From: Ornithinimicrobium sp. F0845 | GTDB lineage: Bacteria; Actinomycetota; Actinomycetes; Actinomycetales; Dermatophilaceae | Direction: 5' to 3' | Length of the DNA: 64,000 nucleotides | Assembly (NCBI RefSeq): GCF_023015765.1 | Contig: NZ_JALKAL010000017.1 | Span: 1-64,000 of the forward strand | Notes under the pieces: generated by a model | Told to the model about the DNA's origin: nothing | The model's database searches: none | Seen by the model: only the letters and a program-made list of their open reading frames with translations | Translations under genes and position numbers: made by a program | In this document: positions 1 to 64,000 of the stretch, one piece after another | Layout: the number at the start of each line of letters is the position of its first letter | How positions within the stretch are numbered: position 1 is the stretch's first letter

Positions 1-204
1 GCCCGAGGCAGTCCTCACCCGCCGTACGAACGTACCCACCGGCCAAGCCTACCCAGGGTTGTTAGTGACCACCCTGAGCCCCGAAGCTGCAGGTCAACGA
101 GTCACGACACGAAGAATCTTGACCGACCTAGCCAACTCAGGTCGGAGACTCTCGAGGGAGCCGGCGGCGTTGCGGTACCCAATGTTGTTGCGAGTCAGGA
201 GCAT

Positions 205-1029
205 TTGGCCGCTCTGGACGCCGCCCACGACAACGAGGTCGTGCCTGATCCACCGATTCCGCCTCAATTCGGTAAGCAGATAGATAGCGCCTTGAGGCAG
301 AAGTTGCACCAGCGACTGCTGCATGCTTCAGGTCAGCTGGGCAGCGTATACAGGGCAATGGTGGCCCATCCCGACGCAGGACCCACGCAGCTTCTTCCGC
401 ATACCGAGGCTGCCAACGTAGGCGCCGTAGCGAATCGGAAGGTGGTCGTTGAAGCCATCTTCGAAGGATACGAGCCGTCAGGACCTACCGTCGCGCTCCA
501 GGCGGCTCGCACGGTATCCGGGCTGCTAAAGGCGGAGGCGGAAGACGACGTCAAGAATCACCTAGCCGACGTGCTGACAAGGCTGCAGGCCAGAGCGGGT
601 AACGAGCAGGCCGTCGAGGCTGAGAGCGCCGAGCTGACGGCGCAGTCGGCGGAGTTGGCTACTGCGCTCGAGCAGGCATCCGGTGTTTACGTGTACACAT
701 ACCCGCATTACTATCGCCATCCCTACATCGCCGGCACCGAGCGACGGATGTTGAAGGTGGGGCGAACCACGAATAAGGCTTGGGGTCGTGTGATCAGCCA
801 GGCGCGCCAAACGGGGATGCCAGAGGATCCATTGTTGTTGCGGGTGTACACGACCGAGGACCCGGTGAGTGTCGAGAAGACCTACCACATGATGTTGGAC
901 GCGGCGGGCCATGACCGGAGCATTGGGGCCGCAGTCGGCAAGGAGTGGTTCGTGACAACCCTGGAATTCTGCGACGCCATCGCAAGTGTCTTGAATTTGG
1001 AGGCGCTCAAGGGCAGCGAGGAGCCTTGA
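205..1029 (+). CDS. GIY-YIG/T5orf172-type nuclease-like protein, 5' end uncertain
   Basis: The C-terminal third looks like the T5orf172/Mug113 branch of the GIY-YIG nuclease fold: a VYVYTY strand (about residues 161-166), then LKVGRTT (183-189) followed by an Arg seven residues later. Residues about 110-158 are Glu/Ala/Leu-rich and probably helical or coiled-coil. The frame has no stop between base 1 and the TTG at 205, and no ATG or GTG, so the gene may begin outside the window. AGGAG lies only three bases before the TTG, which is too close for a convincing ribosome site. GC content is visibly lower than in the housekeeping genes. It converges on the leftward helicase operon across a 228-bp gap in which I see nothing. 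Its role as a defence accessory is inferred from position only. Confidence 0.6.
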   Translation: MAALDAAHDNEVVPDPPIPPQFGKQIDSALRQKLHQRLLHASGQLGSVYRAMVAHPDAGPTQLLPHTEAANVGAVANRKVVVEAIFEGYEPSGPTVALQAARTVSGLLKAEAEDDVKNHLADVLTRLQARAGNEQAVEAESAELTAQSAELATALEQASGVYVYTYPHYYRHPYIAGTERRMLKVGRTTNKAWGRVISQARQTGMPEDPLLLRVYTTEDPVSVEKTYHMMLDAAGHDRSIGAAVGKEWFVTTLEFCDAIASVLNLEALKGSEEP

Positions 1030-1257
1030 GCGTTCGTCAGTGCTCAGTGCGGGTCGGCATCGTGCCCCGCAGAGATCGCCTCGGCCGTGGCCGGTAACCA
1101 GTAGTGCTGGATCGGGCAGAACATGCTGTCGTTCAGTTCGGACCGACTGATGAAGAATGATTCTGGAAGGTCGTGAGCGCGAATCAGGTGTCGTGTTCAC
1201 CTGCTCAAGAGGCAGGGGCGTCCGGAGCGCCACGGGTCGTGCCTAGCCATGGCCCAG

Positions 1258-4200
1258 TCAGGGGGCGAGATCGAGCGAGAGATCCGCGTGGGCACCGACG
1301 TAGGCCAGCATCTCCTCCTGCCGCGGTTGACCGAGGGTGAGTCGGTAGGCGCCTAGGGTCTTCAGGAGCCTGCGGTAGTGCTGCGTGCCGCGGCTCATGG
1401 GGAGGACCGGCACGAGGCGTTGGATCGTGGCGGCTCCCGCATACACCCAGTCGGGGAAGATCTCAGAATGGTCGCCTCGTTCCGCGGCAGCGAGCTCGAA
1501 CAGTGCGGGCCAGGGGCTGGAACCGCCGACGAGTGCGGGGTTCGCGCCATGCCGCTGCGCGACGTTCTTGCGCACCGCGTGGCCGCGATATCGATGCACG
1601 CGTCCCTCGCGCTGTTCGAGGTCAACCGGGTTGGAGGGAAGGTTCCAGTGCACGACGGCATGGGAGTAGTGGTGGAAGTCGAGTCCTTCTTGGCCCACAG
1701 AAGTGGATGCCAGCACGAAGGGCCAGAAGGGTGAGTTGAATGCCTCGCGCACGTGCGTCTCACGCTGCATGGTCTGGTCATCGACCGCCGCTGCGCGGCC
1801 ATAGCGGGCGGCGAAGTGGGTGCGGATCCAGCGCCTGTCCGGGACATCCGCACCATTGGTGAAGAAGTCCATCCTCTGGGGCGAGGCAAGCAGACCGCTG
1901 CCCTCGCGGAAGGTCTCTGCCAGCCTGCGCAACTGCTCGGCCCGATCCTCCCCGCCAAGAGAGTGAGCGGCGACAAGGACGGGGCCATATTCATCCAGCA
2001 CTGCCTGCAGATTGCCGTCCAGGGCATGGTCGAGCACCTGCCGCCAGTAGGCATCGCCCTCCTGTTCCTCCACCACCGCCATGATCTCGGCACCGTTGAA
2101 CAGGGAACGCAGGGACCAGGCCCATGCCGAAGCCGTCTCGCGCAGGTCGGGCGCAGCCAGGTCATCGGGGGAGTCGAGGATCCGGGCCAGCGCACGCAGC
2201 GAGCACACGCCTGGGCCGCCAACCGCAAGCCCAGCGAGGACCTCGGCGAGATCCGCGGGTCGGGGGCCGAGGTCTTCAGCCCGGATGCCGAGGGCCTCGT
2301 CCAGATGTCTCCTGAGCCCGCTGGTCCCGGCATCCGCATCACCAAGACGGCCGAACGCAAGCCCCTCGACGGTGGGCAGCCCGGCCAGCCGGTCCAGCAG
2401 GAGAGGGGCTGCCCAGTACCACTTCTGGTCGGCTGCTCCCTCCGACCTGCCCGCAGGAAGACCTCCCAACAGCCGCTCGATGCGCACGCGCACCTCCGCC
2501 AGCAGCCCATCACGGTCGAGCGGCAAGGACTTCCCCAGATCGGCCGCGACCCGCAGAGGATCGCCGACTCGTGCCAGCGTGACCGAGGGATTAAGCAGCG
2601 CCAGGACAGGCATCCCGGTGAGTCGCCCCTCGCTGACAGTGAGGTTCAACAGGCCACCGCGGCGGGTCGCGAAGTAGCCACGATCGCGCATCGTCGCCGA
2701 CCGCTCGGCGAGGAGGCGCTCGACCTCGTAGCTCAGGCTGGTTGCGATCCCCTTGGGTGCGACGCTCCAGGACGAGAACACCAGCCGCTTGGTGAAGGAC
2801 TGGAACGCAGGCTCGGCATAGACGCCGCGGGGAGAGTAGTAGGGCAGGGACGGCGCGAGCCAGGCCGCTTGCCAAGCGCCCGACCCCAGCACATCGTCGA
2901 CCAGCCACCGAGCGCGGGAGTTGCCGGACTCGATCTTCTCGAAGGTGTTGACGTCATCCGGTGTGAAGCGGGTCCGGAGGAGCCCGTCCAGAGTGCCGGT
3001 GCCCGCACTGAGTTCGTCCTCGATCCGCCGCTTGACGTGATAGCGCTCCATCAACTCAAAGACGTGAGGGGAGCTGCGCCAATACTCCAGTCCCTCGTGG
3101 GACCCGAGCGCCCGCGAGACCCTGGCCTGGGCGAGGTAGTCCTGGACGTCGACGGTGGCGATCGTGAGGACGTCCCGCCGAGTGGTCAGCATGCCGTCAC
3201 GATCTGGCGTTGCCGCCAGGCGCTCGGTCCTGGCCATCACTCGGCGCAGTTCGGCCTGTGCGACGTCCTTGGCGGCGACGGCGTCGGCGCGGTCGCCGCG
3301 GAGGAGTGCAGCACGCATCTCGCTCATGGCGTCCCGCACGACACGGGCTCGCGCCTTGCCGGCCAGCACCTCGACGGTGTGCAGGAAGTCTCGATAGTGG
3401 TCGTCGCCCTCCGGCTCGTCCGGCAGCGTGTACATCTTGAAGGGCGTGGCCGACAGGAGCAGCGTGCGTGCCGTTCGTGTCTCGCCGTCGCGTTCGACCT
3501 CAACCGGCCCGAGCAGCGACTGGACCAGGCGCGAGGCGTCGTCGTCACCCGTCAGCAGCTGACTGAAGCGCTGGAACTCGTCGAGGATCACCAGATCCGG
3601 GTGCAGATGCGAGATAGAGATCCGGGCAAGTGCCTGCCGCAGCTGGCTGATCAGCCGATAGCGCCGCGCGGACACTGCGTGCGTGACCGATCCACCCTCG
3701 CGCACCCAGCGGAACTCATCGACGCTCTCCAGCAGAGCCTCCTGCAGCGGCCGCCCGTCCGAGGCCGGCAGTCGCAGGGCCTCGGCGAAAGCGTCAACCA
3801 GCGGTTGTCCGACGGAGGCTCGGCGTGCCTCGTGAATCTCACGCCTGATCCGTGGCTCGCCAGCACCGCCCTGAAAGAACTTCATCCACTTCCGGCCGTT
3901 CAGCGCGGCGCCACCCCAGGCTCGTTCGAGCATGACCAACAGCAAGGCCCGCTCCCACACCGTGCCGCCACTGCTGCCGAGGTGGAAGGAGGTGCCCGGC
4001 GTGAACGAGATGATGTTGACCTTTTGCTGGTCCATCTCGTGCAGGACGGTGGGCAGCAAGGTTAGCCGGTCGGCATGCGGGATCTCGGTGTGCAGGCCGG
4101 CGTGCAGACGGCGCAGGTTCTGCCGGGCGATCTGACTGTTGGAGCAGATATAGACGATGTCGATCCGGTCGTCCCTGTCCCAGAGGTGCTCGACCGTCCG

Positions 4201-4377
4201 GGCCAGCACGCCCTTGGCCACGAGCGTCTTGCCGAGCCCGACCTCGTCGGCCACGAGGAACCGTGCCGAGGGCTCGTCCTCACCCCACAGCCTCTCGCAC
4301 GCGGCGTCGACGGTGCGCAGTTGGAAGTCCTTCAGGCCGGCAAGTGCGGCGCTGAGGTCGGGCCGGTTCTCGCTCAT
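1258..4377 (-). CDS. SNF2-like superfamily 2 helicase (third gene of DUF6361-PLD-helicase operon)
   Basis: This 1039-aa protein has an SF2 ATPase core split by a long insert. Walker A DEVGLGKT is at residues 44-51, motif II DEFQ at 266-269, motif III SATPFKMY at 309-316, and the C-terminal motif VI QREGRVHRYRG near 922-932. About 580 residues separate the two RecA-like halves, which is typical of large defence translocases rather than chromatin-type remodelers. Its ATG shares an ATGA overlap with the stop of the PLD gene, so translation is coupled. The gene set DUF6361 + PLD + Helicase_C matches what I recall of the Azaca defence system, where this would be the helicase ZacC; that should be checked by profile search. 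The ATPase core is certain and the system name is inferred. Confidence 0.85.
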   Translation of the reverse strand: MSENRPDLSAALAGLKDFQLRTVDAACERLWGEDEPSARFLVADEVGLGKTLVAKGVLARTVEHLWDRDDRIDIVYICSNSQIARQNLRRLHAGLHTEIPHADRLTLLPTVLHEMDQQKVNIISFTPGTSFHLGSSGGTVWERALLLVMLERAWGGAALNGRKWMKFFQGGAGEPRIRREIHEARRASVGQPLVDAFAEALRLPASDGRPLQEALLESVDEFRWVREGGSVTHAVSARRYRLISQLRQALARISISHLHPDLVILDEFQRFSQLLTGDDDASRLVQSLLGPVEVERDGETRTARTLLLSATPFKMYTLPDEPEGDDHYRDFLHTVEVLAGKARARVVRDAMSEMRAALLRGDRADAVAAKDVAQAELRRVMARTERLAATPDRDGMLTTRRDVLTIATVDVQDYLAQARVSRALGSHEGLEYWRSSPHVFELMERYHVKRRIEDELSAGTGTLDGLLRTRFTPDDVNTFEKIESGNSRARWLVDDVLGSGAWQAAWLAPSLPYYSPRGVYAEPAFQSFTKRLVFSSWSVAPKGIATSLSYEVERLLAERSATMRDRGYFATRRGGLLNLTVSEGRLTGMPVLALLNPSVTLARVGDPLRVAADLGKSLPLDRDGLLAEVRVRIERLLGGLPAGRSEGAADQKWYWAAPLLLDRLAGLPTVEGLAFGRLGDADAGTSGLRRHLDEALGIRAEDLGPRPADLAEVLAGLAVGGPGVCSLRALARILDSPDDLAAPDLRETASAWAWSLRSLFNGAEIMAVVEEQEGDAYWRQVLDHALDGNLQAVLDEYGPVLVAAHSLGGEDRAEQLRRLAETFREGSGLLASPQRMDFFTNGADVPDRRWIRTHFAARYGRAAAVDDQTMQRETHVREAFNSPFWPFVLASTSVGQEGLDFHHYSHAVVHWNLPSNPVDLEQREGRVHRYRGHAVRKNVAQRHGANPALVGGSSPWPALFELAAAERGDHSEIFPDWVYAGAATIQRLVPVLPMSRGTQHYRRLLKTLGAYRLTLGQPRQEEMLAYVGAHADLSLDLAP

Positions 4378-6251
4378 CGTCGCTCACCACCGGTGGCCTC
4401 CCAGACCGCCTGCCACAGTGCCAGGAACTCCGCCGACACCACACCGGGCTCGTCCTGGTTGATGCCCAGGTCGCGCAGCAACGCCTCCACCCGGTCCAGG
4501 GCCTCGCTGCCGTCCGCGGCCGCGCGCAGCAGGGGCTCGAGAATCGACAGGTCCTCGAACGTCACCGGCGGTCGGGTGTGTGTCGTGCCATCAGCCTCGG
4601 ACAGTCGCAGGTCGTCCCAGAGCGAGCCGACGTCAGCATCGTCGAGCAGGAACCGGAGATAGCGCACGATGCTCTCCTCCGACCCGAGATAACTGCGCAG
4701 GACCTCTGATGCCCGGTCCTCTGGCGCTCCCACCAGTTCCGCCTTGAGCACGCTCGCGATCTCCAGGTCGTCATCCCTCCCGTGGACAGGGACCTGAGTG
4801 ACCACTTCCAGGTATGCCGTGAGCTGGGTCAGGTGCACCCCGCGCCACAGTCCGTGCTCAGGTGATAGGCGGTCGGTCCGTGGCCGGCTGACGAGCCGAA
4901 CTCGGGTGGTTCCCGGGCTGGTGGGGAGGGGGCGCGCGAAGGTGAGGGACACGGCATACCTGTTGTCGTCGTCCTCGCAGGTGAGTTGTGGACCGGCCTT
5001 AAGCAGCGCTTCATGATGGAGTGCCGCGTCCCTCTCAGCCTTCAGCTTCGGATCCTCGACCGCTTCGGGGTTGGGCACCTCGTGATCCTGGATGATGTGG
5101 CCGAAGGTGATCCGGTCTCGGGACGGCTCACCGTCGGGGAGGAGCGCCTCGACGCCGCAGACGCGGCGCGGTCCGGTGAGCAGCACCCCGAACTCGACAT
5201 TGCCGTTGAACGCGGCATGGGTGGCGTTGGCGGAACCCGTGTAGGTGTGCCCCGTGGAGCCGACATCCCAGACCAGGACCTTCGCGTGCAGTCCGGTGCG
5301 CACCTCCTCGGGCTGCGATCGCGGCGAGGAGGTGTCGGTGGCCAGCTCCGCCTCAGCATGGGGGTTCAGGACCTTGACGTCGGTGTGCCGGACCGCGTTG
5401 GCCCCGATGAGGTCATAGGTCTCCTCCCGGGACACGAGCACCGGGGACCGACGTGCCTTGATCCGGGTGGCCGTCGGGACGTCCAGGAACGGGGAGATCA
5501 CGACAGCCCGGTCCGGGCGCTCGGGCAAGGGCCAGGCCGAGGCGCCGTCGCGAATGAGTCCGAGCGGGTGGAGCTCGCCGCCGGTGAAGGGCTTGGGCAG
5601 CTCGAACCAGACATTCCTCAGCGAGTCGGCGAGGTCCATCGCCTGCGCGGGTCGGTCGGGGGCGATGTGCCCCACGGCCATGCCGGGAAGGGTCCGCACA
5701 AAGTCCGCCGCGGGGGAGCCGGCGATCCCAGCGCCGTGCGAGCCCTCATCGAGGATGAGCAGCGTGTCCCAGGACGAGTCGTCCGTCAGATTGCGGCTGC
5801 AGACCACCAGGCGATGGACCAGCTCGTCATCACGACGGAAGCGCAGCGCCCACACCTTGGGGTGGAAGATGTGGCCGGGCACCGGCGGCAGGACCTGCAC
5901 GACGCAGTCTTCGGCGAAGGTCAGCAGCCGTGGGTAGGAGCCGGGGGAGCCGATGGCTCCGGCGTGGCAGTAGACGGTGGTGCGGTCGGCATACCTGCGG
6001 ACCGACTCCAAGAGTGCCAGCGTGTCGACGGGCGCGTGCCCCTCATCTGGATCGTCCTCGAGGAGTTGGACCTCGCGGTCATGGGCGGCCATCGCCAACG
6101 GTGGCAGGAAGAGCATCCGCAGGCCGAGGGTGTAGGTCGTGCCGATGGCCAGGTCGACGTGGTGCCCTGTCGGTGGGCGAAAGGCATCGACGAACAGGGC
6201 GCGCGTGGACGGCTCAAGCATCGACCAGCTCCAGTCCTCGGTGGATGTCAT
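4374..6251 (-). CDS. Phospholipase-D-fold protein with two HxK motifs
   Basis: This protein of up to 625 aa carries two PLD-like half-sites. The first is HPK at residues 130-132 followed by CSRN at 151-154, and the second is HAK at 322-324 followed by GSAN at 339-342. PLD-fold proteins in defence systems usually act as metal-independent nucleases using the paired histidines. It is much longer than the DrmC PLD of DISARM. The start at 6251 overlaps the upstream DUF6361 gene by 38 bp. An ATG at 6221 makes the common eight-base ATGCTTGA overlap with that gene's stop and may be the real start, losing ten residues. It lies between DUF6361 and the helicase in a coupled operon, in the place where I would expect the ZacB-like component of an Azaca-type system. 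Confidence 0.82.
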   Translation of the reverse strand: MTSTEDWSWSMLEPSTRALFVDAFRPPTGHHVDLAIGTTYTLGLRMLFLPPLAMAAHDREVQLLEDDPDEGHAPVDTLALLESVRRYADRTTVYCHAGAIGSPGSYPRLLTFAEDCVVQVLPPVPGHIFHPKVWALRFRRDDELVHRLVVCSRNLTDDSSWDTLLILDEGSHGAGIAGSPAADFVRTLPGMAVGHIAPDRPAQAMDLADSLRNVWFELPKPFTGGELHPLGLIRDGASAWPLPERPDRAVVISPFLDVPTATRIKARRSPVLVSREETYDLIGANAVRHTDVKVLNPHAEAELATDTSSPRSQPEEVRTGLHAKVLVWDVGSTGHTYTGSANATHAAFNGNVEFGVLLTGPRRVCGVEALLPDGEPSRDRITFGHIIQDHEVPNPEAVEDPKLKAERDAALHHEALLKAGPQLTCEDDDNRYAVSLTFARPLPTSPGTTRVRLVSRPRTDRLSPEHGLWRGVHLTQLTAYLEVVTQVPVHGRDDDLEIASVLKAELVGAPEDRASEVLRSYLGSEESIVRYLRFLLDDADVGSLWDDLRLSEADGTTHTRPPVTFEDLSILEPLLRAAADGSEALDRVEALLRDLGINQDEPGVVSAEFLALWQAVWEATGGERR

Positions 6252-7413
6252 CGACGAGCTGCTTGGCCTCGGGCCAGCGATAGAGCATCCGCCCCATGCC
6301 GCTGCCGCCCTCCCACGCCTCGAGTGCGTCGCTGTTCACGAAGCGGGAGCGTCGGCCCTTCAGGCTCAGCTCGCGGTCACGAATGAGCTTCTCAGCCATG
6401 GGGTCGCGGGTCAGATCACGTCCGTCGCGCACCAGCGCGACCCAGGCGTCCACGTAGGTGTGGGTCGCGGGGTTGTGGCGCCACCGGGCCTGGGCCAAAC
6501 ACCGCCAGAAGTCGTCGCGGTCCCAGGCCGCTGCTGCCTGCTGTGTCTCCTCGTGTGCCGCCCAGGCCTGGAACCGGTCGGTGTATGTCTCCACGCCTTC
6601 TGCCCAGCCCTTGTCACGGGCGAGCAGCAGGTTGTAGAGGATGGGCGCACCTTCGTGCAGCAGGCTAAACCTGCGTGCGTGCTCGAGGCTCCTCGCCGGG
6701 CCGGTGGGCAGGTCAGCCAGCAGGCTTTGGTCCCAGGGCATGTCGGTGTCGCCGCGGACACCGTGCTGGATCAACCAGCCGAGATAGCGGTCGCTGCACG
6801 TGTCGAGGATCCGGTCTCGCAGGAACTCAGCCTCGTCGCGGGTGAGGGCAAAGTCAGTTGTTCGCAACCAGTCATCAGGCTGGGTCGGCAGCTGGCGGAA
6901 GCAGGGGTCGACATGCCGGACGTGCTGGGGGTCGTCGTCCTCGTCCACCGACGCGGGTGGCCGCTCCGTCGCGTAGCGCAGGTGCTGCTCGATGGTGTGC
7001 CCACATCGCTTGATGCCGTAGATGGCCAGCGCTCCCCAGTATGCGACGCTCGCCATTCGCCCGAGGCTGGCGCGGGCGTCGCGACCGATCACGCCTCCGT
7101 CAATGTCGCCGGCACGGAGAGACTCGATGAGCCGGATCTCCTGTTGTCTGAGCTCGTGCACCGCGCGATCGGAAGGGAGGCGACGGGAGGAAACAGTGGT
7201 CACCGACCAGGGCACGAACAGCAGATAGCGCGCGCGGGTGTGCAGGGTGGACGTCCCGGGAAAGAGCAGCTCGCTGAACGTGTTCCGGACGGTGCCGACA
7301 CCCATCTCGTCGACCGTTCCCTTGTCCCGGAAGGCGTCCAGCAACCGATCCATGTCCTCACGGTGGGCCGAGGAGTAGTCGACCCAGGCGAACGATGAGG
7401 ACATGGGCGCCAC
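6214..7413 (-). CDS. DUF6361 family protein (first gene of the leftward defence operon)
   Basis: The N-terminus (FAWVDYSSAHRE, then GVGTVRNTFSELLFPG, then RARYLLFVPW) is what I recognise as DUF6361, a family of unknown biochemistry found in defence islands. I see no catalytic motif, signal peptide or membrane segment in the 399 residues. It is the promoter-proximal gene of a three-gene operon: its stop overlaps the start region of the PLD gene, which in turn overlaps the helicase. It is divergent from the DrmD-like helicase across 302 bp, so both operons may share control. It would be the ZacA-like component if the operon is an Azaca system. Family assignment is fairly sure; function is unknown. 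Confidence 0.72.
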   Translation of the reverse strand: MAPMSSSFAWVDYSSAHREDMDRLLDAFRDKGTVDEMGVGTVRNTFSELLFPGTSTLHTRARYLLFVPWSVTTVSSRRLPSDRAVHELRQQEIRLIESLRAGDIDGGVIGRDARASLGRMASVAYWGALAIYGIKRCGHTIEQHLRYATERPPASVDEDDDPQHVRHVDPCFRQLPTQPDDWLRTTDFALTRDEAEFLRDRILDTCSDRYLGWLIQHGVRGDTDMPWDQSLLADLPTGPARSLEHARRFSLLHEGAPILYNLLLARDKGWAEGVETYTDRFQAWAAHEETQQAAAAWDRDDFWRCLAQARWRHNPATHTYVDAWVALVRDGRDLTRDPMAEKLIRDRELSLKGRRSRFVNSDALEAWEGGSGMGRMLYRWPEAKQLVDDIHRGLELVDA

Positions 7414-7715
7414 TCTGCCTCACCCGGGTCAGGGTCGCTCGCCATGTCGTCAGCTCGGCGACCGACACTCCCCGTTTGGCGCGAGTCACCGATCTATAAC
7501 AGAACGGGCCCTTCTCTTGCTTGAACCTTGAAGTGCAGGCAACCTTGCTGGGGGTCGTCCGACCGCGAGTTTCGGTCCCTGGTTATGGTCATGTTTCGTC
7601 GATGAGGGAGTGACGTGGTGCTGCTTAACCCCATGGCCATCTGGGGCATAGTCTGCGGTCACCCGAGTCCGCCTGAAACTGTCTCGACCAACGCATCGTC
7701 CAGGAGCAGTGCCCC
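7414..7715. promoter_or_regulatory. Divergent promoter region between the two defence operons
   Basis: This 302-bp gap between DUF6361 (leftward) and the SNF2 helicase (rightward) holds no convincing gene. It must contain both operon promoters. Leftward, a TATAGA box lies at 7492-7497 on the minus strand, but with no good -35 at normal spacing. Rightward I found no convincing promoter. The segment around 7490-7590 is visibly more A+T-rich than the flanks. AGGAG at 7702-7706 is the ribosome site for the GTG at 7716. I could not identify a clear operator palindrome. Confidence 0.4.
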
Positions 7716-10580
7716 GTGAGCAGCGCCTCCCAGCTCGCTGTTGCGCCAGGTTCCGTCGTCGTTGTCAGGGACGCGGAGTGGCTGGTGACCAGCGTCGAGC
7801 AGACGACTGACGGAGCGCTTGTTTCCGTGCGGGGCCTCACGGAGCTGGTCCGCGACACCAACGCGATGTTCTATGAGGGCCTCGACGACATCGAGGTCCT
7901 CGACCCCGCTGAGGCGACTGTCGTCGGCGACTCCTCGCCAGGCAACCGCACGACACGACTGTGGCTCGAGGCCACGCTGCGCAAGACACCGCTTCCGGTC
8001 AACGACACAGCCATCACCGTCTCCGCTGAGGCGCTCGCCGACCCCCTTGACTATCAGAAGGAAGCAGTCAGGAGGGCGCTCAATCCCGCGAACCTGCGCC
8101 CTCGCATCCTGCTCGCCGACGCCGTGGGGCTGGGCAAGACCCTCGAGATGGGCATGATCCTCTCTGAGCTGGCGCGGAGGGGCCGGGGCGAGCGGATCCT
8201 GATCGTCACGCCCCGCCACGTCTTGGAGCAGATGCAGCACGAGATGTGGACCCGCTTCGCGCTGCCGTTCGTCCGGCTCGACTCGGTCGGCATCCAGCGG
8301 GTCCGCCAGCAGCTCCCGGCGACCCGCAACCCGTTCTCCCTCTACAAGCGGGTCATCATCTCGATCGACACGCTCAAGAGCGACCGCTACCTCGCGCACC
8401 TGCGCAACCATCGCTGGGACGCCGTCGTCATCGACGAGTCGCACAACATCACCAACTCGGCGACGCAGAACAACCGACTCGCTTCCGTCCTGGCCCCCCA
8501 GACGGACGCCCTCATCCTGGCCTCGGCCACGCCGCACAACGGCAAGGCCGAGTCGTTCGCAGAGCTCATCCGCCTGCTCGAGCCGACGGCCGTCCGCCCG
8601 GACGGCTCCCTCGACGAGGAGGAGGTCGAGCGGCTGGTTCTCCGTCGTCACCGACACAGCCCCGAGGTCGCCCGCGTCGTCGGGGCAGCCTGGGCCGAGC
8701 GCAGGGAGCCCGTCAACAAGCTGGTCCCGGCCTCTCCAGCCGAGGACGACGTGGCCCACGAGCTCGCCGACACCTGGCTGCACCCGCAGAGTGGCAGCAC
8801 TCCGCACTCCAAGGGCAGCCGACTCTTCTCCTGGACGCTCGCCAAGGCCTTCTTGTCGTCGCCGGCAGCGCTCGAGGAGACCATCACGGAGCGGATCAAG
8901 CGGCTCAACGACAAGCTCCCCGCCGAGGCCACCGAGATCGAGGCCCTCGAGCACCTTCGGGATCTCAACCAGGCAGCCCACAAGGAGACCGGCGGCAAGT
9001 ATGCCGCGCTCCTACACCTGCTCGGCACCGTCGGCATCGCCAAGAACAGCTCCGAGCGGGTCGTCATCTTCGCCGAGCGCATCGCCACGCTGCACTGGCT
9101 CGCCGACAAGATCCGCACAGACCTCAAGCTTCCGCACGACGCCGTCGAGATCCTGCACGGTGGTCTGTCCGACCAGGACCAGCAGGCGATTGTGGAGAGC
9201 TTCAAGCAGGAGAACTCACCGATCCGAGTGCTTGTCACCGGTGACGTTGCCTCCGAGGGCGTCAATCTGCACCTGCAGTGCCATCAGCTGGTCCACTACG
9301 ACATCCCCTGGTCCCTCATCCGGCTCGAGCAGCGCAACGGCCGCATCGACCGTTATGGTCAGCGCAAGAATCCGCAGATCACCGCATTGCTGCTGGTGCC
9401 CACGCACCCCAAGTTCTCCGGCGACCTGCGCGTCCTCACCCGCCTGGTCGAGAAGGAGCACGAGGCGCACACCACGCTCGGCGACGCGGCCAGCCTGATG
9501 GGGGAGTACGACGTCGAGGCCGAGGAGAAGTCCATCCGCGAGGTCCTCGAGGGCAAGAAGGACTTCGACGAGGTGGTCCAGGACGCAGAAGGAGCCGCCG
9601 CCAAGGACGACTTCAGCGGGCTGTGGGCGCGACTCCTCGGCAGCGGCACGACGCCCCAACCGGCGCTTGCCGAGGATGTCGAGGACCACGGAGGCCTGTA
9701 TGCCGAGTCCGCAGACTTCCTGCGCCAGGCACTCGTGCAGGTCTACACCCAGCCGGAGGAGCCCTTGTCTGCCCAGGGTGGCGGAGTGGGCTGGCGAGAG
9801 CACTCCCACGAGCGGATCGTCGAGCTCAGCCCGCCCTCGGACCTGAAGAAGCGCCTCGAGGTGCTGCCTCAGTCTTATCTCGCGGACCGCAAGGTCACCG
9901 AGCGGTTCAAGCTCGTCACCACGAAGGAACGCGGCAGAGACCTACTGAAGAACGCGCTGAGCGACGAGTCCGACTCCACCTGGCCGGAGGCCCACTTCCT
10001 CGGCCCGCTCCACCCGGTGCTCGACTGGATCAGCGACCGGGCCCTGGCCAGCCTGGGGCGCAATGAGGTCTTCGCCGTGCGCGGCGAGGTCGACACCCCG
10101 TCCGTCCTGCTGCTCGGCTCGCTCACCAACCGGGCGGGACATACGGTGACCTCGGCCTGGCTGCAGGTGGAGTTCCCCAGCGGCGAGCCGGGCTTCGCCG
10201 TGGTGCAGCCCCACGTGTCGCCGGAGTCCATGCTCGGCTCGCTCGGGATCACCGGGCAGATGAGCAACCCTGGCGCAGTGGCCCAGGCGACCGCCCTCAA
10301 CCGCTTCATCCCGGTGGCCGTGCGCGAGGCCCAGCAATATCTGCGCAACGCTTTCACCGAGGCGGAGGCCGATGCCCGCGCCCGAGTCGACGCATGGGTC
10401 AATCGCGCTCAGCACTGGACCGAGGAGGCCGACGCACTCATCCAGCGCTCCCAGATCAAGACCCGCCGGATGAGCGTCGCCGAGGAGCAACGCCTCGCCC
10501 GCGAGCAGGCGCCCGATCGACAGCTGGTGCGACCACTGCTGCTGGTCGTCCCCGCCGACCACTCCGTGCAGGAGGGCTGA
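7716..10580 (+). CDS. DrmD-like SNF2 helicase
   Basis: This 954-aa SNF2-family ATPase has Walker A DAVGLGKT at residues 135-142, motif II DESH at 240-243, motif III SATPHNG at 270-276, and motif VI QRNGRIDRYGQ at 539-549. An N-terminal region of about 100 residues begins with PGSVVVVRDAEWLV, and the layout and length fit DrmD of class 1 DISARM. The family uses ATP to translocate on DNA and, with a cognate methyltransferase, blocks incoming phage DNA. The GTG start is chosen because AGGAG lies nine bases upstream. It is the first gene of a five-gene operon, and the methyltransferase follows after a single base. The 3' half (residues 560-954) has no motif I can name. Confidence 0.85.
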   Translation: MSSASQLAVAPGSVVVVRDAEWLVTSVEQTTDGALVSVRGLTELVRDTNAMFYEGLDDIEVLDPAEATVVGDSSPGNRTTRLWLEATLRKTPLPVNDTAITVSAEALADPLDYQKEAVRRALNPANLRPRILLADAVGLGKTLEMGMILSELARRGRGERILIVTPRHVLEQMQHEMWTRFALPFVRLDSVGIQRVRQQLPATRNPFSLYKRVIISIDTLKSDRYLAHLRNHRWDAVVIDESHNITNSATQNNRLASVLAPQTDALILASATPHNGKAESFAELIRLLEPTAVRPDGSLDEEEVERLVLRRHRHSPEVARVVGAAWAERREPVNKLVPASPAEDDVAHELADTWLHPQSGSTPHSKGSRLFSWTLAKAFLSSPAALEETITERIKRLNDKLPAEATEIEALEHLRDLNQAAHKETGGKYAALLHLLGTVGIAKNSSERVVIFAERIATLHWLADKIRTDLKLPHDAVEILHGGLSDQDQQAIVESFKQENSPIRVLVTGDVASEGVNLHLQCHQLVHYDIPWSLIRLEQRNGRIDRYGQRKNPQITALLLVPTHPKFSGDLRVLTRLVEKEHEAHTTLGDAASLMGEYDVEAEEKSIREVLEGKKDFDEVVQDAEGAAAKDDFSGLWARLLGSGTTPQPALAEDVEDHGGLYAESADFLRQALVQVYTQPEEPLSAQGGGVGWREHSHERIVELSPPSDLKKRLEVLPQSYLADRKVTERFKLVTTKERGRDLLKNALSDESDSTWPEAHFLGPLHPVLDWISDRALASLGRNEVFAVRGEVDTPSVLLLGSLTNRAGHTVTSAWLQVEFPSGEPGFAVVQPHVSPESMLGSLGITGQMSNPGAVAQATALNRFIPVAVREAQQYLRNAFTEAEADARARVDAWVNRAQHWTEEADALIQRSQIKTRRMSVAEEQRLAREQAPDRQLVRPLLLVVPADHSVQEG

Positions 10581-10581
10581 C

Positions 10582-13500
10582 ATGGCCACCAGCGACGCCT
10601 TCGTCATCGGCGAGGAGTGGATCAGTGAGCACTACTTCACCTCCGATGCACGCAACGAGTCGTTCCACTCCCAGGTGATCGCCCGCCGCAAAGAGTGGGA
10701 TGACGAGGAGGCCGAGACCGCCCGGTCCCGGTTCACCGAACAGCGCGGCGATCTGGAGCGTCGCCTCGGTGGGCTCGCCGAGGAGCCGAGCGAGACCGAG
10801 CTTCGCGAGTTGTATGCCGATCTGCTGGGTGTGCTGGGATACCGCACCGGGGAGTTCGAGCTGGCCACCGAGGGATCCGTCACCCTCGTGTCCTCGCCAG
10901 GCCTGACTGGCCCGGCACCCCTGGCGATCCTGACCGGGCGCCCCGCGGATGCGGTCGAGGACGTCATCGCCAAGGACGCCAGCACGCTGCTGCAGCCGAC
11001 CGAGTTGGAGGACGGAACCAAGATCTCGTCGATCGCGCGTCAGCTGTCGGCCCTCTTTTTCGCTGAGGACGGCCCGGAGTTCGCGCTGGCGCTGGCCGGT
11101 CGCTGGTGCCTGGTGGCCGAGCGGGAGCGCTGGCCCGAGGGCCGCTATCTCGCGATCGACCTGCAACTCGTCGCCGAGCGCAACGACACCAAGCGCGGCG
11201 GTGAGATCGACCGCGCCCTCACCTGCCTTGCGGCTCACTCCCTCGGCCCGGACGCCGACGGGTCGATCTGGTGGACCGAGGTGCTGGCCGAGTCCATCAA
11301 GCACACCGTCGGGGTCTCCGAGGACCTGCGCGAGGGCGTGCGCCGCTCCATCGAGATCATCGCCAACGAGGTCGTCGACCGCCGCCGGGCAAAGGGTCTT
11401 GATCCGCTCCCCGCGGATCAGGCGCAGCCCCTGGCTGTCCAGTCGCTGCGCTATCTCTATCGCATCCTCTTCCTGCTGTATGCCGAGGCCTCACCCGAGC
11501 TGGGCGTCCTCCCGACCGGCGCCTCGGAGTATGACGCTGGCTATGGCATCGACCGGCTGCGCGAGCTCACCCTGGTTGACCTGCACACCCAGCAGGGCCG
11601 CGACGGCACGCATCTCTATGAGTCGATCCACCTGCTGACCGGGCTGGTCGACCGCGGCCACACCCCGAAAGTCCCAGACTCAGCCGGACCGGATGGGCTG
11701 GTGTTCCAGCCACTGCGTGCCGATCTGTTCCGTCCTGCAGCGACAGCTCACATCGACGCTGTCGGCCTCGGCAACGAGGCGGTCCAGCGGGTGTTGCGCC
11801 ACCTGCTGCTCAGCCAGGAGAAGAAGGGCCGTGAGCGTGGCTTCATCTCCTATGTCGAGCTCGGCATCAACCAACTCGGCGCCGTCTATGAGGGCCTGAT
11901 GTCCTACACCGGCTTCTTCGCCGAGGAGGACCTGTTCGAGGTCGCCAAGAACGGCGACCCGTCGAAGGGATCCTGGGTGGTCCCGGTCGACCGAGCCGAC
12001 CACCTCGACGAAAAGGACTTCGTCCGTGAAGAGGACCCGGTCACCGGCGAGGACCGTGCCGTGCGCCACGCGAAGGGCTCCTTCGTCTTCCGCCTCGCAG
12101 GCCGGGAACGACAGCAGTCCGCGTCCTACTACACGCCCGAGGTGCTCACCCGGTTCACCGTGCAGCAGGCACTCGAGGAGCTGCTCGACCAGGACGATCA
12201 GCGCACCAGCGCTGCAGAGATTCTGGACCTGACGGTGTGCGAGCCGGCTCTCGGGTCCGGTGCGTTCGCCCTGGAAGCGGTCGACCAACTGGCCCGCGAA
12301 TATCTCTCCCGGCGTCAGGACGAACTCGGCAAACGGATCGACCCGGACGAGTACCCCAAGGAACTGCAAAAGGTCAAGGCGCACATCGCGCTGCACCAGG
12401 TGTATGGCGTTGACCTCAACGCCACCGCCGTCGAGCTGGCCGAGGTCTCGCTCTGGCTGTCGACCATGGTCGAGGGTCTGCAGGCACCGTGGTTCGGCCT
12501 GCGTCTGCGTCGGGGCAACTCGCTCGTCGGTGCTCGTCACGCCGCGTATCCCGCGGCCGACGTCCGGAACAAGTCCTGGCTGAAGTCCACGCCCGAGGAC
12601 CTCCCGCTCGCGGACCTGGCCCAAGAGATGGAGGACGTCGGTGTCGGCAACTCCGTGACCGCCAAGGTCTTCCACTTCCTCCTGCCGGCCGAGGGCTGGG
12701 GGAGTGCGGTCGAGGTGCCCAAGTCGGTCCGCGACCTCGCCGTCGATGAGGTCAGGGCACTCAAGACGTGGCGATCGTCCATGCGGCGGAAGCCGACGAA
12801 ACAACAGGTGGACCGCCTTCTTGGTTTGACCCAGCGGGTCGAGCAGTTGTGGAACATCAGCCTGCGCCGGCTGCGGATCGCGGAGCAGGAGTCGAGCCGC
12901 AGCCTCGACCTCTGGGGTCGGGACGACACCGAGCAGAAACCTGCTGTCACGCGGGAGCAGATCGAGGAATCGCTGGCCGACGCAGATAGTGCCTATCGGC
13001 GTCTCCGCCGGGTGATGGATGCCTGGTGCGCCCTGTGGTTCTGGCCGCTCACCGAGACAGATACCGAGCCACCCACGTTTGATGAGTGGCTCGATGCCCT
13101 GACGATGCTGCTCGGGACCGACACGCGCGACAAGAAGCGCGCCTGGATGGACACCTTCCAGGACCTCACCGACTGGGAGCAGCTGGGCGAGGCAGAGGAG
13201 CAGGACCGCATATATAGCGGTGCGGTGCGGGTCGACGCGGTCTTGTCCAAGCATCCTTGGTTGGACGTGTGCGAGGTGGTGGCCGGACAGCAAGGTTTCT
13301 TCCATTGGGAGTTGGACTTCTCGACCGTGTTCGCCCGTGGTGGGTTCGACCTGCAGATCGGGAACCCGCCGTGGGTGCGGCCGCAGGCGGACGTTGATGC
13401 CCTGTTGGCCGAGGGAGACGCGTGGTGGCAGCTTGCCCAGCGCCCCAGCGAAGATGAGCGGGCGAGGATGATGGGGGTGACCCTCGCGCGGCCGTGTGTG

Positions 13501-15204
13501 CAGGAGCTGGTTCTGGACGCAACCGTTGAGGTCATTTCCCTTCGTGAGTACGTCGGGCATGTGGTGAACTACCCGTATGTTCAGGGGCTTCAACCTGACT
13601 TTTACAGATGCTTCATGTCGCAGGTGTGGGCGCATGCATCGACGCGAGGGCGTTCGGCACTGCTTCATCCTGAGAGTCACTTCACAGAGGAACGCGGAGC
13701 ACTCTTGCGAAGCGCGACCTATGTCCGCCTTAGGAGGCACTGGCAATTCATCAACGAGTTGAAGCTCTTTGTGGATATCCACGATCTGGTGCGATATGGC
13801 GTTCATGTATATGGGTCGCGTCAGCCAGTCCACTTTCTTCACGCTGCGGTCCTGTACCACCCAGATACGGTGGAGAGATCCCTGGTGCATGATGGCACGG
13901 GACCGGAGCCCGGATACAAGCACGAGGGGAAGTGGGACCTGAGGCCTCACCGGGGGCGCATCCAACTTGTTGACGAACAGGTGCTAACCATGTGGCGGGA
14001 CGTGCTTGAGCCAGCAGATGTGCCTGCGTTGGCTACCCGAATGGTCTACACGGTCAACTCTGCAGCCAGTTCTACGCTGACGCACTTGGCGGGAGCTAGT
14101 CGTATCGGTGCGCTCGACCTGTCGTTCTCGTCAGGCTGGCATGAACGTAGTGACCGTCGGGCGGGACGCTTTGAGAGCGGGTGGGGCGAGGCTGAGTGGG
14201 AGGACGCGATTCTGCAGGGTCCGCACCTGCATGTCGCGACCCCGTTTTACAAGTCACCGAACCCTACGATGAAACACAACCAGGACTGGTCGGCTGTCGA
14301 TCTCGAGGACCTTGCGTCGGACGCGCTGCCGGTGACGTCGTACAAGCCAGCCGGTTCTCTCGCTGAGTACGATGCGCGGTATACGCACTGGGGCGACGAG
14401 GGGGAGGTTGCCGCGCGCGATCACTACCGCGTGGCGTGGCGCGCGATGGCGGCGAACACGGGCGAGCGCACGCTGATTCCCGCGCTGATCCCGCCGGGCA
14501 CCGCGCACATCCATGGAATCTTCAGTGCAGGTAAGCCGGACTTGCCCCTCTCGACACTTGGCGCTCTTGCGGGCGTGCTCTCGTCACTACTAAGCGATTT
14601 CGCCGTCCGAGCTGCTCCCAAAGCCACGGTGTACGGATCCGTTATTCAGCGCTTGCCAGCGTCGCGCCCGGAGCACCCGCTCGTGGCAGAGTTGGTTGTG
14701 CGAACGCTCCAACTGAACTGTGTGACCGATGCCTACGCCGATCTGTGGAACGAATGTTGGGACGACTCGTTCTTACGGGACTCCGCGGTGCTCGCGCGGT
14801 ATCAACCGACGGTGGGCACGCGCGAGTGGACAGCTGACGTGCCGCTGCGTCGGGCCGTTGACCGACGCAACGCACAAGTCGAGATCGACGCACTCGTCGC
14901 ATTGATGCTGGACGTCCCGATCGATGATCTGTGCACGATCTATCGCACCCAGTTCGCGGTCCTGCATGGTTACGACCAGCGTGACTACACCTACGACGCC
15001 AACGGACGGCTCGTGCCGAACAGTGTTCTGTCTGTGTGGCGGAAGAAGGGTGACTCGATCACCGAGGAGGAGCGGACAGAGGCGCATCCAGGCAGCGGGA
15101 TCGAGTACACCTACGAACTGCCGTTCGGCACGCTCGACCGCGAGGCCGACATGCGGACGGCTTACGCCGAGTTCGAGCGCCGGCTCGCCGAGCGGAGCGC
15201 TTGA
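10582..15204 (+). CDS. Large class I adenine-specific DNA methyltransferase (DrmMI/Eco57I-like)
   Basis: This 1540-aa methyltransferase has the SAM-binding motif EPALGSGAF at residues 554-562 and the catalytic NPPW motif at 928-931, which is diagnostic of N6-adenine methylation. Roughly 550 residues precede motif I, and about 370 lie between the two motifs. The segment after NPPW should hold target recognition; it is richer in A+T than the catalytic core (164 of 300 bases G+C at 13561-13860 against 198 of 300 at 12241-12540), which suggests exchange of the specificity domain. In DISARM, DrmMI marks host DNA as self and pairs with DrmD. Here it starts one base after the DrmD-like gene, and its TGA shares a base with the next ATG. 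Confidence 0.85.
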   Translation: MATSDAFVIGEEWISEHYFTSDARNESFHSQVIARRKEWDDEEAETARSRFTEQRGDLERRLGGLAEEPSETELRELYADLLGVLGYRTGEFELATEGSVTLVSSPGLTGPAPLAILTGRPADAVEDVIAKDASTLLQPTELEDGTKISSIARQLSALFFAEDGPEFALALAGRWCLVAERERWPEGRYLAIDLQLVAERNDTKRGGEIDRALTCLAAHSLGPDADGSIWWTEVLAESIKHTVGVSEDLREGVRRSIEIIANEVVDRRRAKGLDPLPADQAQPLAVQSLRYLYRILFLLYAEASPELGVLPTGASEYDAGYGIDRLRELTLVDLHTQQGRDGTHLYESIHLLTGLVDRGHTPKVPDSAGPDGLVFQPLRADLFRPAATAHIDAVGLGNEAVQRVLRHLLLSQEKKGRERGFISYVELGINQLGAVYEGLMSYTGFFAEEDLFEVAKNGDPSKGSWVVPVDRADHLDEKDFVREEDPVTGEDRAVRHAKGSFVFRLAGRERQQSASYYTPEVLTRFTVQQALEELLDQDDQRTSAAEILDLTVCEPALGSGAFALEAVDQLAREYLSRRQDELGKRIDPDEYPKELQKVKAHIALHQVYGVDLNATAVELAEVSLWLSTMVEGLQAPWFGLRLRRGNSLVGARHAAYPAADVRNKSWLKSTPEDLPLADLAQEMEDVGVGNSVTAKVFHFLLPAEGWGSAVEVPKSVRDLAVDEVRALKTWRSSMRRKPTKQQVDRLLGLTQRVEQLWNISLRRLRIAEQESSRSLDLWGRDDTEQKPAVTREQIEESLADADSAYRRLRRVMDAWCALWFWPLTETDTEPPTFDEWLDALTMLLGTDTRDKKRAWMDTFQDLTDWEQLGEAEEQDRIYSGAVRVDAVLSKHPWLDVCEVVAGQQGFFHWELDFSTVFARGGFDLQIGNPPWVRPQADVDALLAEGDAWWQLAQRPSEDERARMMGVTLARPCVQELVLDATVEVISLREYVGHVVNYPYVQGLQPDFYRCFMSQVWAHASTRGRSALLHPESHFTEERGALLRSATYVRLRRHWQFINELKLFVDIHDLVRYGVHVYGSRQPVHFLHAAVLYHPDTVERSLVHDGTGPEPGYKHEGKWDLRPHRGRIQLVDEQVLTMWRDVLEPADVPALATRMVYTVNSAASSTLTHLAGASRIGALDLSFSSGWHERSDRRAGRFESGWGEAEWEDAILQGPHLHVATPFYKSPNPTMKHNQDWSAVDLEDLASDALPVTSYKPAGSLAEYDARYTHWGDEGEVAARDHYRVAWRAMAANTGERTLIPALIPPGTAHIHGIFSAGKPDLPLSTLGALAGVLSSLLSDFAVRAAPKATVYGSVIQRLPASRPEHPLVAELVVRTLQLNCVTDAYADLWNECWDDSFLRDSAVLARYQPTVGTREWTADVPLRRAVDRRNAQVEIDALVALMLDVPIDDLCTIYRTQFAVLHGYDQRDYTYDANGRLVPNSVLSVWRKKGDSITEEERTEAHPGSGIEYTYELPFGTLDREADMRTAYAEFERRLAERSA

Positions 15205-18200
15205 TGGCAGAGCTCCTCCCGACCCTGCAGGCCCGGGAACTCGCGAACGGGCTGGTCGACTACCTGACGACGACGTTCGCCCTGGCCGATGCGGAGCCGC
15301 GGCGAGCGTTGCAGGAGTTCCTCGAGGATCCGGACGACGGCATCTTCAAGGGGCCCTACCTGAGGCTGCGACTGCCGTTCCGACCCGCGGACGAGGGGTG
15401 GCAGCGCAGCCTGGAGTGGCGCCCGGAGTGGACGCCCTACCGCCACCAGGCACAGGCCTACGCCCGGCTGAGCACGTTGGGCCGAGCTGGTCTGGGAGCC
15501 CGACCCGAGCCGACGCTCATCACCACGGGCACGGGCTCGGGCAAGACCGAGGCGTTCCTGCACCCGGTCATCGACCACGTCCTGCGGGCCAAGCGGGAGG
15601 GCGTCACCGGGACCAAGGCGATCATCCTCTATCCGATGAACGCACTGGCCGACGACCAGGCGCGACGGCTCACAACCACGCTGACACAGGACGCAGCGCT
15701 GTCATCGATCACCGCGGCGGTCTACACCGGCAACCAGACCGGCACACGAACGACCGTGTCGGAGGCAGGACTCATCACCGACCGGGCCGTCATCCGGGAC
15801 AGCGCTCCCGACATCCTGCTCACGAACTACAAGATGCTCGACCAGTTGTTGCTCCGCGCGGACGACCAGCCACTGTGGCAGCAGAGCGCGCTCTCGTTGC
15901 AATACCTGGTGCTTGACGAGTTCCACACATATGACGGCGCCCAGGGCACCGACGTGGCCATGCTGCTCCGGCGCCTCGGGCTCGCGCTCAAGCACCACTG
16001 GCCCGAGAACCACCCAGAGATCACGGACGAAGACCGCGCACGACCGCTGGGCCGGATCACGCCAGTCGCCACTTCGGCCACGCTTGGTGACGACGGCGAC
16101 CCCAGCGTCATGCTGTCCTTCGCCAGGACCGTCTTCGGTGAGGAGTTCGACTCGAACGCCGTCGTCACCGAGAGCCTGCTGACCTGGGAGGAGTGGCGCG
16201 GCCACGCGGCCTTGCCACCCGGAGTCGCTCCCCGGCGACTGGACGACCTGACGGAGCCCGAACTCGCGGAGTTCGTGGCCCACATTGACGCGCTGGCCGA
16301 CGATCCCGAGGCGCTGACCACGGAGCTGCTGGGGCGCCTCCACGATGGCGACATCCGTGGTGTTGACGCACTCAGCCTGATCAAGACCCATCCCGACGTC
16401 CAGGCCATCGTGGACAGGGCCAGCCGAGCCGCGGCATACCCCGACCTGCTGGGCGTGCTGTTCCCCCGGGGAACGACCGACGAGGCTGTGGAGAGGCTGC
16501 GACTCCGTGCCCTGGAGGGACTGGTGGCGGTGCTCAGCCACATTCGCGCTGACGAGGGGAGACGGGCTCTCGGCGTCGAACTGAACTTCTGGGTGCGGGA
16601 GCTGACGCGGATCGACCGCGTCGCCTCTGCGGTCCCCGCCTACCACTGGAGTGATGACGGCTCATGGGCCGGCACGGAGGACGCGGACACGCTCGGTGCG
16701 ACGTTCCCGGCGATCTATTGCCGGCACTGTGGTCGGTCCGGGTGGGGCATCCAGTTAGCGGCCGTGGGCAACGACCTCGCCGCCGAGGACAGCGACATCC
16801 GGCACAACCACCTGATCAACGAAGGGCGCTTCCGGCCGCTGCTGCACGCACCGATCGAGGACGAGAAGGCTCTCACGCACGAGGGCGCAGAGGGCCACAT
16901 CGAGGGGTTGCGCTGGCTCTCGGTCAGTGGACGCAGGCTCCTCGACCGGCGACCGGACGAGGACGACGGAGACCTCAAAGCGGGCCGGATCCTGCCGGTG
17001 CTCACCCGCACCGGGCAGGACGCTGACGAGCGGGCGCACAAGGACGACTGCCCCTCGTGCCAACAAGCGGATGGCATCCGGTTCCTGGGCACGGCGATCG
17101 CCACGAAGCTGTCCGTCTCGCTGTCGATCCTGTTTGGCAACGCCGTGCTGGACAGCGCGGAGAAGAAGTCCTTGGTCTTCACCGACTCGGTGCAGGACGC
17201 CGCGCACCGTGCTGGATTCGTCCAGTCGAGGTCTCACGCGATGACGTTGCGTGCCACGCTGAAGGACGCCATCGGCACGGTGCCGACGACTCTGGACACT
17301 CTCGTCGAGGACGTGATGGCCCGGGCCGGCGACGACCGATTCCACCGCTATCGCCTGGTGCCGCCGGACTGCTTGTTGCTGGAGCCGTTCGACCGCTTCT
17401 GGAAGGCCGACCGGCTGCAGGACGTGTCCGGGCGGGACCGCTCCTGGGTCAAGCGCCGGTTGCTCTTCGACGCCTCGCTGGAGGTCGGTCTGCAATCCGG
17501 GTTCGGGCGGACCCTGGAGTCGACCGGGTCGATCGTGGCCTCGGTCGACGCGGGCCCGAGCAGCACACTCCTGAGCATCGCCCGCACGGTGCTCACGCAG
17601 GACGAGGTCGAGCTGCTCGGCATCGCCCAAAACGATGATCGGCTGCTCGTCGCATGGGTGCGCGGGCTCCTGGAGCGGATGCGCCGGAACGGCGGCATCA
17701 ACCACGAATGGCTGGGGAAGTATCTCCAGGAGGACGGTCGGCGCTATCGGATCTGGGGTGGGCGGCCCAAGACCGGCATGCCTGCCTTCCCCGCAGGTCG
17801 GGCCGCGCCGGCATTCCCTCGAGTCGGCGCCCTGCTGGCCCGGCAGTCAGAGAGCGGGCTCGACACGGTCCGCTCGCCGCAAGGCTGGTATGCGCACTGG
17901 GCGGTCAAGTGCCTCGGGGTGAACGCCCAGCACGGGGCGAAGCTGGCTGAGCGGCTGCTGGCGGCACTGGCCGCGGCTGACCTGCTGGCGGTGACCGAGA
18001 CCCAGAGCCAGGGAAAGGTCTACGGCATACCGTCCGGATCGGTGCGCCTCCAGGCGACCGAGGCCAGCGATCTGGAGGACGGGCGCACCCTGCTGGTCTG
18101 CGACACGTGCCAGGACCAGCAGCCCGCCGCCCCGGAGGTCGCGGAGCAATTGGACGGTGCTCCCTGCCTCGTCGCCCGCTGCCGAGGCACTCTGCAGCGC

Positions 18201-21200
18201 ACCAGCCGGAGCGACAACTTCTATCGGCGCCTGTATGACTCGGCCGACATGCGCCGGGTGATCGCACACGAGCACACCAGTCTGCTGCACGACACGGTCC
18301 GCCGGGAGGTCGAGGAGGGCTTCAAGGCATCCGAGCCCTCACCGGATGCGCCGAACGTGCTGGTCGCCACGCCGACCCTGGAGATGGGCATCGACATCGG
18401 TGACCTGTCCACGGTCATGCTGTCCTCACTGCCCGACTCGGTCAGCAAGTATGTGCAGCGCGTCGGCCGTGCTGGACGGCTCACCGGCAATGCCCTCAAC
18501 CTGGCCTTCGTGACCGGTCGCGGCGACCAACTCCCGAGGCTGGGGAACCCGCTGTCCGTCATCAATGGCGAGGTGCGTCCGCCAGCAACCTATCTCGATG
18601 CTGAGGAGATCCTGCGTCGGCAGTATCTCGCCTCAATCATCGACTCCCTGGCCCGCAGCGGCGAGATCACGCTGCCGACGAAGGCGGGTGACGCGTTGCG
18701 CTCGTCGGCACCGGGGTCGTTCCTCGGCACGGTCCTTGAGGTTGCGGCGGCGAATGCGGACGAGTACCTCAGCAACTTCCTGGGCGCCTTCGACGGGCTC
18801 GACCCCGCCGTCGTCGACGGGTTGCAGCGATGGGCCGTCCCCGATCCGGACTGGGACGTGGAGGAGTCGCTCGGGGCTCTCGTGCACCGTGCCAGCACGC
18901 AGTGGCAGCGCGGGGAGGAGTCGCTGGAGCGTCGTGGTCGGGAGATCGAGGATGCGCTGCCGTCGCTGCAGGCCGCGGCGGAGAGCCCGGCTGCCTCCGA
19001 CGATGACCGGCGAGCGTGGCGCTCGGCCGAGGCGGCCTACAAGCTGACGAAGCGGGAACTGGCCGACCTGCGCACCCAGCACTGGGTGTCAGCACTGGAG
19101 GAGCGGGGCATCCTGCCCAACTACACGCTGCTCGATGACATGGTGACGCTCGAGGCACGGGTCACCTGGGTCGACCCCGAGACCGGTGCCTATGAGTCCG
19201 AGGCCGAGACCGTGCAGAGGGCTTCATCGCAGGCGCTCCGGGAGCTTGCTCCGGGCGCGACCTTCTATGCCCGCGGCCTCGCGATGCGCATCGACGGCCT
19301 GGACATGGGGCAGGACGCCAGCAACGTCCGCAGCTGGGTGTGGTGTGCGGAGTGCGGCTATGCCCTCGACGTCCAGCAGAGTGCGGGCCCGGCCTTCTGC
19401 CCACGCTGTGAGAGCAGCCAGCTCAAGGACACGGGCCAGCGGTTCGACGTCGTGCGGCTGGAGCACGTCTATTCCGAGGTGCGGCGCGACCGCGACCTCA
19501 TCGATGACCGGGACGAGCAGCGGCAGCGGACCGGCTTCTCGATCGCAACGGCAGCAGATCTGGACCCGGCCCAGATGGCCGACCAGTGGCACGTCGCTGA
19601 CGGTGACTTCGGTGTCAGCCACTACCGCACGGTCAACATCCGCTGGTTGAACCTTGGGCCGCGCTCGCGATCGGGTGTGACGAACGTCGAGATCGCCGGG
19701 CAGTCGGTGGCTGCAGCGCTCTTCCGGGTGTGTGCCGGCTGCGGCAAGCTCGACAGCACCGCGAACCTGAACCAGCGAGACGAGCACCGGCCGTGGTGCC
19801 GTTATCGCGACAGCAAGGACGAGGACACCCGGTCGGTGGCGCTGAGCCGGGAGTTGCGCACCCAAGGAGTGGTCATCACCCTGCCGATCAGCGTGACCCT
19901 GGGGGACCGGTATGCCGTGCCGAGCCTGGCCGCGTCCGTCCTGTTGGGCCTGCGGCAGGAGATCGGTGGGGCACCAGATCACCTGCAGGTCGAGACCGTG
20001 CCGGTGCCGGTCACCGGCGGTGGGGGCGATCGGGTGCGGGAGGCGTTGCTGCTGCACGACCTGGTGCCGGGAGGGACCGGCTATCTCGCCGACCTCGCGT
20101 CGGCAGAGCGAGTGTGGAGGATGCTCGTCAAGGCCTATGAGGTCATCGCACAGTGCGACTGCCGGGATGAGGGACGCCAGGCCTGCCACCGGTGCATCCT
20201 GCCGTTCTCGCGCGGTGGAAGTGTCGAGCTGCTCTCGAACGTGTCGGCCGAACGGCACCTGCGGACACTGCTCCGTCTGGCCGAGGGGGAGACCTGGGAG
20301 GATCTCGACACCGAGCAGATGCGCTGGACGATCGAGAAAGGGCAGGCCGCCTCGGTGACCGGTGAGTCCGCGCTCGAGTTGCGCTTCCGGGCCGTCTTCA
20401 CCGAGCGGCTGGCCGCTGCCGGTGCGACGGTCAAGGAGATCCCCGGTCCAAACGGCAACCAGCTGCAGGTCACCGGGCTGGGGCAGGGACGGGTCTGGCG
20501 GCTGGTGCCGCAGGAGAACATGCATGGAGCCAAGCCCGACTTTGTGCTGCGCACCGACGACCCGAACGTGCCAGAGGTGGCCATCTTCACCGACGGGTGG
20601 CAGTTCCACGCACACTGGCAACACAACCGGATCGCCGACGACGCCCAGAAGCGGGCCAATCTGCGGGATGCCGGCAAGGCCGTGCTGTCCGTCACCTATG
20701 ACGACCTGGTGCAGCAGCCGGGTGGGTCAGGACCTGCGTGGCTGCAGCCTGCGGCAGTCGAGCGACTCTTTGCGTCGATGGGTGACAGCGCGGGAGGCAT
20801 CACGCAGGGAGTGGTCGACGACCTCCGGGACGGGCCGCTGTCAGTGCTCCTCGGCAGGATGCAACGCGTGATCGACAAAGAGCCCCGGCGCGCGCTGAGC
20901 CGCAACCTGGGCTGGTTGTTCCTGGTCAACTCGACCTCCCTCGGCGTGCCCGCCGACCGTCCGCTGACCGAGGTCGCCGCCGCGGTGCTTGATGGCGAGC
21001 CACTGGAGGGGAACACCCCAGGAGCTTTGTGGCGACACGACCACCTCGTGGTCGTCAGCAGGCTGACCGGTCCGCGAGGGATCGAGACGGTCGTGATGCT
21101 GGAGGACCGCCCTGAGATGTTGGAGCAACCCACACACAAGGCGGCTTGGCAGGAGTGGCTGCGCATCAGCAACGCCGTGACTCCCGAGGGCTTCGTGAAC

Positions 21201-21548
21201 GTCACCGCGCGATCGCTCGCACTGGAACCTGAGGAGTCGGTGACGTCCTCGCCGCTGGAGCAGCACCTGGAGACCTTGACTGACGCATGGACGGCCCTCT
21301 TCGATCTGGAACTCACCGAAAGGGAGCAGAGACTCGTGGCTCAGCTCGCCGCGAAAGGTGTGCCGGTGCCCGAGATCGGCGTGGAGGTCGACGGTGTGCC
21401 GATCGACGTCGCCTGGCCCGAGCGCAAGGTGGCCGTGCTGCTCGAAGCTGACGACGAGTTCGCCACCGAATTGCGCGACGGTGGATGGACCGTCGTCGAC
21501 CCTGACGCAGACCTCATTGCTGCTGCTCTCAGCACGGAAGGACGCTGA
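15204..21548 (+). CDS. Giant DEAD/DUF1998 helicase with C-terminal nuclease-like domains (DruE/MrfA-like)
   Basis: This 2114-aa protein has helicase motifs GTGSGKT (residues 109-115), DEFH (238-241), SATL (291-294) and QRVGRAGR (1085-1092). The insert of about 790 residues between the RecA halves carries Cys pairs at 506/509, 616/619 and 966/969. A further CxxC lies at 1381/1384. A four-Cys cluster at 1651, 1653, 1661 and 1664 matches the DUF1998/MrfA zinc-binding domain. After it comes a Vsr/DUF559-like PD-(D/E)XK signature: KPDF at 1777-1780, TDGW ending at 1799, His1802, and Asp1812-Asp1813 before an Arg/Lys helix. The last 70 residues resemble a second, degenerate copy. Size and layout recall Druantia DruE more than separate DrmA plus DrmB. 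The ATG at 15204 overlaps the upstream TGA; a TTG one codon earlier is possible but less likely. Confidence 0.85.
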   Translation: MAELLPTLQARELANGLVDYLTTTFALADAEPRRALQEFLEDPDDGIFKGPYLRLRLPFRPADEGWQRSLEWRPEWTPYRHQAQAYARLSTLGRAGLGARPEPTLITTGTGSGKTEAFLHPVIDHVLRAKREGVTGTKAIILYPMNALADDQARRLTTTLTQDAALSSITAAVYTGNQTGTRTTVSEAGLITDRAVIRDSAPDILLTNYKMLDQLLLRADDQPLWQQSALSLQYLVLDEFHTYDGAQGTDVAMLLRRLGLALKHHWPENHPEITDEDRARPLGRITPVATSATLGDDGDPSVMLSFARTVFGEEFDSNAVVTESLLTWEEWRGHAALPPGVAPRRLDDLTEPELAEFVAHIDALADDPEALTTELLGRLHDGDIRGVDALSLIKTHPDVQAIVDRASRAAAYPDLLGVLFPRGTTDEAVERLRLRALEGLVAVLSHIRADEGRRALGVELNFWVRELTRIDRVASAVPAYHWSDDGSWAGTEDADTLGATFPAIYCRHCGRSGWGIQLAAVGNDLAAEDSDIRHNHLINEGRFRPLLHAPIEDEKALTHEGAEGHIEGLRWLSVSGRRLLDRRPDEDDGDLKAGRILPVLTRTGQDADERAHKDDCPSCQQADGIRFLGTAIATKLSVSLSILFGNAVLDSAEKKSLVFTDSVQDAAHRAGFVQSRSHAMTLRATLKDAIGTVPTTLDTLVEDVMARAGDDRFHRYRLVPPDCLLLEPFDRFWKADRLQDVSGRDRSWVKRRLLFDASLEVGLQSGFGRTLESTGSIVASVDAGPSSTLLSIARTVLTQDEVELLGIAQNDDRLLVAWVRGLLERMRRNGGINHEWLGKYLQEDGRRYRIWGGRPKTGMPAFPAGRAAPAFPRVGALLARQSESGLDTVRSPQGWYAHWAVKCLGVNAQHGAKLAERLLAALAAADLLAVTETQSQGKVYGIPSGSVRLQATEASDLEDGRTLLVCDTCQDQQPAAPEVAEQLDGAPCLVARCRGTLQRTSRSDNFYRRLYDSADMRRVIAHEHTSLLHDTVRREVEEGFKASEPSPDAPNVLVATPTLEMGIDIGDLSTVMLSSLPDSVSKYVQRVGRAGRLTGNALNLAFVTGRGDQLPRLGNPLSVINGEVRPPATYLDAEEILRRQYLASIIDSLARSGEITLPTKAGDALRSSAPGSFLGTVLEVAAANADEYLSNFLGAFDGLDPAVVDGLQRWAVPDPDWDVEESLGALVHRASTQWQRGEESLERRGREIEDALPSLQAAAESPAASDDDRRAWRSAEAAYKLTKRELADLRTQHWVSALEERGILPNYTLLDDMVTLEARVTWVDPETGAYESEAETVQRASSQALRELAPGATFYARGLAMRIDGLDMGQDASNVRSWVWCAECGYALDVQQSAGPAFCPRCESSQLKDTGQRFDVVRLEHVYSEVRRDRDLIDDRDEQRQRTGFSIATAADLDPAQMADQWHVADGDFGVSHYRTVNIRWLNLGPRSRSGVTNVEIAGQSVAAALFRVCAGCGKLDSTANLNQRDEHRPWCRYRDSKDEDTRSVALSRELRTQGVVITLPISVTLGDRYAVPSLAASVLLGLRQEIGGAPDHLQVETVPVPVTGGGGDRVREALLLHDLVPGGTGYLADLASAERVWRMLVKAYEVIAQCDCRDEGRQACHRCILPFSRGGSVELLSNVSAERHLRTLLRLAEGETWEDLDTEQMRWTIEKGQAASVTGESALELRFRAVFTERLAAAGATVKEIPGPNGNQLQVTGLGQGRVWRLVPQENMHGAKPDFVLRTDDPNVPEVAIFTDGWQFHAHWQHNRIADDAQKRANLRDAGKAVLSVTYDDLVQQPGGSGPAWLQPAAVERLFASMGDSAGGITQGVVDDLRDGPLSVLLGRMQRVIDKEPRRALSRNLGWLFLVNSTSLGVPADRPLTEVAAAVLDGEPLEGNTPGALWRHDHLVVVSRLTGPRGIETVVMLEDRPEMLEQPTHKAAWQEWLRISNAVTPEGFVNVTARSLALEPEESVTSSPLEQHLETLTDAWTALFDLELTEREQRLVAQLAAKGVPVPEIGVEVDGVPIDVAWPERKVAVLLEADDEFATELRDGGWTVVDPDADLIAAALSTEGR

Positions 21549-23776
21549 TGCCGACCATCGTCATGGCCAAGCAGGAGCGGGCCGTCGAGCCGATCCTGAA
21601 GAAGAAGGCTTTCGCGTTCCTCGAGAAGCTCTCCAGCGACGACACGCTCCCGGGCCTCCACATCGAGCCCATCGTCAACTCCGCAGACCCGCGCGTGCGG
21701 ACCGGGCGGGTGGATGACGGATACCGGGCCGTGCTGTTCAAGATCGCCGACAAGGACGCGGTCACCTACGTCTTCCACGGGATCTGGCCACACGACGACG
21801 CCATCCGGGAGGCTGAGCGCACCACGCTGCGGGTCAACCCGATCTCGGGCATCGCTGAGATCCGACGCGTTGAAGTGCCAGCCGCCGAAACTGCTGCAGC
21901 GACCGGTGCGGCTCCCGAGCCCAGCGTCACGTCACCCACACCCAGCCCGATGGCCGAGGTGCCGGCGAAGGACTCCCTGCTGACGGCATACGGACTCGAC
22001 GTTGCGGACCTGACCGGCATCGGGCTGGACGAGGACTTCGCTCAGCGGGCGATGTCGGTGGCCGACGAGGAAGCTGTGCTGGCTCTGGCTGGTGAGGCAC
22101 CGGCGGACTGGCAGGGGTTGGCGCTGATCGACCTCAGCACCGGCATGTCGGTGGAAGAGGTCACCGAGCGACTCAGCCTCGGGCAGGCGGTGGACACCAC
22201 CGGCAGTGAGGAGGAGCAGCTCATCCGCGGGCTGCAGCACCCGGCCGGTCAACTCTCCTTCGCCTGGATCGAGGACAACGAGGAGCTGCGCCGCGTCATC
22301 GAGGACACCGACTTCGCCGCGTGGCGGATCTTCCTGCACCCGCTGCAGAAGCAGTACGTCGTTCGCGACTACCGCGGGCCCGCGAAGGTGACTGGCGGTG
22401 CGGGGACGGGCAAGACCGTTGTGGCCCTGCACCGTGCGCGTCGGCTGGCCCTGCAGGCCGGTGCGCCGCGAGTGCTGCTGACGACCTTCACCCGCAACCT
22501 GGCGGATGCTCTGCAGCGGGACATGCGAGTCCTCGACCCGGACGTGGAGATCACGAGTGGACTGGGGGAGCGAGGGCTGCGGATTGCTGGCATTGACCAG
22601 GTGGCGCACGCGGTGCTGAAGGATGCCGGGCAGGATGTCGGCCGTGCCGCCGAGGAGGTGCTCGGTGTTGCCACCGTGGACGTCACGCGACGCACTGGAC
22701 CGGAGGCGTGGAGCGAGGCCATCAGCGCGGTCGGGGCTGACGTGCCCGAGAACCTGCGCAGTCCTGCCTTCTTCGCGGCGGAATACACGATGGTCGTGCT
22801 GCCACGTCGGATCACGTCGGCGGAGAAGTATTTCCGTGCTCCTCGCCGGGGTCGGGGGGTGGCACTGAACCGTGGGCAGCGGGCGGCTGTGTGGGCGGTG
22901 ATCGAGCGTTATCGAGCGTCGGCCAGGGCTCACGGGACACTCGACTTCGCGGAGGTGGCCACCCTTGCTGCTGCGCACCTGGAGCTCTCGGGTCGGCACC
23001 TGTTCGATCACGTGCTGGTCGATGAGGGGCAGGACCTCACGCCGGCGCACTGGCAGCTGCTGCGTGCGCTGGTGCCGCCGGGGCGAAACGATCTGTTCAT
23101 CGCCGAGGACTCACACCAGCGCATCTATGGGCAGAAGGTGACTCTGTCGCACTTCGGGATCGAGACGCGGGGGCGCTCCCGGCGGCTGACGTTGAACTAT
23201 CGGACCACCCAACAGAACCTGCGGTGGGCGATGGGCATCCTTGATGGCGCGGACTATCGCGACCTTGAGGATGAGGCTGAGGAGCACGATGAGTATCGCT
23301 CCGCGCGGTCCGGGCCGGTGCCGCAGGTGCTGCCGTGCGAGTCGTTGTCCGCTGAGTTGGACCAGGCTGCGGCGCTGGTGGGCTCGTGGCTGTCGGAAGA
23401 GGAGCCGCCTGCGCCGGAGACTGTGGCGATCCTGGTGCGGGACCGGTTCCAGCGCGACCGTGTCGTGGCCGGACTGGCCGAACGTGGTGTTGAGGTCCGG
23501 GCCGTCGATGCGGAGTCCGTGAAGTCTGGTGCACCGGTGGTGATGACGATGCACCGGGCGAAGGGGACGGAGTTCGCTCGAGTGCTGCTCTTTGGTGTGC
23601 GGGAAGGCTGGATCCCCTCGTCGATGAAGGAGTACAACACCAGCGAGGCGGATTGGGACGACGCAATGCTGCGTGAACGTTCGCTGCTCTATGTCGCTGC
23701 CACGAGGGCGCGCGATGTGCTAGCTGTCTCGTGGTCTGGACAGCAGTCCACACTGCTCCGGGGGGCAGAATCGTGA
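21548..23776 (+). CDS. UvrD-like SF1 helicase with N-terminal RelE/ParE-like domain
   Basis: The C-terminal two thirds of this 742-aa protein form a superfamily 1A helicase: Walker A GGAGTGKT at residues 283-290, motif II DEGQD at 492-496, a LNYRTTQQN motif IV-like segment, MTMHRAKGTEF, and YVAATRAR at 715-722. Residues 1-107 resemble a RelE/ParE-type toxin fold (FLEKL, then GLHIEPI, then DPRVRTGRV, then YRAVLF, then a HGIWPHDDA segment). Such toxins cut ribosome-bound mRNA or block gyrase; whether this copy is active or only a binding module cannot be told from sequence. The start shares one base with the upstream stop. It may unwind or degrade DNA captured by the larger helicases, which is inference. 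Confidence 0.82.
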   Translation: MPTIVMAKQERAVEPILKKKAFAFLEKLSSDDTLPGLHIEPIVNSADPRVRTGRVDDGYRAVLFKIADKDAVTYVFHGIWPHDDAIREAERTTLRVNPISGIAEIRRVEVPAAETAAATGAAPEPSVTSPTPSPMAEVPAKDSLLTAYGLDVADLTGIGLDEDFAQRAMSVADEEAVLALAGEAPADWQGLALIDLSTGMSVEEVTERLSLGQAVDTTGSEEEQLIRGLQHPAGQLSFAWIEDNEELRRVIEDTDFAAWRIFLHPLQKQYVVRDYRGPAKVTGGAGTGKTVVALHRARRLALQAGAPRVLLTTFTRNLADALQRDMRVLDPDVEITSGLGERGLRIAGIDQVAHAVLKDAGQDVGRAAEEVLGVATVDVTRRTGPEAWSEAISAVGADVPENLRSPAFFAAEYTMVVLPRRITSAEKYFRAPRRGRGVALNRGQRAAVWAVIERYRASARAHGTLDFAEVATLAAAHLELSGRHLFDHVLVDEGQDLTPAHWQLLRALVPPGRNDLFIAEDSHQRIYGQKVTLSHFGIETRGRSRRLTLNYRTTQQNLRWAMGILDGADYRDLEDEAEEHDEYRSARSGPVPQVLPCESLSAELDQAAALVGSWLSEEEPPAPETVAILVRDRFQRDRVVAGLAERGVEVRAVDAESVKSGAPVVMTMHRAKGTEFARVLLFGVREGWIPSSMKEYNTSEADWDDAMLRERSLLYVAATRARDVLAVSWSGQQSTLLRGAES

Positions 23777-23807
23777 TCTGCGGCGCGGCGACCAGGGAAG
23801 CCCCCAG

Positions 23808-25418
23808 GTGTCTGCCCTAAAGCGGCCGGAGCGCCCAACTGCGGGTCGGCGCACTGTCGAGGCCATGGCTGCCTATGCGATTGAGTCTGGAGCTGCCTCC
23901 GACGTGGATGACCTGTTGGACCAGGTCGCTGCCGTACGCGGCCGGAGACTCTTCAACGCCTTGTTGGCCATCTTGCAGATGCCACACGCGACCATGCTGT
24001 GCGACGCTGCGGAGTGGCGTCGCAAGTGGCGGCGAGCTGTGAGGCCGGGCGAACGTCCCGTCGTTTTGCTCTTTCCCTTCGGGCCAGTCGAGTTCGTCTT
24101 CGACGTGTCGCAGACTGAAGCCACGGACCACCAAGTCGTCCTTCCGTTCGACGCTGCGCCCTTCGAGATGAGACCTTTCCCGCCCGCTGCCGAACTGCTC
24201 GCTCGGCTCATCTCAGCAGTTGCGCCCATCGGAGTGAGGGTGCTCACGGCACGCCACGGAGTGCCTCTGGCCGGCAAGATCCAGCGGATTGGTGACACAA
24301 GTGGGACACCCATCCTGCAGTTCGGAGACGCTGAGTCCCGTGAGGCTGCAGCAGAGCGTTGGGTGGTCACACTGAATCAGTCGCATGCCCCGACGGAGCA
24401 GTTGGCCACCTTGGCTCACGAACTGGGACACCTGTTCTGCGGGCATGTTGGCGCCGACAGAGGAGACAAATGGCCGAACCGTCCTGTCGCAGATCGCGCA
24501 GTCCGCGAATTTGAGGCAGAGTCAGTGGCTCGTCTCCTCTTCCGCAAGGTTGCGCCAGGGTGGGAACTGCCAGACTACCTGGATCGCACGGTCGAACTCG
24601 ATCACTTGTCGCCCGAGAATGGTTTGACCTATGTGGCTCAGGCGGCAGAGACGGTTCTGGACCTGCTTGATCTCCAAGACCGCCCAATACGGGGGTCAAT
24701 GGAGGTGAAGGCCGCACCCGTTGAGGTTCCTGCCTGGGCCACCTCGCTGGAGGTTCGACAAGGTGCTGAGAACTCGACAGAGGTCATACTCGTGCGCTCA
24801 ACGCCAGATCACCACGGACTGCCTGAGCGGGTGGCGACTGCCTGGGCAGCTGGCACCTCCACGCTTGCCGACCCATGGATCGCCACGGCGCGAACGGTGG
24901 AGGCATTCGACGGGGTTCTGTCGTACTTTGCGCGTCCGCCCGGAGCGGACGCGGACCATGATCGATCTGCCAGTCGTGTGCTGCAGCTGCTTCCCCTGGA
25001 CAGTCACCGACTGACCGTCGTGTCTGCAGGCGAGGCCGACCAGGGGGCAGTCATCGAGGTGAGCACCGATGAGTCGAACCATGGCAGCGACCTGGTGGCC
25101 ATATGCCGGTCGCACATACAGGGCGGTGGCCTCGAGTGCATTGAGCCCGACCTAGACCTGTCGTGGCTCAATACGAGAGTCGAATATGCCACCGGTGAGC
25201 ACGGATGGGAGCAGGTGCTTGGTTGGGAGGAGGTCTTTGGCACGGATGACTGGCGCTTCCGCAGTAGTTCTGAACGGCTCTTTCTGAACGTGCGACCCGA
25301 TGCCGGCCTCGTCGAGCCACAGGTGATCGAAATCCTGGCACGAGCTGTGTCTACGGCGCGGATAGACTTTGCCGACTACGAGGCCAGTCAGGGCGACGAC
25401 TCGTACTCCGACCAGTAG
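23808..25418 (+). CDS. ImmA/IrrE-like zinc metallopeptidase with long C-terminal domain
   Basis: The 536-aa protein carries HELGH at residues 204-208, and a downstream EFEAESVA stretch (Glu236/Glu238) supplies the likely third zinc ligand. This is the ImmA/IrrE arrangement, whose founding members cleave XRE-type repressors or respond to DNA damage. The roughly 290-residue C-terminal region has no motif I recognise. The GTG start is supported by AGGGAAG at 23794-23800. It follows the UvrD-like gene by 31 bp as the last gene of the operon and is noticeably less GC-rich than the genes before it. It could be the signalling or release step of the defence system; the XRE gene at 27.1 kb is a possible but unproven substrate. 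Confidence 0.75.
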   Translation: MSALKRPERPTAGRRTVEAMAAYAIESGAASDVDDLLDQVAAVRGRRLFNALLAILQMPHATMLCDAAEWRRKWRRAVRPGERPVVLLFPFGPVEFVFDVSQTEATDHQVVLPFDAAPFEMRPFPPAAELLARLISAVAPIGVRVLTARHGVPLAGKIQRIGDTSGTPILQFGDAESREAAAERWVVTLNQSHAPTEQLATLAHELGHLFCGHVGADRGDKWPNRPVADRAVREFEAESVARLLFRKVAPGWELPDYLDRTVELDHLSPENGLTYVAQAAETVLDLLDLQDRPIRGSMEVKAAPVEVPAWATSLEVRQGAENSTEVILVRSTPDHHGLPERVATAWAAGTSTLADPWIATARTVEAFDGVLSYFARPPGADADHDRSASRVLQLLPLDSHRLTVVSAGEADQGAVIEVSTDESNHGSDLVAICRSHIQGGGLECIEPDLDLSWLNTRVEYATGEHGWEQVLGWEEVFGTDDWRFRSSSERLFLNVRPDAGLVEPQVIEILARAVSTARIDFADYEASQGDDSYSDQ

Positions 25419-25460
25419 ACGCCAGCAAATTCGGGTGCGTGGATCCCTTCCGCAGAGCCG

Positions 25461-25796
25461 CTAGTTGAAAAGGCTCACTGCAAAGCGTAGTTCTTCGACA
25501 CCGGCTTCATATGCGTCCCGGTCAATTTCTCCGTTCGCGCCCATTGACATCGCAATTGTCGAACCCGCCTGGGCGAACGCTTGTGCTTGTCCCGCCATCT
25601 CCAGATATATCTCATCGTTCCCACGAACGAAGGATCCCTGGGCCTTCTGGAGTGCCTCCAATGCCAAGTGCGAACATGTGTGGTACATGGCAGGCGCCTT
25701 TTGTATCGCCACTACGGCATTGCCTGCTTCCACTGCAAAGACTGTGTCTCGCGTGGCGTCGTGCAGTTGACGTCCAAACCTTACGATATAGAGCAT
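25461..25796 (-). CDS. Small hypothetical protein at the island edge
   Basis: This protein of about 111 aa begins MLYIVRFG and ends FAVSLFN. The frame is open back to 25928, but the start at 25796 is preferred because GAGG lies eight bases upstream and the earlier residues look non-coding. It contains a helical Ala/Gln-rich middle (QAQAFAQAG) and no membrane segment. I do not recognise the family. It faces the end of the defence operon (42-bp gap), and its GC content is lower than that of the surrounding chromosome, so it was probably acquired with the island. The extended frame of the neighbouring nitroreductase runs across it on the same strand in another phase, and only one of the two frames is likely to be real here. 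Confidence 0.5.
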   Translation of the reverse strand: MLYIVRFGRQLHDATRDTVFAVEAGNAVVAIQKAPAMYHTCSHLALEALQKAQGSFVRGNDEIYLEMAGQAQAFAQAGSTIAMSMGANGEIDRDAYEAGVEELRFAVSLFN

Positions 25797-26511
25797 CTCG
25801 TTGTCCTCTGTTTGTGTTCCACGGGGCTTGGGGTCTGCTGGCATTCCGTTGACCCAACTGTAACTGGTGTTTTCGCAGGATAAGGACACTGTGCTTGCTA
25901 CCCGGGTGCTCGTCTTCGAGTGCTTCAAGCCGGCGGTGTGCGGACGATCGGAGCACCGGCAGCGGGTCAGCCTCTGCCGCCCCGGAGGTGAGGCTGGGGC
26001 CCGGTTCTAGCGCGAACACCCGGACCCGCCGCCCGCTGATCCGCTGGCTGTAGGCGCGGTAGCCGACGTAGACCTGCTCCGCCTGCCCAAGGGCGCGCTC
26101 GAGCTCAGCGCCGCCCAGCGCCCGGGCCACGACGGTCACCGACTGACCTCCGCGGGCGAGAGTGGCGCCGGGGCCGGCCTCGAGGTTGTGGACCCAGGCC
26201 GGTGTGGACTGCTGGCCAAAGTTGGTGCCGACCACCGCGATCGTGTCCCCGTGCGGCACCGCGATGAGGTGGGTGGTGCGGGGCAGGCCGCTGCGCCGCC
26301 CGGTGGTCGTCAGCTCCACGATGGGCACCCCGGCGAGCAGGCTAGCGGCCGTGTGCCGTCCGCCCGAGGCGCGCTGGACGAGGCGGTCGAGCGGGGGCAG
26401 AGCCCGCGCGAGGACGACCGCCCCGGCGCGCGTGGCGGCCACCGCCTGCACGGCTCGTCGGACCGGGCCGGGGCGCCGCACGCGCAGCCCCAGGTGTGTC
26501 GCAGGACCCAT
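25612..26511 (-). CDS. F420-type nitroreductase (DUF385 family) with aberrant C-terminal extension
   Basis: Residues 1 to about 165 look like a deazaflavin(F420)-dependent nitroreductase/DUF385 protein: a basic N-terminus, VELTTTGRRSGLPRTTHLI, GTNFGQQSTPAWVHNLEA, and the ending YRAYSQRISGRRVRVFALEP. Relatives normally stop about there, but this frame runs on for some 130 residues that look non-coding and overlaps the small gene at 25461-25796. The true stop was probably lost when the adjacent island inserted or rearranged. The start at 26511 has CATACT six bases upstream, consistent with a leaderless transcript. The 5' end also overlaps the antisense start of the truncated esterase. The protein may be non-functional. 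Confidence 0.6.
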   Translation of the reverse strand: MGPATHLGLRVRRPGPVRRAVQAVAATRAGAVVLARALPPLDRLVQRASGGRHTAASLLAGVPIVELTTTGRRSGLPRTTHLIAVPHGDTIAVVGTNFGQQSTPAWVHNLEAGPGATLARGGQSVTVVARALGGAELERALGQAEQVYVGYRAYSQRISGRRVRVFALEPGPSLTSGAAEADPLPVLRSSAHRRLEALEDEHPGSKHSVLILRKHQLQLGQRNASRPQAPWNTNRGQRDALYRKVWTSTARRHARHSLCSGSRQCRSGDTKGACHVPHMFALGIGGTPEGPGILRSWER

Positions 26512-27128
26512 GGATCAAGTATGTCGTGGGTGCGGTGCTGAGCGACGCGCTCAACTGCTGGAGCTCGGACGACCCACGCCAGCAGCAGCGGGGCGCGCGG
26601 GAGCCGGCACTCCTCGCGGGGGTGGCCCGCCAGGTGGTCCGGGAGTATGACGCGGACCCGGACCAGGTGCACGTCGTCGGCGCCTCGTCCGGGGCGGGCG
26701 GGGCCGTGATCCTCGCGGCGACCTATCCCGACATCTTCGCGACCGCATCGTCCGTGGCCGGCGGGGAGTACGGCCTGAACCAGGTGGACCCGGACCACCC
26801 GGGCGCCACTCCTCCGGACTACACGGCGCGACAGGCCTGGTCGCAGATGGGGGAGCGGGCGCGCCACGTCCCGCTCCTGATCATCCAGGGCGACGAGGAC
26901 GCCATCGTGCCGCCGCTGGTCGGCACCCGCCTTGCCGAGCAGTGGGCCGCGGTGAGCGACCAGGTCGATGACGGGCTGCTCAACGACAGCCTGGACCTGG
27001 TGGAGGAGTCGAGGTCGCGCCACCGATGGGCCCCGCCCGCCGTGCACTTGAGCACGTCGGATCCGTTTGCCGCCTGGGTTCTGTGCAATCCCCTGAGCCG
27101 ACACGATCGTGCTGGTACATCAGGGGAG
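26496..27128 (+). pseudogene. 5'-truncated PHB-depolymerase-type esterase remnant
   Basis: The frame encodes the middle and end of an alpha/beta-hydrolase of the PHB depolymerase/feruloyl esterase type: NCW followed by a Gln/Arg-rich loop, the nucleophile elbow GASSGAGG, then TYPDIFATASSVAGG, and IIQGDEDAIVPP carrying the Asp of the triad. The N-terminal strand and oxyanion region that should come before are missing, and the sequence upstream is instead the start of the nitroreductase on the other strand. After about 27040 the similarity fades and the same frame continues without a stop into the XRE repressor gene. This is a remnant from a rearrangement, not an active enzyme. Confidence 0.6.
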
Positions 27129-27134
27129 TTGGTC

Positions 27135-27341
27135 GTGGGAGAACTGTACGAGCAGATAGCGCAGCGGCGTCGTGAACTCGGACTCCGGCAGGTGGATCTG
27201 GCCGAGCTGGCTGGTGTCTCAGAACGGTTCGTCCGCCTGCTTGAGTCTGGCGAGGCGAGCGACACCGGCCTCGAACTTGACGTGCGCCGCCTCCAGCGGC
27301 GCGTGCAACTGCGGATCGGTTCGTCCACCGTGCGCCGTTGA
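27135..27341 (+). CDS. XRE-family helix-turn-helix repressor, HipB-like
   Basis: This short protein of about 68 aa has a compact HTH (QIAQRRRELGLRQVDLAELA, then GVSERFVRLLESGEA) that matches XRE/HipB-like antitoxin repressors. The GTG at 27135 is chosen because AGGGGAG lies six bases upstream; the frame is also open from the esterase remnant, so a fusion product could be read. Its stop overlaps the -35 box of the next promoter, so it may regulate the MNT/HEPN pair downstream. No hipA kinase is present. Confidence 0.65.
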   Translation: MGELYEQIAQRRRELGLRQVDLAELAGVSERFVRLLESGEASDTGLELDVRRLQRRVQLRIGSSTVRR

Positions 27342-27373
27342 CACTCCCTATAAGTGGGACATATCTTCCATGT
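27338..27373 (+). promoter_or_regulatory. Leaderless promoter of the MNT gene
   Basis: TTGACA (27338-27343) and TATCTT (27362-27367) are separated by 18 bases. The -10 box ends exactly six bases before the ATG at 27374, so transcription should begin at or very near the A of the start codon. The -35 box overlaps the stop codon of the XRE gene. Confidence 0.6.
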
Positions 27374-27982
27374 ATGCGAACTCCTGGACCTGCGCTGCTG
27401 CCTGTGTTTCGATCCCAGGTCCAGGCTGAACTGCTGAATTGGCTCTACCTGCATCCCGATGAGCAGTTCGGGGTAAGCGACCTCGCTGCACGACTGAGGG
27501 TGCCACTGTCCACACTCCATCGCGAGATCGTGAGGCTCCATGAGTCCGGACTGATTACCAGCGCAACGCTGGGGCGCAACCGGCTCGTCCAGGCCGATCT
27601 GACCCATCCGGCGAGCCGTCCTCTCGCTGAGCTTCTCGAGATCACGTTTGGCCCTCGGCTGATTGTCGCGGAGGAATTCTCGATCCCAGGGGCAAGCTCG
27701 GTCATCATCTTCGGCTCGTGGGCGGCCAGGTTCCGCGGAGCCTCTGGGCCGCCGCCGGGGGATGTAAACGTGATGGTGATCGGTGACGTTGATCGTGCCG
27801 ATGTGTCTGAGGCGGCAGACCGTGCTCAAGGGCGACTAGGGTTGGAGGTGAACCCGGTTGTGCGGTCTCGGCAGCAGTGGATCGATGCGAGCGATCCGCT
27901 GGTGAGTCAGATCCAAGGCTCGAGTTACGTGGAGGTCATCGAAGAAGGGGGGGACGATGCCACGTTGGCAGCGCGGCGCTGA
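27374..27982 (+). CDS. MNT-type nucleotidyltransferase antitoxin with N-terminal winged helix, degenerate active site
   Basis: The first 75 or so residues form a winged HTH (SDLAARLRVPLSTLHREIV). A minimal nucleotidyltransferase domain follows with GS (in IIFGSWAARF), then the metal-binding strand GDVNVMVIG. The family motif is GS, a spacer, then Asp-x-Asp; here the second Asp is Asn, so AMP transfer is probably lost or reduced. The ATG at 27374 is preferred to the TTG at 27338 because it fits the promoter and the family start. It overlaps the HEPN gene by 26 bp, the normal arrangement of MNT/HEPN modules, in which the MNT protein neutralises the HEPN RNase by AMPylation. Confidence 0.75.
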   Translation: MRTPGPALLPVFRSQVQAELLNWLYLHPDEQFGVSDLAARLRVPLSTLHREIVRLHESGLITSATLGRNRLVQADLTHPASRPLAELLEITFGPRLIVAEEFSIPGASSVIIFGSWAARFRGASGPPPGDVNVMVIGDVDRADVSEAADRAQGRLGLEVNPVVRSRQQWIDASDPLVSQIQGSSYVEVIEEGGDDATLAARR

Positions 27983-28268
27983 CGAGGTGCAGCGCCAAAT
28001 CGAAGCCGGTGAGCTGCAGCAACTCGTTGGTGGAGCAGCCAATGGCGAACCGCTCCTCAAGAAGGCTGCTACCACTCTGGAGACCGCGCGCTCGGCGGTG
28101 CATTCGGACCCGGATTCGGCCTTCGTGCTTGCCTACGACGCTGCCCGCCAGGCGCTGACCGCACTCTTGGCGCACCAGGGGCTCCGGCCCACGCGCAAGG
28201 GTGGTCACATCGCAGTCGAGCGTGCCATGCAGGCGCAGTTTGGGGACGGGTTGGCGTTGAGCCAATAG
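27957..28268 (+). CDS. Truncated HEPN-domain toxin
   Basis: This 103-aa helical protein (SAFVLAYDAARQALTALLAH, then a GLRPT/GGH loop) resembles SAV_6107-type HEPN proteins. It stops after QFGDGLALSQ, where relatives continue for several dozen residues that include the catalytic Arg-rich motif ahead of the last helix. I found no frameshifted continuation downstream, so the 3' end seems to have been replaced. As it stands the RNase active site should be missing. With the Asp-to-Asn change in its partner, the whole module looks decayed. Confidence 0.65.
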   Translation: MPRWQRGADEVQRQIEAGELQQLVGGAANGEPLLKKAATTLETARSAVHSDPDSAFVLAYDAARQALTALLAHQGLRPTRKGGHIAVERAMQAQFGDGLALSQ

Positions 28269-28373
28269 CCTGCTCGGACAGTTTGGGTTCTTCTAGCCAT
28301 CTGGGACTCGCGCGACGGCACCCGAAAGCCCCGGCTCAGGACTGACCAGGTCGCGCCATGCTCAGGCCGACAC

Positions 28374-29285
28374 TCAGGGCAGCTCGTCCCCGATCCCCGG
28401 GTATGACGACTGCGCACCGGAGTGCTGCACAGAATAGGCCCCGACGCGCACCGCGTGAGTGACTGCAGTCGCCAGGTCCTGACCCTCGAGCAGTCGCGCA
28501 GCCAAGGCGCCAGTGAAGGCGTCGCCGGCCCCGGTGGTGTCCACCGCACTGACCCTCGGACTGGCGACCTGATGGGTGTCACCGTCACGGACCAGCACCG
28601 CACCCTCGGCGCCGAGGGTGACGACGACCGACGGGGTGCCGGCACCGGCGATCGCCTCGGCGACGGCCTCGGGGGAGTCGCTAGCCGGTGTGAGGCCCAG
28701 CTCCTCGACGGCCAGGTGCGCCTCGTGCTCGTTGAGCACCAGCGGGTCCGCCGAGGTCAGCACGTCGTGGTCCAGCGCCATCCACGGTGCGACGTTGAGG
28801 ATGACGCCGCGGCCGGCGTCACGCGCCGCACGGGCGGCAGCCTCGATGGTCTCGCGAGGCACCTCGCCCTGCATGAGCAGGACGTCGCCCTCGTCCATCC
28901 CGGCGATTGCGGTGGTGGCCGCCTCGATCCCGACGTGGGCGTTGGCGCCGGCGATGACCACGATGGTGTTCTCGCCCGCCTCCGAGACGGTGATGATCGC
29001 CAGGCCGGTCGGCGCGTCCGGCACCGTGAGCACAGCGTCGAGATCGACACCGGCCGCGCGCATCCCGGCTAGGGCCAGCTCGGCGTCGGCGTCGTCACCG
29101 ACCGCCCCGACGAAGGTCACGTCGGCGCCCTGCAGCGCGGCGGCCAGCGCCTGGTTGGCGCCCTTGCCACCGGCGGCGCGCTGCCCGCCCGTGCCCAGCA
29201 GGGTCTCGCCGGGGGAGGGGTGGCGCGGCACCGTCGTGAACAGGTCGACGTTGGTCGAGCCGATGACCAGCAGCCGCGCACCCAT
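28374..29285 (-). CDS. rbsK: Ribokinase
   Basis: A 303-aa PfkB-family sugar kinase. The N-terminal VIGSTNVDL and GGKGANQA motifs are the ribokinase sugar-binding signature, and DTTGAGDAF near residue 250 holds the catalytic Asp and anion hole. It phosphorylates D-ribose to ribose-5-phosphate. It is the last gene of the leftward operon, separated by three bases from the nucleoside hydrolase whose ribose product it would consume. Length is normal and the ATG start is natural. Confidence 0.9.
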   Translation of the reverse strand: MGARLLVIGSTNVDLFTTVPRHPSPGETLLGTGGQRAAGGKGANQALAAALQGADVTFVGAVGDDADAELALAGMRAAGVDLDAVLTVPDAPTGLAIITVSEAGENTIVVIAGANAHVGIEAATTAIAGMDEGDVLLMQGEVPRETIEAAARAARDAGRGVILNVAPWMALDHDVLTSADPLVLNEHEAHLAVEELGLTPASDSPEAVAEAIAGAGTPSVVVTLGAEGAVLVRDGDTHQVASPRVSAVDTTGAGDAFTGALAARLLEGQDLATAVTHAVRVGAYSVQHSGAQSSYPGIGDELP

Positions 29286-29288
29286 CAG

Positions 29289-30254
29289 TCAGTCCTCCAC
29301 GTTGTCCGTGCCCACGCTGAGCACCCGGATCGCCTCGACCACCAGGTCCCAGAACCGGGCGTGGTCCAGCTCGGTGGCGACCTGGTGCCGACAGTCAGCG
29401 GCGGGGGGCCTGCGGAAGTCGGCGACCGTCATACCGACAGTGTGCTCGCCCCGCAGCTCGACGGTGAGCGGCACGCGGGTGGTCTGCACGATCTCCGGGT
29501 CGATGAGGTAGGCGATGGTGCACGCGTCGTGCACCGGCGGGTCGTCGAAGCCCTGGTGCTCCTGGTAGGCCGTGCGGAAGAAGCCCATCAGCCCGATAAA
29601 GAACTCACCGAGGGGCGAGTCGATCGCCCGCACCCGCTCCTCCACCTCGGCGGTCGCCAGCGCCTGGTGGGTCAGGTCCAGCCCCACCATGGTCAGCGGC
29701 CAGGCCTCGTCGAAGACGATGGCGGCGGCCTCCGGGTCGACCCAGATGTTGAACTCGGCGACGGCGGTCCAGTTGCCCTCGTGGTAGCCGCCGCCCATCA
29801 CGACGACCTCCCGGACCCGCTCGACGATGCGCGGCTCGAGCCGCGCCGCCAGGGCCAGGTTGGTCAATGGACCGGTGGCCACCAGGGTGATGGTGCCGGG
29901 CTCGGCGGCCATCACCTGATCGATGATGAACCGCACGCCGTGGGTCTCCTGCGCCGGCCGGCTCGGCTCGGGCAGCTCGACGCCGTCCAGGCCGGACTCG
30001 CCGTGGATCTCCGGGGCGACCTCGACCCGGCGCACCAGCGGCCGGTGCGCACCGGCGTGCACCGGGACGTCCTCCCGGCCGCACATCACCAGCACGCTGA
30101 GGGCGTTGCGGGTGATCTTGTCCAGTGTCTGGTTGCCGCCGACCGTGGTGATGCCGAGCAGCTCGATCGCCGGGTTGCCCAGCGCAAGCATCATGGCGAC
30201 GGCGTCGTCGTGGCCGGGGTCGCAGTCCAGGATGATCCGGCGCGGCTCAGACAT
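29289..30254 (-). CDS. Nucleoside hydrolase (IunH/URH family)
   Basis: This 321-aa protein has the calcium-binding DCDPGHDD motif at about residues 10-17 and a GGNQT loop, both characteristic of inosine-uridine-preferring nucleoside hydrolases that split nucleosides into base and ribose in the cytoplasm. The ATG overlaps the stop of the MFS transporter gene by eight bases. With transporter and ribokinase on either side, it provides a second route to ribose next to the pseudouridine pathway. Substrate preference cannot be set from sequence. Confidence 0.88.
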   Translation of the reverse strand: MSEPRRIILDCDPGHDDAVAMMLALGNPAIELLGITTVGGNQTLDKITRNALSVLVMCGREDVPVHAGAHRPLVRRVEVAPEIHGESGLDGVELPEPSRPAQETHGVRFIIDQVMAAEPGTITLVATGPLTNLALAARLEPRIVERVREVVVMGGGYHEGNWTAVAEFNIWVDPEAAAIVFDEAWPLTMVGLDLTHQALATAEVEERVRAIDSPLGEFFIGLMGFFRTAYQEHQGFDDPPVHDACTIAYLIDPEIVQTTRVPLTVELRGEHTVGMTVADFRRPPAADCRHQVATELDHARFWDLVVEAIRVLSVGTDNVED

Positions 30255-31704
30255 GGTCGGCTCCCTCTGTCGCGGTGGCCGGGACGTGCCCGGTGACCAC
30301 CTCGTCGTCCTCCGGCTGCGGGATCAGCAGCGACACGGCCAGGGCCAGCAGCAGGAGCACCGCACCAGCGAGTATGCCGAAGCGATAGCCGGCGGCCGCG
30401 TCCAGCTGGTTGGTCACGAAGGTGTTGATGGCGAACAGCAGGGCGAAGCTGAGCCCGGCACCGAGGTTGAACGCCCCGGAGTTCATGCCCGGCAGGTACC
30501 CCTGGTTGTCCCTGGGGCTGAGCACGATGCCCAGGCCGTTGAGCATGATGTTGCAGACACCGGCGTAGGTCACACCGATGAAGACCGAGATGCTCAGCAG
30601 CACGAAGGGGGTCGGGTTGCTGCTGAGGAACGCGGCGGCGGTCAGGCCGAGGGTGGTCAGCACCAACCCACCCTGCAGCACCCGCTTGTAACCCATCCGC
30701 GCTGCCAGCTGCCCGGCGATCGGACCCATCACCAGACCGGCCAGGGCGTAGGGCGTCAGGGTCCACCAGGAGACCTCGCCGGCGGAGATGCCGCCCAGCG
30801 CCGGGTCCTGGGCGAGGTTGGGGATCAGCCCGTTCATCACCGCGAAGACGCCGGTCATCGTCAACAAGGTGGTCGACAGCAGCGCCCAGGTGCGGCGTTC
30901 CTTGAGGTAGGTCGTGGTGACCAGCGGGTGCTCCACCCGCGTCTCGATCGCCCAGAAGACCGCGAAGGCGACCGCGGCCAGCACCATCAGCCCGACGACC
31001 ATGAGCCAGTTGGCCTCGGCGAGCCGGCCCGCCTGGTCGAAGGCGAAGTAGAGCGACCCGAGGACCACGACGAGGGCGCTGACACCCTTCCAGTCCATCC
31101 TGGTGTCCCCGGGGCTGCGCGACTCGAGCGTGCCGGCGGCGATGGCGAGCACGGCCAGGGCCGCGACGACGGCCATCACCCAGAAGACGGAGCGGAAGCC
31201 GAAGGTCTCGGCGAGCCAGCCGCCCAGCAGCGCGTCGACGCCGGCGATGCCGCCGTTGATGGCGGTCAGGATGGCCATCAGCTTGGCGTAGCGCCGCGGG
31301 TCCGGGACCTGCACGCGCAGCATGATCAGGGCCATCGGCACGATCGGCCCGGAGACGCCCTGGACGATGCGGCCGAGGCTGAGCACCTCGACGTTCGGTG
31401 CAACCGCGGAGATGACGCTGCCGACACCGGTGAGCACGAGGATGCCGATCATCAGGCGCTTGCGGCCGATCAGGTCGCCCCAGCGGGGCAGGAAGAGGGA
31501 GAACAGCGCGGCGGAGGCGAAGAAGGCGGTCTGCGACAGGCCGATCTGGGCGGCGGTGGTGTCGAGCTCGCGCTCCATGGTGGCCAGCACCGGCGAGAGC
31601 ATCGAGGCGTTGAGCTGGAAGGCGAAGATGGCCGCCAGCAGGGCGGCGACCAGGGCGGGCACGCTCCCGGTCGTCCTGCGTGGCGTCGGTGGCACGGTGG
31701 ACAT
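30247..31704 (-). CDS. MFS transporter, probable nucleoside/pseudouridine importer
   Basis: A membrane protein of about 485 aa with many hydrophobic segments and the MFS loop motif RWGDLIGRKRLMIG after the second helix; the number of helices is probably 12-14. The start at 31704 is preferred to longer in-frame starts because AGGAG lies six bases upstream and the earlier residues are proline-rich shadow sequence. Position between psuK and the nucleoside hydrolase suggests uptake of pseudouridine or nucleosides; the fold alone would also allow a drug exporter of the DHA2 type. Confidence 0.82.
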   Translation of the reverse strand: MSTVPPTPRRTTGSVPALVAALLAAIFAFQLNASMLSPVLATMERELDTTAAQIGLSQTAFFASAALFSLFLPRWGDLIGRKRLMIGILVLTGVGSVISAVAPNVEVLSLGRIVQGVSGPIVPMALIMLRVQVPDPRRYAKLMAILTAINGGIAGVDALLGGWLAETFGFRSVFWVMAVVAALAVLAIAAGTLESRSPGDTRMDWKGVSALVVVLGSLYFAFDQAGRLAEANWLMVVGLMVLAAVAFAVFWAIETRVEHPLVTTTYLKERRTWALLSTTLLTMTGVFAVMNGLIPNLAQDPALGGISAGEVSWWTLTPYALAGLVMGPIAGQLAARMGYKRVLQGGLVLTTLGLTAAAFLSSNPTPFVLLSISVFIGVTYAGVCNIMLNGLGIVLSPRDNQGYLPGMNSGAFNLGAGLSFALLFAINTFVTNQLDAAAGYRFGILAGAVLLLLALAVSLLIPQPEDDEVVTGHVPATATEGADHV

Positions 31705-31764
31705 GAGGTCTCCTGGTGGATGGGTTTGGTATGCCGTGTGGCGGGTTTGCGGGGTCGCCGACAT

Positions 31765-31789
31765 GGCCGGAGCCGCGCGGGCTCCGGCC
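31765..31789 (-). terminator. Intercistronic hairpin between psuK and the transporter
   Basis: A perfect ten-base inverted repeat (GGCCGGAGCC / GGCTCCGGCC) with a five-base loop lies in the 97-bp gap. No U-tract follows, so it may be a weak terminator, an attenuator or an mRNA stability element that sets different levels for the first two and last three genes. Confidence 0.5.
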
Positions 31790-31801
31790 GTCGGTGAGGG
31801 G

Positions 31802-32713
31802 TCAGGCGGGTGTGGGGGTGGAGGGGGTCTGGTCCCCCTCGGTGGCACCGGCGTGGGCCAGCACCCGCCGGGCGAGCGCGTGGGCGGCCTCGACGGCCGC
31901 CTCCAGGTCCGGCTCGGGTCCGGTGTCCTGCAGTATGGCGGTCAGGAACCCGGCGTTGAACGCGTCACCGGCGCCGGTCAGGTCGCGCACGACCTCGGCC
32001 GGGTGGACCGGCACGGTGGCCAGCACGTCACAGCCGCGCATGATGCGGGTGGCGTCCTTGCCGGCGCGGGCCAGCAGCACGCCGCTGAGCCGCTTGAGCA
32101 GCGGCCCGGGGCCGTCCGCGTCGGCCAGGCCGAGCATCGCTGTCTCGTCCTGGTTGGCCGAGATGTAGTCCGGCTCGAGCTCGACCATCAGGTCGACGAA
32201 CTCGTCCTGACCGTAGAGGTCGATCATGCCCGTGGAGGACACGTCGAAGGAGAGCCTGCCGCCGGCGGCCTTCACGGCCCTGGCGGCCGCGATGACGCTG
32301 GAGGCGGTCGGCTCGTTCTGCAGGGAGTAGCCGGTGATGTGCAGGATCTTCACGCCCTGCAACCACGCCGGGTCGACCTTCTCGAGCAGGCCGGAGGCAC
32401 CGCGGGAGGGGAACATGTTGCGCTCCCCGTCCTGGTCGATGAGGACGACGATCATGCCGGTGTCGCCGCGGCGCTGCAGCCGCACGTCCACGCCACGGTC
32501 GGTCAGCTCACGCTCGACCACGTGACCACCCAGGTCGTCGCCCACGCACCCGATGAACCGGGTGCGCCAGCGGGGAGCGGCGAAGGCCGCGACGTTGGCG
32601 GCAGAGCCGCCCCTCGTCATACTGATCTGCGACTTGGTGTCCGTGGCGGGGCGGATCTCCTCCTCGGTCCACACGACAATGTCCTGAACGACGTCGCCGA
32701 TGACGCCGAGCAT
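31802..32713 (-). CDS. psuK: PfkB-family kinase, probable pseudouridine kinase
   Basis: The 303-aa protein starts MLGVIGDVVQD and has GGSAANVAA in the substrate lid and DLTGAGDAFNAGF with the catalytic Asp. PsuK phosphorylates pseudouridine to its 5'-monophosphate, the substrate of PsuG. The ATG at 32713 lies one base after the psuG stop, so the two are coupled; the frame is open further upstream, but that part is shadow of psuG. Specificity rests on the psuG neighbour. Confidence 0.85.
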   Translation of the reverse strand: MLGVIGDVVQDIVVWTEEEIRPATDTKSQISMTRGGSAANVAAFAAPRWRTRFIGCVGDDLGGHVVERELTDRGVDVRLQRRGDTGMIVVLIDQDGERNMFPSRGASGLLEKVDPAWLQGVKILHITGYSLQNEPTASSVIAAARAVKAAGGRLSFDVSSTGMIDLYGQDEFVDLMVELEPDYISANQDETAMLGLADADGPGPLLKRLSGVLLARAGKDATRIMRGCDVLATVPVHPAEVVRDLTGAGDAFNAGFLTAILQDTGPEPDLEAAVEAAHALARRVLAHAGATEGDQTPSTPTPA

Positions 32714-32714
32714 G

Positions 32715-33641
32715 TCACTTGCTCCCGTTGCTGGCTTCCAGCGCGACGGCGATCTGTGCCGCGACGCGGGCGTTGTTGCGATAGAGCGCGACGTTGGCGG
32801 TGAGGCTGGCGTCGCCGGTGGCCTGGCGGATGAACTCCAGCAGGAACGGCGTGACCGCCTGGCCGCTGACCTTCTGCTCCTCCAGCGCGGCCCAGGCCCG
32901 CTCGATGATCTCGTCCAGGCCGGTCGGGTCCAGCTGCTCCTCGACGGGGACCGGGTTGGCAACGAGCACGGCGGTGGACAGCTCCATCGCTCGCTGCGTG
33001 CGGTAGATGGTCGCGACGTCCTCGGGGCTCTCGACCCGGTGCGGCACGGTGAAGCCGGACTCGGCGACATAGAAGCCGGGATAGGAGTTGGTGCGGTAGC
33101 CGACGATCGGCACGCTGAGGCTCTCGAAGCGCTCCAGGGTGGCGTTGACGTCCAGGACGGCCTTGGCGCCCGAGCTGACCAGCACGATCGGGTTGAGGGC
33201 CAGGGCGAGCAGGTCGGCGGACTCGTCGAAGTTCTCGCTCGCGCCGTGGTGGACGCCGCCCAGGCCGCCGGTGGCGAAGACCTTGATGCCGGCCCGGTGG
33301 GCCAGGAAGGAGGTTGCCGCGATGGTGGTGCCGGCGTTCTTGCGGTTCACGGCGCCGATCGCCAGCTCGCGGATGCTGGACTTGATCACGTCGTCGTCGT
33401 TGCTCAGCTCGACGATCTCGTCCTTGGTCAGGCCCACGGTCGGGACGCCCCCGACGACACCGATCGTCGCGGGCACGGCACCGGCGTCGCGGACGATCTG
33501 CTCGGCCTCCTCCGCCACCTCGATGTTGCGCGGGCGGGGCAGCCCGTGGGTGAAGATCGTCGACTCCAGGGCGACGACGCCCTGTCCGGAGCTGACGGCC
33601 TCGCTGACCTCGGGTGCGACCTTGATGAAACCGGTGCTCAT
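32715..33641 (-). CDS. psuG: Pseudouridine-5'-phosphate glycosidase
   Basis: The 308-aa protein matches PsuG throughout: VALESTIFTHGLPRP at the N-terminus, VPTVGLT, the AGTTIAAT and FATGGLGGVHHGA segments, and GYRTNSYPGFY. It cleaves the C-C glycosidic bond of pseudouridine 5'-phosphate to uracil and ribose 5-phosphate with a catalytic lysine and Mn2+. The start at 33641 has a strong AAGGAGG eight bases upstream; 36 upstream in-frame codons are untranslated leader. It is the first gene of the operon and is divergent from a LysR regulator. Confidence 0.95.
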   Translation of the reverse strand: MSTGFIKVAPEVSEAVSSGQGVVALESTIFTHGLPRPRNIEVAEEAEQIVRDAGAVPATIGVVGGVPTVGLTKDEIVELSNDDDVIKSSIRELAIGAVNRKNAGTTIAATSFLAHRAGIKVFATGGLGGVHHGASENFDESADLLALALNPIVLVSSGAKAVLDVNATLERFESLSVPIVGYRTNSYPGFYVAESGFTVPHRVESPEDVATIYRTQRAMELSTAVLVANPVPVEEQLDPTGLDEIIERAWAALEEQKVSGQAVTPFLLEFIRQATGDASLTANVALYRNNARVAAQIAVALEASNGSK

Positions 33642-33745
33642 GTATGTGTCCTCCTTGACGGTGAAAGCTTGTCCTCGGTGAAAAGCTGTTCCCTTTACGG
33701 TAGGAGCGGGAGCGAGGCCGGAACCAGACCCAGTTGGCGATCGTG
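33642..33745 (-). promoter_or_regulatory. psuG leader and promoter region with a direct repeat
   Basis: Two near-identical 14-base copies, CGGTGAAAGCTTGT (33659-33672) and CGGTGAAAAGCTGT (33676-33689), lie 17 bases apart upstream of psuG. A TACCGT box on the minus strand (about 33697-33702) could be the -10, but no good -35 is present. The repeat spacing of less than two helical turns could suit a dimeric regulator. Confidence 0.35.
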
Positions 33746-33764
33746 TCATAGAGTCTCTCTATGA
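33746..33764. promoter_or_regulatory. Palindromic LysR-type operator
   Basis: TCATAGAG-TCT-CTCTATGA is a perfect palindrome with eight-base arms. It contains the LysR consensus T-N11-A (T at 33749, A at 33761) and lies between divergent psuG and the LysR gene, 59 bases before the LysR start. This is the expected place for the main binding site of the regulator. Confidence 0.7.
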
Positions 33765-33822
33765 GGGCATCCCTCCCGTCCGCGACCGCGCGAGTCGTCA
33801 CCTTGCGGCAGGTGGCGAGCTG

Positions 33823-34722
33823 ATGGACTTCTCGCTGCGCCAGCTGCGGGTCTTCCGCGCCCTCGCCCGGACCGAGCACTTCGGTCGCGCAGCCGAGCTG
33901 CTGAACCTGTCGCAGCCCACCGTCAGCGCCGACCTGCGCGCCCTCGAGCGTGGCCTGCGGCTGCAGCTCTTCGTCCGCTCCCGGGCCGGCACCGCCCTCA
34001 CCGAGGAGGGTGCGGCGCTGCTGCCCCTGGCCGAGAGCCTCCTCGCCGGGGCGGCCGAGCTGTCCGAGGAGGCCGAGCGGCTGCGGCAGGAGCCGGGCAC
34101 CGTGCGGCTGGCCGCGACGCCGAGCCTCATCAACCACCTGGTCCCGGCGCTGCTGCAGGAGCTGGAGGCCGAGGGTGCCCGGGTGCAGGTCGAGGTCCTC
34201 GAGGTGGCGACCGGCGCCCTGGAGCGCACCCTGGCGGCGGGGGAGGCCGACGTGGGTGTGGGGCACTTCGTGGAGCCCTCACCGCACACCCGGCAGGCAC
34301 GCATCGCCCGCGACGAGGTGTGCGTGCTGACCGCTCGCGGCGTCCTCGACCCGACGCTCCCGGCCGACCTGACCGCGCTGCCGGGCCGGCGGCTGCTGAT
34401 CTGGCCGCGGCGTCAGCACGACGACTACTTCGACTGCCTCGTCCGGGCCTGCCGGGAGCGGGGCCTGGACCCCGAGATCGTCGAGTCGCCCGGGGCGGTC
34501 TCCGGGGCGCAGTCCTACCAGCTGCGCAACGGCACCGCGTTCTCCCTGGTGCCCTTCGACTTCGCGCGCGAGGCGTCGCCGACCCTGTCCTACGCCCCGC
34601 TGGAGCCGCCGCTGCTCATCCCGCTCCAGGCGACCTGGCGGCTGCCGGTCGTCAACGGCGTGCCCGAGGTGGTGGCCACGCTGCGCCGGGTGCGGCGGGG
34701 GAGGGGGCGGGCCGCCCGCTGA
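33823..34722 (+). CDS. LysR-family transcriptional regulator of the psu operon
   Basis: A 299-aa protein with an N-terminal winged HTH (LRQLRVFRALARTEHFGRAA, then LNLSQPTVSADLRALE) and a type 2 periplasmic-binding-like effector domain over the remainder. Divergent orientation and the palindrome at 33746-33764 imply control of psuG-psuK-transporter-hydrolase-rbsK, with a pseudouridine-pathway metabolite as likely inducer (inference). Start ATG is supported by the family start MDFSLRQLRVF; the ribosome site is weak. Confidence 0.85.
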   Translation: MDFSLRQLRVFRALARTEHFGRAAELLNLSQPTVSADLRALERGLRLQLFVRSRAGTALTEEGAALLPLAESLLAGAAELSEEAERLRQEPGTVRLAATPSLINHLVPALLQELEAEGARVQVEVLEVATGALERTLAAGEADVGVGHFVEPSPHTRQARIARDEVCVLTARGVLDPTLPADLTALPGRRLLIWPRRQHDDYFDCLVRACRERGLDPEIVESPGAVSGAQSYQLRNGTAFSLVPFDFAREASPTLSYAPLEPPLLIPLQATWRLPVVNGVPEVVATLRRVRRGRGRAAR

Positions 34723-34777
34723 GCCGCGACGGTGCAGGTCAGCCCGCCGAGCCCGCGACGGTGCCGGTCAGCCCGCT
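34721..34777. repeat. Imperfect tandem repeat of a 28-29 bp unit between convergent genes
   Basis: Unit 1 (34721-34748) and unit 2 (34749-34777) both read GAGCC(C)GCGACGGTGC, then A or C, then GGTCAGCCCGC. The LysR stop codon runs into unit 1 and the TetR stop lies inside unit 2. It is probably a local duplication that extended the TetR 3' end. Confidence 0.6.
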
Positions 34778-35523
34778 GAGTCCACCGCGGTGCCACCCAG
34801 CCGGGGGGCCAGACCGTCCAGCAGCACGCCGAGACCGAACTCGAAGGTCTCCTCCGGGGTGGTGGCGAAGACCTCCTCGTCCAGGGCTGCCATGCGTGGG
34901 AACCGCCCGCTCTGCATGGCTGCGACAAGGACCGGGCCCTGGGCCTGCCAGAACTCCTCGGTGCTGACCCCGGAGCGCTCCTCGGCCAGCTCGGCCCCGT
35001 TGGTGACGCGGGCGAGGCCCGCGACATAGGTCTCGACCATGCTGAACGCCAGGATCTTGTGGGTGTCGCTGGCCGGGGTGTCGGTCAGTCCGCCCAGCAC
35101 CGCCTCCATCCCGGTCACGGCGCGGGGGCCCAGCAGCGGTCGGCTCTGGTCGACGAACGGCAGCCACCGGTGGGTGCGATAGAGCGCCCACACCTCCCGG
35201 CCGTAGCGTTCGAGCGTGGCGCGCCAGTCGACCGGGAACGGCGTGGGGTCATCGTCCCCGAGGACCCGGTCGAGCATCAGGTCGAGCAGCTCCTCCTTGC
35301 CGGGCACGTGACGGTAGAGCGACATCGTGCCCACGCCCAACTCCCCGGCGATCCGCCGCATCGAGACCGCCTCCAGCCCGTCGGCGTCGGCGACGCTGAT
35401 CGCGGCGTCGACAACGGCCTCCAGCGAGAGTCGTCCGGGCTGGCCCCGCGCGGGACCGCCGGTCGGATCCCACAGCAGGGCGAGGCTGCGGTGGACGTCA
35501 CCGCTGCCGCTGGTCTCGGTCAT
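34768..35523 (-). CDS. TetR-family repressor of the divergent ABC exporter
   Basis: A 251-aa protein whose TetR HTH (AVVDAAISVADADGLEAVSM, then GELGVGTMSLYRHV) is at about residues 35-80, followed by a TetR_C-type ligand domain of average length. The start at 35523 has CAGGAGG upstream; a longer in-frame start at 35556 lacks one. It is divergent from the ABC ATPase gene over 96 bp holding an inverted repeat, the usual layout for drug-responsive autoregulation. The ligand is unknown. Confidence 0.85.
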   Translation of the reverse strand: MTETSGSGDVHRSLALLWDPTGGPARGQPGRLSLEAVVDAAISVADADGLEAVSMRRIAGELGVGTMSLYRHVPGKEELLDLMLDRVLGDDDPTPFPVDWRATLERYGREVWALYRTHRWLPFVDQSRPLLGPRAVTGMEAVLGGLTDTPASDTHKILAFSMVETYVAGLARVTNGAELAEERSGVSTEEFWQAQGPVLVAAMQSGRFPRMAALDEEVFATTPEETFEFGLGVLLDGLAPRLGGTAVDSAG

Positions 35524-35579
35524 CGGAAGCCTCCTGAGAAATTCGCTTGCCAGCACGAGTGCGTACGCCGTACTCTTCT

Positions 35580-35596
35580 TGCGTACACTATACGCA
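35580..35596. promoter_or_regulatory. Probable TetR operator
   Basis: TGCGTA-CACTA-TACGCA is a perfect inverted repeat with six-base arms and a five-base spacer between the divergent TetR and ABC genes. A related half-site GTGCGTACG lies about 20 bases to the left. The site overlaps the A+T-rich stretch where the ABC promoter should be, so binding would block transcription. Confidence 0.6.
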
Positions 35597-35619
35597 TCAC
35601 TCTATCCTGGGAGGTTCGG

Positions 35620-36624
35620 ATGGACAACCACCCGCCGGTCGCGCCGCTCGACCCGGCGCTCGCCGTGCACACGGTCGGCCTGGTCAAGCGCTACGGGCAG
35701 GTCATGGCACTGGACGGCTTCGACCTGTCGGTGCGCCGCGGCACGGTGCACGGTCTGCTCGGTCCTAACGGCGCGGGCAAGACCACCGCGGTCCGCGTGC
35801 TGACCACGCTCACCGAGGCCGACGCGGGCGCCGCGCAGATCGCCGGGGCCGACCTGGGCAGCGACCGACTTGAGGTCCGGCGCCGCATCGGCCTGGCCGG
35901 GCAGTATGCCGCGGTCGACGAGGTCCTCACCGGTCGCCAGAACCTCGAGCTGTTCGGGCGCCTGTTCCACCTCGGCCGGCCCAGGGCCCGCACCCGGGCG
36001 ACCGAGCTGCTCGAGCAGTTCGCGCTCACCGACGCCGCCGACAAGGGCGTGGGTGCCTACAGCGGCGGCATGCGGCGGCGCCTCGACCTCGCGGCGAGCA
36101 TGATCCTGGCGCCGCAGGTGATGTTCCTCGATGAGCCGACCACGGGTCTGGACCCGCGCGGTCGCGCCGAGGTGTGGGAGGCGGTGCGCGCCCTGGTCGG
36201 GCAGGGCACCACGGTGCTGCTGACCACGCAGTACCTCGACGAGGCGGACCAGCTGGCCGACCGGATCACCGTGATCGACCAGGGCCGGCAGATCGCCGAC
36301 GGCACACCGGCCGAGCTCAAGCGGGCCGTCGGCGGCGCGCAGATCGAGGTCACGGTCGCAGACCCGGCGCAGCTCGACGCCGCCGAGGCCGCCTGTGCCG
36401 CTGTCTCGACGCTCAGCCCGCTCGTCGACCGCCCACGCCGGCGGGTCGTCGTGCCGGTGGAAGAGCAGTTGGGCTCGCTCGCCGCGGTCGCCGCCCGGCT
36501 CGCCGAGGCCGGCGTCGCGGTGGAGGACGTCGGCCTGCGCAGACCCACCCTGGACGAGGTCTTCCTGCGACTCACCGGACACCGGACCGACGAGGAGCCC
36601 GAGCTGGAGGAGGCAACCCGATGA
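35620..36624 (+). CDS. ABC exporter ATP-binding protein, DrrA-like
   Basis: The 334-aa ATPase has Walker A GPNGAGKT at residues 48-55, signature [10 protein letters not shown] near 145, Walker [13 protein letters not shown], and the C-terminal DrrA-type extension ending in [14 protein letters not shown]. It powers export with the membrane protein that follows. The start at 35620 is chosen because GGGAGG lies just upstream and the frame upstream is antisense to TetR. The two ABC genes overlap by four bases. Confidence 0.9.
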
Positions 36625-37439
36625 CCACCGACCTGCAACCGCTGCGCCGCTCCACGGCATACTGGGCGGTCGCCGACGCCTGGTCGATGGTGTGGCGACA
36701 GCTGCTCTACTACGTGCGCCAGCCCACCACCATCCTGTGGCAGCTCGGCTTCCCGATCGTCTCGGTGCTGCTCTTCGTCTACGTCTTCGGCTCGGCCATG
36801 GACATCGGCGGTGGCGCCGACTACACCGCCTTCGCGATGCCCGGCATGTTCGCCATGACCATGGCCTTCGGGTTCATGAACACCGCGTATGCCGTGGTGC
36901 TGGACAAGGAGAAGGGCGTCACCGACCGCTTCCGCTCCATGCCGATGGCCCCCTCGGCCGTGGTCAGCGGGCGCGGCTTCGGCGATCTGCTGGGCGCCGC
37001 CCTGGACCTGCTGGTCATCGCCGCGATCGCGCTGGTCATCGGCTGGCGCTCGCAGGGCAGCCTGTGGGAGACGCTGTATGCCTTCGGCCTGCTGCTCCTG
37101 CTGCGCTTCGCGCTGATCTGGATCGGGATCTACCTCGGGCTGGGGGTGAAGAACACCGAGACCGCGGGCAACCTGTTCGCCGTCGCCTTCCCCTTCGCGA
37201 TGATCTCCAGCGTGTTCACCCCGCCCTCGATGATGCCCGGGTGGCTCGGCTTCCTCGCGACGTGGAACCCGGTGTCGGCGACGGCCACCGCGATCCGGGA
37301 GCTGTTCGGCAACCCGGTCGCCGTCGGGTCGAGCTGGCCGGAGCAGAACGCCCAGCTGCTGGCCGTGCTGTGGCCGGTGCTGATCACTGCCGTCTTCCTG
37401 CCGCTGGCGGTGCGGCGCTACCAGCGGTTGTCCCGCTGA
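36621..37439 (+). CDS. ABC-2 type exporter permease, DrrB-like
   Basis: A 272-aa membrane protein with about six hydrophobic segments (for example [14 protein letters not shown] and [19 protein letters not shown]) and the conserved ABC-2 stretch [20 protein letters not shown]. The start overlaps the ATPase stop by four bases. Together they should form an exporter for a hydrophobic toxin or antibiotic under TetR control; the substrate is not predictable. Confidence 0.88.
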
Positions 37440-37484
37440 GGTGCGGTGGCGCGGCACGGTGACCGCACGCCATACCCTTGTCCC

Positions 37485-38294
37485 ATGACCGACCCCGCCG
37501 CAGGACCCCGCCACGACGGACGCCAGCCCGACCAGCTCCGCGAGATCCGCATCACTCGCGACTGGCTGGACCACGCCGAGGGCAGCGTGCTCATCGAGTT
37601 CGGGCGGACGCGGGTGCTGTGCGTCGCCTCGTTCTCCGAGGGGGTGCCGCGCTGGCGCAAGGGCAGCGGGCTGGGGTGGGCGACGGCGGAGTACGCCATG
37701 CTCCCGCGCGCCACGCACACCCGCAGCGACCGCGAGTCGGTCAAGGGTCGGATCGGTGGCCGCACCCACGAGATCTCCCGGCTGATCGGCCGGAGCCTGC
37801 GCGCGGTGCTGGACCTCTCCGAGCTGGGGGAGAACACCATCCAGCTGGACTGCGACGTGCTGCAGGCCGACGGTGGCACCCGGACCGCGGCGATCACCGG
37901 GGCGTATGTCGCGCTGGTCGACGCCGTCGAGAGGGGCCGCTCGCTCGGGCTGATCAAGGAGGGCGCCGAGCCGATCACCGGCGCGGTGGCCGCCGTGAGC
38001 GTGGGCGTGGTCAACGGTGAGCCGGTGCTGGACCTGGACTACATCGAGGACTCCACGGCCGACACCGACATGAACGTCGTGATGACCGGCGACGGCCGGT
38101 TCATCGAGGTGCAGGGCACCGCCGAGGGCGTGCCCTTCGACCGCGAGCTGCTCGACGCGCTGCTCGACCAGGCCGCCGAGGGGTGCGGCGAGCTGATCGC
38201 CCGCCAGGCCGCGGCCCTTGGCGGCGACGACATGGGCGGCTCCGACGCGCGCGAGGCCGGCATCGACGAGGACCAAGGCCCGCCCACCCGGTGA
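37485..38294 (+). CDS. rph: Ribonuclease PH
   Basis: The 269-aa protein has the RNase PH core: [41 protein letters not shown] (shown here in part by position 85-108), [19 protein letters not shown] and [15 protein letters not shown]. It trims the 3' ends of tRNA precursors by phosphorolysis. TACCCT ends exactly six bases before the ATG at 37485, with no ribosome site, so the message is probably leaderless. It is followed by rdgB, a common actinobacterial pairing. Confidence 0.93.
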
Positions 38295-38365
38295 CGGGAC
38301 GCCGCGTGGCGCCCGCGGAGGTGACGGGCGCACCGGGCGGTGACCGATCGACATACTCTGGCTCA

Positions 38366-39004
38366 ATGACTGAGGGATCCCGCCAGCCGACCGACAACCG
38401 CATCGTCCTCGCCACCCGCAACGCGCACAAGGTCGCCGAGCTGCGGGACATCCTGGCCGACGTGCTGCACCGGACCGGTCTGACGCTGGTCGGGGTGACC
38501 GACTTCCCGGACGTCCAGGACGTGGTCGAGACGGGCGTGACCTTCGCCGCCAACGCCACCCTCAAGGCGGAGGCGGTCGCCGCCCTAACCGGCCTGCCCG
38601 CGCTGGGCGACGACTCCGGCCTGGCCGTCGACGTGCTCGGTGGCTGCCCCGGGGTCTTCTCCGCGCGCTGGTCCGGTGTCACCGGCGAGGACAAGGACCG
38701 CGCCAACAACGAGCTGCTCCTCTCGCAGCTGTCCGACGTGCCCGACGAGCACCGGGCCGCCGGGTTCGTCTGCGCGGCGGCCCTGGCGGTGCCGGGCCGG
38801 GAGACGATCGTGCGCGAGGGCCAGGTCCGCGGCGAGCTCGGGCGCGCGCCCCGCGGCACCAACGGTTTCGGCTACGACCCGCTGCTCGTGCTGCCCGACG
38901 GGCGCACGCTCGCTGAGTACTCCGCCGAGGAGAAGCACGCGATCAGCCACCGCGGCTGGGCGTTCCGAGCGCTCGCCGAGGACATCGCACGCGTCCTGGG
39001 CTGA
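38366..39004 (+). CDS. rdgB: Non-canonical purine NTP pyrophosphatase (XTP/dITP diphosphatase)
   Basis: The 212-aa protein has the family hallmarks: LATRNAHKVAEL at the N-terminus, LGDDSGLAVDVLGG, TNGFGYDPL and SHRGWAF. It removes ITP, dITP and XTP from the nucleotide pool. TACTCT sits exactly six bases before the ATG, suggesting a leaderless message; the frame is open upstream, but that part is shadow of rph. It ends eight bases from the convergent vWA gene. Confidence 0.93.
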   Translation: MTEGSRQPTDNRIVLATRNAHKVAELRDILADVLHRTGLTLVGVTDFPDVQDVVETGVTFAANATLKAEAVAALTGLPALGDDSGLAVDVLGGCPGVFSARWSGVTGEDKDRANNELLLSQLSDVPDEHRAAGFVCAAALAVPGRETIVREGQVRGELGRAPRGTNGFGYDPLLVLPDGRTLAEYSAEEKHAISHRGWAFRALAEDIARVLG

Positions 39005-39012
39005 CTCCCGCC

Positions 39013-39675
39013 TCAGCTCTCAGCGGCCTTGCGCCTCTGAGCAGCCGTGTAGGCCGAGCCGAGCCGGGCGGACTCGACGTCCTCACCCCGCGCGACCGCA
39101 CCCCGCATCGAGGTCAGCGAGGCGGAGTAGGCCGCCATCGCCGAGCCCGCGGCGGCGGGTGCGTAGGTCAGCGACGCGTCGGCGCGCACGCCGAGACCTG
39201 CGCCGACCTCGATCGCGTCCTGGTTGGCCCCGAGATAGTGGAAGACCCAGCTGTAGGTCTGCTCCTGCGTCTCGATCAGCGCCTTGATGCCGGCGTGCGT
39301 CCACTCCTGGGAGCTGTTCTCGTTGCCGTCGGTCATGATCCCGACGATGACCAGGCCCGGGCGCTGCTCCTCGGGCATGGCAGCCAGGAACTCTCCGGTC
39401 TCGGTGACCAGCCGCCCGATCGAGTCCAGCAGGGCGGTCATCCCGCGGGGGTGCAGCGCCAGCGGCTCGACCTCGGCCACGTCCTTGCCGGTGTAGCGCA
39501 CGACATAGTCTCCAGGCCCCGAGAAGTCCGCGAGGGTGACGGTGCAGCGCCCCGGCTGGGTGCGCTGGTCGGCGATGAAGGCGTCGAAGCCGCCCTCGAC
39601 GTCGCTCTTGATCGAGGCCATCGATCCCGAGGCATCAAGCAGGAACGCCATGTGGGTGTAGTTCGGGTCAGTCAC
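39013..39675 (-). CDS. von Willebrand factor A domain protein
   Basis: A 220-aa protein built almost entirely of one vWA domain. The MIDAS metal site DASGSM is at about residues 14-19 and a TDGNEN turn follows the later strand. It resembles TerY-like stand-alone vWA proteins. The GTG start overlaps the HTH gene's stop as GTGACTGA, so the two are co-translated. The target is unknown; there is no signal peptide, so it is cytoplasmic. Confidence 0.8.
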   Translation of the reverse strand: MTDPNYTHMAFLLDASGSMASIKSDVEGGFDAFIADQRTQPGRCTVTLADFSGPGDYVVRYTGKDVAEVEPLALHPRGMTALLDSIGRLVTETGEFLAAMPEEQRPGLVIVGIMTDGNENSSQEWTHAGIKALIETQEQTYSWVFHYLGANQDAIEVGAGLGVRADASLTYAPAAAGSAMAAYSASLTSMRGAVARGEDVESARLGSAYTAAQRRKAAES

Positions 39676-40033
39676 GGTGGTTCCCCTTGCTGTTGCGTCG
39701 GACGAACCTCATCGGTGCGCCCTCTTGGTGGTCGGCCCGCGCGAGCGCGATCCCCTGGGCGTCGACCCGGCCGTCTCGGGAGTATGCCGAGAGCGCGGCT
39801 GATCGTGCCAGGCGCGGCGAGACGCTGTTGGGGGCGATGCCCGCGAGCGCGGCGACCTGGCGCAGCGACGCGCCCTCGCGCGTCACGGCCTGGGCCATCG
39901 CCTCGTCGAGCGCGGTCTGGACGGCGTCCCGTGCCCGGGTCAGCGAGGTCACGGCAGCGGTGGAGGAGGTCAGGTCGGCCTCGGCCAGCGCGGTGACGGC
40001 CTCGTCGTAGCGGTGGGTGAGCTCGTCGTTCAT
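39668..40033 (-). CDS. Small helix-turn-helix protein paired with the vWA protein
   Basis: A 121-aa protein: the N-terminal half is helical (DEAVTALAEADL, then a Thr/Ala-rich helix), the middle QAVTREGASLRQVAALAGIA looks like an HTH, and the C-terminus is basic (MRFVRRNSKG). The ATG at 40033 is chosen because the longer frame upstream crosses the operator-like repeats. It probably binds the TGCGCAA repeats just upstream and controls its own operon and perhaps the divergent oxidoreductase. Confidence 0.65.
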   Translation of the reverse strand: MNDELTHRYDEAVTALAEADLTSSTAAVTSLTRARDAVQTALDEAMAQAVTREGASLRQVAALAGIAPNSVSPRLARSAALSAYSRDGRVDAQGIALARADHQEGAPMRFVRRNSKGNHRD

Positions 40034-40045
40034 GCCACCAGGATA

Positions 40046-40079
40046 TGCGCAACAACTGCGCATGTGCAAAAGTTGCGCA
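40046..40079. promoter_or_regulatory. Cluster of TGCGCAA operator-like repeats
   Basis: TGCGCAAC (40046-40053) and its exact inverse GTTGCGCA (40072-40079) flank two more related copies, TGCGCA (40057-40062) and TGTGCAAA (40064-40071). The block lies 13 bases upstream of the HTH gene and before the divergent oxidoreductase pseudogene, as expected for an autoregulatory operator. Confidence 0.6.
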
Positions 40080-40145
40080 CTCTTTGCCTTCTCAAGGGCG
40101 TCCCGGTTGCGCCACCATGAAGGCCTCACGAAGGAGCCAACCGGC

Positions 40146-41099
40146 ATGAGAGCTGCTGTGTACGACCAGTACGGCCCGCCGTCCGTGCTGCGCCTCGAGG
40201 AGGTCGCCGAGCCGGAGCCCGGCCGTGGCCAGGTGGTCGTCGATGTGGCCGCGACCTCCGTCAACCTCTCCGACTGGGAGTGCCTGCTGGGCCGGCCGGC
40301 ATAAGCCCGGATCGGCGGTCTGCGCACACCCGCGCGGCGGACGCTCGGCTCAGACATCGCGGGACGCGTCGCGGCAATCGGCACGGACGTCACCGAGTTC
40401 GCGGTCGGCGACGAGGTCTACGGCGACAACCTCCGGCTCAAGGGCGGTTTTGCTGAGTATGCCGTGGCCCCGGCCTCGGCCCTGGCCCGCAAGCCCGCGG
40501 AGCTCACCTTCGTCGAGGCCTCGACGATCCCCCAGGCGGGAGCGATCGCCACGCAGGGCACGGAGCGAATGGAGGCCGGGCAGCGGGTCCTCATCAACGG
40601 CGCGGGCGGCGGCAGCGGGTCGTTCGCCATCCAGCTGGCCAAGCAGGCCGGCGCGCACGTGACCGGTGTCGACAACGCCGGCAAGCTCGACTTCATGCGC
40701 ACGGTCGGCGCGGACGAGGTGATCGACTACGAGCGTCAGGACTTCACCCGCCTCCCACCGTTCGATCACGTGCTGGACCTCGTGGCCCACCGTTCGGTGC
40801 GGGCCTACCGGCGGGCGCTGTCGCCAGGTGGTCGCTAGCGCTGCGTGGGCGGCTCCGTGCCGACGATGCTGCGGGTCCTCACCGCCGGAACGGTCCTCGG
40901 CGGCCTGACCGGGCGCAGCATCGGCGTCCTCGGTGTGAAGCTGGGGCCTGACCACTTCGAGCCGATCGCCCGGCGGTGCGTCGCCGGAGAGGTGCAGATC
41001 CACGTCGACCGCACCTTCGACCTCGACGACGTCGCGCAGGCGCTGGCCCACGTCGGTGAGGGTCGCACGCTCGGCAAGGTCGTCGTGGTCCCTCGCTGA
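40146..41099 (+). pseudogene. Zinc-independent MDR alcohol dehydrogenase/quinone oxidoreductase with two in-frame stops
   Basis: The full 317-codon frame reads as an NAD(P)-dependent medium-chain oxidoreductase: MRAAVYDQYGPPSVL at the start, the Rossmann loop NGAGGGSGSFAIQLAKQAGA, and TLGKVVVVPR at the end. It is interrupted by TAA at 40302-40304 and TAG at 40836-40838, with no frameshift anywhere. The first falls in a GRPA-x-ARIGG context and the second in GGR-x-RCVGG; in relatives both are normally Tyr, so each is one base from TAC. The start has GGAG upstream. It is either a young pseudogene or read-through is needed for function. Confidence 0.8.
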
Positions 41100-41216
41100 G
41101 GCCGGACCGTCCGCCTGACGCGTGCTCGGAGCGGCTTCTGCACCCGCCGCCCGGCCTCGTAGACTCGCGAGCGGGCACGCTCGCCCAGCACACGGCATAC
41201 TCCCGAAAGGCTCCCC

Positions 41217-42287
41217 ATGGCTCACCAGTGGCGCGGCGTCATCGCCGAGTATGCCGACCGCTTGCCGGCCTCGATCACCGGCACCGTGGTCACGCTGCGG
41301 GAGGGCGGCACCCCGCTGATCCCGGCCGAGCACCTGTCCGAGCTGGTGGGGGCGCAGGTGCACCTGAAGTACGAGGGGCTCAACCCCACCGGCTCTTTCA
41401 AGGACCGTGGGATGACCGCCGCGATCTCCGAGGCCGCCGGGCGCGGCGCGAAGGCGGTGATCTGCGCGAGCACCGGCAACACGAGCGCGTCGGCCGCGGC
41501 CTACGCCACCAAGGCCGGGATGACCTGCGGCGTGCTGGTCCCTGAGGGCAAGATCGCGATGGGCAAGCTCTCCCAGGCGATCGCGCACGGCGCCACGTTG
41601 CTGCAGGTGGACGGCAACTTCGACGACTGCCTGACGTTGGCGCGCAAGTTGGCCGAGGCCTACCCGGTCGAGCTGGTCAACTCGGTCAACCCGGCGCGCA
41701 TCGAGGGGCAGAAGACCGCCGCCTTCGAGGTCGTCGACGCCCTCGGTGACGCTCCCGACATCCACTGCCTGCCGGTCGGCAACGCGGGCAACATCACGGC
41801 CTACTGGAAGGGCTACCGCGAGTATGTCGACGGGCCGGCCACCCACCGCCCGGCCATGTGGGGCTTCCAGGCCGCCGGCGCCGCGCCGATCGTGCTCGGC
41901 CACCCGGTCGACGAGCCGGAGACCATCGCGACCGCGATCCGCATCGGCAACCCGGCCTCGTGGCAGCAGGCCGAGGCCGCGCGCGACGAGTCCGGCGGCA
42001 TCATCGACAAGGTCAGCGACGAGGAGATCCTCGCCGCGCACCGGCTGCTGTCCTCCCGCGAGGGCGTCTTCGTCGAGCCGGCCTCGGCCGCCTCGGTGGC
42101 GGGCCTGCTGAAGATGGCCGGCGGCGGCCTGGTCCCGGCCGGGGCCACCGTCGTCTGCACGGTCACCGGCCACGGGCTCAAGGACCCGCAGTGGGCGCTG
42201 AAGAGCCTGGACGGCGCCGAGGTCGAGCCGACCCGCGTGCCGGTGGACGCGGTCACGGCTGCGCGCGCGCTGGGGCTCGACGACTGA
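41217..42287 (+). CDS. thrC: Threonine synthase
   Basis: The 356-aa PLP enzyme has the Schiff-base lysine in [10 protein letters not shown] (Lys62), [13 protein letters not shown] and the phosphate-binding GNAGN loop. It converts O-phosphohomoserine to threonine. A GAAAGG site lies before the ATG. Its stop overlaps the thrB start by one base, so the two threonine enzymes are coupled. Homoserine dehydrogenase, often upstream in actinobacteria, is not in the window: a pseudogene sits there instead. Confidence 0.95.
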
Positions 42288-43231
42288 TGCTGGCTGCGGG
42301 GGACCGGGTCGCGGTCAGCGTCCCGGCGAGCTCGGCCAACCTCGGGCCGGGGTTCGACGCGGTGGGCCTGGGGCTCGGCCTGCGCGAGGAGTATGCCGTG
42401 CACGTCACCTCCGCCCCTGGTCTCGTCGTGACCCTGGCCGGCGAGGGGGCCGAGGAGCTGGCCACCGACGAGACGCACCTGGTCGCCCGGGCCCTGCGCA
42501 CCGCCCTGGAGGTCTGTGGTGTCGACTGGCTCGACGGGCTGCGGGAGCGCGGGCTGGGCCTGGAGCTGGAGTGCCGCAACGCGATCCCGATGTCCGCCGG
42601 ACTCGGCTCCTCCGCGGCGGCACTAGTCGGTGGGCTGGCGTTGGGATTTGCGCTCGTGCGGGGCGGCTCGCTGACGGATGACGACCTGACGCTGGTCAAC
42701 ACCCACGCCGGCATCGCCGAGGGGCACCCGGACAACTCCTCGGCCTCGGTCTACGGCGGGATGACGGTGTCCTGGATGCCGTCGCCGACGACGGTCCGCA
42801 CCGCGCACCTCACCGTGCACGAGGGCATCGAGCCGCTGGTGCTGCTGCCCGCCTCGACGCGGCTGTCGACGAGCACCGCCCGGGGTGTCCTGCCGCCGGT
42901 GGTGTCGCGCTCCGACGCCATCGAGCAGGCCGCGAAGGCCGCGCTGCTGACCCACGCCATGACGACCGACCCGACCCTCCTGTTGGACGCGACCCAGGAC
43001 CGGCTGCACCAGGAGCAGCGGCGCGGGGTCTACCCGGAGTCGATGGGCGTGGTCGACGAGCTGCGCTCGCTGGGTCACGCCGCGGTGATCTCCGGCGCCG
43101 GTCCGGCCGTGCTCGTGCTGGCGCGTCGTGCCGTGGCTGACGCCGTCGTCGCCGAGGTGCGGTCGTGGGGGAGGACCTGGCGGGTGTTGCGACCGGGCGT
43201 CGCGGCGGAGGGTGTGCGCGTCGAGGGCTGA
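42287..43231 (+). CDS. thrB: Homoserine kinase
   Basis: A 314-aa GHMP-family kinase: N-terminal VPASSANLGPGFDAVGLGL, ATP loop PMSAGLGSSAA at residues 101-111, and the C-terminal SGAGPAVLVL motif. It phosphorylates homoserine, giving the substrate of ThrC. The ATG shares a base with the thrC TGA. Confidence 0.95.
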   Translation: MLAAGDRVAVSVPASSANLGPGFDAVGLGLGLREEYAVHVTSAPGLVVTLAGEGAEELATDETHLVARALRTALEVCGVDWLDGLRERGLGLELECRNAIPMSAGLGSSAAALVGGLALGFALVRGGSLTDDDLTLVNTHAGIAEGHPDNSSASVYGGMTVSWMPSPTTVRTAHLTVHEGIEPLVLLPASTRLSTSTARGVLPPVVSRSDAIEQAAKAALLTHAMTTDPTLLLDATQDRLHQEQRRGVYPESMGVVDELRSLGHAAVISGAGPAVLVLARRAVADAVVAEVRSWGRTWRVLRPGVAAEGVRVEG

Positions 43232-43329
43232 CCGCCGCAATCTGGCGGGTCAATCGTGTGCGCTGGAGCGACCTCAACTTCCCCACGAGGCGAGCGGCAG
43301 CCCCCACGCGTGCGGCGGTCACCCGACCT

Positions 43330-43365
43330 ATACAGATAGCCTGCGAAACGACATACTATCTGTAT
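43330..43365. promoter_or_regulatory. Perfect inverted-repeat operator of the HTH/nucleotidyltransferase pair
   Basis: ATACAGATAG (43330-43339) and CTATCTGTAT (43356-43365) are exact inverse copies 16 bases apart. The right arm covers the annotated ATG at 43364 and overlaps a CATACT -10 box (43352-43357). A repressor bound here would block both RNA polymerase and translation initiation, which fits autoregulation by the HTH protein. Confidence 0.7.
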
Positions 43366-44080
43366 GAGTTCGGCACTGGGAGACGTGATGACGGTCGGAG
43401 CGGCCGCCGAGATGCTCGGCGTCACCACCGCGCACGTGCAGCACTTGGGACGGCTCGGCCAGGTGAACTACGTGGCCAGGGGACTTTTGGACGGCACGTC
43501 CGTGCGGGACTACCACGCTGTGCGACAGGGAAGGCGCGCACGTGGGTGGTCCTCGCGCACCGCCTGGGCGGCCATCGATCTGCTGTCCGGGGGAAGTCCG
43601 GAGTGGCTCGGCCAGGCGCAGCTCTCCAGGCTCAGGTCGCGACTGCGCACGATGGACGCCGAGGGGCTCGTCGCCGCGAGCCGCGACCGGGCCAGGCGGT
43701 GCCGCTATGCCGGCCACGAGTCGGCGCTCGGGCGGATCCGGGCGGGTGGGCGCGCGGTGGAGATCCAGTCCGTGCCGGGATTTGCCGGGCGGATGAGCAC
43801 CTCGCCGCTCGAGTGCTACGTCGACGACGCACTCATCGAGGAGCTCGTCAGCAGGTTCCGATTGGAGCCGGATGTGCGCGGCAACGTCGTGCTGCACGCT
43901 GTGCGCTCGGACGCTGATGGTCTCGGTGCGCGCGGTGTCTCCATAGATCTCGTCCGCAGCCTGATGGACGGCGAGATCCTCCCCGCCCTTGACGCGGCCA
44001 CGAGCGAGGATCCCCGCGAGCGTGGCCTCGCCCTCGAGGTGCTCGCCGAGAACCTCAGGTGGTTCGTCGATCATGGCTGA
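43364..44080 (+). CDS. HTH protein, probable AbiEi-like antitoxin
   Basis: A 238-aa protein whose first 60 residues form an excisionase/MerR-like HTH (GAAAEMLGVTTAHVQHLGRL). The remainder is helical, with a winged segment around RLRTMDAEGLVAASRDRARR. The ATG at 43364 lies inside the operator; a second ATG at 43388 with GGGAG five bases before it would give a leadered start and may be the real one. Its stop overlaps the next gene by eight bases (ATGGCTGA). The pairing with a nucleotidyltransferase-like partner is that of type IV AbiE systems, where this member represses the operon and neutralises the toxin. Confidence 0.6.
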   Translation: MSSALGDVMTVGAAAEMLGVTTAHVQHLGRLGQVNYVARGLLDGTSVRDYHAVRQGRRARGWSSRTAWAAIDLLSGGSPEWLGQAQLSRLRSRLRTMDAEGLVAASRDRARRCRYAGHESALGRIRAGGRAVEIQSVPGFAGRMSTSPLECYVDDALIEELVSRFRLEPDVRGNVVLHAVRSDADGLGARGVSIDLVRSLMDGEILPALDAATSEDPRERGLALEVLAENLRWFVDHG

Positions 44081-44888
44081 CCGCGGGCAGTCCCGTCCCA
44101 CAATCCGGGTGGGCGCGCCCGCCGGTGGCTGGCCCGACCCGTGGGCGAACGTGGCCGAAATCGCGGACTCCTTCGCTGGAGACCTGTGGACTTTGGTGGG
44201 TGGGCTGATGACCCAGCTGCACGCCATACACAAGGGGGTCGGGACTGTCCGGCCGACCCGAGACGTTGACATGCTGCTGCACATCGAGATCGCGCGCGGG
44301 GTGCCGGCACGCGCGGCGGCAGCCCTCGAGGGCCTCGGTTATCACCTGCTGCCGTCCATCGATCCGCGAACGACGACAGCGCACCGCTGGGTCCGCGGTG
44401 GTCAGGTGGTCCCCGTCAGGGGCGCCGGTGTCGAGGTCGTTGACGTCACCGGCAGCCCGGACACGGTGGATCTGCTGCGGGCCGACCATCCGGCGGCGGC
44501 CGTCGTGGAACGCCTGCGAGGACAGGACATGGTGGCCATCGCCGGGGGGACCCAGGCGCTCAAGCGAACGGTCAACGCCCAACTGACGATTCACCCAGGC
44601 CGCACAACGACGCTCTCGGTGCCCCGACCCTTCGGGGCCCTGATCCTCAAGGCCGCTGCTTACCTCGCAGACTCCCGCGACCGCGACCGGCACCTCTTCG
44701 ACGCCGCGACACTTCTGGCGTGCATCGATGACCCGTTTGACGAGGCGGAGCACTTGCGTGGATCTGACAGACGACGGATCGGCACGCTGGTGGAGCGGCT
44801 CACTGAGGATCACGCCGCCTGGCGTGTCCTCAACCAGCGCGCTCGCGTCAACGGGCAGGCCGCGCTGCGGATCCTCGCGACGACCTGA
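44073..44888 (+). CDS. Nucleotidyltransferase-fold protein, probable AbiEii-like toxin
   Basis: The 271-aa protein has LVGGLMTQLHAIHKG followed by RPTRDVDML, a spaced Gly-Gly plus Asp-x-Asp pattern that fits the AbiEii/DUF1814-like nucleotidyltransferase fold. A Lys in a LILKAAAYLADSRDRDRHLFD helix fits the later conserved region. Such proteins inactivate tRNA by adding nucleotides. Coupled translation after the HTH gene supports a toxin-antitoxin unit. The family call is tentative. Confidence 0.6.
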   Translation: MADRGQSRPTIRVGAPAGGWPDPWANVAEIADSFAGDLWTLVGGLMTQLHAIHKGVGTVRPTRDVDMLLHIEIARGVPARAAAALEGLGYHLLPSIDPRTTTAHRWVRGGQVVPVRGAGVEVVDVTGSPDTVDLLRADHPAAAVVERLRGQDMVAIAGGTQALKRTVNAQLTIHPGRTTTLSVPRPFGALILKAAAYLADSRDRDRHLFDAATLLACIDDPFDEAEHLRGSDRRRIGTLVERLTEDHAAWRVLNQRARVNGQAALRILATT

Positions 44889-44908
44889 CTTCGGTGCTAG
44901 CGTCGAGT

Positions 44909-45334
44909 ATGCGCGTCGCCGAGATCCTCAGGAAGAAGGGCAGCTCCGTCCTCACCCTGCCGTCCGCCGCGACCGTCGCGCAGCTCCTGGAGTGCCTCGA
45001 TGACCACAAGATCGGTGCCGTCGTCGTGGTCGACGACGACAAGGTCGTCGGGATCGTCTCCGAGCGCGACATCGTGCACCACCTGCGGGCCGGCCGGGAC
45101 CAGACGAGTGCGCTGTCCGAGATCATGTCTGCTGATGTCCACGTCGTCACGACCCAGGACGACCTGGATCAACTCGCCACCATCATGACGGAGCGGCGTC
45201 TGCGCCACCTGCCCGTCGTCGAGGATGGCGTCCTCAAGGGCATCGTGTCGATCGGGGACGTGGTCAAGACCCGTCTCGACGCCCTCTCCGCTGAGCGGGA
45301 CCACCTGGAGGACTACCTGCGACGCGCGCCCTGA
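44909..45334 (+). CDS. CBS-domain protein
   Basis: A 141-aa protein with two tandem CBS motifs: HKIGAVVVVDDDKVVGIVSERDIV (positions about 33-56) and a second ending in RHLPVVEDGVLKGIVSIGDVV. Pairs of this kind bind adenine nucleotides or SAM and act as energy sensors. The ATG at 44909 is preferred to the GTG at 44894 because the family starts MRVAEIL; TAGCGT lies five bases upstream, near the leaderless spacing used elsewhere. No partner enzyme is adjacent. Confidence 0.85.
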   Translation: MRVAEILRKKGSSVLTLPSAATVAQLLECLDDHKIGAVVVVDDDKVVGIVSERDIVHHLRAGRDQTSALSEIMSADVHVVTTQDDLDQLATIMTERRLRHLPVVEDGVLKGIVSIGDVVKTRLDALSAERDHLEDYLRRAP

Positions 45335-45353
45335 TAGGTCGATCGGGCCGCGA

Positions 45354-46391
45354 TCAGTCGCCCAGCTGCAGACGCGCCACGGCCTCGCCGTCGTCCATCT
45401 CGCCGGTGAGCACGAAGCCGGCCCCGAGATAGAACGGCTCGGGACCACCGGGCGCCTGCACCCAGCTGGCCTCGACGGCCGTGTGTCCGGCGGCGTGCAG
45501 CTCGCTGGTCCACTGGTCGAGCGCTCGTCGGCCGATGCCACGGCCTTGATGGCTCCGGTCGATGAGGAAGCGCCAGAGATACGGGTCAGGGGTGCCCTCG
45601 TTGATGGCGTCGGCCCACATGAGGAACCCGGCCGGCTCTCCGTCGGCCTCGATCCCGCGCAGCACCGCGACCACGGGGTGACCCTCCTCCGGCTCGGGGA
45701 AGAGGGCGTCGATGAAGGACTGGTCCATCGTCGCCACGAACCGCTCCTGGGAGCGGTGGGTGCGGAGCCGTCGATAGCTCCAGACGTTTTCGTGGGTGAG
45801 CTCGATGAGCCGCACCTGATCCGGCGGGGTGAGCGGCCGGTCCCTCCAGGCACGCCGCTCCTCACCGGTCATCGAGTAGAAGAGGTTGTCGTCCCAGGCC
45901 CCCCGCCACCAGAACGACTTCTCCGCGAAGTACTCGAAGGTCATGCCGAGGCGCTCCAGGAGACGGGCGGAGGCCAGGTTGTCCGGCGACAGCTCAGCCA
46001 CGAGTCGATGCACACCCACCCGATCGACCAGGTCGTCGACGACCGCCGACGCCGCCTCCACGGCATACCCCTTGCCATGGTGCTCCGCGGCGAGACTGAA
46101 ACCGATCTCGGCGATGCCGGCATGTTCATCCAGGCCGACGTAGATGTCCCCGATCAGCTCGCCGTCCAGGTCGATGGCGAGCTGGGTGCCCTTTCCCGGC
46201 AGGACGTCGTCCCGGCCGGCGTGCGCCGCAACCAGACGCTCAGCACGCTCTCGCGGATAGGGCAGGTCCCAGTCCTGCAGCGCCGACACTCGCGGGTCGT
46301 TGCGGTAGGCGGTCAGGGTGTCGATGTCCTCCGGGCGAAACATGCGGAGGAGGAGCCGGTCGGTGCGGAGGGGATAGGCGGTGTTGGTCAT
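45354..46391 (-). CDS. Tandem GNAT acetyltransferase
   Basis: This 345-aa protein has two GNAT domains. The N-terminal copy (LRTDRLLLRMFRPEDIDTL, then HHGKGYAVEAASAVVDDL) is RimJ/RimL-like. The C-terminal copy has WRFLIDRSHQGRGIGRRAL, the acetyl-CoA pyrophosphate loop Q-x-x-G-x-G/R. Both loops look intact. Tandem GNATs often act on small amines or antibiotics, but no substrate can be assigned. It converges with the CBS gene over 19 bases. Confidence 0.82.
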   Translation of the reverse strand: MTNTAYPLRTDRLLLRMFRPEDIDTLTAYRNDPRVSALQDWDLPYPRERAERLVAAHAGRDDVLPGKGTQLAIDLDGELIGDIYVGLDEHAGIAEIGFSLAAEHHGKGYAVEAASAVVDDLVDRVGVHRLVAELSPDNLASARLLERLGMTFEYFAEKSFWWRGAWDDNLFYSMTGEERRAWRDRPLTPPDQVRLIELTHENVWSYRRLRTHRSQERFVATMDQSFIDALFPEPEEGHPVVAVLRGIEADGEPAGFLMWADAINEGTPDPYLWRFLIDRSHQGRGIGRRALDQWTSELHAAGHTAVEASWVQAPGGPEPFYLGAGFVLTGEMDDGEAVARLQLGD

Positions 46392-46485
46392 GCATCATCG
46401 TTGAACGTGACCGCTTGGTCATGCAACGGGGTATCCCGGCGCCAGGTGAGGCTCGTAGTCAACCGCCCTGTCGGAGCGATGGATG

Positions 46486-46905
46486 TCACCGATCTGCGGG
46501 TGGGAACTCCTCGGCGCCCGGACGGGTCAGGCCAGCCCGCGCGAAGTCATCACCGACGAACAGCAGTTCCTCTCCGGTCGCACGGTGCAGGGCGTAGGCG
46601 TAGCAGTCACCCATGTTCAACCGTGCGGGGTGACTGGATCCCTTCCCGAAGTCCCGGTATGCCTCGCGTGCAAGAGACCACTGCTTCGCGTCGAACGGGA
46701 CGATCTCGACCTCGAGCGTTTCCAGGAGGTCATCGAGGCGTCGGCGTTGCTGCGGTGACGATCGGCTGTCCAGCACGATCGATGCCTCGAGGGCGGTGGC
46801 GGCGCTCATCCTGAGATGGGTCGCCGCCAGTGCCGTTGTCAGCAGGAACTCGCTCTCCTCCTCGTCGGCCAAGATGGCTACCAAGGCTGAGGTGTCGAGG
46901 ATCAC
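46486..46905 (-). CDS. vapC: PIN-domain ribonuclease toxin VapC
   Basis: A 139-aa PIN protein with the first acidic residue in MILDTSALVAIL, Glu in AATALEASIVL, NMGDCYAYALH with Asp/Asn in the core, and the last Asp in FVGDDFARAGL. The four-acid site is complete, so the toxin should be an active RNase. The GTG start overlaps the vapB stop by four bases. It is related to the Rv0623/Rv0624-type pair. Confidence 0.88.
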   Translation of the reverse strand: MILDTSALVAILADEEESEFLLTTALAATHLRMSAATALEASIVLDSRSSPQQRRRLDDLLETLEVEIVPFDAKQWSLAREAYRDFGKGSSHPARLNMGDCYAYALHRATGEELLFVGDDFARAGLTRPGAEEFPPADR

Positions 46906-47180
46906 CGGGGCAGCCCCTGCTCGTCATAGAGCCAGTCGTCCGCAGTGCGGAGGCGCTCACGGTCCTGCTCAGACATGTCCTGCCGGAAGGCGTGAGCGAT
47001 CCTTCGGGCACGCTCGTGCCGCTGGCGCTCCTCAGGAGTGGTGAGGCCGTCAGCCGCCCGGAGCTCGGCGAGGCGGCGACGCACCGCGTCCTCGACCGCG
47101 GCGGTCTGGGACTGGCCAGTCGCCTCAGCCAGGTCACGCACGAGCCGGTGTGTCCGCGGGTTCTTGATGTTCAGGCTCAT
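46902..47180 (-). CDS. vapB: Antitoxin VapB (Rv0623-like)
   Basis: A 92-aa protein beginning MSLNIKNPRTHRLVRDLAEATGQSQTAAV, the start of the Rv0623-type VapB family with a ribbon-helix-helix-like N-terminus and a charged helical tail for toxin binding. It is translated just before vapC. TAGACT ends six bases before the ATG and is buried in an operator palindrome, so it is probably leaderless and autorepressed. Confidence 0.88.
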   Translation of the reverse strand: MSLNIKNPRTHRLVRDLAEATGQSQTAAVEDAVRRRLAELRAADGLTTPEERQRHERARRIAHAFRQDMSEQDRERLRTADDWLYDEQGLPR

Positions 47181-47235
47181 GGTAGAAGTCTACCCATGCG
47201 AATCGGGTCGTCTACCTAAAGGTCGTCTACCTAAA
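47181..47235 (-). promoter_or_regulatory. vapBC operator with palindrome and tandem 15-bp repeats
   Basis: Immediately upstream of vapB, GGTAGA-AG-TCTACC (47181-47194) is a perfect palindrome. Farther up, GGTCGTCTACCTAAA is repeated exactly twice in tandem (47206-47220 and 47221-47235). Read on the vapB strand, all copies present GGTAGAC half-sites, giving four or more sites for cooperative VapBC binding over the promoter. Confidence 0.72.
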
Positions 47236-47244
47236 GACCGACCG

Positions 47245-48198
47245 TCACGTGCTTCGGCGCGCGAAGGCGTCCAGCACCTCAGCACTGATCCGCCCGCGGT
47301 CGGACACGGCCAGCCCCTGGTTGCGTGCCCACTCGCGGACCTCCGCCGGGCTGGGCGGCGCGGCGGAGGGCAGGTCGGAGGCCTCGGTCTCGACGTGGGT
47401 CTCCTCGCCGTGATGGACGAGCGCCGCGGCCAGGAAGCGGTAGGTCCACTCCTGCGCCAGCGCCCGCGTCTCACAGAAAACGATCGGCACGGTGGGGAAG
47501 CGTGCGTGGCACTCGCCGAGGGAGTCGGCCACCACGGCGGGCCGGACCCGGTCGAGCTTGAAGACCGAGGAGTAGCGGTCCTCCACCACGACCGCGGCCG
47601 CCGGCAGCGCCGAGAGGTCAGCCAACAGATAGCGCATCTTCCCGCTGGTCAGCGTGCCGACCAGATCCTGCAGCGACTTGCGCTCCACCGCGGCCAGCAC
47701 CCGGTCGCCGTCCACCACGCCGTAGTCGCCCGCTCTCAGTGCACGTCGCGTCGTGGTGACCTGCTGGTGCTCGAACTTCCAGGCATAGCGCTCGTGGCTG
47801 TCCACGACGATCTCGAGACCGGCGACCCCCGAGCCGCGTGCGGTCGGGATCGCCACGGCGGGCCTGGCCTGCTTGGCGGTGCGCGCGGTCTGCCAGAAGA
47901 TCGCCTCGCGCCCGCCCCGGATCCGCGTGAGCACGAACTGCGAGCGGTTCTCCCGGCCACGGTCCAGCACCAGGTCGATGCTCGCCCCGCGGCGCACGCA
48001 CGACCGCACCGGCACCTGCTCGATGATCTCCGGGTCCCGCGGCCACCCCACGGCCCGGTGACAGTAGACCTTGCCGGTCCGCGGCCACGTCTCCTTGGCC
48101 TTCAGCACCACCCCGTCCGGCCCCCACGGGATCCGCAGCAGGTAGGGCAGCGTCGTGCCCTCCTCGGGGTTGCGGGCGATGACGAAGTCGTCCGGCAT
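47245..48198 (-). CDS. ERCC4-type nuclease fused to an Lsr2-like DNA-binding domain
   Basis: A 317-aa protein with an XPF/ERCC4 nuclease core: IVVDSHERYAWKF, then VERKSLQDL (the ERK-x3-D catalytic motif) in the middle, and VVVEDRYSS. The last 40 or so residues (AEVREWARNQGLAVSDRGRI, then SAEVLDAFARR) match the DNA-binding C-terminal domain of Lsr2, which binds the A+T-rich minor groove. This would direct a structure-specific nuclease to A+T-rich, often foreign, DNA. It lies between two VapBC modules. Confidence 0.8.
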   Translation of the reverse strand: MPDDFVIARNPEEGTTLPYLLRIPWGPDGVVLKAKETWPRTGKVYCHRAVGWPRDPEIIEQVPVRSCVRRGASIDLVLDRGRENRSQFVLTRIRGGREAIFWQTARTAKQARPAVAIPTARGSGVAGLEIVVDSHERYAWKFEHQQVTTTRRALRAGDYGVVDGDRVLAAVERKSLQDLVGTLTSGKMRYLLADLSALPAAAVVVEDRYSSVFKLDRVRPAVVADSLGECHARFPTVPIVFCETRALAQEWTYRFLAAALVHHGEETHVETEASDLPSAAPPSPAEVREWARNQGLAVSDRGRISAEVLDAFARRST

Positions 48199-48244
48199 GA
48201 AGTCAGAGTATGCCGTGTGGCGGCGCAGGTGGACGGCCGCCGCT

Positions 48245-48649
48245 TCACCGTGGGAGCAGGGAGATCGTTGGCACGCCGCAGTGGGTGCTGAGCGTCTCGA
48301 AGTCTCGGTCGCGGTGCAGCACCGGGATCCCGAGCCGCAGCGCCACGGCAGCGATCAGGCAGTCGCCCAGGTTGCGCACCGTGTCGCCGCTGCGGCGGCA
48401 CTGTCGCTGTAGTCGCGCAGCGGTGAGCGAGTCGACACCCGGTGTGAGAGGAACAACGTCGAAGGACTCAAGCATCCGCCGACGCCGCGCCGCCACCGCC
48501 TCGTCTGTCGTGCCGCTCAGGAGTTCCAGCATGACGGTCTCCGGGACGACGAGGTGCTCCCTGCCTCGGATCAGCGACTCGAGATGATCCCCCGCTGCTG
48601 ATCGGCCCGGCCTCAGGAACTCGATCCAGACCGAGGTGTCGACGATCAC
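48245..48649 (-). CDS. vapC: PIN-domain ribonuclease toxin VapC (second module)
   Basis: A 134-aa PIN protein: MIVDTSVWIEFLR with the first Asp, VMLELLSGTTDE with Glu, and NLGDCLIAAVALRLGIPVLHRDRDF carrying the remaining acids (positions about 92-116). The site is complete. The start overlaps the antitoxin stop by four bases. It is most like VapC proteins with Rv-type VapB partners starting TRTNIDLDD. Confidence 0.88.
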   Translation of the reverse strand: MIVDTSVWIEFLRPGRSAAGDHLESLIRGREHLVVPETVMLELLSGTTDEAVAARRRRMLESFDVVPLTPGVDSLTAARLQRQCRRSGDTVRNLGDCLIAAVALRLGIPVLHRDRDFETLSTHCGVPTISLLPR

Positions 48650-48855
48650 CCCCCAGCCGTCCAGTCGCCCTCGATCTCCTCATTGTCGGCGTCGATGCCG
48701 TTGCCCCGCATCGCGAGGATCTCATCGAGCGGGAGCGGCTCGCGGACGAGCTGTCTCAGGGCGAAGTCGACAGCGGAGCGCTTGGACTCCAACTGGTAAC
48801 GCGCCATGACAGCAGCCACCAGGTCGTCGTCCAGGTCGATGTTCGTCCTCGTCAC
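48646..48855 (-). CDS. vapB: Antitoxin VapB (second module)
   Basis: A 69-aa antitoxin starting (G/M)TRTNIDLDDDLVAAVM, the ribbon-helix-helix strand and helix of the VapB family, with an acidic tail. The GTG at 48855 is chosen over the in-frame start at 48894 because TACGGT lies exactly six bases upstream (leaderless pattern) and the family begins there. The longer frame would cross the operator. Confidence 0.82.
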   Translation of the reverse strand: MTRTNIDLDDDLVAAVMARYQLESKRSAVDFALRQLVREPLPLDEILAMRGNGIDADNEEIEGDWTAGG

Positions 48856-48865
48856 TACACCACCG

Positions 48866-48881
48866 TACACCTTGATGTGTA
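48866..48881 (-). promoter_or_regulatory. Inverted repeat upstream of second vapBC
   Basis: TACAC-(6)-GTGTA is a perfect inverted repeat with five-base arms ten bases before the vapB GTG, overlapping its probable promoter. It is a likely VapBC operator and unlike the GGTAGAC sites of the first module. Confidence 0.5.
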
Positions 48882-48957
48882 TTAGCCCCTCCACGAGCCC
48901 GCGGAGGCCGGGGCGAACCCGATCAGCCGGATGCCGTCGGCAGACAGCGGCGCGCCC

Positions 48958-51900
48958 TCAGCCCTCTACCAGCGCCCGGATGTCGTCCGCCGACAGCGGC
49001 GCGCTCATCAGCCCCTCGTCGTCCACGACCTTGGCGAACAGGTCGCGCTTCTTCTCCTGCAGGGCGACGACCTTCTCCTCGATGGTGTCCTCGGCCACGA
49101 GGCGATAGACCATGACGGTGCTGTCCTGCCCGATCCGGTGGGTGCGGTCCACGGCCTGGGCCTCGACGGCCGGGTTCCACCAGGGGTCGAGCACGAAGAC
49201 GTAGTCGGCCTCGGTCAGCGTCAGCCCGGACCCGCCGGCCTTGAGACTGATGAGGAACACCGGGTCGTCACCGTCGGTGAACTGGGCCACCCGGCGCGGC
49301 CGGTCGCGGGTGCGGCCGTCCAGGTAGACGTGACCGATCCCCTCCGCGTCGAGGCGCTCGCGCACGATCCTGAGGAAACGGGTGAACTGGCTGAACACCA
49401 GGCACCGGTGCCCCTCCGCCGCCACCTCCACCAGTTGCTCGATGAGGACGTCGACCTTGCTGGGCCGCACGCTGGTCGGGGCGTCGGGCTCGACGAGGTG
49501 CACGTCGAGGCTGAGTTGCCGGAGCTTGGTGAGCGCGCTGAGGATCGCGATGCGGTTGCGGTCCACGTCGTCCAGCAGCCCGAGGATGCGCTGGCGCTCA
49601 CGCTGCAGGTGCGTGTCATAGATCCGCCGGTGCGCGGGGTTGAGCGCCACCGACAGCACCTGCTCGATCTTGGGCGGCAGGTCGGGGGCCACCGCCTCCT
49701 TGGTGCGGCGCAACATCAGCGGTCGCACCCGGCGACGCAGCGTGGCCAGCAGCTCGGGCGCACTGCCGGACTCGATCGGCTTGCGGAAGACTTCGCCGAA
49801 CTTCTGCGGCGAGGAGAACAGCCCTGGCGCCACGATCGACAGCAAGGACCACAGGTCCATCAGCGAGTTCTCGAGCGGTGTGCCGGTGACCGCGAACTTC
49901 ACCGGTGCCCGCAGGCTCCGTGCCGCCTGGTAGGTCCGCGACCGGTGGTTCTTCACCGCCTGTGCCTCGTCCAGCACCACGGCGCTCCACGTGATGCCGG
50001 TGAGGTGCTCCTCGTCGATGCGCAGCAGGGCGTAGGAGGTCACGACCATGTGGGCGCCGGTGATGGTCTCGGTCAGCGGCCGACCACTGCGCCTGACCGT
50101 CTCGGTCAGCGCCGCCACCCGCAGACCCGGTGTGAAGCGCTCGGCCTCCCGCACCCACGCGCCGACCACGCTCGTCGGTGCGACGACCAGCATCGGCCGC
50201 TCGGGGCTCAGCAGCCCCTGCTCTCTCGCGCGCTCGGCCGCGGCCAGCACCTGGACCGTCTTGCCCAGCCCCATGTCGTCGGCCAGGATCCCGCCCAGCT
50301 CGTGCTCCCAGAGGAACGACAGCCACTGAAAGCCGTCGAGCTGGTAGCTCCGCAGCGACGCCGTGAGCCCCTCGGGCGGATCGGGGTGCGGCAGCTCCTC
50401 CAGCGCCAGCAGGTCCCCGACGGTGCGCTGCCACCGCTCGCTCTGCTCCGCGACGACCCCGAGGCTGACCAGCTCCTCCCACAACCCGGCCTGGAACCGG
50501 TTGATGCGCAGCCCTTCGCCCTCGTGGTCTTGCAGCGCGCGGGCCTCCTCGACCAGCCGACGCAGCGCGTGGAGCTCGGGCACGTCGACGCTGAACCAGG
50601 TCCCATCGGGCAGGATCAGCTGCTCCGCCCCGTGCGCCAGGGCGGCCAGCAGGTCGGGGAGCGGCACCGGCTGATCGCCGACCGTGACCTCGATGCCGAG
50701 GTCGAACCAGTCCCGCGAGGCGTCCTCACCGAGCTGTATGCCGTCCGGCTCGCTCCCCGGGCCCCGCTCACCGGGATCTCTGGTCGAGACCGCGACGACG
50801 GGCGGTTCGTCCGCCTCGTCATAGTCGAGCGGCTCGCCGAAGACGCTTATGTCGATGTCGTCGCGCGCCTCCAGCGCGGGCAGCACGTCGTTGACGAACT
50901 GCACGGTGTCCCACCCGTCCAGCTGCGGCTCGATCACCACACCGAGGCGGTTCCTGCCCGGCAGTGGCACCCGCAACCCAGGGGCGCCGTCGAGCACGGA
51001 GAGGCTGGCGAGCAGCTCCTCCTCGCGGGCGGCGTCGCGCACGAGGGGACCGTCCTCGCCCGTGGGAGCACGGAGTAACGGGACGGTCCGGATCGCCTGC
51101 CCCACGGCATACCGGAAAGTCCAGCGCAACCGGGTGCGGTGGTGCGCCTCGAAGCGCACCTCCAGCCCGAGCCGCGGCGGCTTGATCTCCGGGAACTCGA
51201 CGCTGTCGTCCGAGGACGTGACCGTGACGTGCTGGCGCAGTGCGGGGTAGTAGCCGGTGAGGAAGCGGTCGGTGTCCGACTCCGGGATTGTCGGCGCCGT
51301 GCCACTGAACAGCCTCGTCAGCGCCGGGGTCAGCGGCTTGGCGAGGGCGGCCAGGTGCAGCTCGCCGCGCACCGTAGAGACCAGACCGTGCCCCGGATCC
51401 CCGAGGATGGCCGGCTCCCCGGGCAGGCCCAGCACGGTCTGCAGCGCGAGCGCTCCGTCGGCCGTGCGGGTGAGGTCGAGGGCCAGCTCGACCGGCTCGG
51501 CCCGCAGGTGCACTCGCTCCTTGCCCTGGTAGCCGGTGACCAGCGGGACGCCGGCCTGCTCGACCTCCCGCAGCATGGGCCACAGGGCCGGGCCGAGGCT
51601 CCCGCCCTCGATGGTGTCGGTCAGGGTGTACCAGTAGCCCGTCCGGGTCCGAGTGGCATTGAGCAGTGCGGCAAGGGCCGAGCGCTGCGCCGCCCCCCAC
51701 TGCCGGTCGCCGTACGTGCTCTGCACGTCGGACCACGAGACGCCGGTCTTGATCCAGGCTCCCGAAGCGCCCCTCATCAGCGGGCGCATCTCGAGGCGCT
51801 GCCGACCCGGTCCGGAGCGGCTGGGCCCCGCGCCGGCCTCGAGGTGGAGCGCGAGCGGGGTCACGGCCGGGCTGGGGGCTGGTGGCTCGGTCTCGGCGAC

Positions 51901-52356
51901 CACAGGTGCGAGCAGCGCCTCCCAGTCGGGGACGGCGGGCTGGGACACGACATGGATCGGCCGTGACGGTGCTGATGGCTCGGTTGGCACACGCGACGCA
52001 GGGCGGGCCGCGCCGAGGTCGCCGGCCCGCGCGCGGGCCTGCGCCTCGAGGATGGTGGCGGCCGCGTGCTTGCAGGTGATGCCGACCGGGCAGGAGCAGT
52101 GGGCCGCGAATGTGCGTCCGTCGGGACGCCGGGCCGTCTGTGACACGGTGGTGCGATAGCGACGGGTGCCGTGGACCGTGGAGGTGATGACACCGCTCTG
52201 TGTCACGGACAGGTTGCGCACCACGCCCCGCCGCTGATAGGTCCTCCCGCGGGTGAGTGAAGTGCGTCCGAAGGCGCGCAGGAGGTCGTCCTCGGTGACG
52301 TCCAGCACCCAGGATGGCGCGACGAAGGAGTGCGGTTCTCGCGGGTTGCTGGTCAT
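48958..52356 (-). CDS. SWIM zinc-finger SNF2 helicase (HepA/HelZ-like)
   Basis: The 1132-aa protein has an N-terminal SWIM finger CSCPVGITCKH (Cys87, Cys89, Cys95, His97). A long middle region of unknown fold follows, then a SNF2 ATPase with LADDMGLGKT near residue 695, DEAQAVKN, TGTPLENSLMDLWSL and DRTHRIGQ near the C-terminus. The start at 52356 has AAGGAAGG upstream; the open frame before it is shadow. Such proteins are widespread in actinobacteria and remodel or repair DNA-protein complexes. It is complete and not linked to the defence island at the left end. Confidence 0.9.
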   Translation of the reverse strand: MTSNPREPHSFVAPSWVLDVTEDDLLRAFGRTSLTRGRTYQRRGVVRNLSVTQSGVITSTVHGTRRYRTTVSQTARRPDGRTFAAHCSCPVGITCKHAAATILEAQARARAGDLGAARPASRVPTEPSAPSRPIHVVSQPAVPDWEALLAPVVAETEPPAPSPAVTPLALHLEAGAGPSRSGPGRQRLEMRPLMRGASGAWIKTGVSWSDVQSTYGDRQWGAAQRSALAALLNATRTRTGYWYTLTDTIEGGSLGPALWPMLREVEQAGVPLVTGYQGKERVHLRAEPVELALDLTRTADGALALQTVLGLPGEPAILGDPGHGLVSTVRGELHLAALAKPLTPALTRLFSGTAPTIPESDTDRFLTGYYPALRQHVTVTSSDDSVEFPEIKPPRLGLEVRFEAHHRTRLRWTFRYAVGQAIRTVPLLRAPTGEDGPLVRDAAREEELLASLSVLDGAPGLRVPLPGRNRLGVVIEPQLDGWDTVQFVNDVLPALEARDDIDISVFGEPLDYDEADEPPVVAVSTRDPGERGPGSEPDGIQLGEDASRDWFDLGIEVTVGDQPVPLPDLLAALAHGAEQLILPDGTWFSVDVPELHALRRLVEEARALQDHEGEGLRINRFQAGLWEELVSLGVVAEQSERWQRTVGDLLALEELPHPDPPEGLTASLRSYQLDGFQWLSFLWEHELGGILADDMGLGKTVQVLAAAERAREQGLLSPERPMLVVAPTSVVGAWVREAERFTPGLRVAALTETVRRSGRPLTETITGAHMVVTSYALLRIDEEHLTGITWSAVVLDEAQAVKNHRSRTYQAARSLRAPVKFAVTGTPLENSLMDLWSLLSIVAPGLFSSPQKFGEVFRKPIESGSAPELLATLRRRVRPLMLRRTKEAVAPDLPPKIEQVLSVALNPAHRRIYDTHLQRERQRILGLLDDVDRNRIAILSALTKLRQLSLDVHLVEPDAPTSVRPSKVDVLIEQLVEVAAEGHRCLVFSQFTRFLRIVRERLDAEGIGHVYLDGRTRDRPRRVAQFTDGDDPVFLISLKAGGSGLTLTEADYVFVLDPWWNPAVEAQAVDRTHRIGQDSTVMVYRLVAEDTIEEKVVALQEKKRDLFAKVVDDEGLMSAPLSADDIRALVEG

Positions 52357-52587
52357 GCGCACCTTCCTTTCCCACTGGGCCACGGCAAGGGTATGCCGTG
52401 GGGCCGACACAGCCGGGACGTCCTGTGGACAAGGTGGTCTCCGGGCGCTCATCTGGCTCGACGCGCGTGGACCGCGTGGCTCCGACAGCGGCTCGCCCAT
52501 AGCCAGGCTGCGCCGTCTCTGGCAGTATGCGGCCAACCTCAGCGACCGGTCATCGGTCGCCCGCTGTGCGAGTGAACGGAGCTTCGA

Positions 52588-52992
52588 ATGGCCGACAGCA
52601 GCACGCGCGTGCTCATCAGTCCCCAGGACCTTCACCCGGCCCCCGGCTTCAGCCACATCGCCATCGCGGAAGGGAGCAGGGTCGCCTACGTGGCCGGGCA
52701 GGTGGCGCTCGGCACGGACTTCTCGGTCATCGGCGGCGACGACCTCCGGGCCCAGACCGTCGCCGCGATGAGGAACCTTGAGATCGCACTGCAGGCGATC
52801 GACGCGTCCTGGGATCAGATCGTCCGGCGCACCGTCTACACCACCGCTCCGCAGGACTTCGAGACCATCACCTCCGGCATCGAGGAGGTCCAGGGATCGG
52901 ATGAGCACCCGGCGCAGACCATCATCGGCGTCACCGGACTGGCGGTCGCTGGCTTGATGATCGAGATCGAGGCCACGGTCGTTCTGCGCTGA
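52588..52992 (+). CDS. Rid-family (YjgF/YER057c/UK114) protein
   Basis: A 134-aa single-domain protein with VAYVAGQVALG, QTVAAMRNLEIALQA and GLAVAGLMIEIEATVVL, the trimer-forming Rid fold. The position where RidA has a conserved Arg before the last strand reads AQTIIGV here, so imine deaminase activity of the archetypal RidA type is doubtful; it belongs to one of the other Rid subfamilies. It stands alone. Confidence 0.8.
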   Translation: MADSSTRVLISPQDLHPAPGFSHIAIAEGSRVAYVAGQVALGTDFSVIGGDDLRAQTVAAMRNLEIALQAIDASWDQIVRRTVYTTAPQDFETITSGIEEVQGSDEHPAQTIIGVTGLAVAGLMIEIEATVVLR

Positions 52993-53044
52993 GCGCTCTC
53001 CTGCCACCGCGCGGTGATCACGACCGCGCGCGACGATGGGTGCC

Positions 53045-53395
53045 ATGGCGAAGTACGGGGTCAACGAGGCCGGGGTCGCGCGCTGCCGCGAGCTGATCGC
53101 GAAGCGGCAGTACGTGCTCGACAGCGAGTGGGGCGACAGGCAGCCGGACGCGGCCGCCGAGAACGCCTACCTGGAGCGGCACTCCTGGGAGGACTACGCC
53201 GCCTGGCACCTCGGCCTCACCACGGGCGCAACCGACGAGACCAAGGCGCGCTACGCCTTCGTCTACGGCGACTTCCGACGGGTGCACCGCTCGGCGCTCA
53301 TCGCCTCGGTCTTCCGCGCCGCGCAGTGGCGGCACAAGGAGGTCGAGCTCGCCGCGCACGATCTGCTGCAGGAGCTGGACGCGGCGAGCGGCTGA
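53045..53395 (+). CDS. Conserved actinobacterial protein of unknown function
   Basis: A 116-aa hydrophilic, aromatic-rich protein (MAKYGVNEAG, HSWEDYAAWHLGL, ARYAFVYGDFRRVHRSALIA). The pattern is that of a small family common in actinobacteria, but I know no activity. No signal peptide or metal motif is visible. The start at 53045 is chosen because relatives begin MAKYG; the three codons before it are unlikely. It converges with ggt. Confidence 0.7.
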   Translation: MAKYGVNEAGVARCRELIAKRQYVLDSEWGDRQPDAAAENAYLERHSWEDYAAWHLGLTTGATDETKARYAFVYGDFRRVHRSALIASVFRAAQWRHKEVELAAHDLLQELDAASG

Positions 53396-53408
53396 TCACC
53401 TGTCTGCG

Positions 53409-55208
53409 TCAGGGCCGCTGGTCGCTGGCCGCCAGGGCGCTGTCCCACGCGCCGGTGCGCCGCTCGTCGGTCGCGCCGGTGAGCAGACCGGCCTCATGGT
53501 CGAGCTCGAGTGCCTGGACCGACCCGAACAGGTTCCAGGACAGGGGGACCGGCGTGACGGCATACTCCATGCTGGTGAGCTCGTCGACGGTGGCGGCCGG
53601 CAGTCCCTCCACCTGCAGGACACCGTCGGCCAGGTGGGTGCGGGAGGCGTCGACGGCGGTCTGCAGGTCCTGGTCGTGCAGGGCCCACCGGGAGATGACG
53701 GCCGCCTGGATGTTGGGGATCCGCATGCCGCCGGGTGAGCCGATCACCAGCACCGGCCGCTGCTGGGCGTCGAGCAGGACGGCGGGAGTCATGTAGCTCA
53801 CCGGTCGCTTGCCGGCCTCGGGCTCGTTGGCGTCGGTGCGCCCGGTGCTGCCGAAGCGGATGAGGTGGTTGTTGACGAAGAACCCGCCGACCACGACCCT
53901 CGAGCCCCAGAACGAGGTGATCGTGTTGCTCATCGACACGGCCAGCCCGTCGGCGTCGACCACGCTGAGGTGGGTCGTGTTGCCCGGGGCGGGACGACCA
54001 GCCAGTATGCCGGGGACCTGGGTGCCCCTGGCCGCGCCAGCGACGCCGACGGCCTCTGACTCCGCGAGGGTCGCGTTTGCCTGCGGGTCGGTGAGCTGGT
54101 CGACCGGGACGTCGACGAAGTTGGGGTCGCCGAGCACCGTCTCGATGGAGTCCTCGGCCACCACCCAGGCGTCGGTGAGGGTGTCGATGTGGGCCGCCGA
54201 GCCGGGCTCGGTGTCGGCCACCCCCGCGGCCTCGGCCACCTGGAGGAGCTGGATCAGCCCGACGCCGGAGAGGGCGGGCGCCGCGGCGAGGACCTCGTAG
54301 TCGCCGACGGCGCCACGCGGGGGCTCGCGCACGTCGACCTGGTAGGTGGCCAGCCCCTCGGCGTCGATGCCGTCGACCTCGCTGAGCTGTGCCGCGAGGT
54401 CGCCCTCGTAGAAGTCGCGCGGGTCGCCGGCGATGTCCCGGAGGGTGTCGGCGAGCTCGGGCTGGAAGAGCACGTCGCCCTCGCTAAGCAGGTCACCGTT
54501 GTCGAGGTGGAACTGCGGCAGCGGCGCCGTGGCCGCGCGGCCGGCGTCCGTGCGCATCTCCTGGGCCACGAACCAGGAGATCGGCACGCCCTCTTCGGCC
54601 TGCCGGATCGCAGGTCGGAGCACCCGCTGCCACGACAGCTGGCCGTGCTCGGCGTGGATCTGCGCCATCCCGGCGACGAAACCGGGGATGCCGGTGCTGC
54701 TGTCGGGGACCTGGCCGGAGGACTGCACGACCTCGCGGTAGTCGTAGGCCACCGGCTCCGCGGGGTGTCCCGCCACGCTGCTGCCGGGCGGCGCGACAAC
54801 CAGCGTGGCGCCGCCACCGCCCGGTCCGGAGGTCAGCGGCTCGAGCACGGCCATCGAGAACGCCGTCGCGACCGCCGCGTCCACGGCGTTGCCGCCGTCC
54901 TCGAGGACCTCCATGCCGACCTGGACCGCGCGGGGGTGCCCCGCGGCGACCCCGTAGTCGCCGAACGCGTCCTCCGGCGGCGTGGTCGTCGTCTCCTCGG
55001 GGCTCTCGGTGGGCGTGCTCGTCTCGTCGGTCGGGTCCGCGGGCAGCGACTCGGTGGGGGAGGGTGTGCTCGTGGCGACAGCCGGTGGGCTGGTCGTCTC
55101 GGTCGGGGCGTCGGTGCTGACGACCGGGTCGTCGTCGCCAGAGCAGGCCGTCAGGACCAGCAGGGCAGCCAGGACCGACGCGACGATGCTGCGGTGCCTC
55201 CAGGCCAT
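53409..55208 (-). CDS. ggt: Gamma-glutamyltransferase lipoprotein
   Basis: A 599-aa exported enzyme. The N-terminus has a hydrophobic core ending in the lipobox LTAC, then a Thr/Ser/Pro-rich linker of about 60 residues. The catalytic domain contains the autocleavage site with Thr411 in NTTHLSVVD, which becomes the nucleophile, and GSPGGMRIPN near the end. It cleaves gamma-glutamyl bonds of glutathione-like or other gamma-glutamyl compounds outside the membrane. The start at 55208 (MAWRHRS) gives a proper signal peptide; thirteen extra codons upstream are unlikely. Confidence 0.9.
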   Translation of the reverse strand: MAWRHRSIVASVLAALLVLTACSGDDDPVVSTDAPTETTSPPAVATSTPSPTESLPADPTDETSTPTESPEETTTTPPEDAFGDYGVAAGHPRAVQVGMEVLEDGGNAVDAAVATAFSMAVLEPLTSGPGGGGATLVVAPPGSSVAGHPAEPVAYDYREVVQSSGQVPDSSTGIPGFVAGMAQIHAEHGQLSWQRVLRPAIRQAEEGVPISWFVAQEMRTDAGRAATAPLPQFHLDNGDLLSEGDVLFQPELADTLRDIAGDPRDFYEGDLAAQLSEVDGIDAEGLATYQVDVREPPRGAVGDYEVLAAAPALSGVGLIQLLQVAEAAGVADTEPGSAAHIDTLTDAWVVAEDSIETVLGDPNFVDVPVDQLTDPQANATLAESEAVGVAGAARGTQVPGILAGRPAPGNTTHLSVVDADGLAVSMSNTITSFWGSRVVVGGFFVNNHLIRFGSTGRTDANEPEAGKRPVSYMTPAVLLDAQQRPVLVIGSPGGMRIPNIQAAVISRWALHDQDLQTAVDASRTHLADGVLQVEGLPAATVDELTSMEYAVTPVPLSWNLFGSVQALELDHEAGLLTGATDERRTGAWDSALAASDQRP

Positions 55209-55286
55209 CGGACCTCCCTCCGCCCAGCCTGCCTCCGCACCCGTCATCTGTCGAGGACGGCGCGCGGACCAGTCAGTGCCGGATCA

Positions 55287-56948
55287 TCAGATGTGGGGTA
55301 GTGCGTCCAGTGGGGTGGCGAGGGCCGGGAGCTGGTTGTGCGGGAATCTTCTCCGGAGCCGGTCGATGATCAGGGCGTTCTGTGCCCCGCCGTAGGCGAG
55401 GTAGACCGCGGCGAGGCCCCGGGGCACCTTGCGCCTGTGCATCACGGCGGTCCACACCTCGGCCACCACCTCGGCGGGGTTGGCCTGTGCGTACTGCCAC
55501 CGAGCCGGGTAGTTCCGAGCGTTGAGTGCCGCGAGGATCTGAGTGTTGACCGCAGCAATCGTGAACAGGTGGGGCTGATCCGCCAACGGTGCTGCAGCGG
55601 CGACATTGGCATCGACCGTGGCCGCCTGGAACGAACCCATGTCGTTGAACGCGTGCAGGAGGTGACCCATCTCGTGGATGACAGTGGCCTTCTGCCAGCG
55701 GGCTGTCTTTGAGGTGGTCCTGTGTCCCCGTATCGACTCACTCCCGGCCTGCGAGGTGTCGCGCGCGGTCTGATCGACGGCCCCGAACTTTCCGTATCGG
55801 AAGACGATCCGAAGCGTCGGTCCTGCCCCCGGGCCGCCCTGCGTGAACAGAGCCTGCTGGCGCACGCCGCCGGTCGCCTTCGTCATGATCATGACCAGTC
55901 GCTGTGGTGGTTGGGCCAACCCCGCCACGTGGGTCTGCACCAGATCGACGAGACCGGAGCGGATGTTGGCGATGAGCGGGTTGTACTCGGCAGGGACCAG
56001 GGTTTCGTAGGGGGCGAACATCGCGCGGTTCGGGCTCTGCGGGTTGGTGGTCCACGGCCGGGTGATCACGTACTCGACGGGGACAGGAACGCCGTTGTGG
56101 GTCAGATTCTCGCCGGAGACATGGTGGTACTCGTGCTCCTGGGTGACCGTGATCTCCTGGTCCAGGTCCTGCCACAACTGCGTCTGGTCGGGTCGCGCCA
56201 CGGCGATGTCGCTGATCGCCTCGTCCATGGTGAGGGGGATGACGGTCGGTCCCGCAGTCACGTTGACGCCGGGACCGGTCTTCGTGAACGTCAGTTGGTA
56301 GGTGTGGGATGCCGAGTCGATGGCCATCGACCGGGTGATGGTGAACGGCCCACCGGCGGCGTGGAGGGGCAGCCACGGGCCTCCGGCGCCGCGGTCGCGG
56401 TACTGGTACACCTGGGTTCCGACCAGCGTCCAGGTTCCTCGGGAGAGGTTGGCCTGCCCACCGGGAGCCGTGAAGTAGAGGCCGAACCCCGCTCCGGCGT
56501 GGTCGTCGGTGCCTCCGAGCCCCTGCATCGCGCCAGCTACTTTGGTCAGGATGTTGCCGGCGAGTTGCATGTTGGGGACCATGTGGACCACGGCGGCATA
56601 GCCAGGCATGTCAGTCGTTGGGGCGTGGTTGAACACGATGTGCTCACGCATCTCCACGTCCGCGAGATCAGCTGCCACGTTGGTGCTGCTCTGCCAGGCC
56701 TTCTGGGTGCTGATCGTGAGGCCAGCGGAGTTGGCAACGGCATTGGTGACGGTGAAGTTGGTCGGCACAGCACCGTTGAGGCGCTGGAGTGACAGTGGCT
56801 GTCCACCGACCAGACGGGAGACTGCCCGGTTGCCGGCGGCGCGCTGGAGGGCGACCGTGTGGTCCACCAACGAGCCACCCCCTGGGCGGCGTCGCGCTGC
56901 GGGCGGCTCCGGCAGGGGCCGTGGTGGCGCGGTGGTGTGGTGCACCAT
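55287..56948 (-). CDS. Putative eCIS-type effector with HExxH metallopeptidase motif
   Basis: The 553-aa protein begins with a Pro/Arg-rich tail followed by VALQRAAGNRAVSRLV and a second LQR, the L-Q-R-x-A-G-N pattern typical of cargo of extracellular contractile injection systems. The centre is beta-rich with no clear family. HEMGH at residues 425-429 in an ATVIHEMGHLLHAF helix is a zinc-peptidase motif; a Glu in ANPAEVVAEVWTAV could be the third ligand. I see no signal peptide and no injection-system genes nearby. Activity as an injected protease is inferred. Confidence 0.65.
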   Translation of the reverse strand: MVHHTTAPPRPLPEPPAARRRPGGGSLVDHTVALQRAAGNRAVSRLVGGQPLSLQRLNGAVPTNFTVTNAVANSAGLTISTQKAWQSSTNVAADLADVEMREHIVFNHAPTTDMPGYAAVVHMVPNMQLAGNILTKVAGAMQGLGGTDDHAGAGFGLYFTAPGGQANLSRGTWTLVGTQVYQYRDRGAGGPWLPLHAAGGPFTITRSMAIDSASHTYQLTFTKTGPGVNVTAGPTVIPLTMDEAISDIAVARPDQTQLWQDLDQEITVTQEHEYHHVSGENLTHNGVPVPVEYVITRPWTTNPQSPNRAMFAPYETLVPAEYNPLIANIRSGLVDLVQTHVAGLAQPPQRLVMIMTKATGGVRQQALFTQGGPGAGPTLRIVFRYGKFGAVDQTARDTSQAGSESIRGHRTTSKTARWQKATVIHEMGHLLHAFNDMGSFQAATVDANVAAAAPLADQPHLFTIAAVNTQILAALNARNYPARWQYAQANPAEVVAEVWTAVMHRRKVPRGLAAVYLAYGGAQNALIIDRLRRRFPHNQLPALATPLDALPHI

Positions 56949-57041
56949 CGTTCCATCCTCGGCCCGCGCCGGATGCTTCGGAAGGACTTTAGAGGCATGT
57001 CAGGGTGCCCTTCGGTGCAACGCGCAGCCAGCCCCAGGCAC

Positions 57042-57072
57042 TCAGCCTGATCAGCGGAGCTGATCAGGCTGA
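57042..57072 (-). terminator. Hairpin over the stop codon of the DUF222/HNH gene
   Basis: TCAGCCTGATCAG and CTGATCAGGCTGA form a perfect 13-base stem with a five-base loop. The HNH stop codon (57064-57066) lies inside one arm. No U-tract follows, so it is either a rho-independent-like terminator without the tract or a 3' mRNA stabiliser. Confidence 0.6.
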
Positions 57073-58683
57073 AATGCTGCTGTCGGCCTGGAGATTGAAG
57101 AGCAGACCTAGAGGACCGTGACGGTCGCCGGCACGCCGGTCGAGCAGCAATATGGCGTCCTCAGGGCGCACTGGAGCCCGGGCCGAGGGTCTGTCGCGGG
57201 AGAGACCCAGTGTGGGGAGGAGCGGCGGCGCATGCGACTCGTAAGTGTGGCCCGTCGGTGTCGTCACCCGGACGATGTGCAGCCCCTTGCGTGACTCGAT
57301 CGTCTCGTGGCGCCACCCTGGCGCCTCCTTGTCGTAGTTGCAGGCCTCGCAGGTGCCCTCGCCGTTGTGCTCGGTGGTGGCGCCACCGCGGGCGAAGGCC
57401 AGGACGTGGTCGGCGTGCCGCACGGGTGCGTCGCACCACGGGGTGCGGCAGACCTGGTCACGCGCCACCAGGAAGCGGCGGAGGGGCCCGGAGAAGAGCC
57501 GTCGGCGCTGGTCCTGACCGGTCAACACCCCGGTGACCGCATCGGCATACAGCCGTCGGAGCCAGACGCGTGCCGTCTGCGCGAGCGTTCCCGCCTCGGC
57601 GTCCACTGGGTCGGCGTGCTCCGCGTTGGCGTCCTGCCTTTCAGGGCCGTCCGCCTCGGCTGATGCGGCCCCGGCTGTGCTGCCGGTCTCGGACGTGGGA
57701 ACGCGGTCGCCATCGTTGGCGCCCGCACCGCGCACGAGATCGCGTGCCAGGGGAGCGGGGATCGGGCCGAAGCCCTGCAGCCGTGCGGCCGTCTCGCCCA
57801 GGCCCAGGAGTGCCTTGTCGGTCATCACCAGGCCGAGCTCGATGCTGCTGTTGTCAGCGGCGCACTGACCGGTGAGCCGCTGCATGAACAGGTCGGCGCG
57901 GAGCTGGTCGAGGCTGCGCTCGTCGCCCGCGGCTTTCAGGGACCGTGCCGACTCATCGAGCGCCTTGTAGCACGCGACGCCCTGGGCCACGGGAAGGTAG
58001 CCGGACACGATCGACATGACGTCAGGTGCCGGGCGGACGGTCACCCGACGGTCCTTGGCGGCCTTGCGTCCACGGTTCGTGAAGGCGTAGGGGTCGAGTT
58101 CGTAGGCCAGGGCCCGGGCCGCGGCCACGAGCGCCTTCTGTGAGTCGACCCGGAGGCGATCCGCGAGACGGGCATCGACGATGGAGCGCTGCTCGCTGGT
58201 CAGGCAGGCAGTCTCTCGCACGAGCTCCATCGCGGCCCACTCGGTCAGCCGGCCCTCGGTCATCGCCGCGTGGGTGTTGGGCATCTCGTGCACCACGGCC
58301 TGGGCAAAGCCGATGTGGCGAGACCCGGCATGGGGTGACTCCCGGCGTGCCAGGCCCAGTTGCTTGCGCAGTCCCTTGTCCGCCCGCCTACGCGGGACAC
58401 CGTCCGCGACGGCCTGCTCACGCAGCTTGGTGACGACGGTGTCGGTCACCCGGGCCTGCGCGGCGGCCGCGGCGTTCTTCACGCCCTCCAGGCCGGTGAT
58501 GACGTCGCAGAGATCCGCTGCGGGGACGTCGACCAACTCCTTCAGGCCCGCTCCACCGGCGAGCCGACGGGTGAACGCAGTCAGCTCCGCAGCGGTCACC
58601 GGGTCACCCTCACACGCCGAGGCATCGGAGTGAACCGGCGCGCACTCCGCGGCCGCGGTCGCCGTGGTCGTCACAGTCGTCAT
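57064..58683 (-). CDS. DUF222/HNH endonuclease (13E12 repeat family)
   Basis: A protein of about 539 aa with an N-terminal helical DUF222 domain and a C-terminal HNH site: CRTPWCDAPVRHADHVLAFARGG in part, with the first His in RHADH, Asn in TTEHNGEG, and CEACN. An Asp/Glu/Ala-rich linker separates them. This family is expanded in actinobacterial genomes, often in many copies, and its physiological role is unknown. The start at 58683 has AGAGGGGG upstream. The last residues (LFNLQADSSISA) are encoded by the hairpin described at its 3' end. Confidence 0.85.
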   Translation of the reverse strand: MTTVTTTATAAAECAPVHSDASACEGDPVTAAELTAFTRRLAGGAGLKELVDVPAADLCDVITGLEGVKNAAAAAQARVTDTVVTKLREQAVADGVPRRRADKGLRKQLGLARRESPHAGSRHIGFAQAVVHEMPNTHAAMTEGRLTEWAAMELVRETACLTSEQRSIVDARLADRLRVDSQKALVAAARALAYELDPYAFTNRGRKAAKDRRVTVRPAPDVMSIVSGYLPVAQGVACYKALDESARSLKAAGDERSLDQLRADLFMQRLTGQCAADNSSIELGLVMTDKALLGLGETAARLQGFGPIPAPLARDLVRGAGANDGDRVPTSETGSTAGAASAEADGPERQDANAEHADPVDAEAGTLAQTARVWLRRLYADAVTGVLTGQDQRRRLFSGPLRRFLVARDQVCRTPWCDAPVRHADHVLAFARGGATTEHNGEGTCEACNYDKEAPGWRHETIESRKGLHIVRVTTPTGHTYESHAPPLLPTLGLSRDRPSARAPVRPEDAILLLDRRAGDRHGPLGLLFNLQADSSISA

Positions 58684-58842
58684 GTCGCTGCCCCCTCTCG
58701 CGGTGAGCCCGTTCTCTACCTGATGCACACAGGCTAGAACAGACGTCCGACAGTGCCCTGACTTCATCCACAGGAGGGCTAAACCTGCAGGTCAGAGCCC
58801 CGCGGGAGAATCTGGCGTCTCATCAGCCAGGGAGGGGCACGT

Positions 58843-59211
58843 TCACGTGCCCAACGCCTGCCGCACCAGAGCCAGCGCCTCGCCGGGGGCGAGGCCGAGG
58901 GAGCGGGCTGACTCGGCATACTTCTCGGCGGCGGCACGGGCCGAGGCGACGGCGGGAGCGGTCCTGCCGGCGGTGACGGTGGACCGCACGAAGGTGCCGG
59001 CCCGGCCACGCCCCTCGAGCACGCCGTCGGCCTCGAGCTCGCGATAGGCCCGAGCCACGGTGTTCGGGGCGATCCCGAGATCGCCGGCGAGGCGGCGGAC
59101 TGTCGGCAACCGGTCGCCAGGGGTGAGTATGCCGTCAGCCACCTGCGCGAGGATCTGCGCGTGGAGCTGGGCGAACGGTGGCTCGGACGAGGCAGGGTCG
59201 ATGCGGAGCAT
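58843..59211 (-). CDS. GntR-family regulator, YtrA-like
   Basis: A 122-aa protein with an N-terminal GntR winged HTH (LPTVRRLAGDLGIAPNTVAR, then AYRELEADGVLEGRGRAGTF) and a short helical tail, the size of the YtrA subfamily. Either ATG 59211 or GTG 59214 may be used; GAGGAGG lies at the right distance for both. Usually such proteins control ABC transporters, but none is near; it follows the XRE-cupin gene. Confidence 0.85.
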   Translation of the reverse strand: MLRIDPASSEPPFAQLHAQILAQVADGILTPGDRLPTVRRLAGDLGIAPNTVARAYRELEADGVLEGRGRAGTFVRSTVTAGRTAPAVASARAAAEKYAESARSLGLAPGEALALVRQALGT

Positions 59212-59248
59212 CACGTGTACGCCTCCTCGGCGCTGAAGGAGGGACGCA

Positions 59249-59791
59249 TCAGGGGGTGGGTGGCGTCACGGACAAGATCATCTCGGCCTGGCTTGTGGAC
59301 GCGTTGAGGTAGCGGTGTGGCAGTTGCGAGTCGAACGTCAGGGCCTGCCCTGCCGTGAGCACACGGCGCTCGCCGGACAACTCCACGGTGACCTCCCCGG
59401 AGATGACGTAGGCGCACTCGGTGGACTGGTGGGCCCACCCCTCGGCCGAGCTCTGGTCCCCCGGTGCCATCACCACGTGCAGCACCTCGAGGTCACCGCG
59501 CCCCGGGGTGACACGGTCGTAGGCGAAGTTCCCCGTTGGCGCCGTCAGTCGCACGCGCTCACCCGGGCGGCTGAGGTGCACCATCGGCGCGTCAGGGTCC
59601 CCGAAGAGCGTCGCGATCGAGGTGTCGAAGACGCCAGCCAGCTTGCGCAGGGTGGACAGCGACGGGTCGGTGGTCCCGTTCTCGAGCTGGCTGAGCAGGG
59701 CTGGCGACAGCCCTGCCTCTGCGGCCAGGGCCCGCAGCGTGTAGCCGTGCTTGTGGCGAAGCTCTGCCAGCCGGGTGCCGAGTGTGCTCAT
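59249..59791 (-). CDS. XRE-cupin transcriptional regulator
   Basis: A 180-aa protein with an N-terminal XRE HTH (LAELRHKHGYTLRALAAEAG, then LSPALLSQLENGTTDPSLST) and a C-terminal cupin (CAYVISGEVTVELSGERR, then LTFDSQLPHRYLNA) that would bind a small ligand. The ATG at 59791 fits the family; a GTG at 59815 is also possible, and AGGAGG lies 11 bases before the ATG. It is the fourth gene of an operon with the LLM oxidoreductase and two DUF885 proteins and probably regulates it. Confidence 0.85.
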   Translation of the reverse strand: MSTLGTRLAELRHKHGYTLRALAAEAGLSPALLSQLENGTTDPSLSTLRKLAGVFDTSIATLFGDPDAPMVHLSRPGERVRLTAPTGNFAYDRVTPGRGDLEVLHVVMAPGDQSSAEGWAHQSTECAYVISGEVTVELSGERRVLTAGQALTFDSQLPHRYLNASTSQAEMILSVTPPTP

Positions 59792-59816
59792 TGCTGTGGG
59801 CGCCTCCTCGGCCACG

Positions 59817-61430
59817 TCACCTGGTGCTGGTAGCCAGCGCCAGCACGCTGTCGCGGATGAGTGCGTGCGGCACGCTGCCGAACCCCATTATGGCATCGTG
59901 CAGACCGCGTAGCGGCTGCGTGGATCCGCCCGCCCGCTCCCAGTCGCGGCGGAGGCGGTGGAACTCCTGACGCCCCAGGGCGTAGGCGGAAGGATAGGAC
60001 GGGTTGTCGTGGCGGATGTAGCGGCGGACCTCGCCCTCGGCGATGTGGCGCCCGAGGGACGCCTCGCTCATCAGGTAGTCCACAGCGTCCTGCTGGCTCA
60101 ACGTGCCGGTGTGTAGTCCCACGTCCACCACGACTCGCGCCGAGCGCCACAGCGAGTTGCGCAGCGCATACAGCACCAGTCCCGGGGTGTCCATGTACCC
60201 GGTCTCCCGCATCACGTCCTCGACGTAGAGACCCCACCCCTCGACGAACAGCGCCGAGAAGAAGGTGCGTCGGATGGAGGTGTTGCCATGTGTCGCCTGC
60301 TTGTGGTGCACGCGCTGCAGGTGGTGCCCCGGGTAGGTCTCGTGACCGGCGATCGTCGTGATGAGCGCGTGGCAGCTCTCCGCGAGGTGGTCCGGGTCGG
60401 GTGCTCCGTCCACGGTGCGGATCGGGGTGATCCGCAGCGCGCTCGACAGGCTGGGCCCCCACGCCGGCGCCAGGTCCATGAACCCCATCGGCATGGTGGG
60501 GCGCAGGAAGTCCGGCACGACGTCGATGCGGCAGTCCTCACCGGGCGGGATGGTGGCGAGGTCGTGCTCGAGGGTGTGCGTGCGGGACCGCTCCATGGCC
60601 GCCCGGTAGGTGTCGAGCAGCTCCGCGGGCGCCGGGTGATCGTCGCGGACGTCCTGGATCTGCTGCTGCCAGTCGCGACGGGGGTCGGTGTCCGCGGCGT
60701 GGGCCCGCAACTTCTCCTGGTCCTCGCGCACCTGCTCGCGTCCCCAGTCCGCCAGCTCGTCCACGGGGATGCCGACGAGGAAGTACTCGTTCAGGCAGTG
60801 CTCCAGGTAGTCCCGGCCCGCCACCCAGCTGCCTGTGGCATCCCGCTGCAGGCTGTCCAGGGTGGCTGCGAAACCGTCGACGGCCTCACGTGGGCCTGCC
60901 CCTGCGCCGGCCTGCTCGAGCAGGTCGCTCAGGCCGGGCAGGGCGGAGCGGGCAGCCTGCACGTATGACGGGGGCGTCGCCTGTGCCTCCAGGCTCCGCG
61001 CCGCGTCGGCCAGGTAGTCCGGGAGCGCAGCCAGGCAGGTGGAGAGCAGGTCCTCGCCGGTTCCTTCCGGCCCGTCGGTGCCCTGCAGCGCGGTCTGGAT
61101 CGCGTGGCCGGCCTCCTCGACATACAGGTAGGGGACACGTGCCCAGGGGCGCAGCTCCTCCAGCTCCCGCAGCCGGTGCGTGGCGTCGATGCGAGACGTG
61201 GCCAGGTCGAGCCGGTCATCGTCGGTCACGGCGTCGACGTCGTCGAGCTCGCGCAGGAACCCGCGCAGCTTCTCGGCACGGTCCGTGGCGGCGTCGAGGT
61301 CCCGGACCGGGAGCTGACCGCGCCAGAGCCCTCTCGCCACCGACGACGGTGACAGCGGCTCGGTCTCCTGGACCCAGGTGGCGTACTGCTCCAGCACCGG
61401 ATGTGAACCCACGGACTCCGGGGCGGACAT
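59817..61430 (-). CDS. DUF885 family protein (putative peptidase), copy 2
   Basis: A 537-aa protein with the DUF885 hallmark HETYPGHHLQ in the C-terminal half and a following LFVEGWGLYVEDVM segment that would supply a Glu ligand; the pattern suggests a zinc-dependent hydrolase. No signal peptide is visible, so it is probably cytoplasmic. Its start shares one base with the stop of the preceding DUF885 gene. The two copies are clearly related but diverged. The substrate is unknown. Confidence 0.82.
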   Translation of the reverse strand: MSAPESVGSHPVLEQYATWVQETEPLSPSSVARGLWRGQLPVRDLDAATDRAEKLRGFLRELDDVDAVTDDDRLDLATSRIDATHRLRELEELRPWARVPYLYVEEAGHAIQTALQGTDGPEGTGEDLLSTCLAALPDYLADAARSLEAQATPPSYVQAARSALPGLSDLLEQAGAGAGPREAVDGFAATLDSLQRDATGSWVAGRDYLEHCLNEYFLVGIPVDELADWGREQVREDQEKLRAHAADTDPRRDWQQQIQDVRDDHPAPAELLDTYRAAMERSRTHTLEHDLATIPPGEDCRIDVVPDFLRPTMPMGFMDLAPAWGPSLSSALRITPIRTVDGAPDPDHLAESCHALITTIAGHETYPGHHLQRVHHKQATHGNTSIRRTFFSALFVEGWGLYVEDVMRETGYMDTPGLVLYALRNSLWRSARVVVDVGLHTGTLSQQDAVDYLMSEASLGRHIAEGEVRRYIRHDNPSYPSAYALGRQEFHRLRRDWERAGGSTQPLRGLHDAIMGFGSVPHALIRDSVLALATSTR

Positions 61431-63091
61431 CAGCGCGCCGTCCCCTCGGCCAGCAGCGCACGGAGCGGGTCGAGTCCGATCGGGCCTAGCCGCAGCGCCG
61501 CCATGTGGAAGGCATTCTCGTCGTAGGCGCTGCCCGCTGCCTCGCGGGCCGAGGCGAGGGCCTGCTCCCACAGTCGGGCCCCGACGCAGAACGCCAGTGC
61601 CTGGCCGGGCCAGCCGAGGTAGCGGTCGACCTCGAAGACGGCGGTGTGCCGGTCCATCCCGGCCACCTCGACCAGCACGTCCTGGCCCACCTCGCGAGTC
61701 CAGCGGGTGGCGGAGGTGACCCCGTTGCCCACCGGGATCGGAAGGTCAAGGTGAAGGCCGAGGTCGACCACGATCCGTGCGGCGCGCCACCGCTGCGCGA
61801 GAAGCACACTGAGCTGCTCGGCCTCGTCGTGGATCAGGCCCCACGAGTCGGCCCGCCCCTCGCTGTAGTGGGCCCAGCCCTCGGCATACCCGTGGATGTG
61901 ACACAGGTAGCGCTGCCAGGGGTGCAGGTGGCCCTGACTCATCGTGATGGAGTACTGCAGGTGGTGGCCGGGCACGCCCTCGTGGTGCACCGTGCTGACC
62001 TCGCGCCACACCGGCACCGTGTCCGCGTCCGGGGGTGTGGACCAGTAGACGCGGCCCGGTCGGGTGAGCGCCACGTCAGGCGGGGCGTAGTAGATGACGC
62101 CCGAGCCGGGGGTCGCGAGCCGACCCTCGCAGTCGCGCGTCGCCCGCGGCAGGTCGAAGACGGTGCCGTCCAGGGTCTGGATGCTGGCGCTGATCCGCTC
62201 CTCGATCCAGGCGACCAGCTCGGGCCCGACGGGCAGCCGCTGGCCGGGGCGTTCGTCCAGCACGGCCATCGCCGCGGCTGGGCCCTGGTCGCTGATCCCC
62301 CGGGTCAACCTGTCGACGTCGGCGGTGAGGGACCTGAGCCGGTCCCAGCCGTACTGGTAGGTCTCCTCGAGGTCGATCTGGGCGCCGAGGAACGCCGTGG
62401 AGGTCACGCGGTAGAGCTCGTGACCCACGCCGTCCTGCTCGGACCCGCGAGCCGCGTGCTCGGTCTCCAGCCAGCGCGCAAGGTATGCGCACGAGGCCGC
62501 CGCCGCTGCTGCGGCGCTCCTCAGCGCCTGCGCTCCGGCCCCGGCAGCCGATGACTTAACCAGTCGGCTGAAGTAGCCGTCCTCCGGATCAGCCCAGCCA
62601 TGCATCTGCGTCGCGAGCAGCCGTGCCTGCCGCGACGGTGCGACGAACCCTTGGTCGGCCGCGACGGTCAGGGTCTGACGGTACTGCTCGAACGCGGTGG
62701 GCACCTGCTCCAGGTTGCGGAGCAGCCGCGCCGACTCGTCGGCGCCACCAGAGGGCAGGTTGTCGAAGACCTGCTTGACCTGGTGCACCGGGGTGGCCAG
62801 GGGCGCCAGCAACCGCGTGGTGAAGCCCGACTCGGCGAGCGCGATCTCGTGGGTCAGTCGCTCGGTCAGCGCGATCCGCAGGACCCGCTCGGCCGGGTCG
62901 GTCTCCGTGGCGTCCTGCAGGGCTGCGAGCGCCCGGCGTCCAACCGCCTGCTGCTCCTCAAACACCCCTGGCGACAGGTCGGGGACGACGAGGTCGGCCT
63001 GCTGGCCGAGAGCCTCGGCGGCGGAAGGCTCGAGGGAGGCGAGCGAGGCGACGTACTCGTCGGCGACGGCGGTGACGGTGCGCTGGGTCAT
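61430..63091 (-). CDS. DUF885 family protein (putative peptidase), copy 1
   Basis: A 553-aa paralogue of the following gene with HHEGVPGHHLQ and HGYAEGWAHYSEGRAD, the same pair of metal-ligand motifs. It sits six bases after the LLM oxidoreductase stop, so LLM-DUF885-DUF885-XRE reads as one operon. Tandem DUF885 pairs may form a heteromer; that is inference. Confidence 0.82.
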   Translation of the reverse strand: MTQRTVTAVADEYVASLASLEPSAAEALGQQADLVVPDLSPGVFEEQQAVGRRALAALQDATETDPAERVLRIALTERLTHEIALAESGFTTRLLAPLATPVHQVKQVFDNLPSGGADESARLLRNLEQVPTAFEQYRQTLTVAADQGFVAPSRQARLLATQMHGWADPEDGYFSRLVKSSAAGAGAQALRSAAAAAAASCAYLARWLETEHAARGSEQDGVGHELYRVTSTAFLGAQIDLEETYQYGWDRLRSLTADVDRLTRGISDQGPAAAMAVLDERPGQRLPVGPELVAWIEERISASIQTLDGTVFDLPRATRDCEGRLATPGSGVIYYAPPDVALTRPGRVYWSTPPDADTVPVWREVSTVHHEGVPGHHLQYSITMSQGHLHPWQRYLCHIHGYAEGWAHYSEGRADSWGLIHDEAEQLSVLLAQRWRAARIVVDLGLHLDLPIPVGNGVTSATRWTREVGQDVLVEVAGMDRHTAVFEVDRYLGWPGQALAFCVGARLWEQALASAREAAGSAYDENAFHMAALRLGPIGLDPLRALLAEGTAR

Positions 63092-63097
63092 GGGTCC

Positions 63098-64000
63098 TCA
63101 GGTGGTGTCGGCAGTGACTCGGTCGGTCGTGGGGTGCGTGCTGGTGGGCGACGTGGTGGTGGACGGCGTGGCGGTGGGCGACGTGGCGGTGCTACGCAGC
63201 AGGGGGAGGACCTCCGCACCGAGCAGGTCGATGCCGGTGCCGGACTCGAGCCCGTGCGGGGTCCCGAACTCCACGCGGGTCGCGCCGGCCTCGAACAGGC
63301 CGGCTGCCTGGGTCGCGACCTGCTCGGGTGTCCCGGCGAGGGCGAAGCGATCCAACAGGTCGTCGGGCACCAGCGCGCCAGCGTCCTGGTGCCGTCCCTC
63401 GCCGAGCAGACGGCGCAGCTCGGCCAGCAGGTCCGGGTCCACGGTCACGGTGGGGTCCAGCGCGGCCACGACGTCCAGGTACATGGCGACCTCGGTGCGC
63501 GCCTTGTCGCGGGCTGCCGTGCCGTCCGCGTCCACCACCGTCACCGCCCCGGCGACCAGGCCGACCTCAGCCCGGTCGCGCCCGACCTCATGGCAGCGCT
63601 CGGCCAGCCAGGAGGACATCAGTCGCACCATGTCGGGGTTGGCGGTGCCGCCGATCTTGACCTCGTCGGCGACCTCGGCCGCGAGGGCCGCGCCTTTCGG
63701 ACCCCACACCCCCAGCAGCACGTCCACCCGAGGCCGCAACGGCGTGTAGCGCAGGCGGAAGCCCGGCTCGATCTGGTAAGCGGTCCCGGCGTACCCGCTG
63801 GTGTCGCCCGCAAGCAACCGGCGAACGATCGCGACGGTGTCCCGCAGGGCCGCAAGCGGCCTGCGCTGCCCCACGGCCAGGTCGGAGAGCCACGACCCAC
63901 GGGTGAGCCCGAGATAGGCGCGCCCCCCGCTGGCCTCGTCCAGGGCCGCGATCGCCCCGGCCACCTCCACCGGATGCATGGTGAACGGGTTGAGGCAGGC
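63098..64000 (-). CDS. LLM-class F420-dependent oxidoreductase, partial
   Basis: The frame is open to the window edge, so the N-terminus is missing. The visible part reads NPFTMHPVEVAGAIAALDEA, GGRAYLGLTRGSWL and GVWGPKGAALAAEVADEV, which is the luciferase-like/methylene-tetrahydromethanopterin reductase TIM barrel that uses F420 or FMN. A Thr/Ser/Pro-rich tail of about 30 residues, encoded by GTGGCGGTGGGCGAC-type low-complexity DNA near 63140-63190, follows the barrel and is unusual for the family. Confidence 0.85.
   Translation of the reverse strand, partial: ACLNPFTMHPVEVAGAIAALDEASGGRAYLGLTRGSWLSDLAVGQRRPLAALRDTVAIVRRLLAGDTSGYAGTAYQIEPGFRLRYTPLRPRVDVLLGVWGPKGAALAAEVADEVKIGGTANPDMVRLMSSWLAERCHEVGRDRAEVGLVAGAVTVVDADGTAARDKARTEVAMYLDVVAALDPTVTVDPDLLAELRRLLGEGRHQDAGALVPDDLLDRFALAGTPEQVATQAAGLFEAGATRVEFGTPHGLESGTGIDLLGAEVLPLLRSTATSPTATPSTTTSPTSTHPTTDRVTADTT

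Follow-up and report, generated by a model that had tools for sequence, protein, structure and literature searches.

Back-to-back Azaca and ARMADA Type II operons with an ArdC-like fifth gene in Ornithinimicrobium sp. F0845

The window analyzed here is a 64,000-nucleotide stretch of the Ornithinimicrobium sp. F0845 genome (contig NZ_JALKAL010000017.1), the first base of which is the contig end. Six-frame open reading frames and a simple gene caller bore out the coordinates of eight long genes in two divergent operons (Table 1), within which adjacent genes overlap by no more than 38 bp or are separated by no more than 31 bp. The preliminary description of this DNA had placed nine genes in the two operons, and eight of them belong there. 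The ninth, encoding a GIY-YIG (T5orf172) protein, is a neighbor and a member of neither operon, because it lies on the strand opposite to the left operon, converges with zacC, and has a 5' end that runs off the contig, making it the leftmost sequence available. The 302-bp spacing between the divergent starts agreed with the open reading frame coordinates, and a promoter scan of that region gave no sigma-70-type promoter or terminator match. The census of enzymes also held, as Pfam backed four helicases or ATPases, one methyltransferase, one M78 peptidase, and the GIY-YIG protein across the locus, while the phospholipase D (PLD) match (PLDc_2) fell under the Pfam cutoff (23 versus 27 bits) in a protein identified as ZacB by its PADLOC profile. 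The end of the defense genes seems to be at 25.4 kb, since the nine genes that follow between 25.6 and 36.6 kb encode other functions: an F420-dependent reductase-like, an esterase-like, and a MarR-like protein and a PfkB kinase, then a nucleoside hydrolase, an MFS transporter, an indigoidine-synthase-A-like protein, a LysR regulator, and an ABC transporter.

Table 1. Genes and features of the locus, in window coordinates
Feature	Position	Strand	Basis or remark
GIY-YIG (T5orf172) gene	1..1029	+	Pfam; cut by contig end; outside both operons
zacC (helicase)	1258..4377	-	PADLOC ZacC, 1069 bits, residues 7-1039
zacB (PLD-like)	4374..6251	-	PADLOC ZacB, 506 bits, residues 11-624
zacA (DUF6361), first Azaca gene	6214..7413	-	PADLOC ZacA and Pfam DUF6361
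Intergenic region zacA/armA	7414..7715	.	302 bp between divergent starts
armA (BrxHII/RapA-like SNF2 helicase)	7716..10580	+	35.6% identity to E. coli ArmA, residues 10-820
armB (PglX-like methyltransferase)	10582..15204	+	34.3% identity to E. coli ArmB, residues 156-1478
armC (YprA-family helicase-nuclease)	15201..21548	+	28.9% identity to E. coli ArmC, residues 5-1841
Predicted active Vsr-type nuclease core of ArmC	20532..20609	+	Residues 1778-1803
armD (GajB-like UvrD helicase)	21548..23776	+	31.7% identity to E. coli ArmD, residues 18-737
ArdC-like gene (M78)	23808..25418	+	ArdC-fold region, residues ~3-288, and ~240-residue C-terminal extension
HELGH zinc-binding motif	24417..24431	+	Residues 204-208 of ArdC-like protein

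The leftward trio, already noted to resemble Azaca, is identified as Azaca (zacABC) because all three proteins matched the PADLOC ZacA, ZacB, and ZacC profiles over nearly their full lengths. The ZacA match scored 400 bits and aligned residues 4 to 395 with positions 1 to 395 of the 396-position profile, and the same protein matched Pfam DUF6361 with an E value of 2.5e-52. The genes form one operon on one strand with overlapping frames, and no difference from Azaca was found in the comparison; only a single further genome showed a divergent ARMADA neighbor.

By similarity to the E. coli proteins, the first four genes of the rightward operon are assigned to ARMADA Type II (armABCD), a four-gene system already published as a preprint in September 2025 and presented there as a link between DISARM and Druantia (PMC12458937). 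The published gene order is strict, with a BrxHII/RapA-like helicase, a PglX-like methyltransferase, a YprA-like helicase, and a GajB-like helicase (PMC12458937), and the window genes follow that order. The comparison with the E. coli systems of strains NCTC 12900 and ATCC 8739 extends to protein lengths, which agree within about 6%, and to alignments covering 85 to 97% of each protein, although the window proteins are only 29 to 36% identical to them. In E. coli, all four genes are required and the defense is non-abortive, with cells surviving; mutations were made at ArmA K136 and D236, ArmB G605 and N971, ArmC K110 and D234, and ArmD K266 and D454, of which six abolish defense and two (G605A and D454N) weaken it (PMC12458937). 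All eight of these residues are identical in the window proteins, the counterparts including ArmA K141 and D240, ArmB G558 in the GxG motif and N928 in the NPPW motif, and ArmD K289 and D492. The published ArmD carries a RelE-like domain fused at its N terminus (PMC12458937); the window ArmD aligns with E. coli ArmD there, and Pfam gave no match in that region. The assignment to Type II over Type I rests on the gene order and on armD.

ArmC, for which an alternative start at the ATG at position 15204 is likely, is placed as a YprA homolog on the ARMADA branch and not on the Druantia or DISARM branches, because it scored 596 bits against E. coli ArmC and 121 bits against Druantia III DruE. A tree of 15 armC rows, chosen from among the armC matches, contained one long-branched DruE row and neither ARMADA Type I nor DISARM helicases, and adds little to this placement. 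ArmC contains an MZB zinc domain (residues 1579 to 1666, Pfam). In a first search, its 449-residue tail gave no Foldseek match at an E value of 1e-3 or less; a second structural look at the C terminus matched Vsr-like nucleases, and a predicted active Vsr-type nuclease is present, as in the E. coli ArmC nuclease region.

The preliminary description had likened the start of this operon to class 1 DISARM and proposed an undescribed DISARM-related system with a DruE-like giant helicase. The relationship to DISARM stood, as did the DruE-like helicase and the lack of DrmB and DrmE, neither of which had an NCBIfam match among the locus proteins; DrmB was likewise absent from the PADLOC matches listed. 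The system itself is not undescribed, as it corresponds to the published ARMADA Type II, and the drmD and drmMI labels proved weak. A DrmD-like helicase and a PglX/DrmMI-like methyltransferase are indeed shared with class 1 DISARM; however, the NCBIfam DrmD model scored 335 bits on ArmA against a cutoff of 610, and the best DrmMI model scored 180 bits on ArmB, compared to 1508 bits over the full length for PDLC03611, a PADLOC model filed under Type IIG. The 2023 profile library has no ARMADA models and so files the ARMADA methyltransferase as Type IIG restriction. Also different from DISARM is the fusion of helicase and DUF1998-type parts in one protein. The NCBIfam DrmA model gave ArmC 21 bits against a cutoff of 999, and among the PADLOC matches listed, one DrmA model hit ArmA at 225 bits and another hit ArmC at 55 bits, each over part of its length. 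Membership in DISARM was rejected on the missing genes and the sub-cutoff scores in PADLOC and NCBIfam. Druantia shares the YprA-family giant helicase with its MZB zinc domain, but the best PADLOC DruE score was 274 bits, split over three stretches, and neither druH nor any other dru gene was among the PADLOC matches listed. Membership in Druantia was rejected, as ArmC is far closer to E. coli ArmC than to DruE and no other dru gene was seen. Overall, searches with defense profiles, proposed earlier as a check, assigned nearly all of the genes to known systems and left one over, the fifth gene of the rightward operon.

In a sample of 396 genomes of the host's order, 38 (own genome included) carried ArmC relatives (E ≤ 1e-100), and 38 neighborhoods from the 37 other genomes were examined. 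Near armC, armA was present in 33, armB in 36, and armD in 37 of the 38, and all four genes occurred together in 33; the remaining five were cut by a contig or by the fetched stretch, or were incomplete. In one genome the contig ends downstream of armC. The gene order is mostly kept, with one locus permuted to armC-armD-armA-armB. The armB-armC junction takes guest genes, because gaps of more than 300 bp were found there in 13 of the 32 loci (out of 38) with both genes labeled inside the fetched stretch, and because the domains there are assorted: ten proteins scanned from seven such loci had FRG, PIN, HTH, Schlafen AlbA_2, MTES_1575 helicase, GmrSD, AAA_15/OLD-type ATPase, or YhcG domains. 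The gene after armD also varies by locus and may encode a KAP NTPase, DarT, a NO VEIN-like protein, a DNA ligase-like protein, or proteins without assignment. Thus, of the five right-hand genes that had been expected to recur together, four do so, and the fifth does only rarely.

That fifth gene, which begins 31 bp behind armD and separates the window operon from its E. coli counterparts, encodes a protein with the two-domain fold of the R388 plasmid protein ArdC (PDB 6sna and 6i89), matched over 223 residues. An ArdC-N domain and a zincin fold are present, and the protein may bind DNA and act as a protease. Residues H204, E205, L206, and H208 of its HELGH motif are invariant in nine of nine family members (alignment A1), and the glutamate-helix residues of a gluzincin-type site are intact alongside. 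The fold and the HExxH zinc site are shared with R388 ArdC, whereas the window protein sits in a defense operon, carries about 240 additional C-terminal residues, and is too distant for detection by sequence: R388 ArdC was not found by sequence profile (hhalign, 2%), Pfam ArdcN matched none of the nine members, and the M78 profile matched no PDB sequence up to an E value of 1. The long C-terminal extension is absent from the other eight members of the alignment, had no relative among 1036 neighborhood proteins, and was modeled mostly at a pLDDT under 50. A PADLOC RT_III-A model also gave a partial match to the M78 protein, at 31 bits. A partly similar arrangement is the RptR-RMS-DarTG-M48 island of EPEC, in which a Type I restriction operon is followed by a zinc metallopeptidase gene; the peptidase there is of family M48, not M78, and no ARMADA is present (PMC12255303). 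The main text of the ARMADA preprint (PMC12458937) contains none of the terms peptidase, protease, M78, or IrrE, and the titles and opening abstract lines of the literature matches listed describe no ARMADA or Type I operon that carries an ArdC-like gene, which is not proof of absence. An extra gene inside a defense operon, shaped like a plasmid anti-restriction protein, is the unusual part of this locus.

Relatives of the ArdC-like gene were found in 11 of 186 genomes of the host's family (E ≤ 1e-3), in 25 of 396 genomes of its order (profile search, E ≤ 1e-10), and in 2 of 396 genomes of its phylum (E ≤ 1e-8), own genome included each time. Six other family genomes had matches at E < 1e-20, and in four of these the gene immediately follows hsdR; hsdM and hsdS precede hsdR, in one genome with a single gene between hsdS and hsdR. 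Pfam confirmed HsdR in 4/4, HsdM in 3/4, and HsdS in 2/4, the others being assigned by gene order. The other two genomes lack this arrangement, and the copy in one of them is at a contig end. Among 15 order-level neighborhoods, Type I genes were near three (an HsdS, an HsdR, and an N6 methylase); the other 12 had none by blastp against our reference set. Eight weaker M78 matches of the 25 (E values of 5e-22 to 2e-19) are outside this set, and neither a neighborhood in which the gene caller missed the M78 gene nor a locus at 25% identity entered the interpretation. The gene was in none of the 38 order-level ARMADA neighborhoods, several of them truncated by the end of a contig. Nor did an M78 gene (E ≤ 0.001) occur in the ARMADA operon of 38 genomes, the nearest lying 16, 24, and 26 kb away. 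Of the other order-level ARMADA genomes, only G258 belongs to the 25, and its copy and armC are 24 kb apart.

Of 72,556 plasmid records, 3 matched the window protein, and all three matches are inside ARMADA Type II operons of another phylum. On a Microvirga plasmid the relative follows armD, from which a single small gene separates it, and on two Haematobacter plasmids of one strain it is between armB and armC, overlapping armB by 4 bp. Two further plasmids (Cupriavidus and Mycolicibacterium), found with other family members, have no ARMADA link. In 19 viral-contig loci, two similar contigs had hsdM and hsdS matches, one had an SNF2 helicase match, and 16 had no match to the Arm and Hsd reference set. 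Gain or loss of the gene is recent in one pair of plasmids, because Martelella pMM259 and Haematobacter pOT1-7 have the same ArmD accession and differ in its presence, pMM259 having no ArdC-like gene between its armB and armC. The 15-row tree, like alignment A3, omits one locus with a fragmented armC. On this tree the trait must have changed three times or more. A single gain with two losses would fit; in our view, separate gains are likelier because the gene occupies different operon positions.

Our main reading, to which we assign a probability of roughly 0.85, is that two known and separate operons lie back to back, Azaca leftward and ARMADA Type II rightward, the latter with an optional ArdC-fold fifth gene, and that ARMADA is restriction-like, with the ArdC-like protein most likely providing built-in restriction alleviation. 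The locus is one of defense, as the preliminary description held, with Azaca recognized by PADLOC profiles and ARMADA by its E. coli matches. Methylation by ArmB would mark self DNA or help to recognize it; ArmA, ArmC, and ArmD would move along invading DNA and unwind it; and the C-terminal Vsr-type nuclease of ArmC would cleave that DNA without killing the cell. The ArdC-like protein may bind single-stranded DNA (ssDNA) through its ArdC-N half and act as a zinc protease through the other, and it would most likely restrain or resolve restriction complexes on the cell's own DNA. The related helicase DruE is reported in a 2026 preprint to assemble and cut on exposed ssDNA (PMC13192584). An ssDNA-binding ArdC-fold partner would fit such a helicase machine, by analogy, in either of two roles: a brake that limits self-damage, or a protease that is triggered. 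The brake is favored because the reported activity of R388 ArdC opposes restriction and because Type I restriction alleviation is described as working by proteolysis through ClpXP (PMC4231737, PMC11109961, PMC12255303), and it is disfavored because the protease activity of R388 ArdC is reported as dispensable for anti-restriction (PMC7213743). The broader idea that ARMADA Type II and Type I systems repeatedly recruit an ArdC-fold, ssDNA-binding metalloprotease as a subunit, either as built-in alleviation for entry into an unmodified cell or as an ssDNA-switched protease, is one that we advance tentatively.

The proposal that all nine genes act together as an undescribed, DISARM-related composite is highly improbable. 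The DrmD-like, DrmMI-like, and partial DrmA matches (the last on ArmA) would agree with it, and so would an uncultured Serinicoccus, the only one of nine named ARMADA genomes with Azaca, in which the operons likewise diverge, the zacA start lying 3.1 kb from armA and a single 687-amino-acid gene filling the space between them. Yet DrmD is below its cutoff, DrmB and DrmE are missing from the NCBIfam results, the proteins match published ARMADA Type II, and the Serinicoccus locus differs from the window both between and behind the operons; its 550-amino-acid gene behind armD has no similarity to the ArdC-like protein, no HExxH motif, and no Pfam or PADLOC match. The back-to-back layout is thus known from two hosts with closely related ARMADA operons. 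Across the 396 genomes, ZacB occurred in 26, ArmC in 38, and both in 4 (own included), against 2.5 expected (P = 0.23), and given this chance-level co-occurrence we rejected the idea that Azaca and ARMADA are statistically linked as one unit; the two are apart in most genomes. In the three other co-carriers they share a contig, with armC 12 to 24 kb from zacB, and such closeness when both are present is expected of defense islands. The ARMADA partner differs in E. coli, where it is Druantia III and Zorya II, and there is no sign of either window system needing the other.

The remaining alternatives concern the ArdC-like gene. It is doubtful that the gene is a mere neighbor in a slot after armD that serves as a general landing place unrelated to ARMADA: the changing gene at that position, its absence from all 38 sampled ARMADA loci, and the G258 copy, placed like a loose island neighbor, point that way, but the relatives embedded in ARMADA Type II on three plasmids of another phylum, two of them overlapping armB, and those directly behind hsdR in four genomes argue for operon membership. 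The protein could also be an infection-activated effector, comparable to the DNA-activated Spartan and IrrE, with helicase-made ssDNA triggering the protease against a phage or host protein, which we consider unlikely. The ArdC-N fold joined to an intact gluzincin-type site and the reported action of DruE on exposed ssDNA would suit an effector. XRE-type repressors are the usual substrate of ImmA/IrrE peptidases, and the lack of one among the eight genes by Pfam speaks against it. Moreover, E. coli ARMADA Type II protects without an ArdC-like protein (PMC12458937). Quite unlikely, in our estimation, is that a mobile element brought in a genuine anti-restriction gene next to the defense operon for its own protection and that the gene is kept for the element's sake. 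Proteins with ArdC-N and a metallopeptidase are reported as typical of conjugative elements (PMC5512222), and the three carriers are plasmids; however, the gene is oriented and spaced as a defense-operon member at several sites, and none of the nine genes scanned to its right is a transfer gene.

Under the main reading of two separate operons with a built-in restriction alleviation gene, the locus bears on the question of what keeps large restriction machines from cutting the DNA of their own cell when newly acquired or when that DNA is damaged. The addition of a dedicated ArdC-fold protein in some lineages, if it holds true, would offer a testable entry to that question. Haematobacter pOT1-7 and Martelella pMM259, whose natural operons are nearly identical but of which only the former has the gene, offer an unusually clean comparison.

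The junction between armB and armC of the ARMADA II defence operon (armABCD) can hold additional genes. Spacing between the two exceeded 300 bp in 13 of 32 loci drawn from the 38 ARMADA II neighbourhoods (L054 to L128), and the guest genes scanned there were for the most part of restriction or toxin types. The Results and Discussion of the ARMADA preprint (PMC12458937) make no mention of this guest slot.

The gene 3' of armD likewise varies among genomes (loci L055 to L128). In one of these, L069 (genome G447), the gene following armD is itself ArmD-like and codes for 981 aa. At the other end of the operon, the uncultured Serinicoccus locus (L176) carries a 687-aa gene that is apparently the first of its ARMADA operon; its protein gave no match to PADLOC profiles. 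A GIY-YIG/DUF4041 gene directly adjoins the ArdC-like gene within a Type I restriction cluster of another genome (G286, L208).

Genes and guest types at or near ARMADA II loci
Feature	Location	Remark
GIY-YIG (T5orf172) gene	window 1-1029	cut by contig end
687-aa gene	L176:8393-10456	between armA and Azaca
GmrSD, OLD-type, Schlafen, FRG, PIN, YhcG	armB-armC junction	guest types
KAP NTPase, DarT, NO VEIN-like, LigA-like	post-armD slot	occupants
PDC-S37-like protein, 2308 aa	post-armD slot, G230 (L173)	occupant

Gene order itself may differ, being armC-armD-armA-armB in G475 (L125/L126) and, judged by product names, on a Cylindrospermopsis plasmid (L161). ARMADA II is also present on the IncY plasmid RCS32TR557_p of Escherichia coli (L156), with a DruE-matching stretch ahead of it and a transposon-borne beta-lactamase gene nearby. 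A search of 5426 E. coli genomes found DNA matching the ARMADA II of this plasmid in 527 of them, and 23 of the 536 places matched were plasmid-borne.
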